Positions 1-64,000 of a stretch of DNA of 64,000 bases are shown here, in pieces; within the stretch, counting starts at the first letter, position 1, and each line of letters starts with the position of its first letter. Where the stretch lies: assembly GCA_017557425.1 (NCBI GenBank), contig JAFYYU010000001.1, positions 1-64,000 of the forward strand, given 5' to 3'. Position numbers and translations under genes: made by a program. The stretch comes from Muribaculaceae bacterium (GTDB lineage: Bacteria; Bacteroidota; Bacteroidia; Bacteroidales; Muribaculaceae). Under the pieces are notes generated by a model, which saw only the letters and a program-made list of their open reading frames with translations, was not told where the DNA came from and did not search any database.

Positions 1-71
1 GGCTGCTCTTTATAGGCCCTCACACTGTGGCGGGCTTGAATGGCTTCTTGTAGTGTCATTGTCGATGTCAT
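1..71 (-). CDS. Nitroreductase family protein, N-terminal fragment
   Basis: Only the first 23 codons lie in the window and the gene runs off the left edge. Reading leftwards from the ATG at 71 gives MTSTMTLQEAIQARHSVRAY; the motif ARHSVRAYKEQP is the typical N-terminal FMN-phosphate-binding segment of nitroreductases (R-R/H-S-V-R). A second in-frame ATG at 59 is also possible. It is separate from the complete, exported nitroreductase at 2818-3435. The family makes FMN-dependent NAD(P)H oxidoreductases; the substrate cannot be told. Confidence 0.7.
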   Translation of the reverse strand, partial: MTSTMTLQEAIQARHSVRAYKEQ

Positions 72-140
72 TTTTATTTCACGTCTCAAAAATACTCATA
101 ATCCCCGATATGGCAAAATTGTGCTCGCTGACGCGAGCAG

Positions 141-161
141 TTTAGAGATTAGGGCTTAGAG
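141..161 (+). repeat. TTAG heptamer repeat, 3 units
   Basis: Three consecutive 7-mers: tttagag, attaggg, cttagag. Same design (TTAG core, period 7) as the arrays near 1917, 10446, 16082, 21620, 24220, 28971 and 37049. The shortest of the set, so weaker alone. Confidence 0.45.
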
Positions 162-320
162 GTTTCTGCCCTGCGAGGACTCATTTGATTCAAAAACACA
201 TCAAAATATATGGATCGTGCTGCGCACGAATAATTGAAACAAATCTAGAACAAATCAAGCTAATACTATTTAGTCCGTCATAAATCCAAGAGAAAGTGAG
301 CGCTTAGAGAAAATATTCGC

Positions 321-328
321 TACCTTTG
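321..328 (+). promoter_or_regulatory. Candidate -7 box for the gene at 384
   Basis: TACCTTTG matches the Bacteroidota -7 consensus TAnnTTTG. No clear TTTG lies 19-21 bp upstream, so the -33 element is weak. The predicted leader would be about 50 nt. Confidence 0.4.
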
Positions 329-383
329 CCACAGTAAAAAAGTGAATAAATTCCATTTTTGCCAGATATAATACTCAACCCTT

Positions 384-776
384 ATGAATAAGAAGAAATT
401 GTGGTTTGTCATCCTGATTGTATTGGGTATCATCGGAGGTTATCTTTGGATGAACGATACCCTCTATTCTAGCGGCAAAGACGTATCTCAACATCTGACC
501 ATAACGGCCGATATGGCCTATCAAGGAGTAAACAACTATTGCCATAGCGCTTATGACTGGAGCGTGGCAGAAGAGAATCCTTCCATGATGTCTTTAACGA
601 TGGGAGAAGAGACAGAAACGGAGTATCAAGTGATATTCCGAAGTTATACAGGCGCCATAGTAAATTTTTATGTCGATAAAACCACTGGCACCACAAGAAT
701 GGTTGAATATGTCCCAACGCTTGATGTCAAAAACGAAGCAGGAACCATCGACCTATTTGACTACATCGAGAAATAA
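384..776 (+). CDS. Small membrane-anchored protein of unknown function
   Basis: 130 residues. Lysine-rich N-terminus (MNKKK) is followed by one hydrophobic segment (about residues 6-23), which reads as a membrane anchor or uncleaved signal. The rest is a compact soluble domain with aromatic and acidic residues; no catalytic motif or family is recognised. A strong intrinsic terminator follows at 788-826, so it looks monocistronic. Two cysteines at most, no lipobox. Confidence 0.65.
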   Translation: MNKKKLWFVILIVLGIIGGYLWMNDTLYSSGKDVSQHLTITADMAYQGVNNYCHSAYDWSVAEENPSMMSLTMGEETETEYQVIFRSYTGAIVNFYVDKTTGTTRMVEYVPTLDVKNEAGTIDLFDYIEK

Positions 777-787
777 AATAATTAAAT

Positions 788-826
788 GACATCAAAAGAA
801 CCGTCCCTTTGATGTCTTTATTTTTC
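788..826 (+). terminator. Intrinsic terminator of the gene at 384
   Basis: Perfect 9-bp stem GACATCAAA (788-796) with TTTGATGTC (808-816), 11-nt loop, followed directly by the T-rich run TTTATTTTTC. It lies between two convergent genes. Confidence 0.85.
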
Positions 827-860
827 TAGAAAGATACTCTTGATTTCAAAGCCTTTTGTT

Positions 861-1913
861 TTAAAACAGTATCGCAAATCGGGAGAGATAGCGTTGGTAG
901 GCTTGCCAGGCGGGGTGGAGGGCGGTCGTGTCGTGGCCGGCATCGAAGAAGGTTGCTTGGCAGGTGGGCTTGAAGGGGGACCAGTTGCCGCAGATGATGC
1001 CGTCACGGGCGATGACGGGTTGGAAGATGCCGCTGTTGTTGTGGGCGCGGTGGGTGTGCTCGGGCGGGAGGACGATGTCGCGGCTCTTGTAGCCGATGAG
1101 GTATTCGTCGTAGGGCGGAATCAGGAGGTATTTGCCCTTGCGGAAACCTCGAGTGCGGCAATCATCCGTCAGGTAGAATTCCCTACCCTTCCATTTCACG
1201 GTGTGAATCCCGTTGCCCAACATGGCGATGCCCTTGCGGCAGTCGCTGATGTTCAGGCCCGACCACCAGACAAAATCCTCAAGCGTGGCGGGCTGATGGC
1301 TCTGGAAATACTTGCGGGTAAAGCACATCAGGGCCTCGTCTCGGTCTATCTTGCCTGAAGCTTTCACCTTGTTTGCAGTGAGCGCGTAGGTCGCTTTCAT
1401 GGGCAAGAGATCGCCGCTGCACAGGGTTCCCGACATTTCGGCCATGCGGATGTGGTAGGACAGCCGATGGTCATCCATGCGAATATCCCTCTCGGCCAAC
1501 GCCTGAACGAGGTCCTCTTTGGTCACGCTGCCCTTGTCGGCAGCCGTCCGGGCAAGGATGTCCCGAATGCTCATCAGTTCCTCGTCAGGAATACTAATTT
1601 TATTGCTGCTCATCCACCCCTTGGTGACAGCGATGGCTTTGGGGGCACACAGGCTGAGCCAAGTCCAGTAGTCATCGGCCGAGACCAGTTGCCAGGTGCC
1701 GCGCATCAGGTGCAGACGGATAATCCGCCCGCTGTCAAAGGCCTTCTTGAATGCCCGGGCCGACGGCTTGCGGGTGCGCATCTCCACCGCCCAGCGCATC
1801 ATGCGGTATTCCTGCGCCTGCATGGCGCCCATGTGGCTGACCACCTGGGCAGGGTCGCTGAACTGAGGCGCGACAAGCTGCTGGTTGAGAAGACGGATGG
1901 CTACGGGGTTCAT
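861..1913 (-). CDS. AlkZ-like winged-helix DNA glycosylase (HTH_42 family)
   Basis: 350 residues with the look of the HTH_42/AlkZ family (winged-helix DNA-binding domain-containing proteins), whose studied members remove alkylated bases or unhook interstrand crosslinks. The Q-x-Q motif that carries the catalytic glutamines in AlkZ is seen here as Q32-A-Q34 (MQAQEYRMMRWA). Downstream W/R-rich motifs (RGTWQLVSADDY, VWWSGL, PPYDEYLIGY) fit the family. It is the last gene of a minus-strand set starting at the nitroreductase at 3435, and is separated from the gene before it by a heptamer repeat. An AlkD-type glycosylase is transcribed divergently from the same promoter region. Whether it acts on crosslinks (AlkZ type) or simple lesions cannot be told. 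Confidence 0.8.
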   Translation of the reverse strand: MNPVAIRLLNQQLVAPQFSDPAQVVSHMGAMQAQEYRMMRWAVEMRTRKPSARAFKKAFDSGRIIRLHLMRGTWQLVSADDYWTWLSLCAPKAIAVTKGWMSSNKISIPDEELMSIRDILARTAADKGSVTKEDLVQALAERDIRMDDHRLSYHIRMAEMSGTLCSGDLLPMKATYALTANKVKASGKIDRDEALMCFTRKYFQSHQPATLEDFVWWSGLNISDCRKGIAMLGNGIHTVKWKGREFYLTDDCRTRGFRKGKYLLIPPYDEYLIGYKSRDIVLPPEHTHRAHNNSGIFQPVIARDGIICGNWSPFKPTCQATFFDAGHDTTALHPAWQAYQRYLSRFAILF

Positions 1914-1916
1914 GTG

Positions 1917-1958
1917 TTAGTTTCTAGTTTCTAGTCCCTAGTCCTTAGTTTTTAGTCG
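1917..1958 (+). repeat. TTAG heptamer repeat, 6 perfect-period units
   Basis: Six consecutive 7-mers: ttagttt, ctagttt, ctagtcc, ctagtcc, ttagttt, ttagtcg. It fills nearly the whole 49-bp gap between two minus-strand genes. Every 7-mer carries TAG; as 7 is not a multiple of 3, all three plus frames are stopped. Confidence 0.8.
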
Positions 1959-1962
1959 TTTT

Positions 1963-2445
1963 TCACCAGTAGCGGCCGACGCGTTGTTTGTAGTCGAGGT
2001 ATTCCTGGCCGAAGTCTTTTTCGAGGCGCTTTTCCTCGCTGCGGACCTGCAAAGTGAGCAGGATGACCTCGACGAGGAAGACGAGCAGCGGAAGGGCCGT
2101 CCATAGCCAAACGAGAACGCCTATGTCATAGAGGTAGATGCCCACGAGCATCGGGTTGCGGCACAGGCGGTACGGGCCCTCGGTCATCAGGCGACGGGTG
2201 CGGGGCGCTACTTCATGGTTATAGGCATCGAAGGGGTTACCCTTGCCGACAACACGTATATAGACGATACTGTAAATGCTGAGACCCAATCCACCGATGA
2301 TATACAGGGCAGCGACCATATAGCGGATGAGCGTGTCGGGCACATAGGGAAACGGCCGCCCCGACACCCACCACATGAGAGCCGGAATGCCGATGACAAA
2401 AATCAGCAGCCCCAAGAGATAACCGATGATATGCGATTTAAACAT
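1963..2445 (-). CDS. Isoprenylcysteine carboxyl methyltransferase-like membrane protein
   Basis: 160 residues with four hydrophobic segments (about 5-27, 42-65, 103-120, 122-138). The C-terminal half has the family signature: EGPYRLCRNPMLVG followed by EEKRLEKDFGQEYLDY and an aromatic end (VGRYW), as in ICMT/PEMT-type S-adenosylmethionine-dependent membrane methyltransferases, where the R-NP motif and the E-E-x-L helix build the SAM site. Bacterial members rarely have known substrates. It lies in the minus-strand set with nitroreductase and DUF4298. Confidence 0.8.
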   Translation of the reverse strand: MFKSHIIGYLLGLLIFVIGIPALMWWVSGRPFPYVPDTLIRYMVAALYIIGGLGLSIYSIVYIRVVGKGNPFDAYNHEVAPRTRRLMTEGPYRLCRNPMLVGIYLYDIGVLVWLWTALPLLVFLVEVILLTLQVRSEEKRLEKDFGQEYLDYKQRVGRYW

Positions 2446-2510
2446 TCTTTTGTTTTATTCTTTTGTTGGCCGTGACATAGTCACGGCACACTGAACCAGG
2501 AGGGAATGGA

Positions 2511-2810
2511 TTATTTACCGAATTTCCTTAAAAGGATTTTCAGTTCACGGCAGTCGGTGAGCAGGTTCCAGATGCCGTCCTCACTGAGCACACCGCGTTT
2601 CAGGTCTTTGGGTAAGAGTCCCATTTCGTCGTCGGCATAGTCTTGGCGCCATGCCTCGCTACCGTAATACTCGTCTAGCGCTGCAATGTCCTGCTGGGCC
2701 GTCTCATATTTGTCGAGGGCTGTGGCGAGGCGTTTCACGGCAGCCGTGGCACGGTCGAGGCGCCGCTCCATCTTGCGGATGCGGGCTATCTGTTCTTTAT
2801 TGTCACCCAT
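2511..2810 (-). CDS. DUF4298 domain-containing protein
   Basis: 99 residues, highly charged, mostly helical: a heptad-rich N-terminal half (about residues 5-45) that probably forms a coiled coil, then the conserved block DEYYGSEAWRQDYADDEMG and a helical C-terminus. This pattern matches DUF4298, small cytosolic proteins of unknown function. It starts 7 bp after the end of the nitroreductase gene and is probably cotranscribed with it. Confidence 0.75.
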   Translation of the reverse strand: MGDNKEQIARIRKMERRLDRATAAVKRLATALDKYETAQQDIAALDEYYGSEAWRQDYADDEMGLLPKDLKRGVLSEDGIWNLLTDCRELKILLRKFGK

Positions 2811-2817
2811 AATCGTG

Positions 2818-3435
2818 TTATTTGATGTATTTCACTTTAGACTCGTCACGCGGCTTGGCTTCGGGCTGCTCGTCAGGATAGCCGATAGCGATGATGTAGT
2901 TCAGCTTGTAGTCCTCAGGGATGTCGAGGCGGTCGATAAAGAACTTGCAGCGCTCATTCGACAGCAGGAAACGCACCGGCCCGCCCAGGCAGCATGTTCC
3001 CAGTCCCAACGACTGTGCCGCCAGCATCATGTTCTCGCCCAACAGACCGGCATCGAGTTCACCACCGCCCTTGGCGGGTGTACAGACGCAAATGAGGTTG
3101 GGAGCATTACGGAACATGTTCTTGAAGTTCGGATCTCGTTTTACCTGCTCGGGATTCTCCTGTATGAACACCTCGTTCACGTCGGCTATCAGCTGCTGGT
3201 CCTCGACCACACGGATGATCCACGGCTGGCGGTTCATGCCGCTAGGCGCATTGATGCCTGCACGAACCACCACCGCCAATTTCTCATGCTCGACAGGCTT
3301 ATCAAGATACTGCCGCACGGAACGCCGCGCCATGATGTTGTTGATCACTTCGTTCTCATACACACTCTGTGCCGACATCGTCAGCGAGGTAAGCACTGCC
3401 ATCAGGCCGGCAATAGCCAATATTCTCTTTTTCAT
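2818..3435 (-). CDS. Exported nitroreductase family protein
   Basis: 205 residues. An N-terminal signal peptide (MKKRILAIAGLMAVLTSLTMSAQ) is followed by the nitroreductase fold: ARRSVRQYLDKPV near residue 37 and NAPSGMNRQPW near residue 65 (FMN-binding motifs), AAQSLGLGTCCLG near residue 140, and a C-terminal IIAIGYPDEQPEAKPR. The signal is unusual for a flavoenzyme, but is common in Bacteroidales homologues. First gene of the minus-strand set, with a well-formed promoter 36 bp upstream. The substrate is unknown. Confidence 0.88.
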   Translation of the reverse strand: MKKRILAIAGLMAVLTSLTMSAQSVYENEVINNIMARRSVRQYLDKPVEHEKLAVVVRAGINAPSGMNRQPWIIRVVEDQQLIADVNEVFIQENPEQVKRDPNFKNMFRNAPNLICVCTPAKGGGELDAGLLGENMMLAAQSLGLGTCCLGGPVRFLLSNERCKFFIDRLDIPEDYKLNYIIAIGYPDEQPEAKPRDESKVKYIK

Positions 3436-3470
3436 TGCGGTAATAATGATGATTTCGATTAACTACGGAA

Positions 3471-3502
3471 CAAAGATAGTGCAAGTCGAGTGGAGAGCCA
3501 AA
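3471..3502 (-). promoter_or_regulatory. Promoter of the nitroreductase set
   Basis: On the minus strand: TTTG (3502-3499), 20-bp spacer, TATCTTTG (3478-3471), a full match to the Bacteroidota consensus. Its -33 element is the outer end of a 10-bp palindrome arm shared with the divergent promoter. Confidence 0.8.
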
Positions 3503-3522
3503 CAAAAACACATTTTTGTTTG
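3499..3522. repeat. Palindrome joining two divergent -33 elements
   Basis: Perfect inverted repeat, arms CAAACAAAAA (3499-3508) and TTTTTGTTTG (3513-3522), 4-bp centre. The outermost 4 bp of each arm is the -33 TTTG of each divergent promoter, both with 20-bp spacers. Confidence 0.85.
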
Positions 3523-3550
3523 GGCTATCCCGAGGCTTTCATTATCTTTG
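3519..3550 (+). promoter_or_regulatory. Promoter of the AlkD-like gene
   Basis: TTTG (3519-3522), 20-bp spacer, TATCTTTG (3543-3550). The ATG begins 8 nt after the box, so transcription probably starts at or next to the start codon. Confidence 0.8.
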
Positions 3551-3557
3551 CAGAATA

Positions 3558-4307
3558 ATGACTGCAAAGGAAATAATCAAGTACATGGAGTCGCTGCAGG
3601 ACGAGAAGCAGCGGCAGGTGTTGATGAGGTTCTTCAAGACGGGGCCAGGCGAGTATGGCCACGGCGACGAGTTCCTGGGGCTGAAGGTGCCGCAAACACG
3701 TGAAGTCGTCAAACTCGCAGCATGGGACACTCCTCTTGATGAGGTGCCCGAACTGCTGATGTCGCGGTGGCACGAGGTCAGACTGTGCGGACTGCTCATT
3801 CTGGTCGATCAGTTCAGCAAACAGGCCACCAAGCGGCTGGCCAATGACGAGAAAGCAATCGCAACCCGGGATGCCATCGTGTCGATGTACCTGCAATATG
3901 CCGAGCAGGCCAACAATTGGGACTTGGTGGACCTGTCAGCACCCAAGATTCTGGGCCATTGGCTCTTGCTGCCCACGCATCTGGGCGACAAGCAGCAGAT
4001 TCTTGACGGATTGGCGTCAAGCCCATGCCTGTGGAAGCAGCGGATGAGCATGGTGTGCACTTGGAAAACTTTGCAACAAGGCGACCCCTCGTGGTGCCTG
4101 CGCTATGCCGAGATGCACCTGCATCACCCGCACGACCTGATGCACAAGGCGGTGGGCTGGATGCTGCGTGAGATGGGCAAGCGTTGCAGCATGGACCTGC
4201 TGCAACAATTCCTGGAGCGCCATGCCCATGAGATGCCACGCACCGCCCTGCGTTACGCCATCGAAAAGATGTCTCCCGCCGAGCGCGAGCACTGGATGAG
4301 CCGTTAG
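3558..4307 (+). CDS. AlkD-like DNA alkylation repair protein
   Basis: 249 residues from the ATG at 3558; an upstream in-frame TTG at 3516 is rejected because it lies within the -33 region of the promoter. The protein is an all-helical HEAT-like repeat protein of the AlkD family: KTGPGEYGHGDEFLGLKVPQTR near the N-terminus, WHEVRLCGLLIL, NNWDLVDLSAPKILG (family W-D-x-V/L-D motif with the catalytic Asp), and HDLMHKAVGWMLREMGKR near residue 200. Studied members excise N3- and N7-alkylpurines. The spacing from the promoter predicts a leaderless mRNA. It reads towards the protease gene at 4355. Confidence 0.9.
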   Translation: MTAKEIIKYMESLQDEKQRQVLMRFFKTGPGEYGHGDEFLGLKVPQTREVVKLAAWDTPLDEVPELLMSRWHEVRLCGLLILVDQFSKQATKRLANDEKAIATRDAIVSMYLQYAEQANNWDLVDLSAPKILGHWLLLPTHLGDKQQILDGLASSPCLWKQRMSMVCTWKTLQQGDPSWCLRYAEMHLHHPHDLMHKAVGWMLREMGKRCSMDLLQQFLERHAHEMPRTALRYAIEKMSPAEREHWMSR

Positions 4308-4354
4308 GGGCAAACACCATTATTGATAAATACTAACCAAAAATATAAACCATC

Positions 4355-7300
4355 ATGAATATCAAGAAACTATTTGCCGGAATTGCCGCACTGCTGGCAG
4401 TCAGCGGCGCCACAGCACAAACCAACCCGTTGTGGATGCGCTTCAGCGCCATTTCACCCGATGGCCAGACCATCGCTTTTTCCTACAAGGGAGACCTGTT
4501 CACTGTGCCCGTCCAGGGTGGCACGGCCCATCAAGTGACCAGCAATGCCGCCTATGACGCTTACCCCGTGTGGAGCCCCAACGGGCAGCAAATCGCCTTT
4601 GCCTCGGCCCGCGAAGGGAGCCTGGACGTGTATATCGTCGGCAAGAACGGCGGCACGCCCACACGGCTGACCACCGACAGCGGCAACGAGACACCGCTTT
4701 GCTTCCTCAATGACGGCACGGTGCTCTTTGAAGCCACCGGCATGCCAACAGCCCAATCGATCCTGTTTGCCGACCGTTCGTTCCCGCAGGTTTATCAGGT
4801 GAGCACCAGCGGCGGCAGGGCTCGTCTGTTCTCGGCCTTGCCCATGCAGGACTTGAGCATCAATGCCAAGGGAGACATCCTGTACCATGACATCAAGGGC
4901 TATGAGGACCCCTTCCGCAAGCACCATACCAGTCCCATCACGCGTGACATCTGGCTCAACCGTGACGGCAAGTTCACCAAGCTCACCGACTTCAACGGCG
5001 AGGACCGCACCCCGCGCTGGAGTGCCGACGGCAACGCCTATTACTACCTGAGTGAGCAGGACGGCACATTCAACGTGTATAAGAGCACCATCGGCGGGAA
5101 GGCTGTGCAGCTTACCCACCACAAGGACAATCCCGTGCGTTTCCTCACGGTGGCTGAGAACGGCACGCTATGCTACGGCTACAACGGCGAAATATACACC
5201 CTGCGCGAGGGCGGCGAGCCTCAGCGTGTCAACATCACCATTGCTGCCGACTGCATCGAGAAGGAACTGGTAAGGGACATCAAGAAAAACGGCGCCACCG
5301 CCATCTGCGTGTCGCCTGGCGGCAAGGAAGTGGCCTTTGTGATGCATGGCGACGTGTATGTAACCTCAGTGGAGTACAACACCACCAAGCAAATCACCAA
5401 CACGCCCGAGCAGGAACGCACCATCGACTTCTCGCCCGACGGCCGCAGCATCGTCTATGACAGCGAGCGTGGCGGCATGTGGCAGATTTATCAGACCACC
5501 ATCAAGAACAAGGACGAAAAACTGTTTACCTATTCGACCGACCTGGTAGAGGAACAACTTACCAACACGGGCCACACCTCGCTGCAGCCCAAATACAGCC
5601 CCGACGGCAAGAGCGTGGCCTTCCTTGAAGACCGCGGCACACTGCGGGCCGTGGACGTGAAAACCAAGGCTGTGCGCACGCTGATGGACGGCAAGTACAT
5701 CTACTCCTACAGCGACGGCGACGTGTGGTATGAGTGGAGTCCCGACAGCCGGTGGCTACTCTCGTCCTACATCGGCACCGGCGGTTGGAACAGCCAGGAT
5801 GTCGCCCTGGTCAACGCCAGCGGCAACGGCGAAGTGCACGACCTGACCGAGAGCGGCTATAACGAGGGTAACGCCAAGTGGGTGCTGGGCGGCAAAGCCA
5901 TGATTTTCACCAGCGACCGCGCGGGCTATCGCAGCCACGGCAGCTGGGGCAGCGAGGACGACGTGTACATCATGTTCTTTGATCTGGACGCCTATGAGCA
6001 TTTCCGCATGACCAAGGAGGAGAAAGTGCTGCGTGAGGAGGCCGAGAAAGAGAAGAAAAAAGAGGCCGACAAGGAAAAGGCCGAAAAGCCTGCCAAGAAA
6101 AAAGACAACAAGAAGAAAAAAGGCGCCAGCGAGGAAAAACCCGCTGTGGAGCCCTTGCAGTTTGACCTGGAGAACTGCCGTGACCGCGTGGCGCGCCTGA
6201 CGGTGAATTCCTCCCGCCTGGGCGATGCTGTGCTCTCCAAGGGCGGTGACACGCTGTATTACCAGGCGGCCTTTGAGGGCGGCATGGACCTGTGGAAACA
6301 CGACCTGCGCGAGAACAAGACCGAAATCGTCCTCAAGGATGTGGGACGTGGACCGATGATGGCCGATAAGGACGGCAAAAACCTGTTCCTGTGCACCGGT
6401 AAGGGCATCAAGAAGATTGATCTGGCCAAGGGCAAACCCGAGGCCGTCAACTTCGAGGCCAACTTCAACTACCGCCCCCAGGAGGAGCGCGAATACATCT
6501 TCAACCACATCTGGCAACAGGTCAAGGACAAATTCTACGTCGAGGACATCCACGGCGTGGACTGGGAGGGCTACCGCGAGAACTACAAGCGTTTCCTGCC
6601 CTACATCAACAATAACTACGACTTCCGCGACATGCTGAGCGAGATGCTGGGCGAGCTGAACGGCTCCCACACCGGCGCCCGCTACAACCCCGAGGGTCCG
6701 AGCCTCAAAACGGCGGCCCTGGGCCTCTTCCTTGACAACAGTTACACGGGCAACGGCCTGCGCGTCGAGGAGGTCATCAAGCGCGGCCCGTTTGACGTGA
6801 AGAAGACGGGCGTCACGGCAGGATGCATCATCGAGAAAATCGACGGCAACGAGATTGGCTCCGACGCCGACTACAACTGGATGCTCGACGGTAAGGCGGG
6901 CAAGCCCATCCGCGTCACGGTGTACAATCCGGCGACCAAGAAACGCTTTGACGTCAACGTCAAGGCCATCAGCAAGGGCGAGCAGCAGGAACTGCTCTAC
7001 AGGCGCTGGGTAGACCGCAACCGCGCGTTGGTTGACAGCCTGTCGGGCGGTCAGCTGGCCTATGTCCACGTCAAGGAGATGAACAGCGAGAGTTTCCGCA
7101 CCGTCTATCGTGAACTGCTCAACGACAAGAACCGCAACCGCAAGGCCGTCATCGTCGATGAGCGCCACAACGGCGGCGGCTGGCTGCACGACGACCTGTG
7201 CACCCTGTTAGGCGGCAAGCAATACCAAAGTTTCGTGCCTCACGGCCAGTATGTGGGCGCTGACCCGTTCAACAAGTGGACCAAGCCCTCGTGCGTGCTC

Positions 7301-7597
7301 ATGTGCGAGGACGACTACAGCAACGGCCACGGCTTCCCCTTCGTCTATCGAGAGTTGGGCATCGGCAAACTCATCGGCACACCCGTGGCAGGCACGATGA
7401 CCGCCGTGTGGTGGGAGACGCTGATCGACCGTTCGCTGGTATTCGGCATCCCGCAAGTGGGCTGCCGCGACATGCGGGGCAACTACTGTGAGAACCAGCC
7501 GCTGTTGCCCGACATCGAGATCTATAACACCCCCGAAGACTACCTCACGGGCCATGACCGCCAGCTTGAGCGCGCCGTTCAGGAGATGCTCAAGTAG
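4355..7597 (+). CDS. Tricorn-like S41 family protease, exported
   Basis: 1080 residues. Signal peptide (about 1-21), an N-terminal WD40-like propeller with repeated SPDG/SPNG/SADG motifs (about 30-540), a central helical region, a PDZ domain (about 800-860: EVIKRGPFDVKKTGVTAGCII), then the S41 protease core. Candidate catalytic residues are the Ser-His pair in GELNGSHTG near residue 771 and the nucleophile S989 in EDDYSNGHG; NGGGWLHDD near 943 shapes the oxyanion site. This is the order seen in Tricorn, which degrades oligopeptides. Oddity: a lysine/glutamate-rich linker of about 45 residues (about 552-598) sits between the propellers and the C-terminal half. Probably periplasmic. Confidence 0.9.
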   Translation: MNIKKLFAGIAALLAVSGATAQTNPLWMRFSAISPDGQTIAFSYKGDLFTVPVQGGTAHQVTSNAAYDAYPVWSPNGQQIAFASAREGSLDVYIVGKNGGTPTRLTTDSGNETPLCFLNDGTVLFEATGMPTAQSILFADRSFPQVYQVSTSGGRARLFSALPMQDLSINAKGDILYHDIKGYEDPFRKHHTSPITRDIWLNRDGKFTKLTDFNGEDRTPRWSADGNAYYYLSEQDGTFNVYKSTIGGKAVQLTHHKDNPVRFLTVAENGTLCYGYNGEIYTLREGGEPQRVNITIAADCIEKELVRDIKKNGATAICVSPGGKEVAFVMHGDVYVTSVEYNTTKQITNTPEQERTIDFSPDGRSIVYDSERGGMWQIYQTTIKNKDEKLFTYSTDLVEEQLTNTGHTSLQPKYSPDGKSVAFLEDRGTLRAVDVKTKAVRTLMDGKYIYSYSDGDVWYEWSPDSRWLLSSYIGTGGWNSQDVALVNASGNGEVHDLTESGYNEGNAKWVLGGKAMIFTSDRAGYRSHGSWGSEDDVYIMFFDLDAYEHFRMTKEEKVLREEAEKEKKKEADKEKAEKPAKKKDNKKKKGASEEKPAVEPLQFDLENCRDRVARLTVNSSRLGDAVLSKGGDTLYYQAAFEGGMDLWKHDLRENKTEIVLKDVGRGPMMADKDGKNLFLCTGKGIKKIDLAKGKPEAVNFEANFNYRPQEEREYIFNHIWQQVKDKFYVEDIHGVDWEGYRENYKRFLPYINNNYDFRDMLSEMLGELNGSHTGARYNPEGPSLKTAALGLFLDNSYTGNGLRVEEVIKRGPFDVKKTGVTAGCIIEKIDGNEIGSDADYNWMLDGKAGKPIRVTVYNPATKKRFDVNVKAISKGEQQELLYRRWVDRNRALVDSLSGGQLAYVHVKEMNSESFRTVYRELLNDKNRNRKAVIVDERHNGGGWLHDDLCTLLGGKQYQSFVPHGQYVGADPFNKWTKPSCVLMCEDDYSNGHGFPFVYRELGIGKLIGTPVAGTMTAVWWETLIDRSLVFGIPQVGCRDMRGNYCENQPLLPDIEIYNTPEDYLTGHDRQLERAVQEMLK

Positions 7598-7642
7598 CAT
7601 GATATCCCTACCCTATTGTTATCAATAATGGTCCTTTGAATC

Positions 7643-8317
7643 ATGACAAAAACATCAACCATCAGGATATTGGCAGCCATCGGTTTTCTATGCTTCGGCA
7701 CCTTTTTCCATGTCCAGGCACAGAGTCTGGCACAACAGGGCACCTCGCTCGAGGATATCGTGCCAGCAGGGTGGCTGCACCACGAGGCAACGGGCGACTT
7801 GAACAAGGACGGCATCGCGGACCTCGTGGTGGTGGCGACACCTGACTTCCAGGAGAACCTCAAGACTCGCGACGATGGCTACGTCTATAACTTTAACCAG
7901 CCCGTGCTGGCCATCTACTTTGGGACACAGCAAGGCCAGCAGCGGCTGTGGAAGCAATATGGCAACGTCATTCCCGCCAATGAAAGCGAGAACTGCAGCC
8001 ACGAGGTCAGTCTGGAGATAACGAGCCGCGGCACCCTGCGCATCACTATCGGATTGTTCTGCAGTGCGGGCAGTTACGGCACCTCGACCGACACCTACAC
8101 CTACCGCTACCAGGACGGCGACTTCTTCCTCATCGGCATGGACCGGGAGGAGATGATGCGCAACACAGGAGAGTGTACTACCGTGAGCGAAAACTATCTG
8201 GCCTGGAAGCGGCAGGTGACGAAGAGCAATGCCTTTGACGACACCGCGCCCGACAACGAAAAGTGGAGCCGCCTGAAAAAGAGCCCCCTTGAGAAACTCG
8301 GGGCTAGAGAACTTTAA
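7643..8317 (+). CDS. Exported protein with FG-GAP-like calcium motif
   Basis: 224 residues. Signal peptide (cut after VQAQ, about residue 27), then a single VCBS/FG-GAP-like motif GDLNKDGIADLVVV near residue 52, where the D-x-N-x-D-G pattern would bind calcium. The remaining part has TYTYRYQDGDFFLIGMDRE, typical of a beta-sheet sensor-type domain in Bacteroidales exported proteins. Function unknown. It lies 45 bp after the protease gene and 12 bp before the next exported protein, so the three may be cotranscribed. Confidence 0.7.
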   Translation: MTKTSTIRILAAIGFLCFGTFFHVQAQSLAQQGTSLEDIVPAGWLHHEATGDLNKDGIADLVVVATPDFQENLKTRDDGYVYNFNQPVLAIYFGTQQGQQRLWKQYGNVIPANESENCSHEVSLEITSRGTLRITIGLFCSAGSYGTSTDTYTYRYQDGDFFLIGMDREEMMRNTGECTTVSENYLAWKRQVTKSNAFDDTAPDNEKWSRLKKSPLEKLGAREL

Positions 8318-8329
8318 TCAAGAGTAGTT

Positions 8330-9109
8330 ATGGATATGAAAAAAATCTGTTTGATATTGATGAGCATGATGGCCTTGGGTGGCTACGCCCAGCAGGGCTA
8401 TCCCGAGGAACTGTTGACATATGATGAAACCAGCGCCATAACAGTTTCATTCAAGGGTAAGGCACCCGGTATCTGTGATTTCATAACGTCCTTGTTCCCC
8501 GAAGATGATTGCCTGTTTTTTATGGATAGCGGGGATTTTATCGATGCCTGGTTCCACTATCTGAACAACGAGAAGCAGGAAGAGAACTCTGAAATTATCG
8601 TGGATAAGAAGAACGGGTATGTGTACCAGGCTTCTGAATACGATGATGAAGATGAGGGCGAGTCCCATCATATAACATCATTTTATGAGATGTGCTACTG
8701 GAACTGTGCCGATGGCAAACACAAGCTGTTTGCAATGACTTGCAATTCTATGGAAAACGGCCGTTATGTCGAGGGTCAAACCACAGGGATGGCTCTCCAC
8801 CTCTATGATAACGCCCGGCACGTCATGTGGGACATTCCTGAGGCAGACCTTGGGGCCGAAGTGGATCCGGGAACCGACGAGTGCTATGAATATAACGCAG
8901 AAACCAAATTGTATTACGTCAGGGATCGGGAGACGGGAGAGCCGCTGACATTGACCGATGAAGAATTTTATCGCTGGCTCGATGAGAGGCCAGTTGTGGT
9001 CTATCGTCTGCCCAAACAGGGCAAAGACATCATTGCCGAGATTCATCGCGCCAACCGTACCGACACGGTGAAGCTGGTGTGGAACGGCATGCGGTTCGAC
9101 AGAGAGTAG
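8330..9109 (+). CDS. Exported protein of unknown function
   Basis: 259 residues from the ATG at 8330 (a second ATG at 8336 gives MKKICLIL and an equally good signal peptide). Signal peptide to about residue 20 (GGYAQQ). The mature part is acidic, rich in Tyr and Trp, with no motif I recognise. It ends 24 bp before the convergent phosphodiesterase gene. Base composition is a little more AT-rich than its neighbours at the 5' end. Confidence 0.65.
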   Translation: MDMKKICLILMSMMALGGYAQQGYPEELLTYDETSAITVSFKGKAPGICDFITSLFPEDDCLFFMDSGDFIDAWFHYLNNEKQEENSEIIVDKKNGYVYQASEYDDEDEGESHHITSFYEMCYWNCADGKHKLFAMTCNSMENGRYVEGQTTGMALHLYDNARHVMWDIPEADLGAEVDPGTDECYEYNAETKLYYVRDRETGEPLTLTDEEFYRWLDERPVVVYRLPKQGKDIIAEIHRANRTDTVKLVWNGMRFDRE

Positions 9110-9133
9110 TGAATATTTCCAAGTTCGGGAAGA

Positions 9134-10126
9134 TTATTGTCCAAGGATTTTGCGGGCTTGGGTGGTGCCGTCGCTCAAGTGCTCGACGCTGATGTAGATG
9201 CCACCCGGGAGGTTATCCTTATCCACGCTCATGCCGGTCATCGTGTACCGGTCGGTAGCCGTGACGGTGACGTCGTCAGGCAAGGTTTCTTCAACCCCGT
9301 CGTCTCCCCAATCGATGTCTTCGAGTTCGGGCATCTCGTCGGGCCGTAGCGAGTTGCAGGTCATCATGTGTACACCCATGTTGCCATACTTCAGGTAGTT
9401 GGCCTTGCTGTCCACGGTCCACATGGCTACATGGAGCCCCATCCGGTGGAACGTCCTGACGGTGTAGGCGTCAAAGTTGCCGATCGAGATGCTCGGGTTG
9501 AGGCCGTACTGGCGGCACCACTCCTCGTTGCCGGCCCAGTTGGCGTTGCACAGCCACTGACGGGTGAACTGGGGATAGTTTTCGGCGATATACTCCTGGG
9601 AATTCTTCATCGACGTGAGAAAGATGACCTTGTCGGCCAAGCCCTGGTCTATGACCAGGTGGGCAAGGCCCTCGAAGTTGCTCATGTCGTTGCTGTTGAT
9701 GCCCGTGGTCCACTTCAATTCGATGACGGGAAAGACGCCCTTCTCGACACAGATGGCCAGATACTCGTCCACGGTGCAGATGTGGCCCGTGTAGGTCACG
9801 CCGCCGCGCGTCTGGCGATATTCCTCGGCACGCAGCTCGGCCAGGGTGGCATTGGCCACGGTGAGGTTGCCGCCCACACGGTTGGTCGTCTCGTCGTGGC
9901 TGATGACATAGAAGCCGTCCTTGGTCACACGCACGTCACACTCCAGCCCGTCATAGCCGTACACATCGACACCGTTGCGGAAGGCCTCAGCCGTGTTCTC
10001 CACACCGATATTGCAGCCGCGATGGCCCACAAACAGCGGTTTCCATGCCCATGCGTCAACCGCCAGTGCCAACACTATCAGTAAAGTGAAAAGTCGTCTC
10101 ATCGTCATAGTCGTTTTGGTTGTCAT
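9134..10126 (-). CDS. Glycerophosphodiester phosphodiesterase, exported
   Basis: 330 residues from the ATG at 10126; ATGs at 10108 and 10102 also give a good signal peptide (RRLFTLLIVLALAVDAWA). The GDPD domain shows GHRGCNIGVENTAEAF (catalytic HRG and the N-T motif), ECDVRVTKDGFYVISHDETTNR (E-x-D metal ligands and H-D) and PVIELKW. It would hydrolyse glycerophosphodiesters to glycerol-3-phosphate and an alcohol in the periplasm or at the surface. After the catalytic domain comes a tail ending LPGGIYISVEHLSDGTTQAR-K, which resembles the end of secretion-type C-terminal domains of Bacteroidota (GxYI...RK). That link is inference. Confidence 0.88.
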   Translation of the reverse strand: MTTKTTMTMRRLFTLLIVLALAVDAWAWKPLFVGHRGCNIGVENTAEAFRNGVDVYGYDGLECDVRVTKDGFYVISHDETTNRVGGNLTVANATLAELRAEEYRQTRGGVTYTGHICTVDEYLAICVEKGVFPVIELKWTTGINSNDMSNFEGLAHLVIDQGLADKVIFLTSMKNSQEYIAENYPQFTRQWLCNANWAGNEEWCRQYGLNPSISIGNFDAYTVRTFHRMGLHVAMWTVDSKANYLKYGNMGVHMMTCNSLRPDEMPELEDIDWGDDGVEETLPDDVTVTATDRYTMTGMSVDKDNLPGGIYISVEHLSDGTTQARKILGQ

Positions 10127-10129
10127 GGG

Positions 10130-10137
10130 CAAAAGTA
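10130..10137 (-). promoter_or_regulatory. Candidate -7 box of the phosphodiesterase gene
   Basis: TACTTTTG on the minus strand, variant of TAnnTTTG; no convincing -33. If used, the start at 10126 would be nearly leaderless and 10108 or 10102 become likelier. Confidence 0.35.
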
Positions 10138-10180
10138 TACAAAAAAACCTAGAATTCATGACATCTACTGGTTTTTGTTG

Positions 10181-10188
10181 TAAATTTG
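10181..10188 (+). promoter_or_regulatory. Candidate -7 box of the gene at 10219
   Basis: TAAATTTG, 30 bp before the ATG; -33 element weak. Confidence 0.45.
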
Positions 10189-10218
10189 CAATATTGTTTA
10201 ACCAAACTGGTATTCGCT

Positions 10219-10449
10219 ATGAAAGATTTTCAATTATCCTTTGCCACGATCCTGAAGTACATCTCGATTGTCTTGATTGCATGCGGCGTGATCAGCTTTT
10301 TTGCCGGTTTAATTATGGGAAGCAGTACTATCTTCAGCAACTGTTTCGCCGACATCGCTTGCGGCGTGATGTTCTATGCATTGTCCATCGTGGTACATGC
10401 AGCAGCCATCTACATCAAGAAAAATACGCCTGAGAAACCTAAAGGTTAG
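10219..10449 (+). CDS. Small two-helix membrane protein
   Basis: 76 residues from the ATG at 10219 (MKDFQLSFA). An upstream in-frame start at 10186 lies in the promoter and is rejected. Two hydrophobic helices (about 10-33 and 42-62) with a short loop; charged C-terminus KKNTPEKPKG. No family recognised. Its stop codon TAG (10447-10449) is part of the first unit of the heptamer array, so its C-terminus is set by the repeat. Confidence 0.6.
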   Translation: MKDFQLSFATILKYISIVLIACGVISFFAGLIMGSSTIFSNCFADIACGVMFYALSIVVHAAAIYIKKNTPEKPKG

Positions 10450-10501
10450 GTTTTAGGCGTTAGGTTTTAGGCGTTAGGTTTTAGGCATTAGGTTTTAGGG
10501 G
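10446..10501 (+). repeat. TTAGG heptamer repeat, 8 units
   Basis: Eight units in strict period 7: ttaggtt, ttaggcg, ttaggtt, ttaggcg, ttaggtt, ttaggca, ttaggtt, ttagggg. Alternation of ttaggtt with ttaggc(g/a) suggests growth in 14-bp steps. Sits between convergent genes. Confidence 0.9.
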
Positions 10502-10558
10502 GCATCCGCTTTCCTGTTGCCTGTAATCTTGGCAGCTTGGCGTGAGACCTGGGACGCT

Positions 10559-11428
10559 TTATTTCAGGTAGCGGGAGAAGAATTGCCAGATTTCCTCACC
10601 GGTATCGATGTCGGCGGTGTGCCAGCTGTGGACGCCGCCCACGACCTCGTATAACCACACGTCGCAGCCTGTGGTGGGGCTGGTGTAGCGGTGCTTGATG
10701 ACGGGATGCCCTTCGTCACCCTGCAGACTCTTGACGCGCTCCACCTGCTCGTGGGTGCAACGGTTCTTGGCCACCCAGTAGCCGATGGCGACAGGCACGG
10801 GCAGATAGGCACCCCAGCCGCCCTGGTTTTCCATATCGCCCGTCCACTCCGACACGCGGTCCTCGGTGCCGTGGATTTCCATCAGGGGAATGGGATGCGG
10901 GGCGTCGAGCTGCTGATATATCCATGCCATCGTCAGGCCGGCAATAGGGGCCACGGCCTTGAAGGTCGACTGCTTGCTGTAGGCCATCAGGTAGCACATC
11001 TCACCGCCGTTGGACATCCCCGTGAGGAAGGTATTCTCACGGCTCAGTCGGTAACGCTTCTGGACATGACGCGCCATGCGGCACAAGGCCTTGACGTCAT
11101 CCACTTTCCACCCTTGCTGGAAGGGATAACCCACATTCCAACTGGGCTCTCCCTGGGGGTCTTTCAGTCCCTGAGGCAGGCAGACGGCAAAGCCGTGGCG
11201 GTCGGCAGCGGCAAGCATGGGATTCTCGCGCCAGATGCCCGCCCCATAGCCGTGCAGGATAAAAACCAGCGGGGCGCCGGCACTCAGACCGTCGGGCAGG
11301 TACACCGCCATGTGACGCATGTGGCCATCGACCTTGACCGAGTCATCGACAAAGGTCCCCGCGCGGCAAGGCAGAAAGCACAGCGGCAGCAGCAGAGCCG
11401 CAAGAGCCGATAAGAGATGACGGTTCAT
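10559..11428 (-). CDS. CE1/PHB-depolymerase-like esterase, exported
   Basis: 289 residues. Signal peptide (about 1-23), then an alpha/beta-hydrolase of the esterase-PHB/LpqC type: FILHGYGAG (oxyanion loop), FLTGMSNGGEMCYLMA with the nucleophile in GMSNGG, EIHGTEDRV (Asp region), GGVHSWHT (catalytic His near residue 267). Related enzymes cut feruloyl, acetyl or polyhydroxyalkanoate esters. Its ATG overlaps the stop of the upstream permease gene by 4 bp (11425-11428), which predicts translational coupling, though the functional link of a uracil permease with an esterase is unclear. Confidence 0.85.
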   Translation of the reverse strand: MNRHLLSALAALLLPLCFLPCRAGTFVDDSVKVDGHMRHMAVYLPDGLSAGAPLVFILHGYGAGIWRENPMLAAADRHGFAVCLPQGLKDPQGEPSWNVGYPFQQGWKVDDVKALCRMARHVQKRYRLSRENTFLTGMSNGGEMCYLMAYSKQSTFKAVAPIAGLTMAWIYQQLDAPHPIPLMEIHGTEDRVSEWTGDMENQGGWGAYLPVPVAIGYWVAKNRCTHEQVERVKSLQGDEGHPVIKHRYTSPTTGCDVWLYEVVGGVHSWHTADIDTGEEIWQFFSRYLK

Positions 11429-12627
11429 GCTTCTTTGGTCTTGGGGAGGATAAGGTTGAGGAGAACACCCGCTACTGCGGCAAGGCCGATACCGCTCAAC
11501 GAGAAGGAGCCCATCGGAATGACGGCGCCGCCGATGCCCAGCGTCAACGTCACGCTGACAATGATGATGCTGCGCGTCTGGTTCAGATCAACCTTGCTGC
11601 GCACCAGGTTCTGGATGCCCACCGAGGCAATGGAGCCGAACAGCAACAGCATGATACCGCCCAAGACGGCTGTGGGGATGCTCTGCAGCAGGGCACTCAG
11701 CTTGCCGATGACTGAAAAAACGATGGCTGTGCCCGCAGCGATGCGGATCACCACTGGAGAGGTGATGCGGGTAATCTGCATAGCGCCCGTTACCTCGCTG
11801 TAGGTCGTCACGGGAGGGCCGCCAAAAAGGGATGCCGCCAGGCAAGCCAGTCCGTCGCCCAACATGGTGCGGTGCAGACCGGGGTCCTTGACAAAATCCT
11901 TGTCGGCCACAGCGCCCACCACATAAACGTCGCCGATATGTTCAATTACGGGCGCAATGGCAACGGGTATCATGAACACGAAGGGTTGCCAAGCGAATTG
12001 CGGCAACCGGAAATGAGAAACGCTCTGCGGCAGAGAAAACCACGAGGCGTTGCTCAAGGCCGACACATCGACCAGCCCCATCAGCCAAGCAACGGCATAT
12101 CCCACGATGATACCGCACACAACAGGGACCAACTTGAGCAGCCCCTTGCCAAAGACCAAGACGACAATCGCGGTCAAGAGTGAAACGAAAGCCAGGAGCC
12201 AATTTTCCTGAGCCATGTTGACGGCGGCAGGCGCCAGCGAGAGTCCGATGCAGATAATCACCGGGCCGATGACAACGGGCGGGAACAGCCTATCCAACAG
12301 TCGCCGGCCCTGCCATTTAACGAGCGCCGACATGATGAAATAGACCAGCGCAACGCCCATGATGCCCGCCAGCGTGCCCGGCATGCCCCACTGCTGGGAC
12401 GCCGAGATGATGGGGGCGATAAAGGCGAAACTGGAGCCCAAAAAAATGGGCACCTTGCCCTTGGTAACCATGTGAAAGATAAAAGTGCCGATACCAGCCG
12501 TGAACAAAGCGGCTGCAGGGTCAAGACCAACGAGAAGGGGTACCAGAACCGTAGAGCCAAAGGCTACAAAGAGGAACTGAATGCCCACGATGGTTTTTCT
12601 AGAAGGTGAAAGATTGGCGGTTTCCAT
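11425..12627 (-). CDS. uraA: Uracil/xanthine permease (NCS2 family)
   Basis: 400 residues from the ATG at 12627 (METANLSPSRKT). A longer reading from a TTG at 12645 is possible but less likely. About 12-14 hydrophobic helices. It shows the two NCS2 acidic motifs: APVIEHIGDVYVVG and TTYSEVTGAMQIT, which correspond to the substrate-binding glutamates of UraA. It would import uracil (or another nucleobase) with protons across the inner membrane. Overlaps the downstream esterase gene by 4 bp. The gene symbol is by family; specificity could also be xanthine. Confidence 0.85.
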   Translation of the reverse strand: METANLSPSRKTIVGIQFLFVAFGSTVLVPLLVGLDPAAALFTAGIGTFIFHMVTKGKVPIFLGSSFAFIAPIISASQQWGMPGTLAGIMGVALVYFIMSALVKWQGRRLLDRLFPPVVIGPVIICIGLSLAPAAVNMAQENWLLAFVSLLTAIVVLVFGKGLLKLVPVVCGIIVGYAVAWLMGLVDVSALSNASWFSLPQSVSHFRLPQFAWQPFVFMIPVAIAPVIEHIGDVYVVGAVADKDFVKDPGLHRTMLGDGLACLAASLFGGPPVTTYSEVTGAMQITRITSPVVIRIAAGTAIVFSVIGKLSALLQSIPTAVLGGIMLLLFGSIASVGIQNLVRSKVDLNQTRSIIIVSVTLTLGIGGAVIPMGSFSLSGIGLAAVAGVLLNLILPKTKEA

Positions 12628-12670
12628 TGCTTTGCTTGTAACCAAACAGTATGCGATTATATTGCGGTCA

Positions 12671-12700
12671 CAAAGTTACAACACTTTTTCGGCACAACAA
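12671..12700 (-). promoter_or_regulatory. Promoter of the uracil permease gene
   Basis: Minus strand TTG (12700-12698), 19-bp spacer, TAACTTTG (12678-12671). Leader about 37 nt. Confidence 0.65.
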
Positions 12701-12731
12701 CATGGTTGACATCAAAAAACATCAACACACG

Positions 12732-14465
12732 TCAGTCCTCAAACACCAGAATATCGATGAGGGCCGTGATATCGGCTATATTAACAGCGCCATCTTTTTT
12801 CACATCCAACTTGTAAGGGTTGATGACCGTCCCGTCTATATCCAGCAGATAATCAATAAGAGTCGTCACATCTTTGATGTTTACCACATGGTCAAAATTC
12901 ACATCACCACGCGGATAAGGGATAAAGACATTGGCATCCAGATAGGCAATGTGGCGAGACCACCAGTCACGCAGGTACTCCAGCTCGGTATCAAAATTCA
13001 GCACACGCCCACCCAGGTCCGTTCCACGACTCCATCGGGCAATCTCCCGCTGGTCGGCGCCACAACTCTTCATCCGGTCAAAATAGCGGCTGTATCGGGC
13101 CACAATGCTGTCGGGATTAAACGTGGTGGAGCGAAGTTCCCAGTAGCGCTCTGTGGCCAGGCCATGAAAACTGACGTCAGTTGCCCTGAGCCGTTTCAAG
13201 ACCTTGTGCCTCGACAGGGTCTGGGTCCAGAAATCCACTTCGGGCCCTACCAGGTCATTGTGATAGTTGGACCCCACATTACTCCAGAACTGCCCCTGTG
13301 TGCAGTCCAGATCCCAGACGGCCACGGTCAGCCGTTTGTCGGTAGCCACATCATAACAGGCATAGTACACATTCTTGCCGACGTTATCAGGAGCCTGCAA
13401 CAATGTCGTGAACAAATAATAGTCACGAAACGCAGGGATGTCGAAGTAATATTCGGCACTATCCTTAAACTCAGCATCAGTGGCATTCACAGCAAACGAT
13501 ATGGCATCATAGAGTGTCCTGAAATTGGTGGGGGAGACATCGTCGATATTAGGATATTTCACGTAGAATTCGTCCCAATTCTTCTTGTTGGCATTCACAT
13601 CAGCAAGAGCGCTGAACAAGGTGACGTTGGTCAACGACATCGGTTTCCACAGCCCGCCATGGAACTCGCCCTGCTCATAATCATATTGCTTGAGTTTCAA
13701 CTGCTGGCGGTCCATGTGTTCATTCAGGCTATAAATGCCCATGTACTCGTCGTTAAGGAAGACCTCGACGAAATCCCCGCGCACATAGTTGTAGGGTGTC
13801 TTCGGCTCATAGGAGGCATAATAGGGCGGATTGGCAAAATCGACCCAGATATCCTTGGAAACCCTGTTGCGGACACGGGAAAAATCGACCTGACCGGCAT
13901 CCAGCCGCCAATGGAAATCACTGCGAAGGCCAAAAAACGACATGTTCTTCTTGCTGCCGTCCTCGTTGTAGAATTTCAGGTGGAAATTATGTTTCTTACG
14001 GTCGGATCCCGCCGTTGAACTTCCGGCCCACCGCACGCGCGATGACAGGGTTTCCTGACTGGATGAGTCGGGATGGGTATATACTACCGTTCCTGTCGCA
14101 TAGGGCCTTTTTTTGTAATTCCCGTAAATCTGGATCACGGGCCAATAAGTGAACTGGATATTGGCATTGATGGTGTCTTCACCGCTGATGACATGCAGGT
14201 GATAGGTCGCTCCGGGCTCAACGTCGACGAAGGTGAAACAGTCGGTCACCTCAACGCCGTCGATTGAACATTGCGACACGCCTTCGTCCAGTGTCACCAG
14301 GGCCTGATAATCGGTCCCGAAGACTGCCTCCGGCACAGAGAAGAGCCAGGTCGATTTCAAGTTATCGACAGCGGCCTTCTTGCCATTGATGGTCACTTGC
14401 GCCCCTGCACTCACAGGCAGCAGGCACAATAACAGTATGTTTATCCAGGTTACGTTTTTGATCAT
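12732..14465 (-). CDS. CotH-kinase family protein with C-terminal dockerin-like pair
   Basis: 577 residues. Signal peptide (about 1-22), an N-terminal beta domain (about 25-110), then a CotH-kinase domain (about 120-490): WRLDAGQVDFSRVRNRVSKD, GDFVEVFLNDEYMGIYSLNE, and VAVWDLDCTQGQFW, whose D-L-D is the usual metal-binding acidic pair. The end is a dockerin-type duplicate: RGDVNFDHVVNIKDVTTLID and KDGAVNIADITALIDIL. Studied CotH proteins are atypical protein kinases of spore coats; in Bacteroidales they are exported and often occur with dockerin repeats, function unknown. The mRNA leader is about 105 nt and holds interlocked repeats. The long reading frame on the other strand is a shadow. Confidence 0.88.
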   Translation of the reverse strand: MIKNVTWINILLLCLLPVSAGAQVTINGKKAAVDNLKSTWLFSVPEAVFGTDYQALVTLDEGVSQCSIDGVEVTDCFTFVDVEPGATYHLHVISGEDTINANIQFTYWPVIQIYGNYKKRPYATGTVVYTHPDSSSQETLSSRVRWAGSSTAGSDRKKHNFHLKFYNEDGSKKNMSFFGLRSDFHWRLDAGQVDFSRVRNRVSKDIWVDFANPPYYASYEPKTPYNYVRGDFVEVFLNDEYMGIYSLNEHMDRQQLKLKQYDYEQGEFHGGLWKPMSLTNVTLFSALADVNANKKNWDEFYVKYPNIDDVSPTNFRTLYDAISFAVNATDAEFKDSAEYYFDIPAFRDYYLFTTLLQAPDNVGKNVYYACYDVATDKRLTVAVWDLDCTQGQFWSNVGSNYHNDLVGPEVDFWTQTLSRHKVLKRLRATDVSFHGLATERYWELRSTTFNPDSIVARYSRYFDRMKSCGADQREIARWSRGTDLGGRVLNFDTELEYLRDWWSRHIAYLDANVFIPYPRGDVNFDHVVNIKDVTTLIDYLLDIDGTVINPYKLDVKKDGAVNIADITALIDILVFED

Positions 14466-14491
14466 ATCAGATTGCGGTTAATTAATTAAAA

Positions 14492-14561
14492 CTCCAGGGG
14501 GGCGGCAAGTGCATCGCCATGGGGACTGGAGCGGACTGCACTTGCTTGCGATGACCTCCAG
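14492..14561 (-). promoter_or_regulatory. Interlocked inverted repeats in the CotH mRNA leader
   Basis: CTCCAG (14492-14497), GCAAGTGCA (14505-14513), CTGGAG (14526-14531), TGCACTTGC (14537-14545), CTCCAG (14556-14561). The arms are arranged a-b-a'-b'-a, so the two stems cannot form as nested hairpins; they are alternatives or a pseudoknot. Confidence 0.45.
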
Positions 14562-14576
14562 CCAAACAACTCGCCG

Positions 14577-14608
14577 CAAAAATACCGTTTTTTTCGAGGA
14601 TGGGCAAA
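14577..14608 (-). promoter_or_regulatory. Promoter of the first CotH-dockerin gene
   Basis: Minus strand TTTG (14608-14605), 20-bp spacer, TATTTTTG (14584-14577). Confidence 0.7.
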
Positions 14609-14701
14609 TTTTCACAGTATCTCTTGAGCGAATTCCCCCACTCTGTAATCCCGGGACTTCTTTTTTCAGGGTTGAATGATGGTTTATTAAATCAAATGGC
14701 C

Positions 14702-14709
14702 TAATTTTG
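14702..14709 (+). promoter_or_regulatory. Candidate -7 box of namZ
   Basis: TAATTTTG; no clear TTTG at the right distance upstream. Confidence 0.4.
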
Positions 14710-14799
14710 CGTTGTGATAGTAAAACTTTTGCGTTCCACAGGGCCACAAAGGTCACTTAATGGCCTGAGGAATGCCATATTTAATAAGAGAGGACAAGA

Positions 14800-16068
14800 A
14801 TGATGAACTTAACCAAAATCTCATTATTGTTGATGTCGGCATGGCTTTCGCTCACGTCGATGACGACACTGAATGCCTGCACCACCAACAAAACAACCGC
14901 CACAGCCAGCACAACGACACCGGCCACTGACCAGCCGACGGGCACCGTCAGCAGCGAAGGTGTGGTGTTGGGTGCTGCACGCACGAGTGTATATGTTCCC
15001 CTGCTCAAGGGCAAGCGCGTGGCGCTATTGAGCAACCAGACGGGTATGGTGGGCGACAAGCACACCCTGGACCTGATGCTGGAAAACGGCGTGAACGTGG
15101 TGACCATCTTCTCGCCTGAGCACGGTTTCCGCGGCAATGCCGATGCCGGCGAACACGTGTCGAGCAGTGTGGACGAGAAAACTGGCATTCCCATCGCTTC
15201 GCTCTATGACGGCAAGTCACCCATGCCCAGCAAGGAGGTGATGGACGGCATCGACGTCATCGTCACCGACATCCAGGACGTGGGACTGAGGTTCTACACC
15301 TACTACGTGACAATGATTAATCTGATGGACGCCGCCGTGACCTACGGCAAGCAGTTCATGGTACTGGACCGTCCCAATCCCAACGGCATGTATGTTGACG
15401 GCCCCATTCTGGACATGTCGCTCAAGTCGGGCGTGGGACGTCTGCCCATCCCCACGGTACACGGCATGACGCTGGGCGAACTGGCACAGATGGCCAATGG
15501 CGAAAAATGGCTGAAAGACGGCAAGAAGTGTGACCTCACCGTTATTCCCTGCCTGAACTATACCCACCAGACGCGCTATACATTGCCCATCGCCCCGAGC
15601 CCCAACCTGCCCAATATGCTCTCCATCTACCTGTACCCCTCGATGTGCTATTTCGAGGGCACGACCGTGAGTCTGGGCCGCGGCACCGACTGGCCGTTCC
15701 AAGTCTATGGCCACCCCGACATGGCAGGCTATGACTTTGAGTTCACGCCCACCAGCCGTTTTGGCGCTAAGACACCGCCCCAAATGGACAAACTGTGCCA
15801 CGGCGTGGACCTGCACAACCTCGATGCCGAGGAAGTCATTGCGCAGGGCATCAACTTGGGCTATGTCATCGATGCCTATCGCAACCTGACCGCCGGAGGC
15901 CACCAATTCTTCCTGAAGAGCAATTTCTTTGACCTGCTGATGGGCACCACCCGTGTGCGGGAAATGATTGCCGAGGGCAAGACCGCCCAAGAAATCAAAG
16001 ACACGTGGCAAGGCGACGTTGAACTTTTCAAGGCCCAACGCAAACCCTACCTCCTCTACGACGAATAA
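14800..16068 (+). CDS. namZ: NamZ-type exo-beta-N-acetylmuramidase (DUF1343)
   Basis: 422 residues. Signal with a possible lipobox (TLNAC near residue 27), then a low-complexity Thr/Ala linker (about 29-47), then a complete DUF1343 domain: KRVALLSNQTGMVGDKHTLD, FSPEHGFRGNADAGE, DIQDVGLRFYTYY, VLDRPNPN, HGMTLGELA, FEGTTVSLGRGTDWPFQ. DUF1343 was shown to be an exo-beta-N-acetylmuramidase (NamZ) that removes MurNAc from the non-reducing end of peptidoglycan fragments. The next gene, an SSS symporter 54 bp on, could import the product; a related symporter is the MurNAc transporter of Tannerella. That pairing is inference. Confidence 0.88.
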   Translation: MMNLTKISLLLMSAWLSLTSMTTLNACTTNKTTATASTTTPATDQPTGTVSSEGVVLGAARTSVYVPLLKGKRVALLSNQTGMVGDKHTLDLMLENGVNVVTIFSPEHGFRGNADAGEHVSSSVDEKTGIPIASLYDGKSPMPSKEVMDGIDVIVTDIQDVGLRFYTYYVTMINLMDAAVTYGKQFMVLDRPNPNGMYVDGPILDMSLKSGVGRLPIPTVHGMTLGELAQMANGEKWLKDGKKCDLTVIPCLNYTHQTRYTLPIAPSPNLPNMLSIYLYPSMCYFEGTTVSLGRGTDWPFQVYGHPDMAGYDFEFTPTSRFGAKTPPQMDKLCHGVDLHNLDAEEVIAQGINLGYVIDAYRNLTAGGHQFFLKSNFFDLLMGTTRVREMIAEGKTAQEIKDTWQGDVELFKAQRKPYLLYDE

Positions 16069-16081
16069 TTTTCAGGCAAAG

Positions 16082-16117
16082 AACTAATAACTAAAGACTA
16101 AAAGACTAAAGACTAAA
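16082..16117 (-). repeat. TTAG heptamer repeat, 5 units, reverse orientation
   Basis: Plus-strand units aactaat, aactaaa, gactaaaa, gactaaa, gactaaa (one has 8 bp). On the minus strand they read TTTAGTC/TTAGTT. It fills the gap between namZ and the symporter gene, which are read in the same direction. Confidence 0.8.
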
Positions 16118-16121
16118 AAAT

Positions 16122-17567
16122 ATGACTCCCTGGATTGTACTCGCCACGATCGTTGGCTATTTCATTCTACTGTTTATCATCTCATGGGCCGCATCGCGCA
16201 AGAGCGACACCGCCACTGCGTTAAGCGGCGGCCGTCAGGCCCCGTGGTTCATTGTCGCCATCGCCATGCTGGGTGCGCCCATTTCGGGTGTGACCTTTAT
16301 CTCGGTGCCCGGTTATGTGGTCGGCTCCAGTTACAGCTACATGCAGATGGTGCTCGGCTTTGCCGTGGGCTATTTTGTCATCGCTTATGTGCTGTTGCCG
16401 CTGTTCTACAAACGCAACCTGGTATCCATCTACGGCTATCTGGAGCAGCGCTTTGGCGGCAGCACCCACAAGAGCGGTGCATGGTTCTTCTTCATCAGCA
16501 AGATGCTGGGTGCCGCGGTCCGCTTTCTGGTGGTTTGCGTCACGTTGCAGATGCTGGTGTTTGAGCCCCTGCACATCCCGTTTGTATTCAATGTCATCGT
16601 CACCATTGCCCTCATCTTCCTCTACACGCTGCAAGGCGGTGTGAAAACGGTCATTTGGACCGATACCTTGAAGAGCTTCTGCCTCATCCTGTCAGTGGTG
16701 CTGTGCATCGTGTTCATCGCCCGTGCGCTGGGTTATGGCGCCGGTGATATGGTCAAGGCCATCGCTGCCGACGACTCGTCGCGCATCTTCTTCTTTGACA
16801 ATCCCAAGGAGGGCACCTACTTCTGGAAACAGTTCATCGCCGGTATTTTCATGGTAATTGCCACAACCGGTCTTGACCAGGACCTGATGCAGCGCACCCT
16901 GGCCAGCAAAAATGTGGCCGAGTCCAAGAAGGGACTTATCGTGAGCGGTATCACCCAGATTTTCGTCGTGGGACTGTTCCTCGTGTTGGGTACCCTGCTG
17001 GTGATGTACACCAAACATGCCGGCCTTGAGATGCCCGAAAAGAACGACGCCTTGTTCGGCCTCGTGGCCAAAGACAGTTCGATGCCCATCATCATGCTCA
17101 TTCTCTTTGTTCTGGGACTGATTGCGGCAGGTTACTCGGCTGCTGGCTCGGCACTGACGGCCTTGACTACCTCATTCACCGTTGACATCCTCGAGAGCGA
17201 CAAGAAGCAGGAAGAGGCCCAACTGGCCCGCACACGCCGCCTGGTACACGTCGGCATGGCTGTTGTCATGGGTCTGATTATCCTTGTATTCTATGCCTTG
17301 AACAACGACAGTGCCATCAAGATGGTTTATACCCTGGCCAGCTACACCTACGGTCCCATTCTGGGCCTGTTCGCCTTCGGCATGATGTGCAAGAAGCCCG
17401 TTCGCGACCGTTTGGTGCCTATTGTCTGCATCGCAGCGCCCATCCTCAGTTTCTTTATCCAGATGTGGCTGAAAAACCAGTTTGACTACACGCTGGGCTT
17501 TGAGTTGCTGCTGCTGAATGCCGCTTTGACCATGATTGGCCTGGTACTGCTCATCAAGAGGAAATAA
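16122..17567 (+). CDS. Sodium:solute symporter (SSS family)
   Basis: 481 residues, about 13 membrane helices. Family features: GGRQAPWFIVAIAMLGAPISGVTFISVPG at the N-terminal part (helix 1-2 with the sodium site), FLYTLQGGVKTVIWTDTLK (the G-G-x-K/R-x-V-x-W-T/S-D signature of SSS), and GYSAAGSALTALTTSFTVDI in the late helices. It imports a small solute with sodium. Next to namZ, so MurNAc or another amino sugar is a plausible substrate; I cannot confirm it from sequence. Confidence 0.88.
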   Translation: MTPWIVLATIVGYFILLFIISWAASRKSDTATALSGGRQAPWFIVAIAMLGAPISGVTFISVPGYVVGSSYSYMQMVLGFAVGYFVIAYVLLPLFYKRNLVSIYGYLEQRFGGSTHKSGAWFFFISKMLGAAVRFLVVCVTLQMLVFEPLHIPFVFNVIVTIALIFLYTLQGGVKTVIWTDTLKSFCLILSVVLCIVFIARALGYGAGDMVKAIAADDSSRIFFFDNPKEGTYFWKQFIAGIFMVIATTGLDQDLMQRTLASKNVAESKKGLIVSGITQIFVVGLFLVLGTLLVMYTKHAGLEMPEKNDALFGLVAKDSSMPIIMLILFVLGLIAAGYSAAGSALTALTTSFTVDILESDKKQEEAQLARTRRLVHVGMAVVMGLIILVFYALNNDSAIKMVYTLASYTYGPILGLFAFGMMCKKPVRDRLVPIVCIAAPILSFFIQMWLKNQFDYTLGFELLLLNAALTMIGLVLLIKRK

Positions 17568-17580
17568 TTGTAAGTCCCTG

Positions 17581-17616
17581 ATCTAGATATCCTAGATGAT
17601 CTTGAGTGTCTAGATA
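17581..17616. promoter_or_regulatory. Three CTAGAT sites around the -33 element of the WYL gene
   Basis: ATCTAGAT (17581-17588), CTAGAT (17592-17597) and TCTAGATA (17609-17616). The first is fully palindromic, the last two flank the TTG at 17602-17604. Spacing and position fit an operator, perhaps of the WYL regulator on its own promoter. Confidence 0.5.
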
Positions 17617-17631
17617 AGACTTCTAACTTTA
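17602..17631 (+). promoter_or_regulatory. Promoter of the WYL regulator gene
   Basis: TTG (17602-17604), 19-bp spacer, TAACTTTA (17624-17631), ATG 7 nt after the box, so a leaderless mRNA is predicted. Confidence 0.6.
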
Positions 17632-17637
17632 AATAGC

Positions 17638-18534
17638 ATGGCACGCAACCTGATCAACCGCTACGTTTGGCTGGTGGACACCATCAGCCGCTACGGTCGC
17701 ATCACCCTCAAGGACCTGAACGACGCATGGCTGCGTAGCGAAATCAGTGAAGGCAAGCCGCTGGCCCGACGCACCTTCTTCCACTACCGCGACGGCGTGG
17801 AGGAGATGTTCGACATCAACATCCAGTGCGACAAGTCCACGTTTGAATACTATATCGATGACTCGGGCGGGGAAAACAATGCGCGCCTGCGCTCGTGGCT
17901 GGTGGATTCGGTATCGATGAGCGGTACATTGAGCAGCGCACGTGATATCAGCAGCCGCATCATGCTTGAGAATGTGCCTTCAGCACGCGAATATCTGCCA
18001 GTGGTGATCGACGCCATGAAGCAAAACCGCTGCATCCGCTTTTCCTACAAAAGCTACACGCGCAGCCGCCCCACCGACGGAATCGTGCTGGAGCCCTACT
18101 TCGTCAAGATCTTCAAGCAGTTGTGGTACGTCATCGGCCTTAACGTCAAGGACGGCCAGATCAAGACCTATTCGCTGGACCGCATCAGTCAATTGAATCT
18201 CTTGCAGGAGACGTTCACCATGCCCGAGAATGTGAAGCCGTCGGAATTCTTCAAGGACTGCTTCGGCATTATCACCAACCAAAACAGCCCCAAACGCATC
18301 GTGCTGCGAGTCGAACCCACCCAGGCTAAATACTTCCGTGCCCTGCCGCTACACAGTTCCCAAAAGGAGGAGATACACGACAACTACTCCATCTTCACCT
18401 ACACGATGCGCATCACCTATGACTTGAAGGAGGAAATCATGTCCCACGGTGCCAGCATCGAGGTGCTGGAGCCCAAAGAACTGAAAACTCTCATCCGCAC
18501 CGAACTCGAACAAGCACTCAACAACTATCAATAA
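17638..18534 (+). CDS. WYL-domain transcriptional regulator
   Basis: 298 residues. N-terminal winged helix-turn-helix (about 1-75: IRLLDTISRYGR-like region followed by LARRTFFHYRDGVEEMF), then the WYL domain (about 110-230): IRFSYKSYTRSRPTDGIVLEPYFVKIF, QLWYVIGLN, KTYSLDRI, and a C-terminal WCX-like part. WYL regulators sense small ligands or nucleic acids and are often repressors in Bacteroidota. First gene of a probable unit with two serine hydrolases, starting only 2 bp before the next gene. Three CTAGAT sites lie around its promoter. Confidence 0.87.
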   Translation: MARNLINRYVWLVDTISRYGRITLKDLNDAWLRSEISEGKPLARRTFFHYRDGVEEMFDINIQCDKSTFEYYIDDSGGENNARLRSWLVDSVSMSGTLSSARDISSRIMLENVPSAREYLPVVIDAMKQNRCIRFSYKSYTRSRPTDGIVLEPYFVKIFKQLWYVIGLNVKDGQIKTYSLDRISQLNLLQETFTMPENVKPSEFFKDCFGIITNQNSPKRIVLRVEPTQAKYFRALPLHSSQKEEIHDNYSIFTYTMRITYDLKEEIMSHGASIEVLEPKELKTLIRTELEQALNNYQ

Positions 18535-18536
18535 AA

Positions 18537-20045
18537 ATGAAACGGCAAATTCTTATATTACTGGCTTTGTTGCCGCTGTTGCTGGCGGCACAGACGGGCG
18601 ACCTGCCCCGCAGCACGCCTGCTGCCGAAGGAATCAGCACCCAAGCGGTCATCAACATGATGGACTCGATGATGGCGTTGCCCGAGTGTGATATCCACCA
18701 TGTGATGGTCGTGCGCCACGGCAAGGTGGTGGCCGAACTGCATCCCGCTCCTTTCCGCGCCGAAGACAGCCACACGCTCTATTCGGCCAGCAAGACATTT
18801 ACCTCGCTGGCAGTGGGCATAGCTATCGACGAGAACCTGCTGAGGCTCGATGACAGGGTGATGACTTTCTTCCCCGACAAACGTACGAACCGCGTCAGCG
18901 ACAACATGGCCGACATGACCGTGCGTGACCTGCTGATGATGGCCTCGGGCGTAAAACCCGACTGGACAATGCGCAACAACAGCACCGATTGGGTCAAGGA
19001 CTGGCTGGCTAAACCCGTTGATGACAAGCCGGGCAGCCTTTTCCAGTATGACTCGATGTGTACGTTTATGCTCAGCGCCATCGTTCAGCGCGTGACGGGC
19101 TACACGATGTTGGAGTACCTGCAGAAGAAATTGTTCAATCCCATGCACATCACCATAGCTGACTGGGAAACCAGCCCCGACGGCATCAACACTGGCGGTT
19201 GGGGACTGCGCGTACAAGCCGAAACGATGGCCAAACTGGGTCTGCTACTCCTGAACGAGGGCAACTGGAACGGTGAGCAACTGGTCAGTGCTGACTACGT
19301 GAAAGCTGCGTGCTCACGACTCATCGACGGCGGTGCCAAGGAGACGGTGCCTGCAACCGACGGCAATCAGGGCTATGGCTACCAGGTGTGGCAAAGCAAG
19401 TGGCCCGGCTCCTATCGTGCCGACGGGGCGATGGGCCAATACACCGTCGTGGTACCTCAGGAAAACCTTGTGGTGGTCATTCTGGGCATGAAACTCTACG
19501 GCCACGAAGAACTGGCCTGCATTTGGAACCAGTTGATGCCGGGACTGAAAACCGAACCCCTCAAGCCCGAAAACAAGCTGCAGAAAAAGCTGGAAAGCCT
19601 TTCTGCCAATGCTTCTCTGCAACTGCCGAAGGGTAAACGCACCAGCAAAAAGACGGATGCTTTTATGGGTCGTCAACTCCAATTGGACGCTAATCGTTTC
19701 AAACTGAAAAGTATCGAGGTGGATCGTAATATGCTGACGCTTGATAGCGAGGACGGCACCCATGAGACGTTTGCCATGGGCTACCGCACTTGGAATTACA
19801 GCCCCATGACCGGTTACCCATATTACTCGATTAATTCGATCAACCGCATGCAAGGTTTCAAACATGGTTTTGAGGCTGCAGCGGCATATGCCTGGACTTC
19901 GCCCACCACGCTTGAGGTTCGTGTACATTATGTCGATTGGATCAGCGGAATGAAATTCGTTTTTGACTTTGAGAAGAGCGAGGTGACCATCGTTGATACC
20001 TATCCCAATTCCAAACCTGCGACCATTCCGTTCACTGTACAATGA
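18537..20045 (+). CDS. Serine hydrolase, beta-lactamase/class C fold (paralogue 1)
   Basis: 502 residues. Signal peptide (about 1-19), then the penicillin-binding/beta-lactamase family fold: S83-A-S-K86 (YSASKTF; nucleophile and Lys), FQYDSMCTFML near residue 170 (Tyr-D-S motif) and a C-terminal beta domain from about residue 350. Homologues include D-aminopeptidases, esterases and class C-like enzymes, so the substrate is open. It sits directly after the WYL gene and overlaps the second hydrolase gene by 4 bp. The two proteins share N-terminal wording (LPRSTP, HH-MV-RHGKV, ASKT-T-LAVG), so they arose by tandem duplication. Confidence 0.85.
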   Translation: MKRQILILLALLPLLLAAQTGDLPRSTPAAEGISTQAVINMMDSMMALPECDIHHVMVVRHGKVVAELHPAPFRAEDSHTLYSASKTFTSLAVGIAIDENLLRLDDRVMTFFPDKRTNRVSDNMADMTVRDLLMMASGVKPDWTMRNNSTDWVKDWLAKPVDDKPGSLFQYDSMCTFMLSAIVQRVTGYTMLEYLQKKLFNPMHITIADWETSPDGINTGGWGLRVQAETMAKLGLLLLNEGNWNGEQLVSADYVKAACSRLIDGGAKETVPATDGNQGYGYQVWQSKWPGSYRADGAMGQYTVVVPQENLVVVILGMKLYGHEELACIWNQLMPGLKTEPLKPENKLQKKLESLSANASLQLPKGKRTSKKTDAFMGRQLQLDANRFKLKSIEVDRNMLTLDSEDGTHETFAMGYRTWNYSPMTGYPYYSINSINRMQGFKHGFEAAAAYAWTSPTTLEVRVHYVDWISGMKFVFDFEKSEVTIVDTYPNSKPATIPFTVQ

Positions 20046-21637
20046 AGCGCTGCGTCTTCTCAATATTGCTGCTGTTGACCTTAAGCCTGACCGCTGTTGC
20101 CCAGGTAGGTGAGTTGCCTCGCTCCACGCCTGAGGACGAGGGTGTAAGCACCATGTTGCTAAGGAGTTTCTGCAACGAATTGACGGCATTGCCCAATGTG
20201 GACGTCCATCACTTGATGGTGCTGCGCCACGGCAAGGTCATCGGCGAGCTGCATGCCGCTCCCTACCAAGCCACCGATGTACACACGCTATACAGCGCCA
20301 GCAAGACGGTTACGGGGCTTGCTGTGGGGCTTGCCGTTGAAGACGGGCTGCTCACTGTCGATGACAAGGTATCCAAATACCTGCGCGACAAAATGCCAGC
20401 CACGTTGTCGCCCGCGTTGGACAGCCTTACCGTGCGCGATGTGCTCATGATGGCGGCAGGCAGGGAAGAGGACTTGAGTATCTTTGAGGGTGACCAGGAT
20501 TGGCTGAGTACTTGGTTTGCCAGCGAGTTCCAGGGTGTGGGCAAAGTGTTCAACTACGACTCGATGTGTAGCCACGTGCTGGCAATGATTGTCACACGGC
20601 TCACGGGCAAGCCGCTGCTGGAGTATGTGCGGGAACGCATTTTTACGCCTTTGCACATCACACAATGCGACTGGGAACTGGCGCCCGACAGCGTCGAAAT
20701 CGGTGCCTGGGGCCTGCGTCTGCATGCCGAAAGTCAAGCCAAACTGGGCCAATTTATGCTGCAAGAAGGTCAGTGGAACGGTCAGCAGCTCATCAGCGCC
20801 CAGTGGATTCACGACATGACGCAGCGCCTGATCAGCACTCAGGAAAACGACAAAAATCCCAAACTCTCATGGGGAGAAAAAATCAAACGCTTCCTGCAAC
20901 GCGTGTGGCACGAGATACGGTCCTGGTTCACGGGCTACAATGTTGACGATTACTACTTGGGCTATGGCTATCAGACCAAGTCCATCCAGCATCCGCGTGC
21001 CGAGTGTTACTTTGCTGCGGGCTATGGAGGACAACTCATCTATGTAGTGCCCAAACTGGATATGGTCGTCGTCATCAACGGCCGTGCCGCCAACTATGGA
21101 GACGAACTGAACACACTCTACTATAAACTGGTAGAGCCGATGCTTGACGAGGAGGAATTGTTGAAAGCAGCACCTTCACAACTGGCTATTGACATGCCAC
21201 AAGGTGATGCCACCCACCCGCTGGAACAGCGTCTGTTGGGCACCACCATTGTGCTCGAGGACAATCTGCTAGGATTGCAATCCATCGAGGTAAACAAGCA
21301 GGGAAATGACCGCCTTTTTACGATGATTGACAATCGCGGTACGAAGCATGCCGTTGCGGCCTGGGGCGAGTGGCGCATCACTACCAGCGATGAGCGCCCC
21401 ATCTACATTGTCGAATGCCGTGAGCAATTGGTGGGCACACCGCGGCCCTTTACCAGTGCTGCGGCCTATGCCTGGCAAGGCGACACGCTTGCCATGCGCC
21501 TCGACTGGATTGATGGAGGCGATAACCGCCGGCTGAAGATCATCGCCCATGACGACAAGGCTACCGTCATCGCTTGTGATAACTTTGACCCGTTGCTGAC
21601 CGACACGATTATTGGGGAGATAGGCGTTAGGCATTAG
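20042..21637 (+). CDS. Serine hydrolase, beta-lactamase/class C fold (paralogue 2)
   Basis: 531 residues. Signal peptide (about 1-20), S85-A-S-K88 (YSASKTVTGLAVG), FNYDSMCSHVLAM (Tyr motif), with an insertion of about 25 residues (near 260-290) compared with paralogue 1. ATGA overlap with the gene before it. The stop codon (TAG 21635-21637) lies in a heptamer-repeat unit, so the last residues (GVRH) are encoded by the repeat, not by conserved protein. It is followed 15 bp later by XerD. Confidence 0.85.
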   Translation: MKRCVFSILLLLTLSLTAVAQVGELPRSTPEDEGVSTMLLRSFCNELTALPNVDVHHLMVLRHGKVIGELHAAPYQATDVHTLYSASKTVTGLAVGLAVEDGLLTVDDKVSKYLRDKMPATLSPALDSLTVRDVLMMAAGREEDLSIFEGDQDWLSTWFASEFQGVGKVFNYDSMCSHVLAMIVTRLTGKPLLEYVRERIFTPLHITQCDWELAPDSVEIGAWGLRLHAESQAKLGQFMLQEGQWNGQQLISAQWIHDMTQRLISTQENDKNPKLSWGEKIKRFLQRVWHEIRSWFTGYNVDDYYLGYGYQTKSIQHPRAECYFAAGYGGQLIYVVPKLDMVVVINGRAANYGDELNTLYYKLVEPMLDEEELLKAAPSQLAIDMPQGDATHPLEQRLLGTTIVLEDNLLGLQSIEVNKQGNDRLFTMIDNRGTKHAVAAWGEWRITTSDERPIYIVECREQLVGTPRPFTSAAAYAWQGDTLAMRLDWIDGGDNRRLKIIAHDDKATVIACDNFDPLLTDTIIGEIGVRH

Positions 21638-21653
21638 GTTTTAGAATTAGGGA
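21620..21653 (+). repeat. TTAG heptamer repeat at hydrolase/xerD border
   Basis: Units ataggcg, ttaggca, ttaggtt, ttagaa (6 bp), ttaggga. It overlaps the 3' end of the hydrolase gene and the first base of the xerD ATG. Confidence 0.75.
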
Positions 21654-22591
21654 TGCGTGATATTATCGACATCAGTGACGTGAAAATGCGTTTTTTGGCG
21701 CATTTGACCTTGGAGAAAGGCATGAGCCAGAATACCGCCGTTGCCTATAGCGATGATGTGGACAAACTCATCCATTATCTCGCTGATGCAGGGGTAGGCA
21801 TAGAACGCGCCACGACTGATGACCTGGAAGGCTTTGTTTGCATCCTGCAGGACGTTGGCATCCAGCCGCGGTCCCAGGCCCGCATCATCAGCGGCGTAAA
21901 AAGTTTCTATAAGTTCCTGCGCATGGAGCACTATATGTACACCGACCCGACGGAACTGCTGCTGACACCGAAAATCGGGCGACACCTGCCCGAGGTGCTC
22001 ACCATCACCGAGATTGACGCCATGATTGATGCCATCGACATGTCCAAGGCCGAGGGACAGCGCAACCGTGCCATTATCGAGACGCTTTACGGCTGCGGCC
22101 TGCGTGTGAGCGAACTGGTGACGCTCAAGCTCTCCCAGCTCTATCTGGATGAGCACTATGTCCTCATCCAGGGCAAGGGTAACAAGCAGCGCGTCGTCCC
22201 CATCTCGCCTGTCGCCATCGAGCAGATCAACCTGTACTTGGAACAGACGCGCTCTCGTCAGGTCGCCCAACGCGGCAGCGAGGACATCCTGTTCCTGAAC
22301 CGCCGCGGAGCGATGCTTACCCGCCAGATGATTTTCCACATCGTCAAGCAACTGTGCGAACTGGCCGGAGTGCGCAAGGTCATCAGCCCGCACACCCTGC
22401 GCCACAGTTTTGCCACCCACCTGCTCGAAGGCGGCGCCAACCTACGCGCCATCCAGCAGATGCTCGGTCACGAGAGCATCACCACGACCGAAATCTACGT
22501 CCACATCGACCGCACACGCCTGCGGGACGAAATCCTGCAACACCACCCCCGCAATAATCACCCTACAGAACAACTGAAAACTGAAATATAA
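21653..22591 (+). CDS. xerD: Tyrosine recombinase XerD
   Basis: 312 residues. N-terminal SAM-like core-binding domain (about 8-100), then the tyrosine-recombinase catalytic domain: R151 in YGCGLRVSEL, K176 in GKGNKQR, H247 and R250 in HTLRHSFATHLL, H273 in LGHESI, nucleophile Y282 in TEIYVHID. All residues needed are present. It acts with XerC at dif to resolve chromosome dimers. I see no dif-like site in the window. It is placed between hydrolases and a CotH protein and starts within a heptamer array, so it could be a housekeeping XerD or a Xer-related integrase; length and HLLEGGANLR wording favour XerD. Confidence 0.88.
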   Translation: MRDIIDISDVKMRFLAHLTLEKGMSQNTAVAYSDDVDKLIHYLADAGVGIERATTDDLEGFVCILQDVGIQPRSQARIISGVKSFYKFLRMEHYMYTDPTELLLTPKIGRHLPEVLTITEIDAMIDAIDMSKAEGQRNRAIIETLYGCGLRVSELVTLKLSQLYLDEHYVLIQGKGNKQRVVPISPVAIEQINLYLEQTRSRQVAQRGSEDILFLNRRGAMLTRQMIFHIVKQLCELAGVRKVISPHTLRHSFATHLLEGGANLRAIQQMLGHESITTTEIYVHIDRTRLRDEILQHHPRNNHPTEQLKTEI

Positions 22592-22592
22592 A

Positions 22593-24206
22593 ATGAAACG
22601 ATTTTTACTGGTTGCAGTAACAATGATGGCCATAGCCGGAACGGCACAAGCCAATAGCTGGTGGAACAACTACCAACCCGACAACAAAAACGTGAAACTC
22701 ACGTCCACCAATCTGCCCATCGTGTGGATTGAAGTAAACGGCAACATCATCGACCGTGACGAGCGCATCACGGCCCGCATGAAGATTATCCACAACGGCG
22801 AAGGCCAGCTTAACTACGCCGACACCGTGGCCCATCCCGGTCAGACGATAGACTATGAGGGCTACGTGGCGTTGCGCTACCGTGGCAGTTCATCCTACAG
22901 CATGAGCGACAAGAAGCCTTATTCATTCCGCCCATTGGACAAACCGCTAGAGGAAGGCGGTGAAAAGAAGAAAGTCAACATTCTGGGCATGGGCAAGGAC
23001 AACAACTGGGCCCTGCTGGCACCCTATGCCGACAAGAGCATGATGCGCGACCTGCTAGCCTTTGAGGTATCCCGGCCATGGATGGAATATACGCCCAAGG
23101 GCCGCTATTGCGAGCTGTTCCTGGATGGCATGTACTATGGCGTTTATATCCTCACCGAGGTCGTTTCCAAGGGCAAACACCGCATCAACCTGTCCGACCC
23201 CGGCGAGAGCGGCGACGAACTCACCGGCGGCTACATCATGGAGGTGGACCGCTACGACTATGAGGGCACCTACACTTCCAAATATCACCCCGTGAGCAAC
23301 ACGGGAGTGCGTTACACGAATTATTACATCTATTTCCAGTATGAGTCGCCCGATTATGCGGATTTGACACAAGATCAGATAAGTTACATCACGGGACGCA
23401 TCGACCAGATGGAGGCTGCATTGTGGAATTACCGCCCCACTGGTGCCACCACTTATCGGGAATACCTTGACATGCAGAACTTCATCGATTACCAGATTGC
23501 CATGGAGCTGGGACATAACGTGGACGGTTACCGCCTGAGCGGCAAGTTCTTTAAACGCCGCGACAGCGAGGACCCGCGCTTCAAGATGGTGGTGTGGGAC
23601 AACAACCTGTCTTACGGCAACGCCGACTATTATGATGCCTGGCGCACCGACACGTGGATGTACAAGAACAACAACATCCTCTATAGCCAGGGTGATTCCC
23701 AACTGATACCCTTCTGGTGGTACAAACTCAACACTGACCCCGAATTCACAGCCATGTTTAAGGCACGTTGGGCACAGTACCGACGCGGCAACCTGCGCGA
23801 GGACCGCATCATGGCGACCGTGGACTCGATGGCAACTGTTCTTACATCCCATGGCGCCGAGAGTCGCAACAGCAAGGCATGGCCGCGATGGGGGCAGTAC
23901 GTGTGGCCCAACTATTACATTGCCAACAACTTTACCGAGGAAGTGGCCTGGCTTAAGCAATGGCTCCACGACCGCATCGCATGGATGGACCAACAGCTGG
24001 GATTTGACCCCAATGCCATCCAGCGCGGCGATGTAAACGGCGACGGCGATGTAAACATTGCCGATGTGACGGCTCTCATCGACTATCTGCTCAGCAGCAA
24101 TGCCGATACCATCGAACTCGACGCCACCGACTGCAATCAGGACGGAAGCATCAACATCAGCGACGTTACGACACTGATTGACTACCTGTTGAGCGGCAGT
24201 TGGTGA
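22593..24206 (+). CDS. CotH-kinase family protein with C-terminal dockerin-like pair (second)
   Basis: 537 residues. Signal peptide (about 1-20), N-terminal beta domain, CotH-kinase domain (about 100-430): WALLAPYADKSMMRDLLAFE, GRYCELFLDGMYYGVYILTE, KMVVWDNNLSYGNADYY. The usual second acid of the W-D-x-D motif is asparagine here (WDNN), so the activity may be altered. The C-terminus is a dockerin duplicate (GDVNGDGDVNIADVTALIDY and NQDGSINISDVTTLIDYLLS). Starts 1 bp after the xerD stop. Homologous in design to the gene at 12732-14465 but only distantly in sequence. Confidence 0.86.
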   Translation: MKRFLLVAVTMMAIAGTAQANSWWNNYQPDNKNVKLTSTNLPIVWIEVNGNIIDRDERITARMKIIHNGEGQLNYADTVAHPGQTIDYEGYVALRYRGSSSYSMSDKKPYSFRPLDKPLEEGGEKKKVNILGMGKDNNWALLAPYADKSMMRDLLAFEVSRPWMEYTPKGRYCELFLDGMYYGVYILTEVVSKGKHRINLSDPGESGDELTGGYIMEVDRYDYEGTYTSKYHPVSNTGVRYTNYYIYFQYESPDYADLTQDQISYITGRIDQMEAALWNYRPTGATTYREYLDMQNFIDYQIAMELGHNVDGYRLSGKFFKRRDSEDPRFKMVVWDNNLSYGNADYYDAWRTDTWMYKNNNILYSQGDSQLIPFWWYKLNTDPEFTAMFKARWAQYRRGNLREDRIMATVDSMATVLTSHGAESRNSKAWPRWGQYVWPNYYIANNFTEEVAWLKQWLHDRIAWMDQQLGFDPNAIQRGDVNGDGDVNIADVTALIDYLLSSNADTIELDATDCNQDGSINISDVTTLIDYLLSGSW

Positions 24207-24219
24207 GTTGAGGCATTAT

Positions 24220-24267
24220 TAGGCTTTAGGTTTTAGGCTTTAGGCTTTAGGTTTTAGGTTTTAGGTC
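24220..24267 (+). repeat. TTAGG heptamer repeat, 7 units
   Basis: Units ttaggct, ttaggtt, ttaggc(t), ttaggct, ttaggtt, ttaggtt, ttaggtc; one unit is shortened by a base. Same sequence class as the 10446 array. Confidence 0.85.
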
Positions 24268-24284
24268 TGAGATATCATTTTCTG

Positions 24285-24315
24285 GCACCTGCAGGGATTT
24301 CTTCCTTGCAGGTGC
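24285..24315 (+). terminator. Hairpin after the second CotH gene
   Basis: 9-bp perfect stem GCACCTGCA (24285-24293) and TGCAGGTGC (24307-24315), extended inwards by GGGA/TCCT with one G-U. No T-run follows, so termination is likely but not certain. The core CACCTGC / GCAGGTG recurs in the 29006-29050 hairpin. Confidence 0.5.
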
Positions 24316-24347
24316 AGTTCATCAAATACCCTTCTTATTCGCGATGA

Positions 24348-24422
24348 TGTAGGGCCTCGCCTTGGCGTGGCCAATATTCCAGGTATATGCCGCCTATGGC
24401 CACGCCAAGGCGAGGCCCTACA
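24348..24422. repeat. Perfect 25-bp inverted repeat (MITE/REP-like)
   Basis: Left arm 24348-24372 begins TGTAGGGCCTCG, right arm 24398-24422 ends CGAGGCCCTACA; no mismatch; 25-nt loop. No T-run, so it is not a typical terminator. Palindromes of the type TGTAGGGGC... are known as repeated intergenic elements in several bacteria; whether this one is repeated in the genome cannot be seen here. Confidence 0.75.
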
Positions 24423-24525
24423 GTCTCTTTCTCCACACCATTTTGCTGAAAAGCTAATCTATCAATATAATTCGTTAATGAAAGTTAAAATCAGGAAAAA
24501 GCGAGGTTTTTATCAGGAAATAACG

Positions 24526-24533
24526 TATTTTTG
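24526..24533 (+). promoter_or_regulatory. Candidate -7 box of the LRR-dockerin gene
   Basis: TATTTTTG, 53 bp before the ATG; -33 weak. Confidence 0.45.
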
Positions 24534-24586
24534 TGAAAAATATGAAGATGAACAAACATAATCATTAACTTTTAATACTTACTGCT

Positions 24587-27500
24587 ATGAAAAAAATCCT
24601 AACAACACTACTACTGGCGTTGGTGGCGATAGCTGTCAACGCGTTTGAGCAAGGCGACTTTGAGTACTATATCTTGACTGACTCGACTGTACGTCTGGAA
24701 GGCTTCAAGAGCAGCTACACGGGCTCGCCCACAACGCTGACGATTCCAGGCTATACCTTCAATGCCAGTACACAGAAGTACTATCGGGTGACTCACATCG
24801 GCACAAGTGCCTTCTACAACAAGACCACCTTGACCCAAGTTGAGATTCGGCCTGGCGTGGAAACCATTTTGTCTTATGCCTTCAATAAATGCACATCGCT
24901 GAAAACGGTATATCTGCCCAGCAGCATCAAGAGCATCGGTGATTATGTTTTCTACCAAGATCCCATCACCGTCATCAACTGCGCTGCCGAGACAATGCCC
25001 ACCATCAGCTCTAACGCATTCTATCAGATGGGCACAGTGAGCGGCTCACGCTACTGGAACTGCGCCACCCCCGACGGCAAAACAGCCGCCGATGCGGTAA
25101 CCCTGATTTGCAACAACTTCAATCGCGGGTGGACCCACACGGCAGCCGACTTCCACAACCATGTGATAGGCAAAAGCAATGAGGGCACGCTGTGTGATGT
25201 GTACATGAACGTTGTCACGCCCGTCAAGGCCTCCAACCCCTCTGCATATTATGGCAAGGTCAAATTGTTGGGCGCCACCCCTCGCAGCAGCAACACCAGC
25301 AAGACGCTGAAATTAGGCTACAACGAGTCTTTCTCTATGAACGCTGACTACTACTACGTCACTGCTATCGACAAGTCGTTCCGCTATCGTGCCACCGACC
25401 TCAAGGTTTTGGACTTAAGTCAGACGAGCAAGATCGAGGAGATTGAAGACAATGCTCTGAATGGCTGCACGGCGCTGACCACAGCCAATATTACCGCCAC
25501 CAAAGTCGGCAACTATGCCTTCTATAACTGCACGAGCTTGAACTCGGTGACGCTGAGCGAGCGTGTGCAGACATTGGGCACATTAAGTTTTGCCAACACC
25601 GCGGTGTCCACTGTCAACATCCCCGCATCGTTATCGACTTACGGCAACGGTGCCTTTGCCATGTGCCCCAACTTGACGGACTTTTCTGTTTCATCCTCTA
25701 ACAACTACTTCTCCACTTCCTCTTTTCAATATGTCACAGCATTGTATAACAAGGATAGTAGTAACCGCACGCTCCTGCAGTTCCCGGCTGGCGCATCTTA
25801 CGTTGGCTTCGTTAGCGGCTTGAAACTAAAGGCGATCAATCCTTATGCGTTTGCGGGTGTACAGAGGGCGATCGAGATTCCTTATGGTGTGACCAGCATC
25901 GGTGCCTACGCATTCTATAATGCCAAATGCTCTTATATTCTGATTCCTAGTTCGGTAACGTCATTCCATAGCACGACATTCAGTGCGATGAAAACCAACC
26001 ATCTGTATTTCAACAAGACGAGCATTCCATCAACCCTCACTTACAGTTACTCGTTCAGCAGCGTGACAAACACCTCGGGAGGAACGTCCATTCAGTTGAG
26101 CGTACCCTACGGGTGCGCCAACAAATACGCTACCACCTCGCCCTGGTCTTCCACATTTACGACCATCAACGAGAAGGCCTACGACGCCCTTTTATACAAC
26201 AGCAATGGAGAGAGCCTAGGCATCTTTGTCACTATGACCAGCACCAGCAGTTATACCGACCCGAAGGTGTCATCCACCGCCACTTATAGTGGTCAATGCA
26301 AGATTGTCAAGGGCACTATGGGCACCAAGACCGGCTATCTCAACCTCCCCGTTTATTGGTCAGAAAGAAATACCGACAAGGTATATCTGATCACCGAGGT
26401 AGAGCGCGAGGTGTTCCGTGACCAGACGGGTATCACCAAGGTACAGGGCGGTACGGGTATCAAGAAAATCGGAGCCCTATCGTTCGCTGGCCTGACGGGC
26501 TGTACCCAGGGCTTTGACATCCCTTATCCTGTGGAATTTGGCGACTCGTCCCTGTTCAACTGCTGGACGCCGACCATCACCCTGGGCGACCGCTTGGAGC
26601 GCATCGGCAATGATGCCTTCCGCCAGAGTGCGGTTCGTCAAGTCATCATGCCACCCAGTGTGACCTCTATCGGCTCGCGCATCGTAGCAGGTGTCCACCA
26701 GCTTGACTCTATCAAGCTCTCGCCTAACATCACCGAGATTCCCAACTGTGGATTGGGCTGGTGTAGTGCCCGCTGGATCGTTATCCCCTATGGTGTGAAG
26801 AAAATCGGTAGCCAAGCCTTCTTCAGCGATGAATATGGCGCTGGCTTGGATGAGCCCGTGCGTGAGAATGTTGTAGTCATCCCCAGTTCGGTGACCACAA
26901 TTGCTTCTGACGCGTTTGCACTGGCCCGCCACCTCGATGCCATCTTCCTGAATGTAAACTACGGTGTGTTTACCTCGACAAAGAGCGACTGGCTACGCCG
27001 CCTTGCCCCGTCGGCCACAAACGATTATGACTGGAGCGGCCACAAACTGTATGTGCCCGCAGGGCAACTGGAGCAGTACCGCAACGACTCGGGCATCAAG
27101 CAGTGCTGGAGCCGAGGCGATATCCAGTGCGGCGCATTCGACTTCACGACAGGTAATGACTTCTGGAGCACGATGTACCGCATGACGGTGGTCGATGCCA
27201 CCAACAAGAAGGCCAAGTACGTCTATAACTGGGGCACCGGCAGCACGTCCATCACCGTGGCCAACACCAAGACCGACCACAACAGCGGCATCACCTACAC
27301 CATGGTGGAGATTGGCGACAGCTGCTGGGTGAACCGACCCGCCGTGACCACAGTTTCCTTCCCGAGCACGAGCAACATCACCAAAATTGCCCCCTACGCC
27401 TTCAAGGACTGCACAGGCCTGACCGGAGAGATCTCGGTACCCGCTACCGTGAGCGAAATCGGCCAGTACTCTTTCTGGAACTGTAACAAATTGACCAGTT

Positions 27501-28960
27501 TGTTCCTGAACCGCACCAGCACGACGACCATCGCCGATTATGCCTGGAACAGTTATGACGACTACACCTATGATCGCATCAAGCTATACATGCCGCTAAG
27601 CCAGTACTGGAACTTGTATGGACAGACTAAAGACTGGCTGCCCACCGGATTCACCTATAACTACCTGTTGCCTTACATCAAGCCCACTACCGAGTGGTCG
27701 GCCATTTCGGTACCCAGCGAGGATGCCGTCGGTCTTCCCGCCTCTGGCGATTTCTATATCGCTACTTCCTATAATGCAACCACTCAGGCGATCGGCAAGG
27801 AGAAGTTGGAGAACAACATGGGCATCAAGGGATTTGAGGGTATGCTGTTTAGGGGTACTGTCGGAACCGTGTATCGCTTCAGGCAAACCTCCGAGATCAA
27901 TAGCAGCGCTCCCTATAATGTAGCTTACTATAGCCCGTCAGTCAACTATCTGGAAGGTGCCCATCCCACTTCTTATACTTCCAATACTCAGACAGTGAGA
28001 GACAATTCCACTTACGACAATTATTATTTCGTCCCCGCTGACAATAACTTCACCAAGATTACCTCAACTAAGGCCATGTATGCCGGCGAGGCCTATCTGC
28101 AACTGACAGATGCAGTGACAGGTGGAGCTACGACGGTATATAGCGAAAGCACCAACGTCTACGACCTCTGGATCGCCGGTGTACAAGTGTCGGACCGCAA
28201 CTGCTACGACTTGACGGTTATCGACGGCGTGAGTGGAACTCTTGTATACTATTCTCCGTCAAGCAACATCCTTACAGTGAAAGATGGCACTATTGAACCT
28301 TCGTCCGACGCCCCGGGTATCCGCAGCTCAATACCTGGCCTGAAGATCAATTTCATAGGTACCAGCAGCATTAAGTCTAAGGGCTCATACCCTGCTGTAT
28401 CGATTGAATCCTATGCCACCATGTACGGTACAGGAACGGCTACTTTCTTGAGTACCGCCAATATCGGATTACGCGTGAGCAACAGTAATACGACACTGAC
28501 CATCAAAGACGGTGTTCAGTTGAGTGCGAGCGGACAGACCTATGGTGTACGTGGAACAAGCAGTGGCAAGATCTATATTACCGGTGAGAATACTAAGCTC
28601 ACTGCCTTGGGCATGACGGCAAGCTACTCGGCCTGTGTAACCACACTGGGCACCGGACTGGCCATCACTGAGCCTGCGGGTGCGAAGTTCAATTCGTCGG
28701 GAACCGTGGTATCATCCACTGGTAGCACCATTGCGGGCACTAATGTAGTCATCAGCAAGCAGACCGCAACAGTTACGCGTGGCGATGTGAATGGCGACGG
28801 CAGCGTGAACATCAGTGACGTGACTACACTGATCGACTACCTGCTCAGCGGCAACGCTTCAGGCATCAATTTGAGCGCAGCCGACTGCAACCAGGATAAC
28901 GCTGTGAACATCAGCGATGTGACTGGCCTCATCGACTACCTGTTGAGCGGACACTGGTAA
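24587..28960 (+). CDS. Giant BspA-type leucine-rich repeat protein with dockerin-like pair
   Basis: 1457 residues. Signal peptide (about 1-19), then many LRR_5-type repeats (about 60-1030) with the pattern I-G-x-Y/S-A-F-x-x-C-x-x-L-x-x-V-x-L-P-x-S/V-x-x-I (for example IGTSAFYNKTTLTQVEI and IGAYAFYNAKC), interrupted by non-LRR stretches. The last 400 residues hold a beta-rich domain. The end is a dockerin duplicate (GDVNGDGSVNISDVTTLIDY and NQDNAVNISDVTGLIDYLLS) ending SGHW. BspA-like proteins bind host or matrix proteins at the cell surface; that is family knowledge. Followed by a strong hairpin. Confidence 0.88.
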   Translation: MKKILTTLLLALVAIAVNAFEQGDFEYYILTDSTVRLEGFKSSYTGSPTTLTIPGYTFNASTQKYYRVTHIGTSAFYNKTTLTQVEIRPGVETILSYAFNKCTSLKTVYLPSSIKSIGDYVFYQDPITVINCAAETMPTISSNAFYQMGTVSGSRYWNCATPDGKTAADAVTLICNNFNRGWTHTAADFHNHVIGKSNEGTLCDVYMNVVTPVKASNPSAYYGKVKLLGATPRSSNTSKTLKLGYNESFSMNADYYYVTAIDKSFRYRATDLKVLDLSQTSKIEEIEDNALNGCTALTTANITATKVGNYAFYNCTSLNSVTLSERVQTLGTLSFANTAVSTVNIPASLSTYGNGAFAMCPNLTDFSVSSSNNYFSTSSFQYVTALYNKDSSNRTLLQFPAGASYVGFVSGLKLKAINPYAFAGVQRAIEIPYGVTSIGAYAFYNAKCSYILIPSSVTSFHSTTFSAMKTNHLYFNKTSIPSTLTYSYSFSSVTNTSGGTSIQLSVPYGCANKYATTSPWSSTFTTINEKAYDALLYNSNGESLGIFVTMTSTSSYTDPKVSSTATYSGQCKIVKGTMGTKTGYLNLPVYWSERNTDKVYLITEVEREVFRDQTGITKVQGGTGIKKIGALSFAGLTGCTQGFDIPYPVEFGDSSLFNCWTPTITLGDRLERIGNDAFRQSAVRQVIMPPSVTSIGSRIVAGVHQLDSIKLSPNITEIPNCGLGWCSARWIVIPYGVKKIGSQAFFSDEYGAGLDEPVRENVVVIPSSVTTIASDAFALARHLDAIFLNVNYGVFTSTKSDWLRRLAPSATNDYDWSGHKLYVPAGQLEQYRNDSGIKQCWSRGDIQCGAFDFTTGNDFWSTMYRMTVVDATNKKAKYVYNWGTGSTSITVANTKTDHNSGITYTMVEIGDSCWVNRPAVTTVSFPSTSNITKIAPYAFKDCTGLTGEISVPATVSEIGQYSFWNCNKLTSLFLNRTSTTTIADYAWNSYDDYTYDRIKLYMPLSQYWNLYGQTKDWLPTGFTYNYLLPYIKPTTEWSAISVPSEDAVGLPASGDFYIATSYNATTQAIGKEKLENNMGIKGFEGMLFRGTVGTVYRFRQTSEINSSAPYNVAYYSPSVNYLEGAHPTSYTSNTQTVRDNSTYDNYYFVPADNNFTKITSTKAMYAGEAYLQLTDAVTGGATTVYSESTNVYDLWIAGVQVSDRNCYDLTVIDGVSGTLVYYSPSSNILTVKDGTIEPSSDAPGIRSSIPGLKINFIGTSSIKSKGSYPAVSIESYATMYGTGTATFLSTANIGLRVSNSNTTLTIKDGVQLSASGQTYGVRGTSSGKIYITGENTKLTALGMTASYSACVTTLGTGLAITEPAGAKFNSSGTVVSSTGSTIAGTNVVISKQTATVTRGDVNGDGSVNISDVTTLIDYLLSGNASGINLSAADCNQDNAVNISDVTGLIDYLLSGHW

Positions 28961-28970
28961 TGCTCGCTGA

Positions 28971-29005
28971 TTAGAGTTTAGGCATCAGCCTTTAACTTTT
29001 AACTG
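28971..29005 (+). repeat. TTAG heptamer repeat, 5 units
   Basis: Units ttagagt, ttaggca, tcagcct (degenerate), ttaactt, ttaactg. Lies between the LRR stop and the terminator hairpin. Confidence 0.6.
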
Positions 29006-29050
29006 ATAAGACAACACCTGCGGGGAAAAGCCCTGCAGGTGTTGTCTTAT
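29006..29050 (+). terminator. Terminator hairpin of the LRR-dockerin gene
   Basis: 16-bp perfect stem (29006-29021 with 29035-29050), prolonged by GGG/CCC towards a small loop. The T-rich stretch TTATAGCATTTTATAT follows, not a clean T-run. Confidence 0.7.
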
Positions 29051-29109
29051 AGCATTTTATATAGAAACTTCGGATAATTTTGGGGGCGCTTCGGAAAAAC
29101 TCAAATAGA

Positions 29110-29141
29110 TTTGGAATTTCACTCAACTTGCACTATCTTTG
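29110..29141 (+). promoter_or_regulatory. Promoter of the gene at 29145
   Basis: TTTG (29110-29113), 20-bp spacer, TATCTTTG (29134-29141): perfect consensus. The ATGs lie 4 and 7 nt after the box. Confidence 0.8.
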
Positions 29142-29144
29142 CAG

Positions 29145-29447
29145 ATGATGAAACATTTAAAATTTATCTTAACCAATGGCGGGCATTTGCGGTTGGGGGA
29201 GGTGACCCTGCACCGCGAACTGCTCTTGCCGCACGAGTTGTGCACAGGAGGCGGGTTCTATGAGTACGACTATGCGAGTAATGTCTTGATTCTATCGGGC
29301 AAGTCGTTTGATTATGGAGCGCCCCGTTGGGACCGTATTGGCGTGCTCCAAGTACCCGAGGCTTACCGTGGCGTGCCCATTGTCTATCGTGACCAGTGGG
29401 ACGAGGAGATGAGCATTACCGACACTTTCACCATCAAGTACTATTAA
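29145..29447 (+). CDS. Small conserved-looking protein of unknown function
   Basis: 100 residues from the ATG at 29145 (MMKHLKFILTN); the ATG at 29148 fits better with the promoter geometry and a leaderless message. An in-frame TTG at 29139 is within the -7 box and rejected. No signal peptide, no membrane helix; the wording (GGFYEYDYASNVLILSGKSFDYG, WDRIGVL) suggests a small beta-rich cytosolic protein. It ends 6 bp before the dehydrogenase gene and shares its promoter. Confidence 0.65.
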   Translation: MMKHLKFILTNGGHLRLGEVTLHRELLLPHELCTGGGFYEYDYASNVLILSGKSFDYGAPRWDRIGVLQVPEAYRGVPIVYRDQWDEEMSITDTFTIKYY

Positions 29448-29453
29448 CCTGCT

Positions 29454-32408
29454 ATGAAACGGTTCTTGAACGAAATTAAAGGTCTGCTGCCCGAGGAGAG
29501 GATTTACACCGACGAGTTGAGGACATTGGCATGGGGCACCGACGCCAGTTTTTACCGGTTGACGCCCCAAGTCGTCATCCGCGCCAAGGACGAGAACGAG
29601 GTGTCGCAGATTGTCAAAACGGCCAACCGCTATGGGCTGCCGTTCACTTTTCGCGCTGCTGGCACATCATTGTCAGGCCAGAGCGTGAGTGACAGCATTC
29701 TCATCGTGGCTGGCAAGAACTGGGAAGACTACAGCATTGCCCCTGATGGCGAGAGTATCACCCTGCAGCCCGGTATCGTGGGCGCCAGGGTCAACCAAAT
29801 CTTGAAACCGCTGGGCCGCGTGTTCCCGCCCGACCCGGCCAGCATCGGCTCGGCCATGGTGGGCGGCATCGTCGCCAACAACGCGTCGGGCATGAATTGC
29901 GGCACCCACGCCAACAGCGACCGCATGCTGCTGTCGGTTCGCCTGGTGCTGCCCGACGGCACTATCCTTGACACTGGCAACGAGAAGAGCCGTGAGGCCT
30001 TCAAGCAGTCACATCCCGACTTCATTGCACGCATTGAGTCGCTGCGTGACCGCATCCGCGCCAATCAGCCGCTGGCCGACCGCATCCGCAAGAAATACAG
30101 CATCAAGAACGTGACAGGCCTGAATCTGAGGCCTTTTGTCGCCTACGACGACCCGTTTGACATCATCGCCCACAGCGTGGTAGGCAGCGAGGGCACGTTG
30201 GCATTCATCAGCCAGGTGACGATGCGCACACTGCATGACTATCCCTGCAAGGCCTCGGCAATGCTCTACTTCTTCACGATGAAGGAGAGCTGTGAGGCCG
30301 TTGTGGCCCTCAAGCAACTGAAATCAAGCGATGACGACATCGCCATGAGCGAGGAGAACCTGATGGTCAAGAGCGCCGAGATGCTCGACTACCTCTCGCT
30401 GGCTTCGGTCAATGATCCCGTCTATCTGCAATATAAGCAGGATGTAGATGCTGGAAAAATCGAGGGCGTGAAACCCGGCGATTACCACAACCTGACCGCC
30501 ATCCTCACCGAGACCAAGGCCGTCACTCCCGAAGACCTGCAACGGCGTATCGATGCCATCACGCAGTGCCTGTCGCCATTCAAGACCTATATACCTGTCA
30601 AGTTTACCGATGACCCTGCCGTCTATGGCAAGTATTGGGCCATCCGCTCGGGCATTTTCCCCAGCGTGGGCGGCGCCCGCCCTGTGGGCACGTCGTGCCT
30701 CATCGAAGATGTCGCCTTTGCCGTCGAGGACCTGCCCGAGGCAACCGTCAAACTGCAGAAACTCATTGCCGACCACGGCTACAAGGATGCCTGCATCTAC
30801 GGCCACGCCTTTGAGGGCAATTACCACTTCATCATCAACCAGATCTTCAGCGACGAGAGCGAGGTGCAGCGCTATGCCGCGATGATGCGCGACGTGGCGC
30901 GCCTCGTGGTCGAGGAATACGACGGCTCGCTCAAGGCCGAGCACGGCACGGGCCGCAACATGGCGCCGTTTGTCAAATATGAATGGGGCGAGGAGGCTTT
31001 TGCAGCCATGCGCGAGTTGAAGGAGATTTTTGACCCGAACTACCTGCTCAACCCCGGTGTCATTTTCAATGACGACCCCGAGTGCTTCATCAAGCACTTC
31101 AAGCCCCTTCCCGAACTCAAAATGAAGGGTCTGAAGACGGATTTTAAGCCAGCCGGTGACCGACACGACACTTCCCTCGAAACCGTTGAAGGGGTTCTCA
31201 AGGCCAACAAATGCATCGAGTGCGGCTTCTGCGAGGTGAACTGCCTCACCTGCGGGCTGACGCTCTCGTCGCGCCAACGCATCGTCATCCAGCGCGAGAT
31301 CTCCCACCTGCGTGAGACGGGAAGCGACCCCGATCGTCTTTCGACACTTGTCAAGCAATATCATTATCAAGGCGACCAGACGTGTGCCGGCGACGGCTTG
31401 TGCGCTACCTCGTGCCCCATGGGCATCAATGTTGCAGACTTGACCCACCTGGTGCGCCAGGAAGCGTTGCCGCAGGGCAGCATGGGTTACAAGACGGGCG
31501 ACTGGGCGGCACGGCATTTCGCGGGTATCAAGAGCGGACTGCGTCTCGTGCTTGACACGGCGCGACTGGGACACAACGTACTGGGTTCAGGTGCCATGAA
31601 GGGAATTGCCGGAGCCATGCACAAGGCGGGAATGCCCCTGTGGACTCCTGCGATGCCGGGAAAAGCACATCAGCCCAAAGCGGGCAAGGTGGGCGAGAGC
31701 GACCTAAAGGTGGTCTATTTCCCCTCGTGCATCAACCAGACGATGGGCTTGTCAAAGGGCTCGCCCGTGAAAAACACCCTTGTTGATGAGATGGTGCAGC
31801 TGTGCCGCAAGGCAGGCTATGAGGTCATCTTCCCCGAAGGGCTGGAAAAGATGTGCTGCGGCACCATCTGGGAGTCGAAGGGTATGCTTGACATCGCCGA
31901 CCGCAAGACCGCCGAACTCGACGAGGCGCTGTGGCAGGCCAGCGAGCAGGGCAAGTACCCCGTGATGTGCGACCAGAGCCCCTGCCTGCACCGCATGCGC
32001 AAGTGCATCAGCCGCATGAAGTTGTATGAGCCCGTGGAATTCATCTGGGAATACCTGCGCGAGCGATTGGAATTCTCCCCCATCGATCGCCACATCGCCC
32101 TGCATTTTACCTGCTCGACGCGCGAAATGGGCCTGGTGGACAAAATGACCAGTCTAGCACGCCTGTGCAGCAACAACGTCTTCCTGCCCGAGGGCGTTGG
32201 CTGCTGCGGCTTTGCCGGTGACCGCGGCTGGACGCATCCCGAAGTCAACCGCTGGGCATTGCGTAAACTGCGCAAGCAGCTGGAAGAAAACCGCATCGAG
32301 ATGGGTTACAGCAACAGCCGCACCTGCGAGGTGGGTCTGGAAACCAACGGCGGCATCCCCTACCAGAGCATCATCTATCTGGTCAACGAAGTCACCAAGC
32401 CCCGCTAA
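29454..32408 (+). CDS. FAD-linked oxidoreductase fused to Fe-S and CCG domains (GlcD/YdiJ type)
   Basis: 984 residues. Order: FAD-binding type 4 domain (about 35-215; FTFRAAGTSLSGQS is the flavin motif), FAD-oxidase C-terminal domain (about 255-530), 4Fe-4S domain (CIECGFCEVNCLTCG near 586 and CAGDGLCATSCPMG near 643), and two CCG domains (SCINQ near 757 with MCCGTIW near 800; HFTCSTREMG with GVGCCGFAG near 915). This combines what GlcD and GlcF do separately and is the plan of large D-lactate or D-2-hydroxyacid dehydrogenases such as YdiJ. It would pass electrons to the quinone pool. The substrate is not visible. Convergent to the DUF6056 gene. Confidence 0.9.
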   Translation: MKRFLNEIKGLLPEERIYTDELRTLAWGTDASFYRLTPQVVIRAKDENEVSQIVKTANRYGLPFTFRAAGTSLSGQSVSDSILIVAGKNWEDYSIAPDGESITLQPGIVGARVNQILKPLGRVFPPDPASIGSAMVGGIVANNASGMNCGTHANSDRMLLSVRLVLPDGTILDTGNEKSREAFKQSHPDFIARIESLRDRIRANQPLADRIRKKYSIKNVTGLNLRPFVAYDDPFDIIAHSVVGSEGTLAFISQVTMRTLHDYPCKASAMLYFFTMKESCEAVVALKQLKSSDDDIAMSEENLMVKSAEMLDYLSLASVNDPVYLQYKQDVDAGKIEGVKPGDYHNLTAILTETKAVTPEDLQRRIDAITQCLSPFKTYIPVKFTDDPAVYGKYWAIRSGIFPSVGGARPVGTSCLIEDVAFAVEDLPEATVKLQKLIADHGYKDACIYGHAFEGNYHFIINQIFSDESEVQRYAAMMRDVARLVVEEYDGSLKAEHGTGRNMAPFVKYEWGEEAFAAMRELKEIFDPNYLLNPGVIFNDDPECFIKHFKPLPELKMKGLKTDFKPAGDRHDTSLETVEGVLKANKCIECGFCEVNCLTCGLTLSSRQRIVIQREISHLRETGSDPDRLSTLVKQYHYQGDQTCAGDGLCATSCPMGINVADLTHLVRQEALPQGSMGYKTGDWAARHFAGIKSGLRLVLDTARLGHNVLGSGAMKGIAGAMHKAGMPLWTPAMPGKAHQPKAGKVGESDLKVVYFPSCINQTMGLSKGSPVKNTLVDEMVQLCRKAGYEVIFPEGLEKMCCGTIWESKGMLDIADRKTAELDEALWQASEQGKYPVMCDQSPCLHRMRKCISRMKLYEPVEFIWEYLRERLEFSPIDRHIALHFTCSTREMGLVDKMTSLARLCSNNVFLPEGVGCCGFAGDRGWTHPEVNRWALRKLRKQLEENRIEMGYSNSRTCEVGLETNGGIPYQSIIYLVNEVTKPR

Positions 32409-32435
32409 CCTGGAATAGCGTTTTCCAAAAAGCAA

Positions 32436-34115
32436 TTACTGGATTTCGAAGGAAAATTCTTTGGGATCTGGAGGGAGGTTCATGGGGAAAACCACCTTGT
32501 GGTCGTCCGCACCCAAAGAAGCGCTTATCAGGTAGCACTTGCCTTGATATTCAATGGGATAGAATCCCCGTGGCTCATAATCGATGTTGATGCCGTAATC
32601 CTTGCGGCGTTGGGCCTCCTCGGGGTCGAGGGTATCATCGGAATGAGCATAATACCGGGCAGTCTGGAACGTGCATGGCAGAGATTTGCCCTTAAGCAAA
32701 ACCGCGATGTAATCCTGATCGGCAAAGGTGTAAACAGCGGCCGCAACGTCAGGTTTATCGAACTTGACGGATAATTCCTGTGCACCGTCGAGCAAGCGTC
32801 CCTCGTGGAAGCGCACATAGACCGAGTCGCTGACGAACTGTACGTTATCCTTGCCATAATAGGCCCTGTAGATGACCTCGTGGGCAAAGTAATTGGTGGA
32901 CGTGTAATTCATCAGTTTGATGAAACGGCTATAGCCGTCAAACTGGCATTCCCGCAGGATGGCCTGACCCGGCGACTCAGAAATCTCACGCTCCACCTGC
33001 TCGTTATAAGCCTTATATTGGCTTAACACCCTGATGCCACGGGCATAAGTGAACACGCTTAACCCAAGGGCGATGAGAACCGCTGCCAGACGCAATTGCC
33101 GCCACCGCCCGGAAAGCAGAGCATCGGCTGCCATAATCACGATGATCGCAGCAACGGTCACAAGCGGTGCATAGGCACGCTCGTGGTTCAATCCCAATGC
33201 AAACATCACCGCTGCCAGACATAACAAGACGTAAGTCCACAAAGAGCGCATCACAATCCGTCCCCGACGCATCACCAGCAGGCAAATGCCGACGATTAAT
33301 GCCAGCACAGGTAGATAAAAGCGCCACATCTTTTCCATGAAGATGTACCATCGGCTCGACAACAAGTCGTCAGGGCTGAGGTTGAGCGCGATATCGGTTG
33401 TCGCGCGGTTCCATGCTCCAGGCGACAGCACAATGAGCATGATGCCCAGGGCATAACCCATCATCGTGACCACCGTCCGTCGGTCGAACAAACGATGGTT
33501 AAAGGCATAAAACAGCATGAGCCCGCCCAAGAAACCCAGCGAAGTAGCCTCGTTGAAACCTCCAGCCACAAAACCGAACAACAGCCACAACAATGCCTTG
33601 CCCCACCCCAGCGGTTTGCCCTGAGCGCGTTTCAGCGCATACACCAACGCTAGTGACAAGGTAATGGCCCACATGTAGTTGGCACTGCCTGCCATCCACA
33701 GCATCGTCTCTCCAGGGACGGGATAACAAGTGCCCACGATAGCCAGAAATGCCGATAAGGCCAGCAGAGAACGTCTGCCCGTGGCCAACAGGCTCACCAG
33801 ATGGGCCAGCAGGACGAACACCAACGCATTGCAAACGTTGAAGGCCGTTTTGCCCAGCAGGCCGGCAAACAATTCAGGCACCAACTCGGCCAGACGGCCG
33901 TTGGTGCCTGTGTAATGGGTCAAATGAGATTGCAGCAGGTCGGCAAATGAACGCACTGGCGTCCACACGCCCTCGATGAGCGTGAATGCCAAATCATCCT
34001 CCTTGAAGGTGGTGAGTGCATTCATCACCAGCATCACGGCAAACGCCACAACGAGCAGCCCCCAATAGGCCACGTCGTGCCAGCGTCCGCTACGCGATGC
34101 TTTCAAGTCCCACAA
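32436..34115 (-). CDS. DUF6056-like polytopic membrane protein
   Basis: 559 residues with about 10-11 hydrophobic helices in the first 370 residues, then a soluble C-terminal domain of about 190 residues. The first loop has FKEDDLAF, which recalls the acidic D/E-D pair of GT-C-type glycosyltransferases and the DUF6056 family. If so, it would add sugars from lipid-linked donors on the outer side of the inner membrane, but this is inference. Starts 5 bp after the frr stop codon and so depends on the frr promoter. Confidence 0.7.
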   Translation of the reverse strand: MWDLKASRSGRWHDVAYWGLLVVAFAVMLVMNALTTFKEDDLAFTLIEGVWTPVRSFADLLQSHLTHYTGTNGRLAELVPELFAGLLGKTAFNVCNALVFVLLAHLVSLLATGRRSLLALSAFLAIVGTCYPVPGETMLWMAGSANYMWAITLSLALVYALKRAQGKPLGWGKALLWLLFGFVAGGFNEATSLGFLGGLMLFYAFNHRLFDRRTVVTMMGYALGIMLIVLSPGAWNRATTDIALNLSPDDLLSSRWYIFMEKMWRFYLPVLALIVGICLLVMRRGRIVMRSLWTYVLLCLAAVMFALGLNHERAYAPLVTVAAIIVIMAADALLSGRWRQLRLAAVLIALGLSVFTYARGIRVLSQYKAYNEQVEREISESPGQAILRECQFDGYSRFIKLMNYTSTNYFAHEVIYRAYYGKDNVQFVSDSVYVRFHEGRLLDGAQELSVKFDKPDVAAAVYTFADQDYIAVLLKGKSLPCTFQTARYYAHSDDTLDPEEAQRRKDYGINIDYEPRGFYPIEYQGKCYLISASLGADDHKVVFPMNLPPDPKEFSFEIQ

Positions 34116-34120
34116 AGCGA

Positions 34121-34681
34121 TTATACGGTAAGAATCTCTTTCTCCTTGGCGGCAAAGATCTCGTCAATCTTCTTCATGAACTTGTCATGAAGTTTCTGCA
34201 CCTTGTCCTCGCCGTCCTTTGAGATATCCTCGCTCATGCCTTCCTTGACGGCCTTCTTCAAGCCCTCGATGGCCTCACGGCGGGCATTACGGATGCTCAC
34301 GCGGGCCTTTTCGCTTTCGGCCTTGGAGTCCTTGACGAGCAGTTTGCGGCGCTCCTCGGTCAGGGGCGGGATGTTGAGGCGGATTACCTCACCGTTGTTG
34401 ACGGGCATGATACCCACGTTGCTGTCGATAATGGCCTTCTCGATGGTTCCGATCATGTTGCGCTCCCAGGGCATGATGGCAATGGTGCGCTGGTCGGGGG
34501 TACTCACGTTGGCCACGTTGTCGATGGGCACGGGGCTGCCATAGTAGTTCACACGGATGCCGTCCAGGATCTTCACGTTGGCCTTGCCGGCACGGATGTG
34601 TGCCAGGGTGTCATCGAGGAAATCCACGGCTTCCTGCATCTTTTTCTCGGCTGCGTCGAGATAGAATTTCACGTCTTTCAT
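34121..34681 (-). CDS. frr: Ribosome recycling factor
   Basis: 186 residues, the usual length. Typical RRF wording: DFLDDTLAHIRAGKANVKILDGIRVNYYG, PVPIDNVANVSTPDQRTIAIMPWERN, IRLNIPPLTEERRKLLVKD, RVSIRNARREAIEGLKK. It splits the post-termination ribosome with EF-G. It has its own promoter behind the glycosyltransferase gene, and the DUF6056 gene follows at once, which puts a housekeeping gene in front of an accessory membrane protein. Confidence 0.97.
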   Translation of the reverse strand: MKDVKFYLDAAEKKMQEAVDFLDDTLAHIRAGKANVKILDGIRVNYYGSPVPIDNVANVSTPDQRTIAIMPWERNMIGTIEKAIIDSNVGIMPVNNGEVIRLNIPPLTEERRKLLVKDSKAESEKARVSIRNARREAIEGLKKAVKEGMSEDISKDGEDKVQKLHDKFMKKIDEIFAAKEKEILTV

Positions 34682-34730
34682 TGTCTTGTGTTTTATTGTT
34701 TTTGATGTTGATTTGTTGTTTTATTGGTCA

Positions 34731-34762
34731 CGAAAGTAGTGTTTTTGCCACAACCCTGCAAA
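34731..34762 (-). promoter_or_regulatory. Promoter of frr
   Basis: Minus strand TTTG (34762-34759), 20-bp spacer, TACTTTCG (34738-34731), one mismatch from the -7 consensus. Confidence 0.6.
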
Positions 34763-34842
34763 TATTTTGCCAAAATTTGTGCAAACCGAATGCAAACAAG
34801 CTTGCTTGATTTGCTGAGGTGCAGCCAAATTTATCCAAAAAA

Positions 34843-35796
34843 TCAAAAATTGCCCTTTGCCGACACGTTCTCACCGTTGAATTCACGAACGATGTAATCC
34901 GGCCGGTTCTTGGTCTCGTTGTAAATGCGGCCGATATACTCCCCGATGATGCCCAACGACAGCAACTGGATGCCACCCAGGAACAGGATGAGCACAACCA
35001 GCGTGGGATATCCCTGTACAGGGTCGCCCCAGATGAGCGCCTTGATGAACACGTAGATCATATAGATAAAGGCACACAGCGAAACAACAAAGCCGACAAT
35101 GGTGGAAATGCGCAACGGTGCCGTAGTGAACGACGTGATGCCGTCGAGAGCAAACGAGAACAAACGGCGGTAACTCCATGATGACGTTCCTGCAACACGG
35201 TCGCCCTGCATGAATTCCACCTCTTTCTTCTTGAATCCGATCCAACTGTACATCCCCTTGGTGTAACGCTCGCTCTCCCGCATCTTCTTCAGAGCGTCAA
35301 CGCACTTGCGGTCCAGCAGACGGAAATCGCCCACATCCTGCAAGATTTCAAAGCGCGAAGCGCGTTGCAGCAGTTTATAGAACATCTGGGACAGGCGCTT
35401 GCGCAACCAGCTCTCCCGGCCCCGAGACTTGCGTTTGGCATACACATCCTCATAACCCTGCTCCCACCATTTGATCATTTCGGGGATGAGCGTGGGCGGG
35501 TGCTGCATGTCGGCGTCCAAGATAACCATGCAGTCACCGGTCACATAGTCAAACCCGGCCAGCATGGCCGCTTCCTTGCCAAAGTTGCGCGACAGGTCCA
35601 CATAGTTGACGCGGCGGTCCTGCTGACGCAGGCGCTGCAGTTCCATGAGGGTACCGTCGGTGCTGCCGTCATTGACGAACATGAGTTCCCAGTCATATGC
35701 AGAATTGGCGTCCATGAGTTTGACCAGCTCGGGATAGAGCAACGGCAGGGACTTCTCTTCGTTATAGCACGGAATCAGGATTGATATCTTTTTCAT
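34843..35796 (-). CDS. Family 2 glycosyltransferase (dolichol-phosphate-mannose synthase-like)
   Basis: 317 residues. GT-A domain: ILIPCYNEEKSLP, VNDGSTDGT, SRNFGKEAAMLAGFDYVTGD, DADMQHPP (D-x-D metal site), then QDVGDFRLLDRK and SERYTKGMY; two C-terminal membrane helices (about 232-255 and 266-290). This is the plan of GtrB/ArnC-type enzymes that load a sugar onto undecaprenyl phosphate. It probably supplies lipid-linked sugar for surface glycans; which sugar is unknown. Follows the M16 gene after 26 bp. Confidence 0.9.
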   Translation of the reverse strand: MKKISILIPCYNEEKSLPLLYPELVKLMDANSAYDWELMFVNDGSTDGTLMELQRLRQQDRRVNYVDLSRNFGKEAAMLAGFDYVTGDCMVILDADMQHPPTLIPEMIKWWEQGYEDVYAKRKSRGRESWLRKRLSQMFYKLLQRASRFEILQDVGDFRLLDRKCVDALKKMRESERYTKGMYSWIGFKKKEVEFMQGDRVAGTSSWSYRRLFSFALDGITSFTTAPLRISTIVGFVVSLCAFIYMIYVFIKALIWGDPVQGYPTLVVLILFLGGIQLLSLGIIGEYIGRIYNETKNRPDYIVREFNGENVSAKGNF

Positions 35797-35822
35797 AATC
35801 TTGTTAAGCGGTTACATTCAAT

Positions 35823-37040
35823 TTATTGGAACGTGAGGGATGAGAGGCAGTCACTCTTGAGATAGGCCGCTGCTTGGGCAATCTGGTCGGGCGTGACAGC
35901 CCGGATGCGCGAGATGGTATCGTCGATGGTTGCCACCTCACCATGATAGAGCAAACCACGGCCAGCGCGCATCGCAATGAACTCGGTGCTGTCGGCTGCC
36001 ACGACCAGTTGGCCGCAATATTGCCTCTTGTAGGCCTCCAACCGACGCTCGGGCAACAAGTCCTGGCTCAGGCGGTTGGTGATGCGCTCAATCACATGCA
36101 GGCTGGACCGCACGTCGTCGTGGTCACAGCCCAGGTAGATTTCGAGCCATCCGCAGTCGCTCAGGAGCGTCAGGGTGGACTCGACGGTATAGACGTAGCC
36201 GCGGCGTTCCCGCAGCTCCACGTTCAACAACGAGTTCATCCCCGGACCGCCCAGGATATTGTTCAACAGCATCAGGGCATATCGCAGGGGATGATTCAAA
36301 TCAGGCACTCGGGCGCCCACAATGGTATGGGCCTGATGGGTGCCTATCTGGATAGTCTGGCGGAACGGGGTATTCATTGAGGGCACCAAACGGTGACGGG
36401 GAGTTATGGCATGGCTCATGCCGCCAAAGTACTTCTCGGCCAAGCGGAACACCCGCTCGGGGCGCTCGGGTCCTACCGAGAAGAAAGCCATGTTGCCGGG
36501 CACATAAAGTGTCTTGAGATAACGCATACAATCCTCCTGGGTGAGGTTTTCCAAGTCCTCTTTCTTACCCAGGATATTGTGCCCTAATTCACTACCCGCA
36601 AACAGCAGGTCCTCGAAGTCGTCATAGACGGCATCGCTGGGGGTGTCACGGTAACTGGCGGCCTCCTCAAGCACCACATCGCGCTCGCGGTCCAGTTCCT
36701 CCTGCGGGAATACCGACCACTGCACCAGATCGGCCAGCAGGTCGATGGCCCGCGCCAGATGCTGGTGCGGGAAAACGGAGTAGAGCATGGTGCCCTCCTT
36801 GGTGGTATAGGCGTTCAACTCGCCACCCACACGCTCCATGCGGTTCAGGATGTGCCAGGCACGCCTGTGTTTTGTGCCTTTGAAGATGGTATGTTCCACG
36901 AAGTGGGCCAGGCCATGATGCCCGTCCTGCTCGTCGCGGCTACCGGCGTTGATGGCCAGACCGCACCATGCCACTTGGTTGGTAGTGGTAATGTGCACCA
37001 GTCGCAGGCCGTTGGGCAATGTATGATAGTAGGTTGTCAC
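35823..37040 (-). CDS. M16 family zinc protease
   Basis: 405 residues, the length of one full M16 subunit. The inverted zinc motif HFVEH lies at residues 46-50 (HxxEH), and the third ligand glutamate should be in the helix around RERDVVLEEAASYRD. No signal peptide, so it may be cytosolic or use another route; its relatives include processing peptidases and bacterial PqqL/YmxG types. It lies between the S24 repressor and the glycosyltransferase genes. Confidence 0.9.
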   Translation of the reverse strand: MTTYYHTLPNGLRLVHITTTNQVAWCGLAINAGSRDEQDGHHGLAHFVEHTIFKGTKHRRAWHILNRMERVGGELNAYTTKEGTMLYSVFPHQHLARAIDLLADLVQWSVFPQEELDRERDVVLEEAASYRDTPSDAVYDDFEDLLFAGSELGHNILGKKEDLENLTQEDCMRYLKTLYVPGNMAFFSVGPERPERVFRLAEKYFGGMSHAITPRHRLVPSMNTPFRQTIQIGTHQAHTIVGARVPDLNHPLRYALMLLNNILGGPGMNSLLNVELRERRGYVYTVESTLTLLSDCGWLEIYLGCDHDDVRSSLHVIERITNRLSQDLLPERRLEAYKRQYCGQLVVAADSTEFIAMRAGRGLLYHGEVATIDDTISRIRAVTPDQIAQAAAYLKSDCLSSLTFQ

Positions 37041-37048
37041 TATTTCTG

Positions 37049-37076
37049 TTTAGAGTTTAGAGTTTAATGTTTAAAG
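37049..37076 (+). repeat. TTTAG heptamer repeat, 4 units
   Basis: Units tttagag, tttagag, tttaatg, tttaaag. It fills the gap between the repressor and M16 genes and contains the stop codon of the repressor (TAA, 37073-37071). Confidence 0.7.
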
Positions 37077-37751
37077 ACGTGTGTTCAGGTGGAGGACATG
37101 CTGGACGAGCAACATCTCGTGGATGTCGCTGCGTCGCACATCCATATCGTCGTAGTTGGGATTCTCGCTGCGCAGCACGACCATATTGGGATCGGTGTGC
37201 CGGCGCAGGTATTTTACCAATCTGAAGTCATCCAGTTGAATGACATATATCTGGCCCCAATAAATCTGGTTGGGATTGCTCACCTCGCGCACGGCAACAA
37301 AGTCGCCGTCCTTGATGACCGGAGCCATCGAGTCGCCGCTCACACGCACGATGCGGCAATCGGGACTCATATTGGGCAGATTGACCCAACCCACGATATT
37401 CTCGCTGGCGAACAGTTCATTCCGTCCCGATGCCACCCCAGCGGTCACATCGACATCATAAACCGGCGTGGCATCGGCACCACCGGCCCGTGTATTGTCG
37501 CCATCGACACGCACCACATTCTTGCCAAAAGGCAAATCGGTGCCCTCCAGCAGCCACTCCTTGCTCACGCCCAAGTTGACGACCATGCGGTTCAGGAACG
37601 ACTCGCTCAGCGGCATGTGGGCATTGAGATACTTTGACAGGTTGGAGGTATCCACCCCGATGCGCTCGGCAAACTGCACTTGCTTCAAGCCCATTTCTTT
37701 CATCAGGTACTTGATGCGGCCGATGATTTCGGCATTCTTTTCTTGTTCCAT
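37071..37751 (-). CDS. S24-family (LexA/CI-like) helix-turn-helix repressor
   Basis: 226 residues from the ATG at 37751; an earlier start at 37784 is in the promoter and rejected. N-terminal helix-turn-helix (about 8-70: LKQVQFAERIGVDTSNLSKYLN), then a S24 peptidase domain (about 100-215). Autocleavage geometry is intact: A104-G105 in VTAGVASG, nucleophile S141 in VSGDSMAPV, general base K180 in RLVKYLRR; G-to-S 36 and S-to-K 39 residues, near LexA and CI values. So it could respond to RecA. Divergent from a thioesterase gene, with an 8-bp-arm palindrome on its -33 box. Downstream on the same strand are the M16 and glycosyltransferase genes. Confidence 0.88.
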   Translation of the reverse strand: MEQEKNAEIIGRIKYLMKEMGLKQVQFAERIGVDTSNLSKYLNAHMPLSESFLNRMVVNLGVSKEWLLEGTDLPFGKNVVRVDGDNTRAGGADATPVYDVDVTAGVASGRNELFASENIVGWVNLPNMSPDCRIVRVSGDSMAPVIKDGDFVAVREVSNPNQIYWGQIYVIQLDDFRLVKYLRRHTDPNMVVLRSENPNYDDMDVRRSDIHEMLLVQHVLHLNTRL

Positions 37752-37781
37752 TGATAATTGTGTTCTATGGTTATTTGTCGG

Positions 37782-37814
37782 CAAAATTACAACAAAATAT
37801 TTGCATATTGCAAA
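37782..37814 (-). promoter_or_regulatory. Promoter of the S24 repressor gene
   Basis: Minus strand TTTG (37814-37811), 21-bp spacer, TAATTTTG (37789-37782). The -33 box lies in one arm of the palindrome 37798-37816. Confidence 0.7.
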
Positions 37815-37816
37815 TA
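37798..37816. promoter_or_regulatory. Candidate repressor operator
   Basis: Perfect inverted repeat, arms TATTTGCA and TGCAAATA with the 3-bp centre TAT, covering the -33 element of the repressor's own promoter. The size (19 bp) fits a dimeric helix-turn-helix protein. Confidence 0.6.
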
Positions 37817-37870
37817 ATTGCTTGAAAAATCGATTAATTTATGGTAAAAGCGCCGAAAAAGAACGAATCA

Positions 37871-37903
37871 TTGCCGGCATAACCAGAAGATTGATTATAT
37901 TTG
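37871..37903 (+). promoter_or_regulatory. Promoter of the thioesterase gene
   Basis: TTG (37871-37873), 22-bp spacer, TATATTTG (37896-37903), ATG 24 nt after the box. Confidence 0.6.
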
Positions 37904-37926
37904 CATGGAGTAATAAAAACAGCAGA

Positions 37927-38292
37927 ATGATAGGACTCACACATACCAGCCAACTGACGGTGACCGATGCCGTCACGGCCGTTACCATGGGCTCGGGTGA
38001 CATGCCCGTGCTCGCCACACCGGCCATGATGGCGCTCATGGAGAATGCCGCCATGCTTGCCGTAGCCGGCCATCTGCCCGAGGGGTGCACGACCGTAGGC
38101 GGGCACATCGCCTCGTCCCACCTCAAGCCCAGCAAATTGGGCGATACTGTCACCGCCACTGCCATCGTCACCGGTGTTGACGGTAAGAAAATCGAATTTA
38201 AAGTTCAGGCACATTGCGGCGACGTCCTGTTGGGCGAGGGCACGCATCTGCGTTTTATTGTTGACCGTAACAAATTCATGTCGAGATTATGA
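37927..38292 (+). CDS. Hotdog-fold thioesterase (FlK-like)
   Basis: 121 residues from the ATG at 37927; the open frame extends upstream but overlaps the promoter and the repressor gene. The wording (MGSGDMPVLATPAMMALMENAAMLAV, TTVGGHIASSHLKPSKLGDTV) fits the FlK-like thioesterase group, where Thr-Glu-His residues (here in ATPAMMALMEN and GGHIASSH) make the active site. It would hydrolyse an acyl-CoA. Overlaps the next gene by 4 bp. Confidence 0.83.
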   Translation: MIGLTHTSQLTVTDAVTAVTMGSGDMPVLATPAMMALMENAAMLAVAGHLPEGCTTVGGHIASSHLKPSKLGDTVTATAIVTGVDGKKIEFKVQAHCGDVLLGEGTHLRFIVDRNKFMSRL

Positions 38293-38789
38293 AAAAGATA
38301 TTTTTTTGCATCACATTGCTGGCTTTCATGCTATGCAGCCTCTCCGTAAATGCCCAAGAACAGACGGCGCCAAAAAAGGTCTATAACGAGGAAATCAACC
38401 CGCTGGAGCAGATTGACCAGGCGATTGTCCAGGCCCAAGCCGAGGGCAAATTCGTCATCTGCCAGGTGGGCGGCAACTGGTGCCCGTGGTGCCTGCGCTT
38501 TGCCGATTACATCACCAACGACAGCACCATCAACAGCGTCATTGAGCAGAACTTCGTATATATCCACGTGAACTACCATCCCCGCAAGGCGGGAGAAGTG
38601 GGCAAGGCCCTCATGAAACGCCTGAACAACGCCGGACGTTTCGGCTTTCCCGTATTTGTTGTGCTGGACGAACAAGGCAATATCCTTCACATCCAGGACT
38701 CGAGTTTCCTTGAGGAAGGTCAAAGCTACAACCAAGAGAAAGTGCTGCGATTCTTTAAAAACTGGACCCCAAAAGCCGTGCGTGAATAA
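38289..38789 (+). CDS. Exported thioredoxin-like protein
   Basis: 166 residues. Signal peptide (about 1-22, ending VNAQ), then a thioredoxin fold with the active site WCPWCLRF (C-P-W-C) near residue 63 and the cis-proline region GRFGFPVFVVLDEQG. Close to the thioredoxin_7/DUF255 group. Probably a periplasmic thiol reductase or isomerase. ATGA overlap with the thioesterase gene. Confidence 0.85.
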   Translation: MKKIFFCITLLAFMLCSLSVNAQEQTAPKKVYNEEINPLEQIDQAIVQAQAEGKFVICQVGGNWCPWCLRFADYITNDSTINSVIEQNFVYIHVNYHPRKAGEVGKALMKRLNNAGRFGFPVFVVLDEQGNILHIQDSSFLEEGQSYNQEKVLRFFKNWTPKAVRE

Positions 38790-38801
38790 TACAACCCGAT
38801 T

Positions 38802-39128
38802 ATGGCAAGCAACCCCGATTTAGTGCAATACATCGCTGACCAGTGCGCTGGAGCCGGCGAAATTATGACGAAAAAGATGTTCGGCGACTACGGCATCTAC
38901 TGTGACGGCAAGATTTTCGGGCTCATCTGTGACGACTGCCTCTACCTCAAACCCACCGAGGCGGTGCGGCCGTTGCTGCGCATGGTGGAGCTGCGGCCTC
39001 CTTATGACGGCGCCAAGGACTACTTCCTGATTGCCGATGTCGATGACAGCGACTACCTTTCCATGCTCGTGCGCGAGACCTGCAAAGTCCTGCCCGAACC
39101 CAAACCCAAGAAAAAGAAGAAATCATGA
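38802..39128 (+). CDS. TfoX N-terminal-domain protein
   Basis: 108 residues. Matches the TfoX/Sxy N-terminal domain alone: MTKKMFGDYGIYCDGKIFGLI, LYLKPTEAVRP, PPYDGAKDYFLIADVDD; lysine-rich tail (KPKKKKK). The C-terminal TfoX domain that links to competence in gamma-proteobacteria is absent, so a competence role is not implied. Overlaps the carbonic anhydrase gene by 4 bp. Confidence 0.83.
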   Translation: MASNPDLVQYIADQCAGAGEIMTKKMFGDYGIYCDGKIFGLICDDCLYLKPTEAVRPLLRMVELRPPYDGAKDYFLIADVDDSDYLSMLVRETCKVLPEPKPKKKKKS

Positions 39129-39667
39129 TTGACGAGATTATCGAATTCAACAAAACGTTTGTCGCCAGCAAAGGCTATGAACAGTATGTGACGGACAAGT
39201 ACCCCAGCAAAAAACTGGCGGTGCTGTCGTGCATGGACACACGTTTGACCGAGCTGCTGCCCGCTGCCCTGGGCCTGAAAAACGGTGATGCCAAAATCAT
39301 CAAAAATGCAGGTGGACTGGTCATTTCGCCCTTTGACTCGGCATTGCGCAGCCTCGTTGTTGCCGTCTATGAGCTGGGCGTGGAAGAAATCATGGTGGTA
39401 GCGCACTCCAACTGCGGCGCCTGCCACATGAGTTTCGACCATTTCCACCACGAGATGAATCAGCGCGGCGTGACCGATGAGACGCTCGATACCATCCGCC
39501 GTTGCGGCATCGACCTCGACCAGTGGCTGGAGGGATTCAAGGACACCTCCGAATCGGTACGCAAGACCGTCGAGACCATCAAGACGCATCCGCTGATGCC
39601 CCGTGACATCACCGTGCGCGGCTTCATCATCGACTCGGTGACCGGCGCCCTGGAAGAAATCGTGTAA
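39125..39667 (+). CDS. Beta-class carbonic anhydrase-like protein
   Basis: 180 residues. Zinc ligands of the beta class are visible: C in LSCMDTRL (C-x-D-x-R dyad near residue 36) and H-x-x-C in HSNCGACHM near residue 94. No signal peptide. Shorter than most, close to Cab-type enzymes. It would interconvert CO2 and bicarbonate in the cytosol. Joined by overlaps to the TfoX gene and 18 bp before the DMT transporter gene. Confidence 0.87.
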   Translation: MIDEIIEFNKTFVASKGYEQYVTDKYPSKKLAVLSCMDTRLTELLPAALGLKNGDAKIIKNAGGLVISPFDSALRSLVVAVYELGVEEIMVVAHSNCGACHMSFDHFHHEMNQRGVTDETLDTIRRCGIDLDQWLEGFKDTSESVRKTVETIKTHPLMPRDITVRGFIIDSVTGALEEIV

Positions 39668-39685
39668 AGCAGAAATCTCTACATC

Positions 39686-40615
39686 ATGTTTTTCCTACTG
39701 ATAACACTGGCGATGGGCTTGTTGATGCCCTTCCAGACCGCGGCCAACTCTAGGCTGCGCGGGGTCGTTGGGCCGGCCTATGTCTCGACGCTTGTCTCTT
39801 TCTCGGTCTCCACATTGGCTCTGCTGCTGGTGTCGCTGCTGGCGGGAATTCCCATTTTGCCTACCAGTCAGATGCTCGCTGAGGCGCCCTGCTGGAGCTG
39901 GTTTGTCGGCATCGTCGCTGTGGTGACCATTACCATCGCCATCCATCTGTTCAAGGAAATCGGGCAGTTGCAGGCCCTGATTATCCCGGTGTTCAGCCAA
40001 CTGATTTTCAGTCTGACGATTGACCACTTCGGGTGGTTTGGCGCCAAGGTCATCCCTTTGGGCACCAACCGCATCATCGGCGCGCTACTGCTCATCATCG
40101 GTGTCATACTCGTGGTCGTTCTGCCTCGACTGAAAGCAGGCCAACCAACGGCTGGCACCAGCACCGGGTCACGGCAGACGTTCTGGCAGCTCATGGCAAT
40201 CCTCTCGGGATGTCTTTCGGCCAGCATTACCGGCGCCTATGCCCAGTTGTCCAGCATTGTGGGCAATCCTGTCCAAGCCACTACGGTGGCCTTCTTCGTC
40301 GCTACGATGGCGCTGCTGCTGTTCTGCACCTGCATCGGCAAGACGCAACTTATCGCCAAAGGCTTCAGCCGCGATTATCCCTGGTGGATGTGGGCTGGCG
40401 GTTTATGCGGTGCGGTTATCGTATTCGGCAACGCCTGGCTCGTCCCCAAGGTCGGAGTCGGCGTGTTTACTATGGCGCTGCTGGTGGGCCAACTCGCCCT
40501 AAGCATGCTGATGGAACACTACGGCTGGCTCGGCGCCCCGCGCAAACGCATCTCGTGGCTCCAGATCGTCGGCATCCTCCTCATGCTAGCCGGCGTCGCC
40601 CTCATCCGCCTGTAA
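39686..40615 (+). CDS. DMT-superfamily transporter (DUF606/YdcZ-like)
   Basis: 309 residues with 10 hydrophobic helices in two homologous halves (each about 150 residues). N-terminal MGLLMPFQTAANSRLRGVVG and the repeat FGNAWLVPKVGVGVFTMALLVGQLALSMLMEHYGWLGAPRK (second half) match the DUF606 group, where the two halves each begin with a similar motif. The solute is unknown. Last gene of the 37927-40615 run. Confidence 0.83.
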   Translation: MFFLLITLAMGLLMPFQTAANSRLRGVVGPAYVSTLVSFSVSTLALLLVSLLAGIPILPTSQMLAEAPCWSWFVGIVAVVTITIAIHLFKEIGQLQALIIPVFSQLIFSLTIDHFGWFGAKVIPLGTNRIIGALLLIIGVILVVVLPRLKAGQPTAGTSTGSRQTFWQLMAILSGCLSASITGAYAQLSSIVGNPVQATTVAFFVATMALLLFCTCIGKTQLIAKGFSRDYPWWMWAGGLCGAVIVFGNAWLVPKVGVGVFTMALLVGQLALSMLMEHYGWLGAPRKRISWLQIVGILLMLAGVALIRL

Positions 40616-40643
40616 ACATATTACTTTCCTATACAAATTACGA

Positions 40644-40692
40644 TTTTTCGTGGGAAAACATGTCATGAACACTTGTTTATTCCCACGAAAAA
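40644..40692. repeat. 13-bp perfect inverted repeat
   Basis: Arms TTTTTCGTGGGAA (40644-40656) and TTCCCACGAAAAA (40680-40692), loop 23 nt. It starts 28 bp after the transporter stop; may end transcription or be a short mobile element. Confidence 0.7.
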
Positions 40693-40816
40693 ATGTAAAG
40701 TCAATAAAAAGGAAACTATATAACTCACTGATAGAGTGGAAGAATAACACTCATCACAAGCTATTGATACTTGAAGGTGCAAAGCAAGTGGCAACCGCTC
40801 CAAAATTTTTGCAAAA

Positions 40817-40970
40817 CACCCGAAGGGTGGCCTTTGAATAACCGCGGGTAATGCAATTCAACGAGCTTTAGCGAGGTGGGTTGCATCACCCGTGGGACTT
40901 GGGCTCCCCTGCTGTGTCGCTGAAGGCGACCCCGACACTCTGACGACATGGGGTCGCCCATCAGGCGACA
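40817..40970. repeat. Three-hairpin structured element
   Basis: (i) CACCC-GAA-GGGTG at 40817-40829; (ii) CCGCGGGTAATGCAA (40842-40856) with TTGCATCACCCGTGG (40881-40895): 14 of 15 pairs with one G-U; (iii) TGTCGC (40915-40920) with GCGACA (40965-40970), plus GGCGACCCC (40925-40933) with GGGGTCGCC (40950-40958). Pairing supports an RNA or a mobile palindromic element. Similar PEGLNI-type intergenic repeats are known to me in Bacteroidales, but the match is by memory. Confidence 0.55.
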
Positions 40971-41056
40971 TAGAGAGATGATGGCCATTTGGGCGTCTGC
41001 TTCATTACACTTGTCAAGTATTTTGGAGTTGTTGCCCAAGGTGTAGGATGCTAAAA

Positions 41057-41087
41057 TTGCATATATGAGAGTATTTGTTTATCTTTG
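41057..41087 (+). promoter_or_regulatory. Promoter of the DNPH1-like gene
   Basis: TTG (41057-41059), 20-bp spacer, TATCTTTG (41080-41087); leader about 18 nt. Confidence 0.7.
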
Positions 41088-41111
41088 TGAGTTGAAAAAA
41101 CTGAGATTGAT

Positions 41112-41525
41112 ATGGCGAAGAAGATTTATTTTGCGGGGTCGATACGTGGCGGGCGCGTGGATGCGGAGTTGTATCACCGCATCATCACTTACATCCAGCG
41201 CACCGACGTGGTGCTGACCGAACATGTGGGCATGAGCAACCTGAACCTTATAGAACAGGGGCTTGGCGATGCCCGCATCTATGACCAGGACACGGCATGG
41301 CTGCGCGAGAGCGACCTGCTCATCGGCGAGTGCACCTGCCCCTCGCTGGGTGTGGGCTACGAACTGGCCTACGCCGAGGCCCATGGCATCCCCTGCCACA
41401 TCTTCTACGACAGAGGCAAGACGCAACTGTCCGCCATGCTCACGGGCAATCCCTACTTCCACATCCACCCCTACGAACGGGAGAAAGACATCTACCCCCT
41501 GCTGGACGAGATCCTTAATCGTTGA
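41112..41525 (+). CDS. DNPH1/RCL-like nucleoside 2-deoxyribosyltransferase-family hydrolase
   Basis: 137 residues. Matches the 2-deoxyribosyltransferase fold as in human DNPH1 (RCL): KKIYFAGSIRGGR (phosphate loop), YDQDTAWLRESDLLIGE (catalytic region) and CTCPSLGVGYELAYA (E nucleophile region). DNPH1 cleaves 5-hydroxymethyl-dUMP and other deoxynucleotides and so keeps damaged nucleotides out of DNA. First of a run with a nuclease and DNA-processing genes. Confidence 0.85.
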   Translation: MAKKIYFAGSIRGGRVDAELYHRIITYIQRTDVVLTEHVGMSNLNLIEQGLGDARIYDQDTAWLRESDLLIGECTCPSLGVGYELAYAEAHGIPCHIFYDRGKTQLSAMLTGNPYFHIHPYEREKDIYPLLDEILNR

Positions 41526-41557
41526 TAGTATTTTCGTCTTTTTCTATGGGCATATAA

Positions 41558-41588
41558 TTGTTTTTCTAGATTTTTTGTCTTATCTTTG
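41558..41588 (+). promoter_or_regulatory. Promoter of the DUF1016 nuclease gene
   Basis: TTG (41558-41560), 20-bp spacer, TATCTTTG (41581-41588); ATG at 41613. Confidence 0.7.
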
Positions 41589-41612
41589 CTTATCATATTT
41601 TTCCTTACAATC

Positions 41613-42638
41613 ATGAAGAAAAACGAATCATCTAACCTTACATCGAGCGACATCTTGCGTGATGCCCGCAGAATAATCGACACGGCACGCAACAACGCCA
41701 TCCGCAGCGTGGACTATAGCAGAGTCCAGATGTATTGGAACCTTGGGAAACGCATCTTTGAAGAAGAACAACAAGGAAAAGACCGTGCTGACTATGGCGC
41801 CTATATTGTGAAGAGTCTTGCTAAGGAACTGGAGAAAGAATATGGCAGCGGATTTGGCGTTAGACAATTGGAACAAAGTCGACAATTTTATCGTACCTAT
41901 CCAATTGCGAACACACTGCGTTCGCAATTAAATTGGAGTCAATATAGACGACTTATACAGATTGATGACCCCGACAAGCGCGAATATTACGAGTTGGAAT
42001 CAGTAAACAATGGTTGGACTGCACGAGAGACTGAGCGACAAATCAATTCCATGCTTTATGAGCGTTTATTGCTCAGTAACGATAAAGAATCTGTTCTTGC
42101 GGTCGCACGGCGCGAACGCGTTCCTGAAAGTCCTGAAGAAATCATCAAAGACCCGATGGTCTTGGAATTTCTTGGTTTAAAACAGCAAGCATCATATTAC
42201 GAAAAGGACCTGGAAAGCGCTATTATTTCCCACATTGTAGACTTCCTGCTTGAAATGGGCAAAGGATTCTCATTTGTATCAAGGCAAAAACGCATTATGC
42301 TTGAAGATGATGAGTTCTTCATTGACCTTGTGCTATATAATAGACTATTGCGATGCTTTGTGATTATCGAATTAAAAACAGGCAAACTCACGCACCAAGA
42401 CCTTGGTCAATTACAGATGTATGTCAATTATTATGATCGGCTTGAGAAAATGCCTGAAGAAAATCCCACAATCGGCATTCTACTTTGCACCAGCAAGAAC
42501 GACACAGCAGTTAAAATGGCATTACCCGAAGACAACAAGACCATTCTCGCAAGCCAATATCAACTGTATTTGCCAACAACCGAACAATTAATCAATGAAG
42601 TCAATGAAGTAAAAATGTTGGCTCAAAAGAAAAGATAG
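41613..42638 (+). CDS. DUF1016 PDDEXK nuclease-domain protein (YhcG-like)
   Basis: 341 residues from the ATG at 41613; the frame opens at 41586 inside the -7 box and that start is rejected. N-terminal DUF1016 domain (about 10-160: YWNLGKRIFEEEQ, YGSGFGVRQLEQSRQFY, LNWSQYRRLIQI) and a C-terminal PDDEXK nuclease domain (about 190-335: GLKQQASYYEKDLESAIISHI, DDEFFIDLVLYNRLLRCFVIIELKTGKL; the D..E-x-K motif is IDLVLY and IELK). Homologues occur as accessory genes near DNA-modification systems. Base composition is visibly more AT-rich than neighbours, a sign of transfer. Confidence 0.88.
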   Translation: MKKNESSNLTSSDILRDARRIIDTARNNAIRSVDYSRVQMYWNLGKRIFEEEQQGKDRADYGAYIVKSLAKELEKEYGSGFGVRQLEQSRQFYRTYPIANTLRSQLNWSQYRRLIQIDDPDKREYYELESVNNGWTARETERQINSMLYERLLLSNDKESVLAVARRERVPESPEEIIKDPMVLEFLGLKQQASYYEKDLESAIISHIVDFLLEMGKGFSFVSRQKRIMLEDDEFFIDLVLYNRLLRCFVIIELKTGKLTHQDLGQLQMYVNYYDRLEKMPEENPTIGILLCTSKNDTAVKMALPEDNKTILASQYQLYLPTTEQLINEVNEVKMLAQKKR

Positions 42639-42654
42639 AATCAGCGCAAACTTT

Positions 42655-43326
42655 ATGATAAAACGGGGATTGATACATAATGCGACCGAGATGGTGGACC
42701 TGATCCAGGAGGTGGGGTTCCTGCCGTTGCTGTATAGCGGTGCGAACGGCTTCTCGGCCGAGGAGGTCGTTGACAGCGACTGCCGGTATGTGGTATATGA
42801 CGATGGCGGATGGGACTGGCCCATGTGGAAGTGGAAAGGCCCCATCGTGACCGAAGGCAACTGCGTTTACGGCAAGTTCTTCGACAAAAAGGCGGGTTAC
42901 ATCAGCATGGACTGGTGGCCTGACTTCATGAACTGGCGCCGCCATGCCTACCCTGCCCCACCGGCAGGCTCCATCGAAGAGGCCATCGTGCTGACCCTGC
43001 GGGAACACGGCAGCCTCATCACTCGGGAGCTGCGCGCTGCCTGCGGCTTTACGGGAACAAAGATGCGCAGCCGCTTTGACGGCTATGTCACACGCCTGCA
43101 GATGTCGTGCCGCATCATTACCCAGGATTTCATCTATCCCCGCGACAAGCACGGCCACGAATACGGCTGGGGATGGGCCTTGCTCACCACTCCCGAGGAT
43201 CTGCTTGGCAAGAAAGCCTGCCAGTGCGACCGAACACCCCAGGAATCATTGGAACGCATCTTGGATCACCTCAAACGCCTGCTTCCCCGAGCCAGCGAAC
43301 AACAACTCTTGAAACTTATCAAATAA
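42655..43326 (+). CDS. AlkZ-related protein
   Basis: 223 residues. Tryptophan-rich N-terminal half (DDGGWDWPMWKWKGP, YISMDWWPDFMNWRRHAYP) and a C-terminal part with helical segments and GYGWGWALLTTPEDLLG. I recall it as the AlkZ-related family, which lacks the winged-helix glycosylase body; function untested. No signal peptide. It follows the DUF1016 gene after 16 bp and may share its promoter. Identification is from memory of family wording, not from a search. Confidence 0.6.
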   Translation: MIKRGLIHNATEMVDLIQEVGFLPLLYSGANGFSAEEVVDSDCRYVVYDDGGWDWPMWKWKGPIVTEGNCVYGKFFDKKAGYISMDWWPDFMNWRRHAYPAPPAGSIEEAIVLTLREHGSLITRELRAACGFTGTKMRSRFDGYVTRLQMSCRIITQDFIYPRDKHGHEYGWGWALLTTPEDLLGKKACQCDRTPQESLERILDHLKRLLPRASEQQLLKLIK

Positions 43327-43339
43327 AACATAACCAATC

Positions 43340-43708
43340 ATGAAACGAATTCTCTTCATACTCATTGCGCTGATGGCCGCCAATGCCCTGCAGGCCCAGA
43401 AGATCAGCTATATCGAAACGACAAAAGCATGGCATTACGTCTATGACGAAAACGGCAAGAAAGTCCATACCTTCAGCACCAGCCAAGGTCAGGTCGTGGC
43501 CTACAGCGAGTCGTTCTACGTCCTCAAGAACGGCTCATGGTACTACACCTGTGACGCCAAGGGCAAAAAACTGCACACCTTCTCGGCGAGCAGCGTGGGC
43601 GAGGTGCTCAATGCCGCCGGCGACACCTTCACCAGCCGCAAGGGCAGCTGGATTTACACCTGGGACAAGAACGGCAAGAAAATCTCTACCCGATACAGCC
43701 AAAACTAA
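43340..43708 (+). CDS. Small exported protein with repeated W-Y motifs
   Basis: 122 residues. Signal peptide (about 1-20, cut after LQAQ), then three repeats of about 33-37 residues, each with W-x-Y-x-Y/T-D-x-x-G-K-K-(V/L/I)-x-T-F-S (AWHYVYDENGKKVHTFS, SWYYTCDAKGKKLHTFS, SWIYTWDKNGKKISTRY). The repeats are each close to a small beta-hairpin with a D-x-N/A-G-K turn. No family recognised. Follows AlkZ-related gene by 13 bp. Confidence 0.65.
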   Translation: MKRILFILIALMAANALQAQKISYIETTKAWHYVYDENGKKVHTFSTSQGQVVAYSESFYVLKNGSWYYTCDAKGKKLHTFSASSVGEVLNAAGDTFTSRKGSWIYTWDKNGKKISTRYSQN

Positions 43709-43749
43709 CTGGGCTGGCACACTCCCTAACAACTCTTAACACCAAAAAC

Positions 43750-43780
43750 TTGCATAATTCAAGGATTTTTCCTAGTTTTG
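43750..43780 (+). promoter_or_regulatory. Promoter of sbcDC
   Basis: TTG (43750-43752), 20-bp spacer, TAGTTTTG (43773-43780); leader about 75 nt. Confidence 0.7.
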
Positions 43781-43861
43781 TGCTATCGAATTATTCTTCA
43801 ATCAAGGAGAAAATCAGTATGAAGCATTGTTAAACCAAACTAAAGAAAACGATTAGTATTC

Positions 43862-45064
43862 ATGTTCACATTCATTCACACCAGTGACTGGCATCTGGGT
43901 CAGAATTTCTACGGCTATGACCGTTCTGAGGAGCAGTGCGACTTCCTGAGCCAACTTGCCGACATCGTGCGCAAACGCCAGCCCGACGCGCTGCTCGTGA
44001 GCGGCGACATCTACCACACGGCCGCACCATCCAATGCGGCTGTCAACCTGTACGTCAACGCGATGCTCGACATCCACAAGGCCTGCCCCACCATGGCCAT
44101 CATCGTCATAGCAGGCAACCATGACAGCGCCTCGCGCCTGGACAGTGACCAACGCTTATGGCAACTGGCCAATGTCACCGTGCTGGGAGGCATCTCGCGC
44201 GATGGCGACGGTCACGCCGACCTGTCACGCCACATCATCAAAGTGGGCAACAAGGGCATCGTCGCCGCCGTTCCGTTTGCCTATCCCGCCAGTTTCCCAT
44301 TGACAGTCGGCGCAAGCGACATTGACCGCAGCCAGCGCCAACAAGCCTATTTTCAAGCCTTGCTTGACCATGCCAACTCACACAACGACAACGACCTGCC
44401 CGTTGTGCTCATGGCCCATCTGGCTGTCAACAACAGCGACTTCACGGGCCATGACCGCAACATGATGATGGAATGCGTTGAAATTGACGCCCTAGGCTCG
44501 GGCTATGACTACGCAGCCCTTGGGCACATCCACCGCCCACAGGACGTGGGCGAGCGTGCCCGCTACTGCGGTACGCCTATCCCCGTGAGTTTTGACGAGC
44601 AGTGCGAGCACTCGGTGAGCATCGTCGAAATTGATGACCATGGCACCATGCCCCGCATCGAAACCAAGGTCATCAAGAACCTGAAGCCCCTGCACACCCT
44701 ACCGGCCCGTGAACCCGTCGATATTGACACCGCCATCGGTCTGCTGCAAGGCCACAACCCCAACGAGAAATCCTACATCCGTCTCAACGTCATGGTGGAC
44801 CGCTTCCTGCCCAACGGAGCCCTGCAGCGCGCTGCCCAAGCCGTCAAGGACAAGCAGTGCCGTTTCTGCGAAATCAAAAAGACCATCACCGCCGAGGAAC
44901 GCCGCCACACCACCCAACTCACCGTGGAACAATTCAACAAGATGCTTCCCATCGAGGTTGCCAACCAGTTCTTTATCGACATGAACGGCAGCCCCATGAC
45001 CGAGCAGCAGCAAGAAATGTTCAACTATGCTTACCAAGCAGTAGAAAAGGAGAACAGACAATGA
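43862..45064 (+). CDS. sbcD: Nuclease SbcCD subunit D
   Basis: 400 residues. Calcineurin-like phosphoesterase at the N-terminus: TSDWHLGQ (D9, H11), VSGDIYHTAAPSNAAV, GNHDSASR, LMAHLAV and GHIHRPQ, giving all the manganese ligands; C-terminal capping domain. With SbcC it trims hairpins and blocked DNA ends. Its stop overlaps the ATG of sbcC by 4 bp. Confidence 0.95.
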   Translation: MFTFIHTSDWHLGQNFYGYDRSEEQCDFLSQLADIVRKRQPDALLVSGDIYHTAAPSNAAVNLYVNAMLDIHKACPTMAIIVIAGNHDSASRLDSDQRLWQLANVTVLGGISRDGDGHADLSRHIIKVGNKGIVAAVPFAYPASFPLTVGASDIDRSQRQQAYFQALLDHANSHNDNDLPVVLMAHLAVNNSDFTGHDRNMMMECVEIDALGSGYDYAALGHIHRPQDVGERARYCGTPIPVSFDEQCEHSVSIVEIDDHGTMPRIETKVIKNLKPLHTLPAREPVDIDTAIGLLQGHNPNEKSYIRLNVMVDRFLPNGALQRAAQAVKDKQCRFCEIKKTITAEERRHTTQLTVEQFNKMLPIEVANQFFIDMNGSPMTEQQQEMFNYAYQAVEKENRQ

Positions 45065-48000
45065 AACTCAAGCAACTTATTATCGACAATATAGCGTCTA
45101 TCGAGCACGCCGAAATCAACTTTGACGCCGCACCGCTGGCCGATGAGCACCTGTTTCTCATCTCTGGCGAGACGGGGTCTGGCAAGTCCACCATCATCGA
45201 CTGCCTGTGCCTGGCCCTTTATGGTGACACACCGCGCCTGAATGCCGCAAAAGGTGCTGACTACACCACCAGCCGTGAGGAGGGAGCCAACGAAGACAAT
45301 CTCAAAACCGATGACGTGAGACAGCTCCTGCGCCGCGGTGCCGTGAGTGCCGACGTCAGATTGACCTTTGACGACAACGACGGAACCCCTTACGTTGCCA
45401 CCTGGCACGTCCACCGCTCCCGCAACAAGGCCGACGGGGCCATCCAGAAACCCGTCCGCGTCATCATGACCGACGAAGGTGTCGCCCAATCCCACCACTA
45501 CACTAAAATCAAGGAAATCGATGAGTTTGTTCAAAAGGCCATCGGTCTGGACATGAACCAGTTCTTCCGCACCGTTGTGCTGGCCCAGGGCAAATTCGCC
45601 GAGTTCCTGGAGAGTGACGACAACGACAAGGCCGCCCTGCTCGAGAAGATGACAGGCACGGAGATCTATGCCCAAATCGGCAAGAAGATTTACGAGATCT
45701 GCAAAGAGAAAGAGCGTGAACGGGACCTGCTGAGAGACCAGCTCCAGAACATCACATTGCTCAGCGACGAAGAGAAAGCCAAAATCATCGATGAAATTGC
45801 CGATTTCAAGAAACAATCGGCCATTGAACAACAGCAGCACGACGGAGCCAAGAAAATGACCGAATGGCTTGGCGAAAAAGCCGATAATGAAAAGAAACTG
45901 GCCGACAAGCAAGCCATTCTCGCAGGCAAAATGAAACAGCGCGAGCACCCGGATTACCTTGAGCAACAGACACTCATCAACGACTGGGATGCCTCTGCCG
46001 ATGCCCGTCGCGAACTCCTGTCGCTGCACCAGGCACAAAGCCAAATAGAAGCGCTTGACAAGCAACGTCCCGCCTTACAGCAGGAATTCGACAGGCTATG
46101 CGCTGCCCTGCGTGCCACCGAGACCGATCTGTCGCAAAAAGAGAAAAACCTCGATGAAATCAGGGGATTTCTACGCCAGCAGGAGCCAAACCGTGAGATG
46201 TACAATGCCATCGGCGCCATCAAGTCGGTGATGAATAACCGCCAATCGGCAAGTGACAACATAGCAGCCTATACCACTGACCTCGAACGCGAAACAGGCC
46301 GACTGCCCAAAGCAGAGGAAACCCTCAAACGGACTCTGGAGGAGAGCAAGCAACAGGAAGCCGCTGTCGAGAAATCACAGCAGGAATATGACGACCTGCG
46401 CATCGACCAGATCATCAACCGCAAGGACAACCTGTTTAATGCCAAGCAGGAGCTCAGCACCTACAAGGACAGGCTAGATGATAATGTTCAAGCCAAGCAA
46501 AAACTGGAAGAACTCAAAGGCGAACTGAGAAAGCAACAGACAGCCCTCGAGCAGGAAGAGGCTGGCATTAAAGGCAAACGCGAACTGGAGCAAAAGGCCC
46601 GTGCCGCCGTCGAGCGCCAAAAGGACTGGAACGCACTCATCAACCAAGCCCACAAAACACTGCATGAGGGCGACACATGTCCCGTGTGCGGCAACGTCAT
46701 CAACACTTTGCTGGCCCCCAAGGCACAAAGTGAACTGGAACAGCTGCAGGCGGAGTTGCAGACGGCCGAACAAGCCGTCATTACAGCCGAGAGCTCCATC
46801 AAGTCCGCCCGAAATCTCACTGAACGGCTGCAACGGGAAATCCAAGACAAAGACAACGACCTCAAGCAAAAAAACGATGAGGGAGAAAGGCAATGGCGCC
46901 ACATTCAGGAATTGCTGGCAAACTGCGGCAAAAAAAGCGATGAAAAGGCCAATTCCAGCCATATCGAAGCCCTCATCAAAGACATTGATGATGACATCGA
47001 ACGCCTGAACCGCACCATCAAACAAGCGCAGAACCTCAACGAGCAGATTAAGCAGCAACGTGAGGCAAGCACCCTGAAAGTGAAGGCCCACAATCAGGCG
47101 CAGATTGACCTGAACAACATCAATGCGAGCATCAGCAAGCAGCGTGATGCCATCCAAGCCAGCCGAGAGCAGTTCAACAAAGCGACTGCCGAGTTGGACC
47201 AATTATTCATGTTTAGCGACTGGCAAGAACGGGCAAAAAATGCCGATTTCATCGAGAATTTAGAAAACGAGGCCAAAAACTACAAAGCCAAAGAGAGCGA
47301 AGCCCAGCAGCTCGACCACGCCATCGCTCTGATTAAGGCACACTTGCCAGCCATGGCCACCGCCAAAGCAAACATCAAGGGGTTGACCGACAACGGCCAC
47401 GCCACTACTTTAATCCCCGACAACCTGAGTGACTTGTGGAATACCCTGGAGAACAAATCGCTGGAATGGAACACACGTCTTGACGCCGAGCAGAAGAATG
47501 CGCAACAGGCTCAACAGGCATTGGATTCCTGCATGGCCAGCCAGCCGCTATTGACCATAGAACGGCTGACCGCTATTGCCAGTCACAACGAGGCAGACAT
47601 CACTGCCATCAAACAGGCACACCAGACGCTGGCGCAGGACATCGCCCTCATGCAGGGTGAGGTACAGGCATTGAAGACGCTCCAAGGCGAAATTATGGCT
47701 AAAAAGCCCGATTTCATCGAGGAAAATCTCGAACGTCTCGCCGACATCATCCAGACAACCGACAAACGAATCGAAGCGCTGAATGAAGAGGTTTCAAACC
47801 GCACGGCACGCCTCAAAACCGACGAGGAGTATGCACGTCTCTCGGGCGAGAAACAGCAATTACTCGAGCAGGCCGAAGCCGTCTATAGCCAATGGGCGGA
47901 GTTCAGCAATCTGCTGGGCAGCGCCGACGGCAAAACCCTGAGAAAAATCGCCCAGAGCTATCTGCTGGGAGAATTGTTGGGTTTGGCCAACGGCTATCTG

Positions 48001-48390
48001 CGACAGTTTAATGACCGCTACGAGCTGGAGACCAACCCCGGCACACTCACCATTCTGGTGCGTGACCTGCTGCAAGGCGACAGGACTGCGGTCACGACCC
48101 TCTCGGGCGGCGAGAGTTTCATGGTGTCGTTGGCGCTGGCGCTGGCGCTCTCCAGCATGTCTGGCAAAGTCTTTAATGTGGACACCATTTTCATTGACGA
48201 GGGTTTCGGCTCACTAAGCGCCGGCTACCTTGACAATGTGATGGAAACACTGAACCGCCTCTACGACATGGGCGGTCGCCGGGTCGGCATCATCAGCCAC
48301 GTGGAAATGCTCAAAGAGCGCATCACCACCCAAATCCAGGTGGAACGCGACCCCAAAGACAATACCGTCAGCCGCGTGAGAGTCGTCTGA
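45061..48390 (+). CDS. sbcC: Nuclease SbcCD subunit C
   Basis: 1109 residues from the ATG at 45061; the frame opens upstream inside sbcD, but the Walker A motif fits this start. Walker A GETGSGKST (36-44), long coiled-coil arms (about 190-950) with the zinc hook DTCPVCG near residue 540, signature motif LSGGESFMVS near 1014, Walker B FIDEGFG near 1044. SMC-like ATPase that works with SbcD. Typical length for Bacteroidota. Ends at a bidirectional terminator. Confidence 0.96.
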   Translation: MKLKQLIIDNIASIEHAEINFDAAPLADEHLFLISGETGSGKSTIIDCLCLALYGDTPRLNAAKGADYTTSREEGANEDNLKTDDVRQLLRRGAVSADVRLTFDDNDGTPYVATWHVHRSRNKADGAIQKPVRVIMTDEGVAQSHHYTKIKEIDEFVQKAIGLDMNQFFRTVVLAQGKFAEFLESDDNDKAALLEKMTGTEIYAQIGKKIYEICKEKERERDLLRDQLQNITLLSDEEKAKIIDEIADFKKQSAIEQQQHDGAKKMTEWLGEKADNEKKLADKQAILAGKMKQREHPDYLEQQTLINDWDASADARRELLSLHQAQSQIEALDKQRPALQQEFDRLCAALRATETDLSQKEKNLDEIRGFLRQQEPNREMYNAIGAIKSVMNNRQSASDNIAAYTTDLERETGRLPKAEETLKRTLEESKQQEAAVEKSQQEYDDLRIDQIINRKDNLFNAKQELSTYKDRLDDNVQAKQKLEELKGELRKQQTALEQEEAGIKGKRELEQKARAAVERQKDWNALINQAHKTLHEGDTCPVCGNVINTLLAPKAQSELEQLQAELQTAEQAVITAESSIKSARNLTERLQREIQDKDNDLKQKNDEGERQWRHIQELLANCGKKSDEKANSSHIEALIKDIDDDIERLNRTIKQAQNLNEQIKQQREASTLKVKAHNQAQIDLNNINASISKQRDAIQASREQFNKATAELDQLFMFSDWQERAKNADFIENLENEAKNYKAKESEAQQLDHAIALIKAHLPAMATAKANIKGLTDNGHATTLIPDNLSDLWNTLENKSLEWNTRLDAEQKNAQQAQQALDSCMASQPLLTIERLTAIASHNEADITAIKQAHQTLAQDIALMQGEVQALKTLQGEIMAKKPDFIEENLERLADIIQTTDKRIEALNEEVSNRTARLKTDEEYARLSGEKQQLLEQAEAVYSQWAEFSNLLGSADGKTLRKIAQSYLLGELLGLANGYLRQFNDRYELETNPGTLTILVRDLLQGDRTAVTTLSGGESFMVSLALALALSSMSGKVFNVDTIFIDEGFGSLSAGYLDNVMETLNRLYDMGGRRVGIISHVEMLKERITTQIQVERDPKDNTVSRVRVV

Positions 48391-48395
48391 CCTGT

Positions 48396-48445
48396 CAAAA
48401 AGAATCAGGGACGACGCCATCGAAAAGCGCCGCCCCTATTTTTTT
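48396..48445. terminator. Bidirectional terminator between sbcC and a DUF4251 gene
   Basis: Stem 48407-48417 with 48427-48437; on the minus-strand RNA all 11 pairs form (two G-U), on the plus-strand two A-C mismatches remain. A T-run follows on the plus side (48438 on) and a run of A's on the plus strand (48396 on) gives T's to the minus-strand transcript. Confidence 0.75.
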
Positions 48446-48468
48446 ACCCAGAGTTACGTTTTGTATGT

Positions 48469-48963
48469 TTAGTTAAGGATCTCCATACCGTGAATCATAC
48501 CGCTGTAGGAGATAGCGTCGCGGCCGCGGGGGTCAACGTCGATGGTCGTTTTGCCGTTCATGAAGACCTCGACGTGGAAGCGGTAATTATCATCGCCGTT
48601 ATCCACCCTGAAGGTTATACGAGCCCTGTCGGACTTAGGATATTCTACCTTATAGTCGAGTATCGCGCTCGAGAAATTCATCGCCTTATAACCGCTGGCG
48701 CCATAGCCCACATTTTGCCCGGAACCGGCATACGGCAGATAACAAGTCACCATACCGTCACGCAAAATCATCTTATGACCTTGACTGACTGGTGTCGTCG
48801 GGGCAGTCAACGGACGCATTGAACCTACCATCACAACAAACTGGCGAGATTCCAGCAACGACTTGATGGCCTCGGTTCGCTGCTCATCTACAACCTTATT
48901 GCTTGTATTGCATGCCGCCAGCATCAACATCAATATAGAAAGCAAGAATAAAACTCTTTTCAT
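48469..48963 (-). CDS. DUF4251 lipoprotein (second copy)
   Basis: 164 residues from the ATG at 48963; an earlier start at 48990 is less likely. Lipoprotein signal (MKRVLFLLSILMLMLAACN, lipobox LAAC). DUF4251 body: SLLESRQFVVMVGSMRPL, MVTCYLPYAGSGQNVGYG, KAMNFSSAILDY, IDVDPRGRDAISYSGMI. Function unknown; outer-membrane or periplasmic lipoprotein. Paralogue of the gene upstream. Confidence 0.85.
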   Translation of the reverse strand: MKRVLFLLSILMLMLAACNTSNKVVDEQRTEAIKSLLESRQFVVMVGSMRPLTAPTTPVSQGHKMILRDGMVTCYLPYAGSGQNVGYGASGYKAMNFSSAILDYKVEYPKSDRARITFRVDNGDDNYRFHVEVFMNGKTTIDVDPRGRDAISYSGMIHGMEILN

Positions 48964-49046
48964 AGTGCCAATCAAATTAGGGTTATTCATTAAAGAAAAA
49001 TTTCTATAATTTAGACTCCAATTTCCGTCATAAGTTTAATCACGAC

Positions 49047-49547
49047 TCAAAATACCATCTCGCCTTGAAACGAAATGGCATCCCTGTCACGGGCCCACAC
49101 GTCGATCAATGCTTTACCGCTCAAGAACAAATCAATCCGATAATGAAAAGTATCCTCGTCGTTGGTCACATCAAACTCGATGAGAAAACAATTACCGCTC
49201 GTCTGAACACAGGAATAATTATAGACAGGGGCCTTGAAATTCAATCCCTTGCCACCGCCGTAAGGCAAGCGGTAAGCCTCTCCCACATAGGGAAGGTAGG
49301 AATCCAACTCATCACCATTGAGCTTGAGTTCATAACCATAGCTCAGGTGCTTGGACGTCCCCCTCAAAGGCTTCATCCAGTCAACGGCAATCGTGAAATG
49401 GCGCTCATCGATCGACGCAAGCACCTGTCGAGAGATTTCGGCTTGACGTTCAGCTTTTGCCATTCGATTACCCGTGCTGCATGCTGTGAGCAACACCATC
49501 AACAGTGCCACAGCAGTAAAAATAACCTTATTCATTTGTCTTTTCAT
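49047..49547 (-). CDS. DUF4251 lipoprotein (first copy)
   Basis: 166 residues. Lipoprotein signal (VALLMVLLTACS, lipobox LTAC), DUF4251 body: DERHFTIAVDWMKPLRG, ELDSYLPYVGEAYRLPYGG, GLNFKAPVYNY, IDVWARDRDAISFQGEM. Shares order and motifs with the gene at 48469-48963 (S/Y-Y-LPY-G, R-RDAIS-G-M). Starts 3 bp after the PorZ-like stop, so translation is probably coupled. Confidence 0.85.
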   Translation of the reverse strand: MKRQMNKVIFTAVALLMVLLTACSTGNRMAKAERQAEISRQVLASIDERHFTIAVDWMKPLRGTSKHLSYGYELKLNGDELDSYLPYVGEAYRLPYGGGKGLNFKAPVYNYSCVQTSGNCFLIEFDVTNDEDTFHYRIDLFLSGKALIDVWARDRDAISFQGEMVF

Positions 49548-49550
49548 TGA

Positions 49551-51884
49551 TTACTTGATAACAGCGATTTTGGTTACTACGGCTTCACCGCTTCCATTGG
49601 CCTGTGAACAGAGTACGAGATACACACCGCTCTTGACGGGGTTACCATACTGGTCACAGCAGTCCCAAGTCACCATGCCTCCGGTCGATTTCATTTGTGC
49701 CAGTACATTGCCGCTTGCATCAGCAATCTTCACCAGCGAGTTATCCATCAGTCCCATAATGGTCACATCACCGCCAAAGTCGGGACGCACAGGATTGGGA
49801 TAAGCATAAATGTCGTCATAGGTGGACTCGGCAGGGCTAGAGTCACTGAAGTACTCATACAAACCATCGGGAGTAGTGACGTACACCGAGTTGCTGTTGG
49901 GATTGCAGCACACCTTGTACACCGTATTGGATGCAAGAGGGCTGTTAGTCGTGTTAAAGCGCCTGATAATCTGCGATCCGTCACTGTTGACAAGAAACAG
50001 TCCCGAAGACTGGGTGGCAATCCACTTGCGGTTAGCCCCGTCCACAGCGACATCATTGACCTGAATACCATCCATCAAACGGTCGGCCAATCCTGTGCCA
50101 TCGTTACGGGGCACCTTCGGCCTGACGACCGAGAATCCGCTACCCGAGAAGGCCTGTGCAGGATTGAACATGCAGATACCCTCGCTGGTTCCCATCCACA
50201 CCATGCCGTTCAGATCTTCAGTCAGGCATTTAATGTTGGTCCACGAGACGGCCAAGCCGTCCTGGTCGAATAATCTTCTAAAAGACACCTGATCCGGACG
50301 CGACGGTATCTCACCGCCCGAATTCCAGATCACAATGGGGCTCTCAAAACTACCGTCGGTGAACAACTTGATATCGTAGTTGCTGTAGCGGGTCGAAATG
50401 AAGCGGCTGCAATATGTCGACGCATTCGGGTCGGGCTGGAAGGTTTCATCGATGGAGGGCAGTTCCCAATCGGCGGCAGTGGTCTCGTTAGACTTTACCT
50501 TGGCTGCGGGCAGCACCATAACAGGATGAGCCTCGTTCTCATGGGGCTGCACCACCCACACGTTACCATAGCGGTCAATGCTGGTAACAGGGTGTATGGT
50601 CCACTTCTTAGCCATGGGGCTGTTGGAGAGGTCATAGGCCATCACGATCTCATTATCCACCACCTTGAGCAAGCCAAAGAACCATGTGCCCATTAAGTAG
50701 GTATTGAGGGAACCTGGAACGAATTCCAGCCAGAATGAGCCATCTTGTGAGTTGCCTTTTAGTGGGACATCCTTAGGTGTCACGTCAACCCATTTCACCC
50801 CATCGTAGGTATTCACTGCCGTGGGTGATGCCGTGTTGCAGATGCCGTTAGCGGCGGTGGAGGAAACATACAATTTGTCCTGCTCTTGATTATAGGTCAT
50901 CCAGAAGGGTGTAGCAAACGTCAGTGCGTTAGGGAGGTAGTAATTCTCTGACTCCAACAGGTGCAGGCCTCGAGAGCCAGCGGCCCACAAATCTCCGTCG
51001 CCACCAGGATTAGCGCTGCACAACTCACCGTTGTCGCAGACCTTCTGCGGATTCAGGCCATCCTCGCCGGCCTTATAGCACGCGGTGTCGGCAGGAACAT
51101 TGAGCAAGATACCTCCAGATGTGCGCTGTATCACAGTAGCCTCATGTTCAAGCACTTGACTGGATGAAAATATTGCATTATCCTCTTCATCCAGCTCGAT
51201 TGAGACAAGTGCCGTCGAGTCGTTGATGCTATAGAAAGTGTTGTCATTGATGGGCCAAAAACGGCAATTACCCGACAAGTCTCCCTCCTTGAACGAAGTT
51301 AAATGCTCATAATACTTGCCAGCCTCGCCATAATAGATTTTGGACGTTGTTGACAAAAGCAGGAGTTTCCCTACCTGTGCCACCGACTTCAACGACTTAT
51401 CATACAGATGCGACTCCTTGACAATCATCTTGCTGTCATCAATGACAACATAGCCAAAGTCTGTGGCCAGATACATCAGGCCAGGAGCAAACGTGACATC
51501 GTTGATGGTTCTGCTCGAAGTCAACACGGCATCTTTAATCTCTGGCATATTGACAACTCTTCCATCACTCAGGATGATATCGATGTTGGTGTTTTTGTAC
51601 ACCACAACGACATAATCCTTGTCGCAGTTGTAGTAAATATTTGAAATGCCCATGTCACTCAAATCATTGATCTTGCTGAGTGACTCGTTTTCGCCAGTGG
51701 ATTTGTCCAATCGGAACAAATGGGCTCCCGACTGGTAATACACAAACTTATTGCTCTCGATGACAGCGGTCACCGCATCGCCAGCAAACGATGTGTGGAT
51801 CATCCAGTCACCGACGGCATTCTGCGCCATGACGTTCAACGACAGTGCTATGGCTAACAGTGTTATTATCTTCTTCATGATCAT
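49551..51884 (-). CDS. porZ: PorZ-like propeller protein with C-terminal sorting-type domain
   Basis: 777 residues (a second ATG at 51878 also possible). Signal peptide, two seven-bladed-like propellers made from repeats (about 25-680) and a C-terminal beta domain YAYPNPVRPDFGGDVTIMGL ... GVYLV, which is the PorZ/T9SS-type CTD wording. PorZ is a surface protein of the type IX attachment complex that binds anionic LPS and supplies it to the sortase PorU. This is the best match to true PorZ of the three propeller genes here. The gene lies downstream of an O-acyltransferase pair. Confidence 0.8.
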   Translation of the reverse strand: MIMKKIITLLAIALSLNVMAQNAVGDWMIHTSFAGDAVTAVIESNKFVYYQSGAHLFRLDKSTGENESLSKINDLSDMGISNIYYNCDKDYVVVVYKNTNIDIILSDGRVVNMPEIKDAVLTSSRTINDVTFAPGLMYLATDFGYVVIDDSKMIVKESHLYDKSLKSVAQVGKLLLLSTTSKIYYGEAGKYYEHLTSFKEGDLSGNCRFWPINDNTFYSINDSTALVSIELDEEDNAIFSSSQVLEHEATVIQRTSGGILLNVPADTACYKAGEDGLNPQKVCDNGELCSANPGGDGDLWAAGSRGLHLLESENYYLPNALTFATPFWMTYNQEQDKLYVSSTAANGICNTASPTAVNTYDGVKWVDVTPKDVPLKGNSQDGSFWLEFVPGSLNTYLMGTWFFGLLKVVDNEIVMAYDLSNSPMAKKWTIHPVTSIDRYGNVWVVQPHENEAHPVMVLPAAKVKSNETTAADWELPSIDETFQPDPNASTYCSRFISTRYSNYDIKLFTDGSFESPIVIWNSGGEIPSRPDQVSFRRLFDQDGLAVSWTNIKCLTEDLNGMVWMGTSEGICMFNPAQAFSGSGFSVVRPKVPRNDGTGLADRLMDGIQVNDVAVDGANRKWIATQSSGLFLVNSDGSQIIRRFNTTNSPLASNTVYKVCCNPNSNSVYVTTPDGLYEYFSDSSPAESTYDDIYAYPNPVRPDFGGDVTIMGLMDNSLVKIADASGNVLAQMKSTGGMVTWDCCDQYGNPVKSGVYLVLCSQANGSGEAVVTKIAVIK

Positions 51885-51981
51885 GAATGTTAATCTGCTT
51901 GTAATATATTATATATAACGTAAAGACCTGTTGGAAATTGTGTGTACTACCGAGCCACAGGCAAAAGCGGCCTCGTGACAA

Positions 51982-52449
51982 CTAATAATTGAGGGATACC
52001 CGCTTCTCTTGTGAAGACGCGGCGTCATAAGTGAACGACGCCCAACGGCTGGTCACCTGGCTCTCGTAACGGACGCGGTATTTTATGGGCCGCAGGCACT
52101 TAACGGTGACCTGGCCCTTGACAGGCTCGCCTACCATACCCCGGCGCTTCACGCCTTTCTTTTCAAGGATATTGCACTCATCGTCACGAATTGTAATCAC
52201 CAAATTGATTGTCTCCTCAGCACCCAGAGTCATGCCCTGACGGCAGATAAGCACTTTGCCGTTTCCCTCATGGCGCAAGAGCAGTTCGTCGTCATCGGCA
52301 GGCTCGTCATCACCCTCGACCGGCGAAGTGATCAACTGCACGATGTGAGTACTCGCCTGCCCTTTATCACGAGTTCCCATCAACAAGGCCACCAGTGCCA
52401 TAGCGACGACAAAAGCCAGCGTGTAAAACTCGGGGGAATTCAAGTCCAT
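51982..52449 (-). CDS. Small single-pass membrane protein
   Basis: 155 residues from the ATG at 52449 (MDLNSPEFYTLAF); the frame opens at 52485. One hydrophobic segment (about 10-30), then a beta-rich soluble domain with acidic loop (EGDDEPADDDELLL) and a basic C-terminal half. No family recognised. It starts 4 bp after the SGNH gene stop, so it belongs to the acyltransferase module. Confidence 0.6.
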   Translation of the reverse strand: MDLNSPEFYTLAFVVAMALVALLMGTRDKGQASTHIVQLITSPVEGDDEPADDDELLLRHEGNGKVLICRQGMTLGAEETINLVITIRDDECNILEKKGVKRRGMVGEPVKGQVTVKCLRPIKYRVRYESQVTSRWASFTYDAASSQEKRVSLNY

Positions 52450-52453
52450 ATCG

Positions 52454-53491
52454 CTACTTGAGTTTTTTGATAATCTCGCCGGCAATCAGATGGGAAGATG
52501 CGGGAGACCAGTGGGTGTCGTTGAACAAATAGACGTCTTTGACTCCTTGCTCGATATAGGGTTGCAGCACCTGCTTGGAAAACACAAAATAGTCCAGTTC
52601 AGGGGCCATCCACTGCTGCAAATCCTCATTGAGCGTCTTAGCGGGATAGGGATTGTCAACGATGTAGTTCTGATACATGTCATACTTGTCACCAGCGACA
52701 AGCAGGATAAGGTTCACACCGCGCTGGCGGGCCGCCTCAATCACTTGGCGATAGCAATCCACAACCTGCCCGCGATGCTCGTCAGTGGCATCATAGCCCA
52801 TCTTGACGTCCTCGTTGTAAAAGTATAGCATATCGGGCTGCACACCACCAAAAACCGGGCGCGACAAGCGCGCTTTCAAGATAGGATTGGCGCCAAACAA
52901 GTGGTAAAACAGGTAATCCTTCACACGCAGCAGGGGACTTGGTGAGGGCTTGGAAGCCGGTTCCTGTTGCTCCTCTTTTTTCTCTATTCGAGGTATCGAG
53001 GTATGCTTGGTCGTAAAACTACAGTGACGTCCTACAAGATAGCGTTCCACTTCCTGGACCACCAGGTTCTTGACATTGGAGGAATCGACAAAACCCAGGT
53101 TGAGCACGTCATACGCCACCTGCATCGGGCTCGACAAAGACGGGTCGCTAGGCGTATATACTACTACCTTGCGTCCGCTCTCATGAGCAAGATAATTCAC
53201 ATAATCACCCTGCTTGCCAACGCCTCCGCCATGCGAGAAAGAGTCACCGATCACGAGCACGCCACAAGTATCAAGGCGCAACAGCCTTTCATCATCCTGA
53301 CTTGAGTAATACACTTCAGGAAGCAGGGCAGAACGGATGCTATCGGTGTATTCCGGTCCGCTATTGATCAATCCCAGACGCATCAAGTCACCAGAATTGT
53401 CATTGATTACCCATAGGTAAATGGCCATTCCGACGAAGAACAGCCAGACAGGCAACACGGTGTATGATATATTGATGAGGAACTTGCGCAT
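52454..53491 (-). CDS. AlgX/AlgJ-like SGNH acyltransferase
   Basis: 345 residues with one N-terminal membrane helix (about 10-30). SGNH-type motifs: GDSFSHGGGVG (nucleophile Ser) near residue 82, and NDTHWSPASSHLIAGE near residue 325, which gives the D-x-x-H pair; the middle has GDKYDMYQNY. This plan matches AlgJ/AlgX proteins that complete O-acetylation after an MBOAT. Read together with the MBOAT gene 11 bp upstream. Confidence 0.8.
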   Translation of the reverse strand: MRKFLINISYTVLPVWLFFVGMAIYLWVINDNSGDLMRLGLINSGPEYTDSIRSALLPEVYYSSQDDERLLRLDTCGVLVIGDSFSHGGGVGKQGDYVNYLAHESGRKVVVYTPSDPSLSSPMQVAYDVLNLGFVDSSNVKNLVVQEVERYLVGRHCSFTTKHTSIPRIEKKEEQQEPASKPSPSPLLRVKDYLFYHLFGANPILKARLSRPVFGGVQPDMLYFYNEDVKMGYDATDEHRGQVVDCYRQVIEAARQRGVNLILLVAGDKYDMYQNYIVDNPYPAKTLNEDLQQWMAPELDYFVFSKQVLQPYIEQGVKDVYLFNDTHWSPASSHLIAGEIIKKLK

Positions 53492-53502
53492 AACTGGAAT
53501 CG

Positions 53503-54948
53503 TCAGAACTGGAAATAGATGAACGTTTGAACCTGACCGGCAAAATAGAATATCAGGAACACGAGCAGGGCATATAAAACCAACCTGGCAGGTTGCGCTG
53601 AGAAAATCCGGTAGCCGTCAATCATCAACACATGCTGTCGCTCACGTTGTATCCACTCGACCAATAACAGGGCGGCACACCACATGAGCATAGTAGCCAT
53701 CTTCATGGTCAACCCATGGTAATTGAACAGTGAGGGCGAGAACAAGCTGGAAACGAAACGGGAGAAAGCAGCGAAATCCGGAGCACGGAAGAGAATCCAT
53801 CCAAAATTGACCAACAAGAACGTCACCAACATGCCCGCAAATTCTTTGAACGAAGGCAGCAGGCGGCCATGGGCCACAGTGTCCTTGTACCGCTTGGATC
53901 CCAACACGATGAGCGGAATAAACAACAAGGCGTGATATAAGCCCCACAGGACAAATGTCCAATCTGCACCATGCCACAGACCACTCAACGCAAACACGAT
54001 GATGGTGTTGATCACCGTCCTGGAGCGGGAACAACGACTGCCGCCCAACGGGAAATAGACATACTGGGTAAACCATCCCATCAACGTGATGTGCCACCGC
54101 CTCCAAAACTCGCGCACATTGCGTGAGAAATAAGGCACCTTGAAGTTCGTTGTCAGTTTTATGCCGAACAGTTTGGCACAGCCGATAGCGATATCACTAT
54201 AACCCGAGAAATCGGCATAGATCTGGAATGTGAACAGCAACGAGCACACCAGCAGCATCAGGCCCGTTGCAGAGCCCAATCCGTTCCACGTCTGGTTCAC
54301 CACCTCGGCACAACCGTCGGCGACAATGAGTTTTTTGACAAAGCCCCACAACATCTGACGCAGGCCGTCAACTGCCTGACAATAATCAAAACGGCGGGCA
54401 GTGAGCATCTGCGGCAACAAGTTGGTGGCCCGCTCGATGGGGCCGGCAACCAATTGCGGGAAGAAACTGATGAACGAAAAAAAGGCCACCACGTTGCGTG
54501 TGGGTTCAATCCTGCGGACATACACATCAATCGAGTAGCTCAAAGCCTGAAAGGTGTAGAAACTGATGCCTACCGGCAGGATAATGTTAAGCGTGGGCCA
54601 GTCCACTGTGACACCCACCGTTGAAAGCAAAGATTGAAGGCTGCCGGCAAAGAAGTTGAAATACTTAAAAGCGGCAAGAATGCCCAAATTGAGCACAATG
54701 TTGGCAGCGCTAATTGACCGTTGCACCCGTCGCTTCCCTTCATAATGCTTGATAAGCAGGCCGCTGAAAAAACTGCTGAGCGAGGTGATGACAATAAGAA
54801 TCAGGAAACGCCAATCCCACCATCCATAAAAGACATAACTCGCCACGAGGATTAGCAGATTCTGCCACCTCAACTTCTTGAAGACGAACCAGTAGAGCAA
54901 GAACACTACCGGCAAGAAGACCATGAATGTGAACGAGTTAAAAAGCAT
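53503..54948 (-). CDS. MBOAT family O-acyltransferase (AlgI/DltB-like)
   Basis: 481 residues with about 11 membrane helices. MBOAT hallmark motifs: NVREFWRRWHITLMGWFTQY and ALSGLWHGADWTFVLWG (catalytic His in LWHG). It would carry acyl groups across the inner membrane and pass them to the SGNH partner for surface glycan acylation. Head of the pair; the upstream neighbours are the two PorZ-like paralogues. Confidence 0.9.
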   Translation of the reverse strand: MLFNSFTFMVFLPVVFLLYWFVFKKLRWQNLLILVASYVFYGWWDWRFLILIVITSLSSFFSGLLIKHYEGKRRVQRSISAANIVLNLGILAAFKYFNFFAGSLQSLLSTVGVTVDWPTLNIILPVGISFYTFQALSYSIDVYVRRIEPTRNVVAFFSFISFFPQLVAGPIERATNLLPQMLTARRFDYCQAVDGLRQMLWGFVKKLIVADGCAEVVNQTWNGLGSATGLMLLVCSLLFTFQIYADFSGYSDIAIGCAKLFGIKLTTNFKVPYFSRNVREFWRRWHITLMGWFTQYVYFPLGGSRCSRSRTVINTIIVFALSGLWHGADWTFVLWGLYHALLFIPLIVLGSKRYKDTVAHGRLLPSFKEFAGMLVTFLLVNFGWILFRAPDFAAFSRFVSSLFSPSLFNYHGLTMKMATMLMWCAALLLVEWIQRERQHVLMIDGYRIFSAQPARLVLYALLVFLIFYFAGQVQTFIYFQF

Positions 54949-55047
54949 AAATAGCGCAACCGCTTGCGAGAGAGGGCATGCTTGAGCGGCACACCCTCTT
55001 CTTGGTCAAAATCTCTTTAGGAAAGGGTCACCCCTAACGCGTTTCTG

Positions 55048-57387
55048 TTACCTAATAATCATGATTGTCGCCTGTGGTGTACCCGTCACAGCAGGTTGAC
55101 CACCCTGGGCGGCATAAATATTGTAAATACCCGTCGCAACACGCTCGCCGTCGGGTCCGCTGCCATCCCATAAAGCACTGCCCATCACAGGGCCTATCTG
55201 GGTCACCACGTTGCCATCACGGTCGGTGACGGTCACATAGGAGTTCTCCATCAGGTTCGCAATCTTGATCAAGCCGGTGAAATCGGGCTCCACAGGATTC
55301 GGGAAGGCGTAAACGTCATCAAAGCTAAGCGAGGCCGCATCACCCTGAAGAATGTACTCGGCAAAGCCATTGTCGGTGAACGCATAAACACGCTCGTTGA
55401 CGGTATCGCACTCTACCGAATAGACCGTATTGCTGGGCAAATCACTGTTCTCAGAAGTGAAATGATTATACACCTCACTGCCGTCAGGCGACACAAAGTA
55501 CACACCGTCGTCGGTAGCAAGCCACTTGTTGTTATCACGGTCAACCCCCACGTCATAGACGCTATAACCCTCGCACAAGATACCCTTGCCCTCGGCTGAC
55601 TTGGTCACAAAGGGACGCACTGCCCTGGGTTGCTCGTCAAAGACCACGTCGGGGTCAAACATAAACACGCCCTTGGTGTGTCCCACCCAAATGTTACCGT
55701 CCTTGTCCTGTTCCAGGTGATTGACGTAGGTCCAATCCACCTGACGGTCGTTCTGGTCGATGAAACGGGACAGGTTCACCAATCGATAAGTGTTGATTTT
55801 GGGGTTAACCTCACCGTTGTCCCAACAGAAAAGCTCTGCATTGCCTGGATCTCCTGGATAGTCACCATCGATGAAAATCTTGAAATTGTTTTTCTTGGCT
55901 ACCAGGAAGCGGGATCGCTGCATATCACCGGTATTAAGACTCAGCATACCTGAAGGCGCGAACCAGTCTGACTTGGATACTGACGATTTGTTAAACTTCT
56001 CCAGGGGGAGAACCACAACCGGTGTTTCAGCATTACCATAAGAACTAACTACCCACAAATTACCGTAATTGTCAAACGCGGGTGTCGGTTTATAAGTGCT
56101 GATCTTCGAGTTAGTGCTTGTATAGGTGTATTTCAACGAGTTATTGGTCACCTTGTGGATACCCTTTTTCCAACTGGCACGTACATAGGTTGTTGGATCT
56201 ATTGGACTGAACTCAAAAGCATAGGCGCCTTGTTCGGCTGTATAAGCCGTTGCATTGTGCCATTGCTCACCATCATAAGTGTTGATGATGTTGGAGACAT
56301 CAGTCGTGGGGTTGATGCCAAAGATGGCACCGGTATTGGCGACATACAACAGGTTCATAGCCGCATTGTACTTCAACCAATAGGGGTAATCGGTAGTCAT
56401 CGAATTCATCTTATAATAAGCGGTTGAGCCACTCACGTGCAAACCGTTGGCATCGTTGATCCACACCGTACCGTCACCATAGGGATCTGACGTAGCAAAT
56501 CCCACTGATGAGCCTTGCTTGGTAACCGTGTGGGCATCCTCTTCGATGGTGTAGTAATAAGCCTGTTCAGCGAAATTGGCTATGTAACCCGTTGGAGTCT
56601 TCTGGACGCTGGTGGGAAGGGCACTCACCAGACGGGTCAATGCGGGTGTGCTCGACGAGAAATCATAATAATACAACCTGGAATTGCTCATCAGGAAGGC
56701 TGAATGGTCGTCAATCGGGAACATTTTTGCGCCCGTGAAAGAACCGCTTTTCTTTTCGAAGGTATTGATGGGGTCTTCGCTATTCGGGTCACCATAATAA
56801 GTATAACTATTGGATACAATCACCAGCTTGTTACCGATCATTGTCACCGAGTTAACGCAAACCGTATTACGCACTTCCATGCTCTTGGTAACCATAAAAG
56901 TGGACTCATCAATGATTGCGTAACCATAACCCATAGCAACGTAGGCCTTGCCATCGACAAAAGTGATATCACGGATTTCCTTACCCACATAGTCGGTCAA
57001 CTCACCGTCAGTAAGGGTATAGCCATGCACTCTTACCAGCACGTCCTTTATACCGTTGATGTTGGTTACCTTGCCTGCCGCATCTATGACATCGATGTTG
57101 GAACTTGCGTATGCCACAAACAGCAGTTTGTTCTGCCAGTCATAGTAGATCTGGGAAATCTGGTTGTCTGACAACTTGTTCTGGCGGTTCAATGACACAG
57201 TCGTCAACGTCGCCTTGTCGAACTGGTACAAGCGGTTACTGTTCAAATAATAAATCTTGTCGCCCGTGTCAAAGACATTCTGGATTTTCTTGGTCACATA
57301 GTAGTTGTGGATTTTCCATGTGCTCGCGCTGGCAGTAGCCACAGCCATCACCATGAGCATCAAGAAAACTAGATGTTTTTTAGTCAT
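55048..57387 (-). CDS. PorZ-like propeller protein, tandem paralogue B
   Basis: 779 residues from the ATG at 57387; the frame opens 48 bp earlier but the signal peptide (MTKKHLVFLMLMVMAVATASA) starts here. Propeller repeats and a C-terminal domain YAFPNPVEPDFTGLIKIANL ... GIYNIYAAQGGQP. Compared with 49551-51884 it is the same fold but far in sequence; compared with 57440-59785 it is nearly identical over the last 200 residues and much of the rest. Follows paralogue A after 52 bp. Confidence 0.8.
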   Translation of the reverse strand: MTKKHLVFLMLMVMAVATASASTWKIHNYYVTKKIQNVFDTGDKIYYLNSNRLYQFDKATLTTVSLNRQNKLSDNQISQIYYDWQNKLLFVAYASSNIDVIDAAGKVTNINGIKDVLVRVHGYTLTDGELTDYVGKEIRDITFVDGKAYVAMGYGYAIIDESTFMVTKSMEVRNTVCVNSVTMIGNKLVIVSNSYTYYGDPNSEDPINTFEKKSGSFTGAKMFPIDDHSAFLMSNSRLYYYDFSSSTPALTRLVSALPTSVQKTPTGYIANFAEQAYYYTIEEDAHTVTKQGSSVGFATSDPYGDGTVWINDANGLHVSGSTAYYKMNSMTTDYPYWLKYNAAMNLLYVANTGAIFGINPTTDVSNIINTYDGEQWHNATAYTAEQGAYAFEFSPIDPTTYVRASWKKGIHKVTNNSLKYTYTSTNSKISTYKPTPAFDNYGNLWVVSSYGNAETPVVVLPLEKFNKSSVSKSDWFAPSGMLSLNTGDMQRSRFLVAKKNNFKIFIDGDYPGDPGNAELFCWDNGEVNPKINTYRLVNLSRFIDQNDRQVDWTYVNHLEQDKDGNIWVGHTKGVFMFDPDVVFDEQPRAVRPFVTKSAEGKGILCEGYSVYDVGVDRDNNKWLATDDGVYFVSPDGSEVYNHFTSENSDLPSNTVYSVECDTVNERVYAFTDNGFAEYILQGDAASLSFDDVYAFPNPVEPDFTGLIKIANLMENSYVTVTDRDGNVVTQIGPVMGSALWDGSGPDGERVATGIYNIYAAQGGQPAVTGTPQATIMIIR

Positions 57388-57439
57388 ATCGCGTAAATTT
57401 TTATTATTATATTCAAATTGTTCCTTATTCTGCAAGCGG

Positions 57440-59785
57440 TCACCTGATAATCATCACCGTTGCCTGTGGTGTCCCCGTCACAACAGGTTGACCGCCCTGG
57501 GCGGCATAAATATTGTAAATGCCCGTCGCAACACGCTCGCCGTCAGGTCCGCTGCCATCCCACAGGGCACTACCCATCACTGGACCCAACTGGGTCACCA
57601 CGTTGCCCTCGCGGTCGGTGACGGTCACATAGGTGTTCTCCATCAGGTTCGCAATTTTGATCATACCCGTAAAGTCAGGCTCCACAGGATTCGGGAAAGC
57701 GTAAACGTCATCGAAGCTGAGCGCCGCGGCATCACCCTGGGCGATGTACTCGGCAAAGCCATTGTCGGTATACACATAGACGCGAGCATTGACGGTATCG
57801 CACTCTACCGAATAGACGGTGTTGCTGGGCAAATCGCTGTTATCAGAAGTGAAATGATTATAAACCTCACTGCCGTCGGGCGACACAAAATAAACGCCGT
57901 CGTCGGTGGCAAGCCACTTGTTATTATCACGGTCAACACCCACGTCATAGACGCTATAGCCCTCACACAAGATGCCCTTGCCCTCGGTGGACTTCATCAC
58001 AAAGGGACGCACTGCTCTGGGCTGCTCGTCAAAGACCACATCGGGGTCAAACATGAACACGCCCTTGGTGTGTCCCACCCAGACGTTACCATCCTTGTCC
58101 TGTTCCATGTGGTTGATGTACGTCCAATCCACCTGGCGGTCGTTCTGGTCGATGAAACGGGACAAGCCTACCAAGCGATAGGTGTCGATAGTGGGGTCAA
58201 CCTGACCGTTGTCCCAACAGAATAATTTCCCCGAACCATCAGGTCTGGGATAATCACCATCAGTATACATCTTTACGTTATTCTTCATGCTCACCAGCAG
58301 ACGTGACCGCTGCATATCTCCCGTGTTGAGGCTGAGCAGTCCACTCGGCTGGAACCAATCGCTATTGGTCACTGATGATGCAGCGAACTTGTCAGCGGGA
58401 AGCACGGCCACTGGACAAGAAGCATAATTAAAAGAAGTGACAACCCACAAGTTACCATATTTGTCAAAAGCGGGAGTGGGCTTATATTTTCCAATCTTTG
58501 AGTTAGAACTGGTATAGGTGTATTTCAACGTATTATTGGTCACCTTGAAGATTCCTTTGTTCCAGCTGGAACGCACGTAGGTAGTGGGATCCAGCGGGTT
58601 GAACTCAAAAGCATAGCCTGCTCCTGGGGCTGAATATGCTGTTGCACCAGCCCATTGCTCTCCGTCATAGGTGTTGATTACGTTAGCTATACTAGTCGAG
58701 TTGTTGTTGATATAGGCAATGGGACCAGAAACGGCGGCATACAGCAGGTTCATGGCCGCATTGTACTTCAGCCAATAGGGCTGATCGGTCGTCAGAGAGT
58801 TCATCTTATAATATACTGTTGATCCGCTCACGTGCAAACCATTGGCATCGTTAATCCATACAGTGCCGTCACCGTTGGGATCTGAGGTAACAAATCCCAC
58901 TGCTGAACCTTGTTTGGTTGCTGTTTGTCCAGTCTCGTCAATCGTGTAGTAATAGGACTGGCCGGCAAAATTGGCGATATATCCAGTGGTGGTCTTCTGC
59001 ACACTGGTTGCTTTTGCGCTCACTAAATCTGTAAATGCGGGTGTGCCGGACGAAAAATCGCAGTAGTTTAGTTTAGAGCTTCCCAACACAAATACAGCAT
59101 GGTCATTGATGGGATACATCTTTGCGTTAGAGAAGGCACCGCTGGTCTTTTGGAAAGTACTAATCGGGTCTTGGCTTTCCGGATCACCATAATACATGTA
59201 ATTGCCGGAGAGCAAGACCAACTTATCACCCACCTTGGCGGCCGAATAAATACAGGTAGGACGGCGCACCCAATGACTCCTGACCATCGATAATGTCTCT
59301 TCATCGATAACGGCAAAACCATAACCCATGGCAACGTATGCCTTGCCATCAGCGAAGGTGATATCGCGGATTTCCTTGCCCACATAAGATGACAATTCCT
59401 TATCATCGGTGAACGTGAAAGACTGAACCGAAACCGGCACATTTTTGATACCGTTGATGTTGGTCACATGGCCGGCCTCATCAATGACGTCGATGTTAGA
59501 ATTGGCATAGGCGACAAAGAGCAACTTGTTTTCCCAATCGTAATAAATTTGGGATATCTGGTTGTCTGACAACTTGTTCTGTCGGTTTAATGCCACAGTC
59601 GTCAACGTCGCTTTGTCAAACTGGAACAAGCGGTCGCTATTCAGATAATAGATCTTGTCGCCAGTATCGAAGACATTCTGGATTTTTGAGGTCACATAGT
59701 AATTGTGGATTTTCCATGTGCTCGCACTGGCAGTAGCCACTGTCATCACCAAGAGCATCAAGAAAACTAGATGTTTTTTTGCCAT
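57440..59785 (-). CDS. PorZ-like propeller protein, tandem paralogue A
   Basis: 781 residues from the ATG at 59785 (signal MAKKHLVFLMLLVMTVATASA); the frame runs 192 bp further upstream into non-coding DNA. Same layout as paralogue B: N-terminal WKIHNYYVTSKIQNVFDTGD, propeller repeats, CTD YAFPNPVEPDFTGMIKIANL. A TATCTTTG -7 box lies about 93 bp upstream. The middle of the protein differs most between A and B, while both ends are nearly the same. Confidence 0.8.
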   Translation of the reverse strand: MAKKHLVFLMLLVMTVATASASTWKIHNYYVTSKIQNVFDTGDKIYYLNSDRLFQFDKATLTTVALNRQNKLSDNQISQIYYDWENKLLFVAYANSNIDVIDEAGHVTNINGIKNVPVSVQSFTFTDDKELSSYVGKEIRDITFADGKAYVAMGYGFAVIDEETLSMVRSHWVRRPTCIYSAAKVGDKLVLLSGNYMYYGDPESQDPISTFQKTSGAFSNAKMYPINDHAVFVLGSSKLNYCDFSSGTPAFTDLVSAKATSVQKTTTGYIANFAGQSYYYTIDETGQTATKQGSAVGFVTSDPNGDGTVWINDANGLHVSGSTVYYKMNSLTTDQPYWLKYNAAMNLLYAAVSGPIAYINNNSTSIANVINTYDGEQWAGATAYSAPGAGYAFEFNPLDPTTYVRSSWNKGIFKVTNNTLKYTYTSSNSKIGKYKPTPAFDKYGNLWVVTSFNYASCPVAVLPADKFAASSVTNSDWFQPSGLLSLNTGDMQRSRLLVSMKNNVKMYTDGDYPRPDGSGKLFCWDNGQVDPTIDTYRLVGLSRFIDQNDRQVDWTYINHMEQDKDGNVWVGHTKGVFMFDPDVVFDEQPRAVRPFVMKSTEGKGILCEGYSVYDVGVDRDNNKWLATDDGVYFVSPDGSEVYNHFTSDNSDLPSNTVYSVECDTVNARVYVYTDNGFAEYIAQGDAAALSFDDVYAFPNPVEPDFTGMIKIANLMENTYVTVTDREGNVVTQLGPVMGSALWDGSGPDGERVATGIYNIYAAQGGQPVVTGTPQATVMIIR

Positions 59786-59878
59786 ATCGCGTAAAAATAT
59801 TATTTGTCGTCTATAATTAATACGTTGATTTACAGCGAGATGTGAATAAAAGCACACAAAACCCACTGAAACAACTGC

Positions 59879-59886
59879 CAAAGATA
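59879..59886 (-). promoter_or_regulatory. Candidate -7 box of the PorZ-like paralogue A gene
   Basis: TATCTTTG on the minus strand; no clear -33 TTTG at the right distance. Leader about 90 nt. Confidence 0.45.
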
Positions 59887-59967
59887 TAAAATAATGACGG
59901 ATAATTGCGTCTTTTTCAGGTCGAAGAAACGAAAATAATTCTGAAAAAATGCAAAAAGCAAAAACAA

Positions 59968-60005
59968 CTGGGGGCAAGCCCCGCCCAACGGCGGCTTGCC
60001 CCCAG
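59968..60005 (-). terminator. Terminator of lysS
   Basis: 13-bp perfect stem CTGGGGGCAAGCC (59968-59980) with GGCTTGCCCCCAG (59993-60005). On the minus strand TTGTTTTTGC follows. It separates lysS from the PorZ-like gene. Confidence 0.8.
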
Positions 60006-60034
60006 ATTCATGTTGGGGTTTATACTGACGGCTC

Positions 60035-61780
60035 TCACTGCTGCGACGCGGCAGCGGCAGCCTCAACCCATTTCTTCACCTCGTCAACGACAGGCACTTT
60101 GTAGACCAGCTTAAATTTCTTGTTAATATCCAGCAAATCCTGGAACAGTTTACCGGGTTTTTCCAATGCGCCCAGGGCGGCAACAGTAAGGAAACCTGCC
60201 TTCTGGATGGGAGCGACCCACTCCTGGGGGATACCCAGGGCGGTGAATGCCTCTTCCTTGTCGCGGGCGGGCACTTTTTCGGGACGCATCTGCGGGAACA
60301 GGAGCACATCCTGGATATAGCTGTTGCCTGTCATGAGCATCACCAGACGGTCTATGCCGATGCCGATGCCGCTCGTGGGCGGCATACCGTACTGCAGGGC
60401 GCGCAGGAAATCCTGATCGATAATCATCGCCTCGTCGTCACCCTTGTCGGCCAGGCGCATCTGCTCCTTGAAGCGCTCTTCCTGGTCAATGGGGTCATTC
60501 AACTCGCTATAGGCATTGGCCACCTCCTTGCCGTTGACCATAAGTTCGAATCGCTCGGTCAAACCGGGCTTGCTGCGATGCATCTTGGTCAGCGGTGACA
60601 TCTCGACAGGATAATCAATAATGAAGGTAGGCTGGATGAAAGAGCCCTCGCAGAACTCGCCGAAGATCTCGTCAATCAGCTTGCCTTTGCCCATCGTGTC
60701 GTCAATCTCAAGCTTGAGTTGCTTGCAAACCTCGCGGATTTCGTCCTCGGTCTTTCCCTCCAGGTCATAGCCCGTCTTTTCCTTGATGGCTTCGAGGATG
60801 GGCAGACGACGGTAGGGCGCCTTGAAACTGATGACCTGACCGTCGATTTCTGTCTCGGGCTTGCCGTTGACAGCTACGCAGATAGTCTCAAGCAGATGCT
60901 CGGTGAACGACATCATCCAGTTATAGTCCTTATACTGCACGTACAGCTCCATGCAGGTGAACTCGGGATTGTGGTTGCGGTCCATGCCCTCGTTGCGGAA
61001 GTTCTTGCCGATCTCATACACACCCTCGAAACCGCCCACAATCAGGCGCTTGAGGTAGAGTTCGGTAGCGATGCGCATGTACATGGGGATGTTCAACGCA
61101 TTGAAGTGGGTGATGAACGGGCGAGCCGTAGCACCACCGGCAATAGCCTGCAATGTCGGGGTCTCAACCTCGGTATAGCCTGCATCATCCAGCACCTGAC
61201 GCATGGTCTTCACGACCAGCGCACGTTTCAAGAAGGTCTCCTTGACGCCCTTGTTGACCACCAGGTCGACATAGCGCTGGCGGTAACGCATCTCAGGATC
61301 CTCAAATGCGTCATAGGTCACACCGTCCTTCTCCTTGACGACGGGCAGCGGTTTCAATGACTTGCTCAACAGCTTGAGCGACTGGGCATGGACACTGATC
61401 TCACCCGTTTGGGTACGGAACACGTATCCCTGCACGCCCACGAAGTCGCCCATGTCGAGCAACTTCTTGAAAACGGTGTTGTACAACTCCTTGTCCTCAC
61501 CAGGGCACAAATCGTCGCGGCTCACATATACCTGCACACGACCATGAGAGTCCTGCAGCTCAAAGAAAGATGCTTTGCCCATAATGCGGCGGTTCATCAT
61601 TCGTCCGGCGATGCTCACCTGCCGCGGCTCAGCATCGTCTTTAAAGTCGGCAATGATCTCGTCACTATAGGCATTCACCACATACTCGTCAGCGGGATAG
61701 GGATTGATGCCCATCTCCTTGAGCGTCTCCAAACTGTTGCGGCGAATAATCTCTTGTTCGCTTAATTCAAGTACATTCAT
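60035..61780 (-). CDS. lysS: Lysyl-tRNA synthetase (class II)
   Basis: 581 residues. N-terminal OB-fold anticodon-binding domain (about 50-160: [23 protein letters not shown]), then class II motifs: [10 protein letters not shown] and the motif-2 region [20 protein letters not shown], motif 3 [15 protein letters not shown] near residue 475. C-terminal extension of about 75 residues beyond the usual end ([15 protein letters not shown] to EAAAAASQQ), helical, seen in Bacteroidota LysS. Terminator downstream. Confidence 0.97.
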
Positions 61781-61821
61781 TCCTTATGTCGATTTTTGAT
61801 GTTATGTCTCGATTGAGAGCG

Positions 61822-61829
61822 CAAAGGTA
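61822..61829 (-). promoter_or_regulatory. Candidate -7 box of lysS
   Basis: TACCTTTG on the minus strand, 42 bp before the ATG; the -33 region is weak. Confidence 0.4.
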
Positions 61830-61847
61830 GTAAAAAGTTTTCACTTG

Positions 61848-62864
61848 TCAGTTGACCGTTTTCAGTTTCTTGTAGGGTTTGCCCAGGAGGAAGGGGAAAT
61901 AGCGTTCCACAATCAGGGCAAGGGGATAAAGAATGGCCATGACAAGGAGGGCGATAAATACCTTTAATATAATATTGTCATCGAATACTTCAGGACCGGC
62001 AAATTTGGCAACTAGCATCTTGATGATGCCGATGAGGTAATTCTGCAAAGCCAGGTAAGTGATACCTGTAATGGCGACGGTCTGAGCGACGCGGCTGGTG
62101 CCGAAAAGCGTTTCCAGCCACTTGCACACGGCGGTGTAGAAGGGCAGCACCAGGATCACGGCTTCGGGGGCGAGGACATAGGCCACACCACGGTCAATGG
62201 TCAACGGGGCAATGATGAGGAAGCCCAAGCCAACCACAGCCAACACTATCCACAGCAAAGAACGGGCTGGAGTGGAGAAATCGAATCGGTCCACCTGCTT
62301 GTGGCTGCAGTTGCCCAAGGCGTAAATGGGCATATACAGGAAAGCCTTGTCAAGGTTCCAATAGCGTAACCACGGCAGGTCAGGCATGACAAGCAGAGAA
62401 AGACTCAGAAGCAGGGCAACCACTAGAGGCCAATATCCTCCAAGATACTTTTTTATCGGGTAATAGATGACCTGCATCGTGAACAGGGCAGCGATGAACC
62501 AGAAAGGTCCCAGCACCACGTCGGGTGTACCCTGAATGAACTGCCACAACGGGGTGAGCGTGTCTATCGCCTGTTCCTCGGGACCCGCCATGCGACGTCC
62601 AACAAGAAGCCACAAAGCATAAAAAATGACGAAGAACGTGGTATAAGGAACCAGCAACTGGCGGGCACGGTGACGCAGGAAAGTAAAGAAATTCTTCTGC
62701 TTGGCGATGTTGAACAAATAACCCGCAGCAAAGAAGAACACCGGCGCGCCCATGTTAAACAATGCCGCCTCATGGGCATTGTCATAGCGCGGCGGCGTGT
62801 GGTAAACCACCACCAGCGTCATCGCAATCAACTTGATATAGTCGAGCCAAGCTTGCCGTTTCAT
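61848..62864 (-). CDS. Membrane acyltransferase (acyltransferase 3 family)
   Basis: 338 residues with about 10 membrane helices. The family mark is the N-terminal R/K-x-x-x-x-D-Y-I-K-x-I-A followed by VVVYHTPP, whose His is the catalytic residue. It would O-acylate a surface glycan or lipid; the target is unknown. Sits between serS and lysS. C-terminal ERYFPFLLGKPYKK is basic and cytosolic. Confidence 0.87.
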   Translation of the reverse strand: MKRQAWLDYIKLIAMTLVVVYHTPPRYDNAHEAALFNMGAPVFFFAAGYLFNIAKQKNFFTFLRHRARQLLVPYTTFFVIFYALWLLVGRRMAGPEEQAIDTLTPLWQFIQGTPDVVLGPFWFIAALFTMQVIYYPIKKYLGGYWPLVVALLLSLSLLVMPDLPWLRYWNLDKAFLYMPIYALGNCSHKQVDRFDFSTPARSLLWIVLAVVGLGFLIIAPLTIDRGVAYVLAPEAVILVLPFYTAVCKWLETLFGTSRVAQTVAITGITYLALQNYLIGIIKMLVAKFAGPEVFDDNIILKVFIALLVMAILYPLALIVERYFPFLLGKPYKKLKTVN

Positions 62865-62881
62865 TCACTTGTCAATTTCAA

Positions 62882-62954
62882 CTCACGCCAAGGCGCTAAG
62901 TCGCTAAGATTCTATCAATAAATAAAACTTTGCGGCTTAGCGCCTTAGCGTGAG
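62882..62954. repeat. 19-bp near-perfect inverted repeat between serS and the acyltransferase gene
   Basis: Arms CTCACGCCAAGGCGCTAAG (62882-62900) and CTTAGCGCCTTAGCGTGAG (62936-62954), one mismatch, loop of 35 nt rich in A and T. No T-run next to it. May be the serS terminator or a copy of a palindromic repeat; the sub-motif CGCTAAG occurs three times. Confidence 0.65.
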
Positions 62955-62967
62955 ACTCTGTGTTTAC

Positions 62968-64000
62968 TCAGTCGATGATGTCAAAACCAGAGTAGCGCTG
63001 CAGGGCCGCAGGGATGCGGATGCCCTCGGGCGTCTGGTTGTTCTCGAGCAGTGCAGCCACGATTCGGGGCAATGCCAATGCCGAACCGTTCAAAGTGTGG
63101 CACAGGTGGGTCTTCTTGTCGTCGCCACGGTAGCGGCACTTGAGGCGGTTGGCCTGATAGGTCTCGAAGTTGGAAACACTGCTCACCTCGAGCCAGCGCT
63201 GCTGGGCAGCCGACCACACCTCAAAGTCGAAGGTGATGGCGCTGGTAAAGCTCATGTCACCGCCGCACAGGCGCAGGATGTGCCAGGGCAACTCCAGCTT
63301 CTCAAGCAAGCCCTGAACATGGTCCTTCATCTCCTCGAGAGCGGCGTAGGAATCCTCGGGTTTCTCGATACGCACAATTTCCACCTTATCGAACTGATGC
63401 AGGCGGTTCAGGCCTCGCACGTCCTTGCCGTAGGAGCCGGCCTCGCGGCGGAAGCAAGCCGAATAGGCACAATTCTTCTTGGGCAACTCCTCCTGCGGGA
63501 TAATGACGTCACGGTACAAGTTGGTGACGGGCACCTCGGCGGTTGGAATTAAGTAGAAGTTGTCCACCTGGCAATGGTACATCTGACCCTCCTTGTCGGG
63601 CAGCTGTCCCGTTCCCAGTCCCGAAGCCTCGTTGACCACCAGTGGCGGCTCAATCTCGAGGTAACCGGCCTTGCCTGCCTCATCGAGGAAGAACTGGATC
63701 AATGCGCGTTGCAGGCGTGCTCCCTTGCCGACATAGACAGGGAAACCCGCACCCGTGATCTTCACACCCAGGTCAAAATCAATCAGGTTATATTTCTTGG
63801 CCAGGTCCCAATGGGGAAGAGCATCCTCGCCCAGCTCGGGCATCTTGCCGCCGGTCTTCTCGACCACGTTGTCCTCGGCAGTGCGGCCCTCGGGTACACC
63901 GCTATAGGGCACGTTGGGGATGCTGAGCAGGATTTCAGTAATCTCGTCCTGAGCGGCCGTCAGGTTATCGTCAATTTCCTTGTTGGCAGTCTTCAGGTCA
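62968..64000 (-). CDS. serS: Seryl-tRNA synthetase, lacking the N-terminal end
   Basis: The frame is open to the right edge of the window; the start lies outside, so the first about 80 codons are missing. The part seen includes the end of the N-terminal coiled arm (LKTANKEIDDN) and the whole catalytic core: motif 1 region near GARLQRALIQFF, motif 2 CFRREAGSYGKDVRGLNRLHQFDKVE, motif 3 GSALALPRIVAALLENNQ. No gaps or stops. Confidence 0.95.
   Translation of the reverse strand, partial: DLKTANKEIDDNLTAAQDEITEILLSIPNVPYSGVPEGRTAEDNVVEKTGGKMPELGEDALPHWDLAKKYNLIDFDLGVKITGAGFPVYVGKGARLQRALIQFFLDEAGKAGYLEIEPPLVVNEASGLGTGQLPDKEGQMYHCQVDNFYLIPTAEVPVTNLYRDVIIPQEELPKKNCAYSACFRREAGSYGKDVRGLNRLHQFDKVEIVRIEKPEDSYAALEEMKDHVQGLLEKLELPWHILRLCGGDMSFTSAITFDFEVWSAAQQRWLEVSSVSNFETYQANRLKCRYRGDDKKTHLCHTLNGSALALPRIVAALLENNQTPEGIRIPAALQRYSGFDIID

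What the first reader, a model, noticed from the sequence alone, without database searches (positions are those of the whole stretch)
141..37076. Heptamer arrays with a TTAG core at eight gene borders
Seen directly: 141-161, 1917-1958, 10446-10501, 16082-16117, 21620-21653, 24220-24267, 28971-29005 and 37049-37076 each hold 3-8 units of exactly 7 bp (very few 6 or 8-mers), and units vary between arrays (TTAGTTT, TTAGGTT, TTTAGAG) more than within one. All lie between genes, none within a long ORF. As 7 is not divisible by 3, every array puts a TAG stop in all three frames of one strand. I do not know a described function. Possibilities: a protein-binding array, a slippage product kept as a reading-frame stop, or a termination or decoy site.
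Basis: partly seen in the sequence, partly recalled or inferred. Interest (0 to 1): 0.78.

Follow-up and report, generated by a model that had tools for sequence, protein, structure and literature searches.

The report
Oriented heptamer arrays at gene borders
Short runs of a repeating seven-letter DNA word sit between the genes of a rumen-type bacterium and its relatives, facing one way just before a gene's start and usually the other way just after a gene's end, and they may serve as quickly changing spacers that keep the start of the next gene's message open for translation.

Summary
In detail: period-7 arrays are far above chance and lie between genes (20 intergenic, 0 genic lag-7 runs in a 462 kb sample of this genome). 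Six of the eight reported arrays are clear; 141-161 and 28971-29005 are weak. The genome is an unnamed Bacteroidales, xerD 86-93% identical to ruminant-type MAGs.

Beyond the report: (1) arrays within 15 nt of a downstream start read CTAA on the mRNA; arrays near only the upstream stop read TTAG. Two genomes fetched afterwards agree, a third from another family agrees for stops; a mixed outside set does not show it. (2) At one operon junction 20 of 21 genomes carry an array, of differing units. (3) Close relatives differ by 7 or 14 nt. (4) Start-side arrays leave the initiation region weakly folded; reversing that stretch costs 6.8 kcal/mol, against 0.85 without arrays.

Best reading: slippage-made spacers filtered by translation initiation in a phylum without Shine-Dalgarno sites. 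TAACTGA and GGGNATC heptamers are published, the latter with the same polarity. New variant of a known kind; here polarity holds without G runs.

The parts
141..161 (+). weak array, 3 units (TTTAGAG ATTAGGG CTTAGAG); next to an inverted repeat TGCTCGCTGACGCGAGCA at 122-139
   Evidence: (score 6)
1918..1956 (-). start-side array, mRNA sense ACTAAAA/ACTAGGG; 6 nt after the stop of gene 1963-2445(-), 4 nt before the start of 861-1913(-)
10446..10499 (+). TTAGGTT/TTAGGCG array followed by GGCATCCGC at 10501; after the stop of 10559-11428(-) on the other side. A doubtful 77-aa ORF 10219-10449(+) ends in it, so 'convergent' in my tables depends on that ORF
16082..16117 (+). start-side array ACTAAAG, just before the sodium/solute symporter gene 16122-17567; a run at this junction in 20 of 21 genomes
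21620..21653 (+). TTAGG array holding the stop codon of 20042-21637 and reaching the xerD start at 21653
24219..24266 (+). stop-side array TTAGGCT/TTAGGTT, 12 nt after the stop of 22593-24206
28971..29005 (+). weak: two TTAG units then two TTTAACT units, about 10 nt after the stop of 24587-28960
   Evidence: score 7
37048..37076 (-). start-side array, mRNA sense TTAAACATTAAACTCTAAACTC; 7 nt before the start of 35823-37040(-), overlapping the stop of the ORF ending at 37071(-)

Best explanation
Shown by computation: the arrays are non-coding spacers between genes, built of 7-bp units; lengths differ between close relatives by whole units; orientation depends on the nearest gene end; start-side arrays are G-poor and leave the initiation region weakly folded. 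Inferred: replication slippage, perhaps with recombination between arrays, keeps producing heptad arrays in gaps between genes, and selection through the mRNA decides what stays. Bacteroidota begin translation without Shine-Dalgarno pairing and need an unfolded stretch before the start codon. In the CTAA orientation (A-rich, G-poor) an array provides it and is kept right before starts; the TTAG orientation does not, and is kept after stops, where an initiation-like stretch would be useless or would invite false starts (this stop-side step is the weakest). The YTAR core of this genus also closes reading frames, so an array that invades a gene's end ends it at once.
For: Polarity in co-directional gaps, start-adjacent CTAA:TTAG and stop-only TTAG:CTAA: discovery set 38:3 (1 unclear) and 19:1 (1 unclear); genomes fetched afterwards G034+G020 16:1 (1 unclear) and 20:2 (1 unclear); G346, another family, 3:2 (4 unclear) and 14:0 (3 unclear). 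Folding -45..+25: mean -3.71 kcal/mol with start-adjacent CTAA arrays (n 47), -9.13 with the array reversed in place, -10.37 in 303 array-free operon starts; control: reversing -35..-6 costs 6.79 in 50 array regions and 0.85 in 293 array-free ones. Position kept, units replaced: J1 20 of 21, J2 14 of 21, xerD 12 of 23. Whole-unit indels: 5 of 5 indels of 2 nt or more in the gaps aligning at 80% identity or better. Prevotella bryantii: SD has no effect, a -5.2 kcal/mol structure cuts protein five-fold (PMC3155529, abstract); Flavobacterium johnsoniae: initiation tuned by structure and by A upstream (PMC6847099, abstract and one section).
Against: No expression data. Array-free starts are also translated, so arrays are not required. 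Arrays near neither end are more often CTAA (26 of 38 clear ones in own, genus, G034, G020 and G346; 18 of the 26 within 60 nt of the start), which sits badly with the idea that CTAA is unwelcome away from starts. Polarity by nearest border is looser on the stop side (51 TTAG, 29 CTAA; 24 of the 29 are single arrays). In the outside set (58 loci, G005, G010) polarity by TAG/CTA is not significant (start 11:2, 8 unclear; stop 5:5, 3 unclear; p 0.17), and strand skew is absent in G212+G136. Xanthomonas repeats show the same polarity (PMC4692102), so lack of SD cannot be the whole cause. Enriched start-side 4-mers may reflect base composition only. Gene starts come from a home-made caller.
Confidence: 0.5

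Rival explanations
1. Purely mutational: 7-nt polymerase slippage fills DNA that is free of constraint; arrays are neutral and polarity only reflects avoidance of harm (no G-rich stretch before a start), with no benefit of having an array.
For: Whole-unit indels; heptamers are over-represented in many bacteria and slippage has been proposed (as told in PMC4692102 and PMC4679880); J1 sequence over 210 pairs is on average less alike (0.41, ungapped) than 4-fold sites (0.59).
Against: J1 keeps an array in 20 of 21 genomes; some pairs keep J1 better than 4-fold sites (L057/L069 0.97 against 0.76, L051/L070 0.88 against 0.57); stop-side and convergent polarity has no obvious harm to avoid; a shared YTAR core is not expected from slippage alone.
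Confidence: 0.3
2. Six-frame stop barrier: YTAR at a 7-nt period is selected because it closes every frame on both strands at gene borders.
For: YTAR in 119 of 152 arrays (column-permuted mean 23.4, maximum 36); all six frames closed in 103 of 152 (22.5); also 9 of 13 period-8 and 16 of 46 period-9 arrays (1.1 and 6.1); TAG in 26 of 37 stops inside arrays.
Against: Only 2 of 50 arrays outside have YTAR; period 9 cannot close all frames; antisense stops have no known use; TCACT units before starts lack sense stops (L062 2650); does not predict polarity.
Confidence: 0.12
3. Binding array for an RNA- or DNA-binding protein that reads the 7-nt register.
For: Regular period; MacGregor 2015 suggests S1, cold-shock or CsrA-type binders for TAACTGA (abstract).
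Against: Unit letters differ between species at the same junction; RRM_1 found in 0 of 61 genomes of the genus. Other binders were not tested.
Confidence: 0.12
4. Arms of a mobile inverted-repeat element.
For: Opposite arrays in one gap come TTAG first in 28 of 29 and 9 of 9 in G346; in G034, GGCATCVGC lies within 40 bp of an array in 12 of 19 intergenic cases.
Against: Single arrays are common; in this genome GGCATCVGC is not enriched between genes (8 in 76 kb against 42 in 385 kb of coding) and only 2 of 8 are near arrays. Target duplications and empty sites were not tested systematically.
Confidence: 0.08
5. mRNA hairpin between a stop-side and a start-side array couples translation of neighbouring genes.
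For: Fixed order of arms; own genome 3 pairs, similarity 0.467 against 0.246 (80 of 500 permutations as high).
Against: Within-gap arm similarity does not exceed between-gap elsewhere (genus 0.286 against 0.303; G034 0.320 against 0.578; G020 0.400 against 0.359, 3 pairs); array starts are less folded, not more.
Confidence: 0.06
6. G-quadruplexes, as proposed for GGGNATC heptamers.
For: Same polarity as GGGNATC; 39 of 152 arrays have at least four GG runs on one strand.
Against: 1 of 152 arrays has four GGG runs and 61 have no GG on either strand; arrays without any GG keep the polarity: start 29 CTAA, 0 TTAG, 2 unclear; stop 7 TTAG, 2 CTAA, 2 unclear.
Confidence: 0.03

Closest known systems
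GGGNATC / GGGGA(C/T)T heptamers of Xanthomonas and Nostoc (Rehm et al. 2015, PMC4692102; abstract, Introduction, 'Repeats in intergenic regions' and Discussion read)
   Same: Period 7; mostly non-coding; favoured between aligned genes, rare between divergent ones; G-rich strand antisense upstream of starts and sense after stops; same gene borders in related species with varying length.
   Different: GGG-bearing units with a preference for four, shown to form quadruplexes in vitro; here 151 of 152 arrays lack four GGG runs, units change family between species at one junction, and the hosts are Bacteroidota.
TAACTGA heptamers of Beggiatoaceae, Cyanobacteria and a few Bacteroidetes (MacGregor 2015, PMC4679880; abstract and four sections read)
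   Same: Intergenic heptads just upstream of starts in one orientation, sense stop codons, 7-nt indels between close strains.
   Different: One unit there, many YTAR-type units here; a stop-side partner with opposite orientation is the rule here. TAACTGA-like arrays do occur in outside loci L091 and L099.
Heptanucleotide simple sequence repeats of bacteria in general (Mrazek and co-workers; known to me here only as told in PMC4679880 and PMC4692102)
   Same: Excess of unit length 7.
   Different: Polarity, positional conservation and start-side folding are added here.
Unstructured initiation regions of Bacteroidota (PMC3155529 abstract; PMC6847099 abstract and one section)
   Same: G-poor, weakly folded leader before the start.
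   Different: What I read of those papers does not mention heptad arrays as its source.

Membership tests
Bacterial heptanucleotide simple sequence repeats | Tandem 7-nt units, mostly outside genes, above chance | tested here: met
   20 intergenic, 0 genic in 462 kb; Markov 0.4 against 21
Bacterial heptanucleotide simple sequence repeats | Copy number varies in whole units between relatives | tested here: met
   7- and 14-nt indels
GGGNATC quadruplex heptamers | Four G runs per array able to form a quadruplex | tested here: not met
   1 of 152 with four GGG runs, 39 of 152 with four GG runs, 61 of 152 with no GG
GGGNATC quadruplex heptamers | G-rich strand antisense before starts, sense after stops | tested here: met
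   own genus G-C skew -0.129 against +0.186
TAACTGA repeats | Unit TAACTGA | tested here: not met
   window and own-genome units are TTAG/CTAA types
TAACTGA repeats | Forward orientation within a few nt upstream of a start | tested here: met
   start-side arrays CTAA on the mRNA 38:3 and 16:1
REP/MITE-like inverted-repeat element | Discrete element with matching arms | tested here: inconclusive
   arm order fixed but arm similarity not above between-gap level in three of four sets
REP/MITE-like inverted-repeat element | Target-site duplication, empty sites | not tested
   no systematic comparison made
RRM_1-protein binding sites | An RRM_1 protein in the genome | tested here: not met
   0 of 61 genomes of the genus; 2 of 14 controls ring

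The most novel reading that the evidence does not exclude
Gene-end-oriented heptad arrays are one unnamed class spread over several phyla (Bacteroidota here; Xanthomonas, Nostoc and Beggiatoaceae in print) in which the letters of the unit hardly matter but the 7-nt period and the orientation do: an exchangeable translation-initiation spacer on the start side and an inert or frame-closing spacer on the stop side, renewed by slippage and overwritten by other unit families within a genus.
Probability: 0.33. Interest if true: 0.8.

Novelty: new variant of a known kind. Interest (0 to 1): 0.57.

Why it matters
Excess heptamer repeats between bacterial genes have been reported and left without a settled function. 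A system in which the unit changes from species to species while position and orientation stay is a natural experiment: it separates sequence recognition and G-quadruplexes from orientation effects, and points to translation initiation in organisms without Shine-Dalgarno sites as a filter. It can be tested with one reporter and one orientation flip. It also warns that gene ends in these genomes are partly set by repeats.

Tried and rejected
Hairpin between opposite arrays: order fits, complementarity does not in three of four sets. RRM_1 binding of UUAG (the motif is recalled from eukaryotic RRM proteins; no call supports it): no RRM_1 in 61 genomes. GGCATCCGC as the universal centre of an element: suggestive in G034, not in this genome. 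TTTTCAGGCAA as a universal spacer: copies with at most one mismatch beside arrays only at window 16069, C3 102040, L051 and L052. A weak period 7 in all initiation regions: lag 7 does not stand out from neighbouring lags once arrays are removed. Array end 5 nt before the start as a rule: clear in the xerD loci, loose in G034 and G020. YTAR as a rule for all Bacteroidales heptads: fails outside. Strong homogenisation of units within a genome: only modest (mean unit overlap within genomes 0.115, between 0.047; but own genome 0.071 within against 0.099 with G034). The reversed pattern as a neutral control across the order: not valid, it is hit up to 196 times in one genome.

Limits: gene calls come from a home-made hexamer caller with approximate starts. 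Arrays more than half covered by a called gene were counted as genic and left out of position tables; arrays without a called gene on both sides were dropped; arrays with equal TAG/TGAG and CTA/CTCA counts are given as unclear. Thresholds differ between tables (score 11; 10). The 22 xerD loci are taken as the same genus from xerD identity only, and come from one gene neighbourhood, so their arrays are not independent.
Full report
What the window is. 64 kb of contig 1 (101,847 bp) of a 2.58 Mb, 24-contig assembly. Its XerD (21653-22591; TIGR02225 above cut-off) is 86-93% identical to 22 loci whose records are filed as Muribaculaceae, Prevotellaceae, Porphyromonadaceae or Bacteroidales, several with rumen or other ruminant sources in the title. 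The genome itself is unnamed.

Is it there. All eight stretches are present; six are clearly periodic, two weak. In 461,847 bp of this genome (window, rest of contig 1, first 180 kb of contigs 3 and 9; about 83% coding) lag-7 runs are 20 intergenic and 0 genic, and three TAG at 7-nt spacing occur in 21 intergenic and 2 genic clusters, against 0.4 in Markov versions of the intergenic DNA. Other samples, intergenic/genic at lag 7: 52/2 (22 xerD loci), 43/1 (G034), 37/0 (G020), 31/3 (58 outside loci), 11/1 (G005), 8/3 (G010), 38/2 (G346), 12/1 (G212), 13/6 (G136) (N runs excluded).

How widespread. With TTAGNNTTTAGNNTTTAG, 28 of 37 genomes of the genus score (up to 289 hits in G034) and 5 of 24 others; over the order 86 of 295 score. 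The built-in reversed pattern is also rich in many of those genomes, because it is itself a heptad; so TTAG is one family among several and the period is the common element. Other units seen: AATGCAC, TAACTGA-like, GAGTTAC, ATTATGC and AAATCNN.

Unit composition. In own, xerD loci, G034 and G020, 119 of 152 arrays carry YTAR in most units; permuting the seven columns gives 23.4 on average and 36 at most. All six frames close in 103 of 152 against 22.5. YTAR comprises the four tetramers with a stop on each strand (my enumeration). Nine of 13 period-8 and 16 of 46 period-9 arrays also carry it (permuted 1.1 and 6.1). In the outside set only 2 of 50 non-N arrays do. Sharing of units within a genome is modest (0.115 within, 0.047 between).

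Polarity. Co-directional gaps, discovery set (own genome and 22 xerD loci): arrays within 15 nt of the downstream start read CTAA on the mRNA 38 to 3 (1 unclear); arrays near only the upstream stop read TTAG 19 to 1 (1 unclear). Fetched afterwards, G034 and G020 give 16 to 1 (1 unclear) and 20 to 2 (1 unclear); G346, another family, gives 3 to 2 (4 unclear) and 14 to 0 (3 unclear); the outside set gives 11 to 2 (8 unclear) and 5 to 5 (3 unclear), p 0.17. Arrays near neither end: CTAA 26, TTAG 12, unclear 8 in own, genus, G034, G020 and G346; 18 of the 26 end within 60 nt of the start. By nearest border alone, start 49 CTAA to 3 TTAG, stop 51 TTAG to 29 CTAA. Where a gap holds both, TTAG comes first in 28 of 29 and 9 of 9 in G346. 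Convergent gaps: TTAG outward 9, 1 unclear in the genus sets; 5 outward, 2 inward, 2 unclear elsewhere (one of the nine, window 10446, rests on a doubtful small ORF). Divergent gaps are undecided (10 outward, 5 inward, 7 unclear). G-C skew of the mRNA strand is -0.129 at starts and +0.186 at stops (p 4e-11); pooled outside sets p 3e-4, no difference in G212+G136. In own, G034 and G020, arrays occur in 63 of 535 co-directional, 7 of 99 convergent and 4 of 113 divergent gaps of at least 20 nt.

Position without sequence. The window's 16082 array lies before a symporter gene. Of 21 genomes in which that start could be placed (this one included), 20 have a lag-7 run within 70 nt upstream; lags 5, 6, 8, 9, 10 and 11 do so 0-2 times. 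The units differ: CTAAACT, CTAACTC, AACTATT, ACTAAAA, ACTTACA. The next junction scores in 14 of 21 and xerD in 12 of 23; two junctions where the window's genes nearly touch or overlap score 1 and 0 of 23; the one after xerD, which has no gap in the window and a promoter-like stretch in several relatives (motif recalled), scores 1 of 21. At xerD junctions without arrays the stop and the start often seem to overlap (L054, L061, L070; read, reading frames not checked).

Turnover. Orthologous gaps of close relatives show clean 7- and 14-nt indels: 5 of 5 indels of 2 nt or more in gaps aligning at 80% identity or better, 9 of 20 over all array gaps above 50%. In some pairs J1 is more alike than 4-fold sites (0.97 against 0.76; 0.88 against 0.57), yet over all 210 pairs it is less alike (0.41 ungapped against 0.59): retained in some lineages, overwritten in others.

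What start-side arrays do to the mRNA. The -45..+25 region has a mean folding energy of -3.71 kcal/mol with start-adjacent CTAA arrays (47), -9.13 with the array reversed in place, and -10.37 in 303 array-free operon starts. Control: reversing -35..-6 costs 6.79 in 50 array regions and 0.85 in 293 without; G content 8.5% against 17.3%. Array-free starts also favour ACTA, CTAA, TAAC and AACT about two-fold over mid-gap DNA in the genus sets, and TAAC, CTAA and CACT outside; these are not among the most over-represented 4-mers once base composition is allowed for. In Prevotella bryantii the SD has no effect and a modest structure cuts protein five-fold (PMC3155529, abstract). This makes translation initiation the best-supported filter on the start side; it is inference from folding and literature, not a measurement.

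Stop side. Arrays run into gene ends: of 37 stops lying in arrays 26 are TAG, against 181 of 1,147 overall. This explains neither the strand choice there nor the convergent gaps. My proposal, that the initiation-like CTAA strand is unwelcome on an mRNA away from a true start, is untested, and the CTAA arrays near neither end speak partly against it.

Relation to known work. Rehm et al. 2015 (PMC4692102) describe GGGNATC heptamers with the same polarity and shared gene borders in related species, stress quadruplexes and could assign no function. MacGregor 2015 (PMC4679880) describes TAACTGA heptads just upstream of starts, including in a few Bacteroidetes, and notes the stop codons. Here 151 of 152 arrays lack four GGG runs, and arrays without any GG keep the polarity (starts 29 CTAA, 0 TTAG, 2 unclear; stops 7 TTAG, 2 CTAA, 2 unclear), so orientation rather than quadruplex formation looks like the shared property. 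Searches of the held open-licence library with the terms listed no paper on TTAG heptads in Bacteroidales; listings were capped, and subscription journals are mostly not held.

Noticed in passing
L131 5340, L135 3514, L139 16636, L140 12427 and 16012, L142 13452; window 10501-10509: In G034 many bipartite gaps read (TTAGGYT)n - GCGGATGCC (or GCTGATGCC) - (AACTAAC or ACTAGAA)n on the mRNA; GGCATCCGC also joins other short repeat modules in L053 and L057.
   Followed up: partly
window 62886-62908 and 62928-62950; L053 10953-11284; L057 12536-12749: Period-8 arrays CGCTAAGG / CTTAGCGC, in inverted pairs in the window; their core is also YTAR.
   Followed up: partly
window about 17590-17625; L068 2302 and 7946; own contig 9 about 177323: Period-9 arrays TCTAGATNN, and CCTTAAGGA in L060 and L064, at borders where relatives carry heptads.
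   Followed up: partly
window 24285-24315: Strong inverted repeat GCACCTGCAGGG...CTTGCAGGTGC after the 24219 array, possibly a terminator or a repeat element.
   Followed up: no
61 genomes of the genus: No RRM_1 protein found, although Bacteroides and Synechococcus controls ring; Bacteroides RbpB-type regulators seem to be missing here.
   Followed up: no
L057 12406-12749, L069 12910, L145 about 19236: Longer modular repeats (AACAACAGGAACAACT..., TGCTCGCTGCGCTCGCAG hairpins) stacked between genes, some ending in GGCATCCGC.
   Followed up: no
L091 9075, L099 5545 and 6090, L117 3915: AACTGATAACTGA-type arrays, close to the published TAACTGA repeats, in outside Bacteroidales loci.
   Followed up: no
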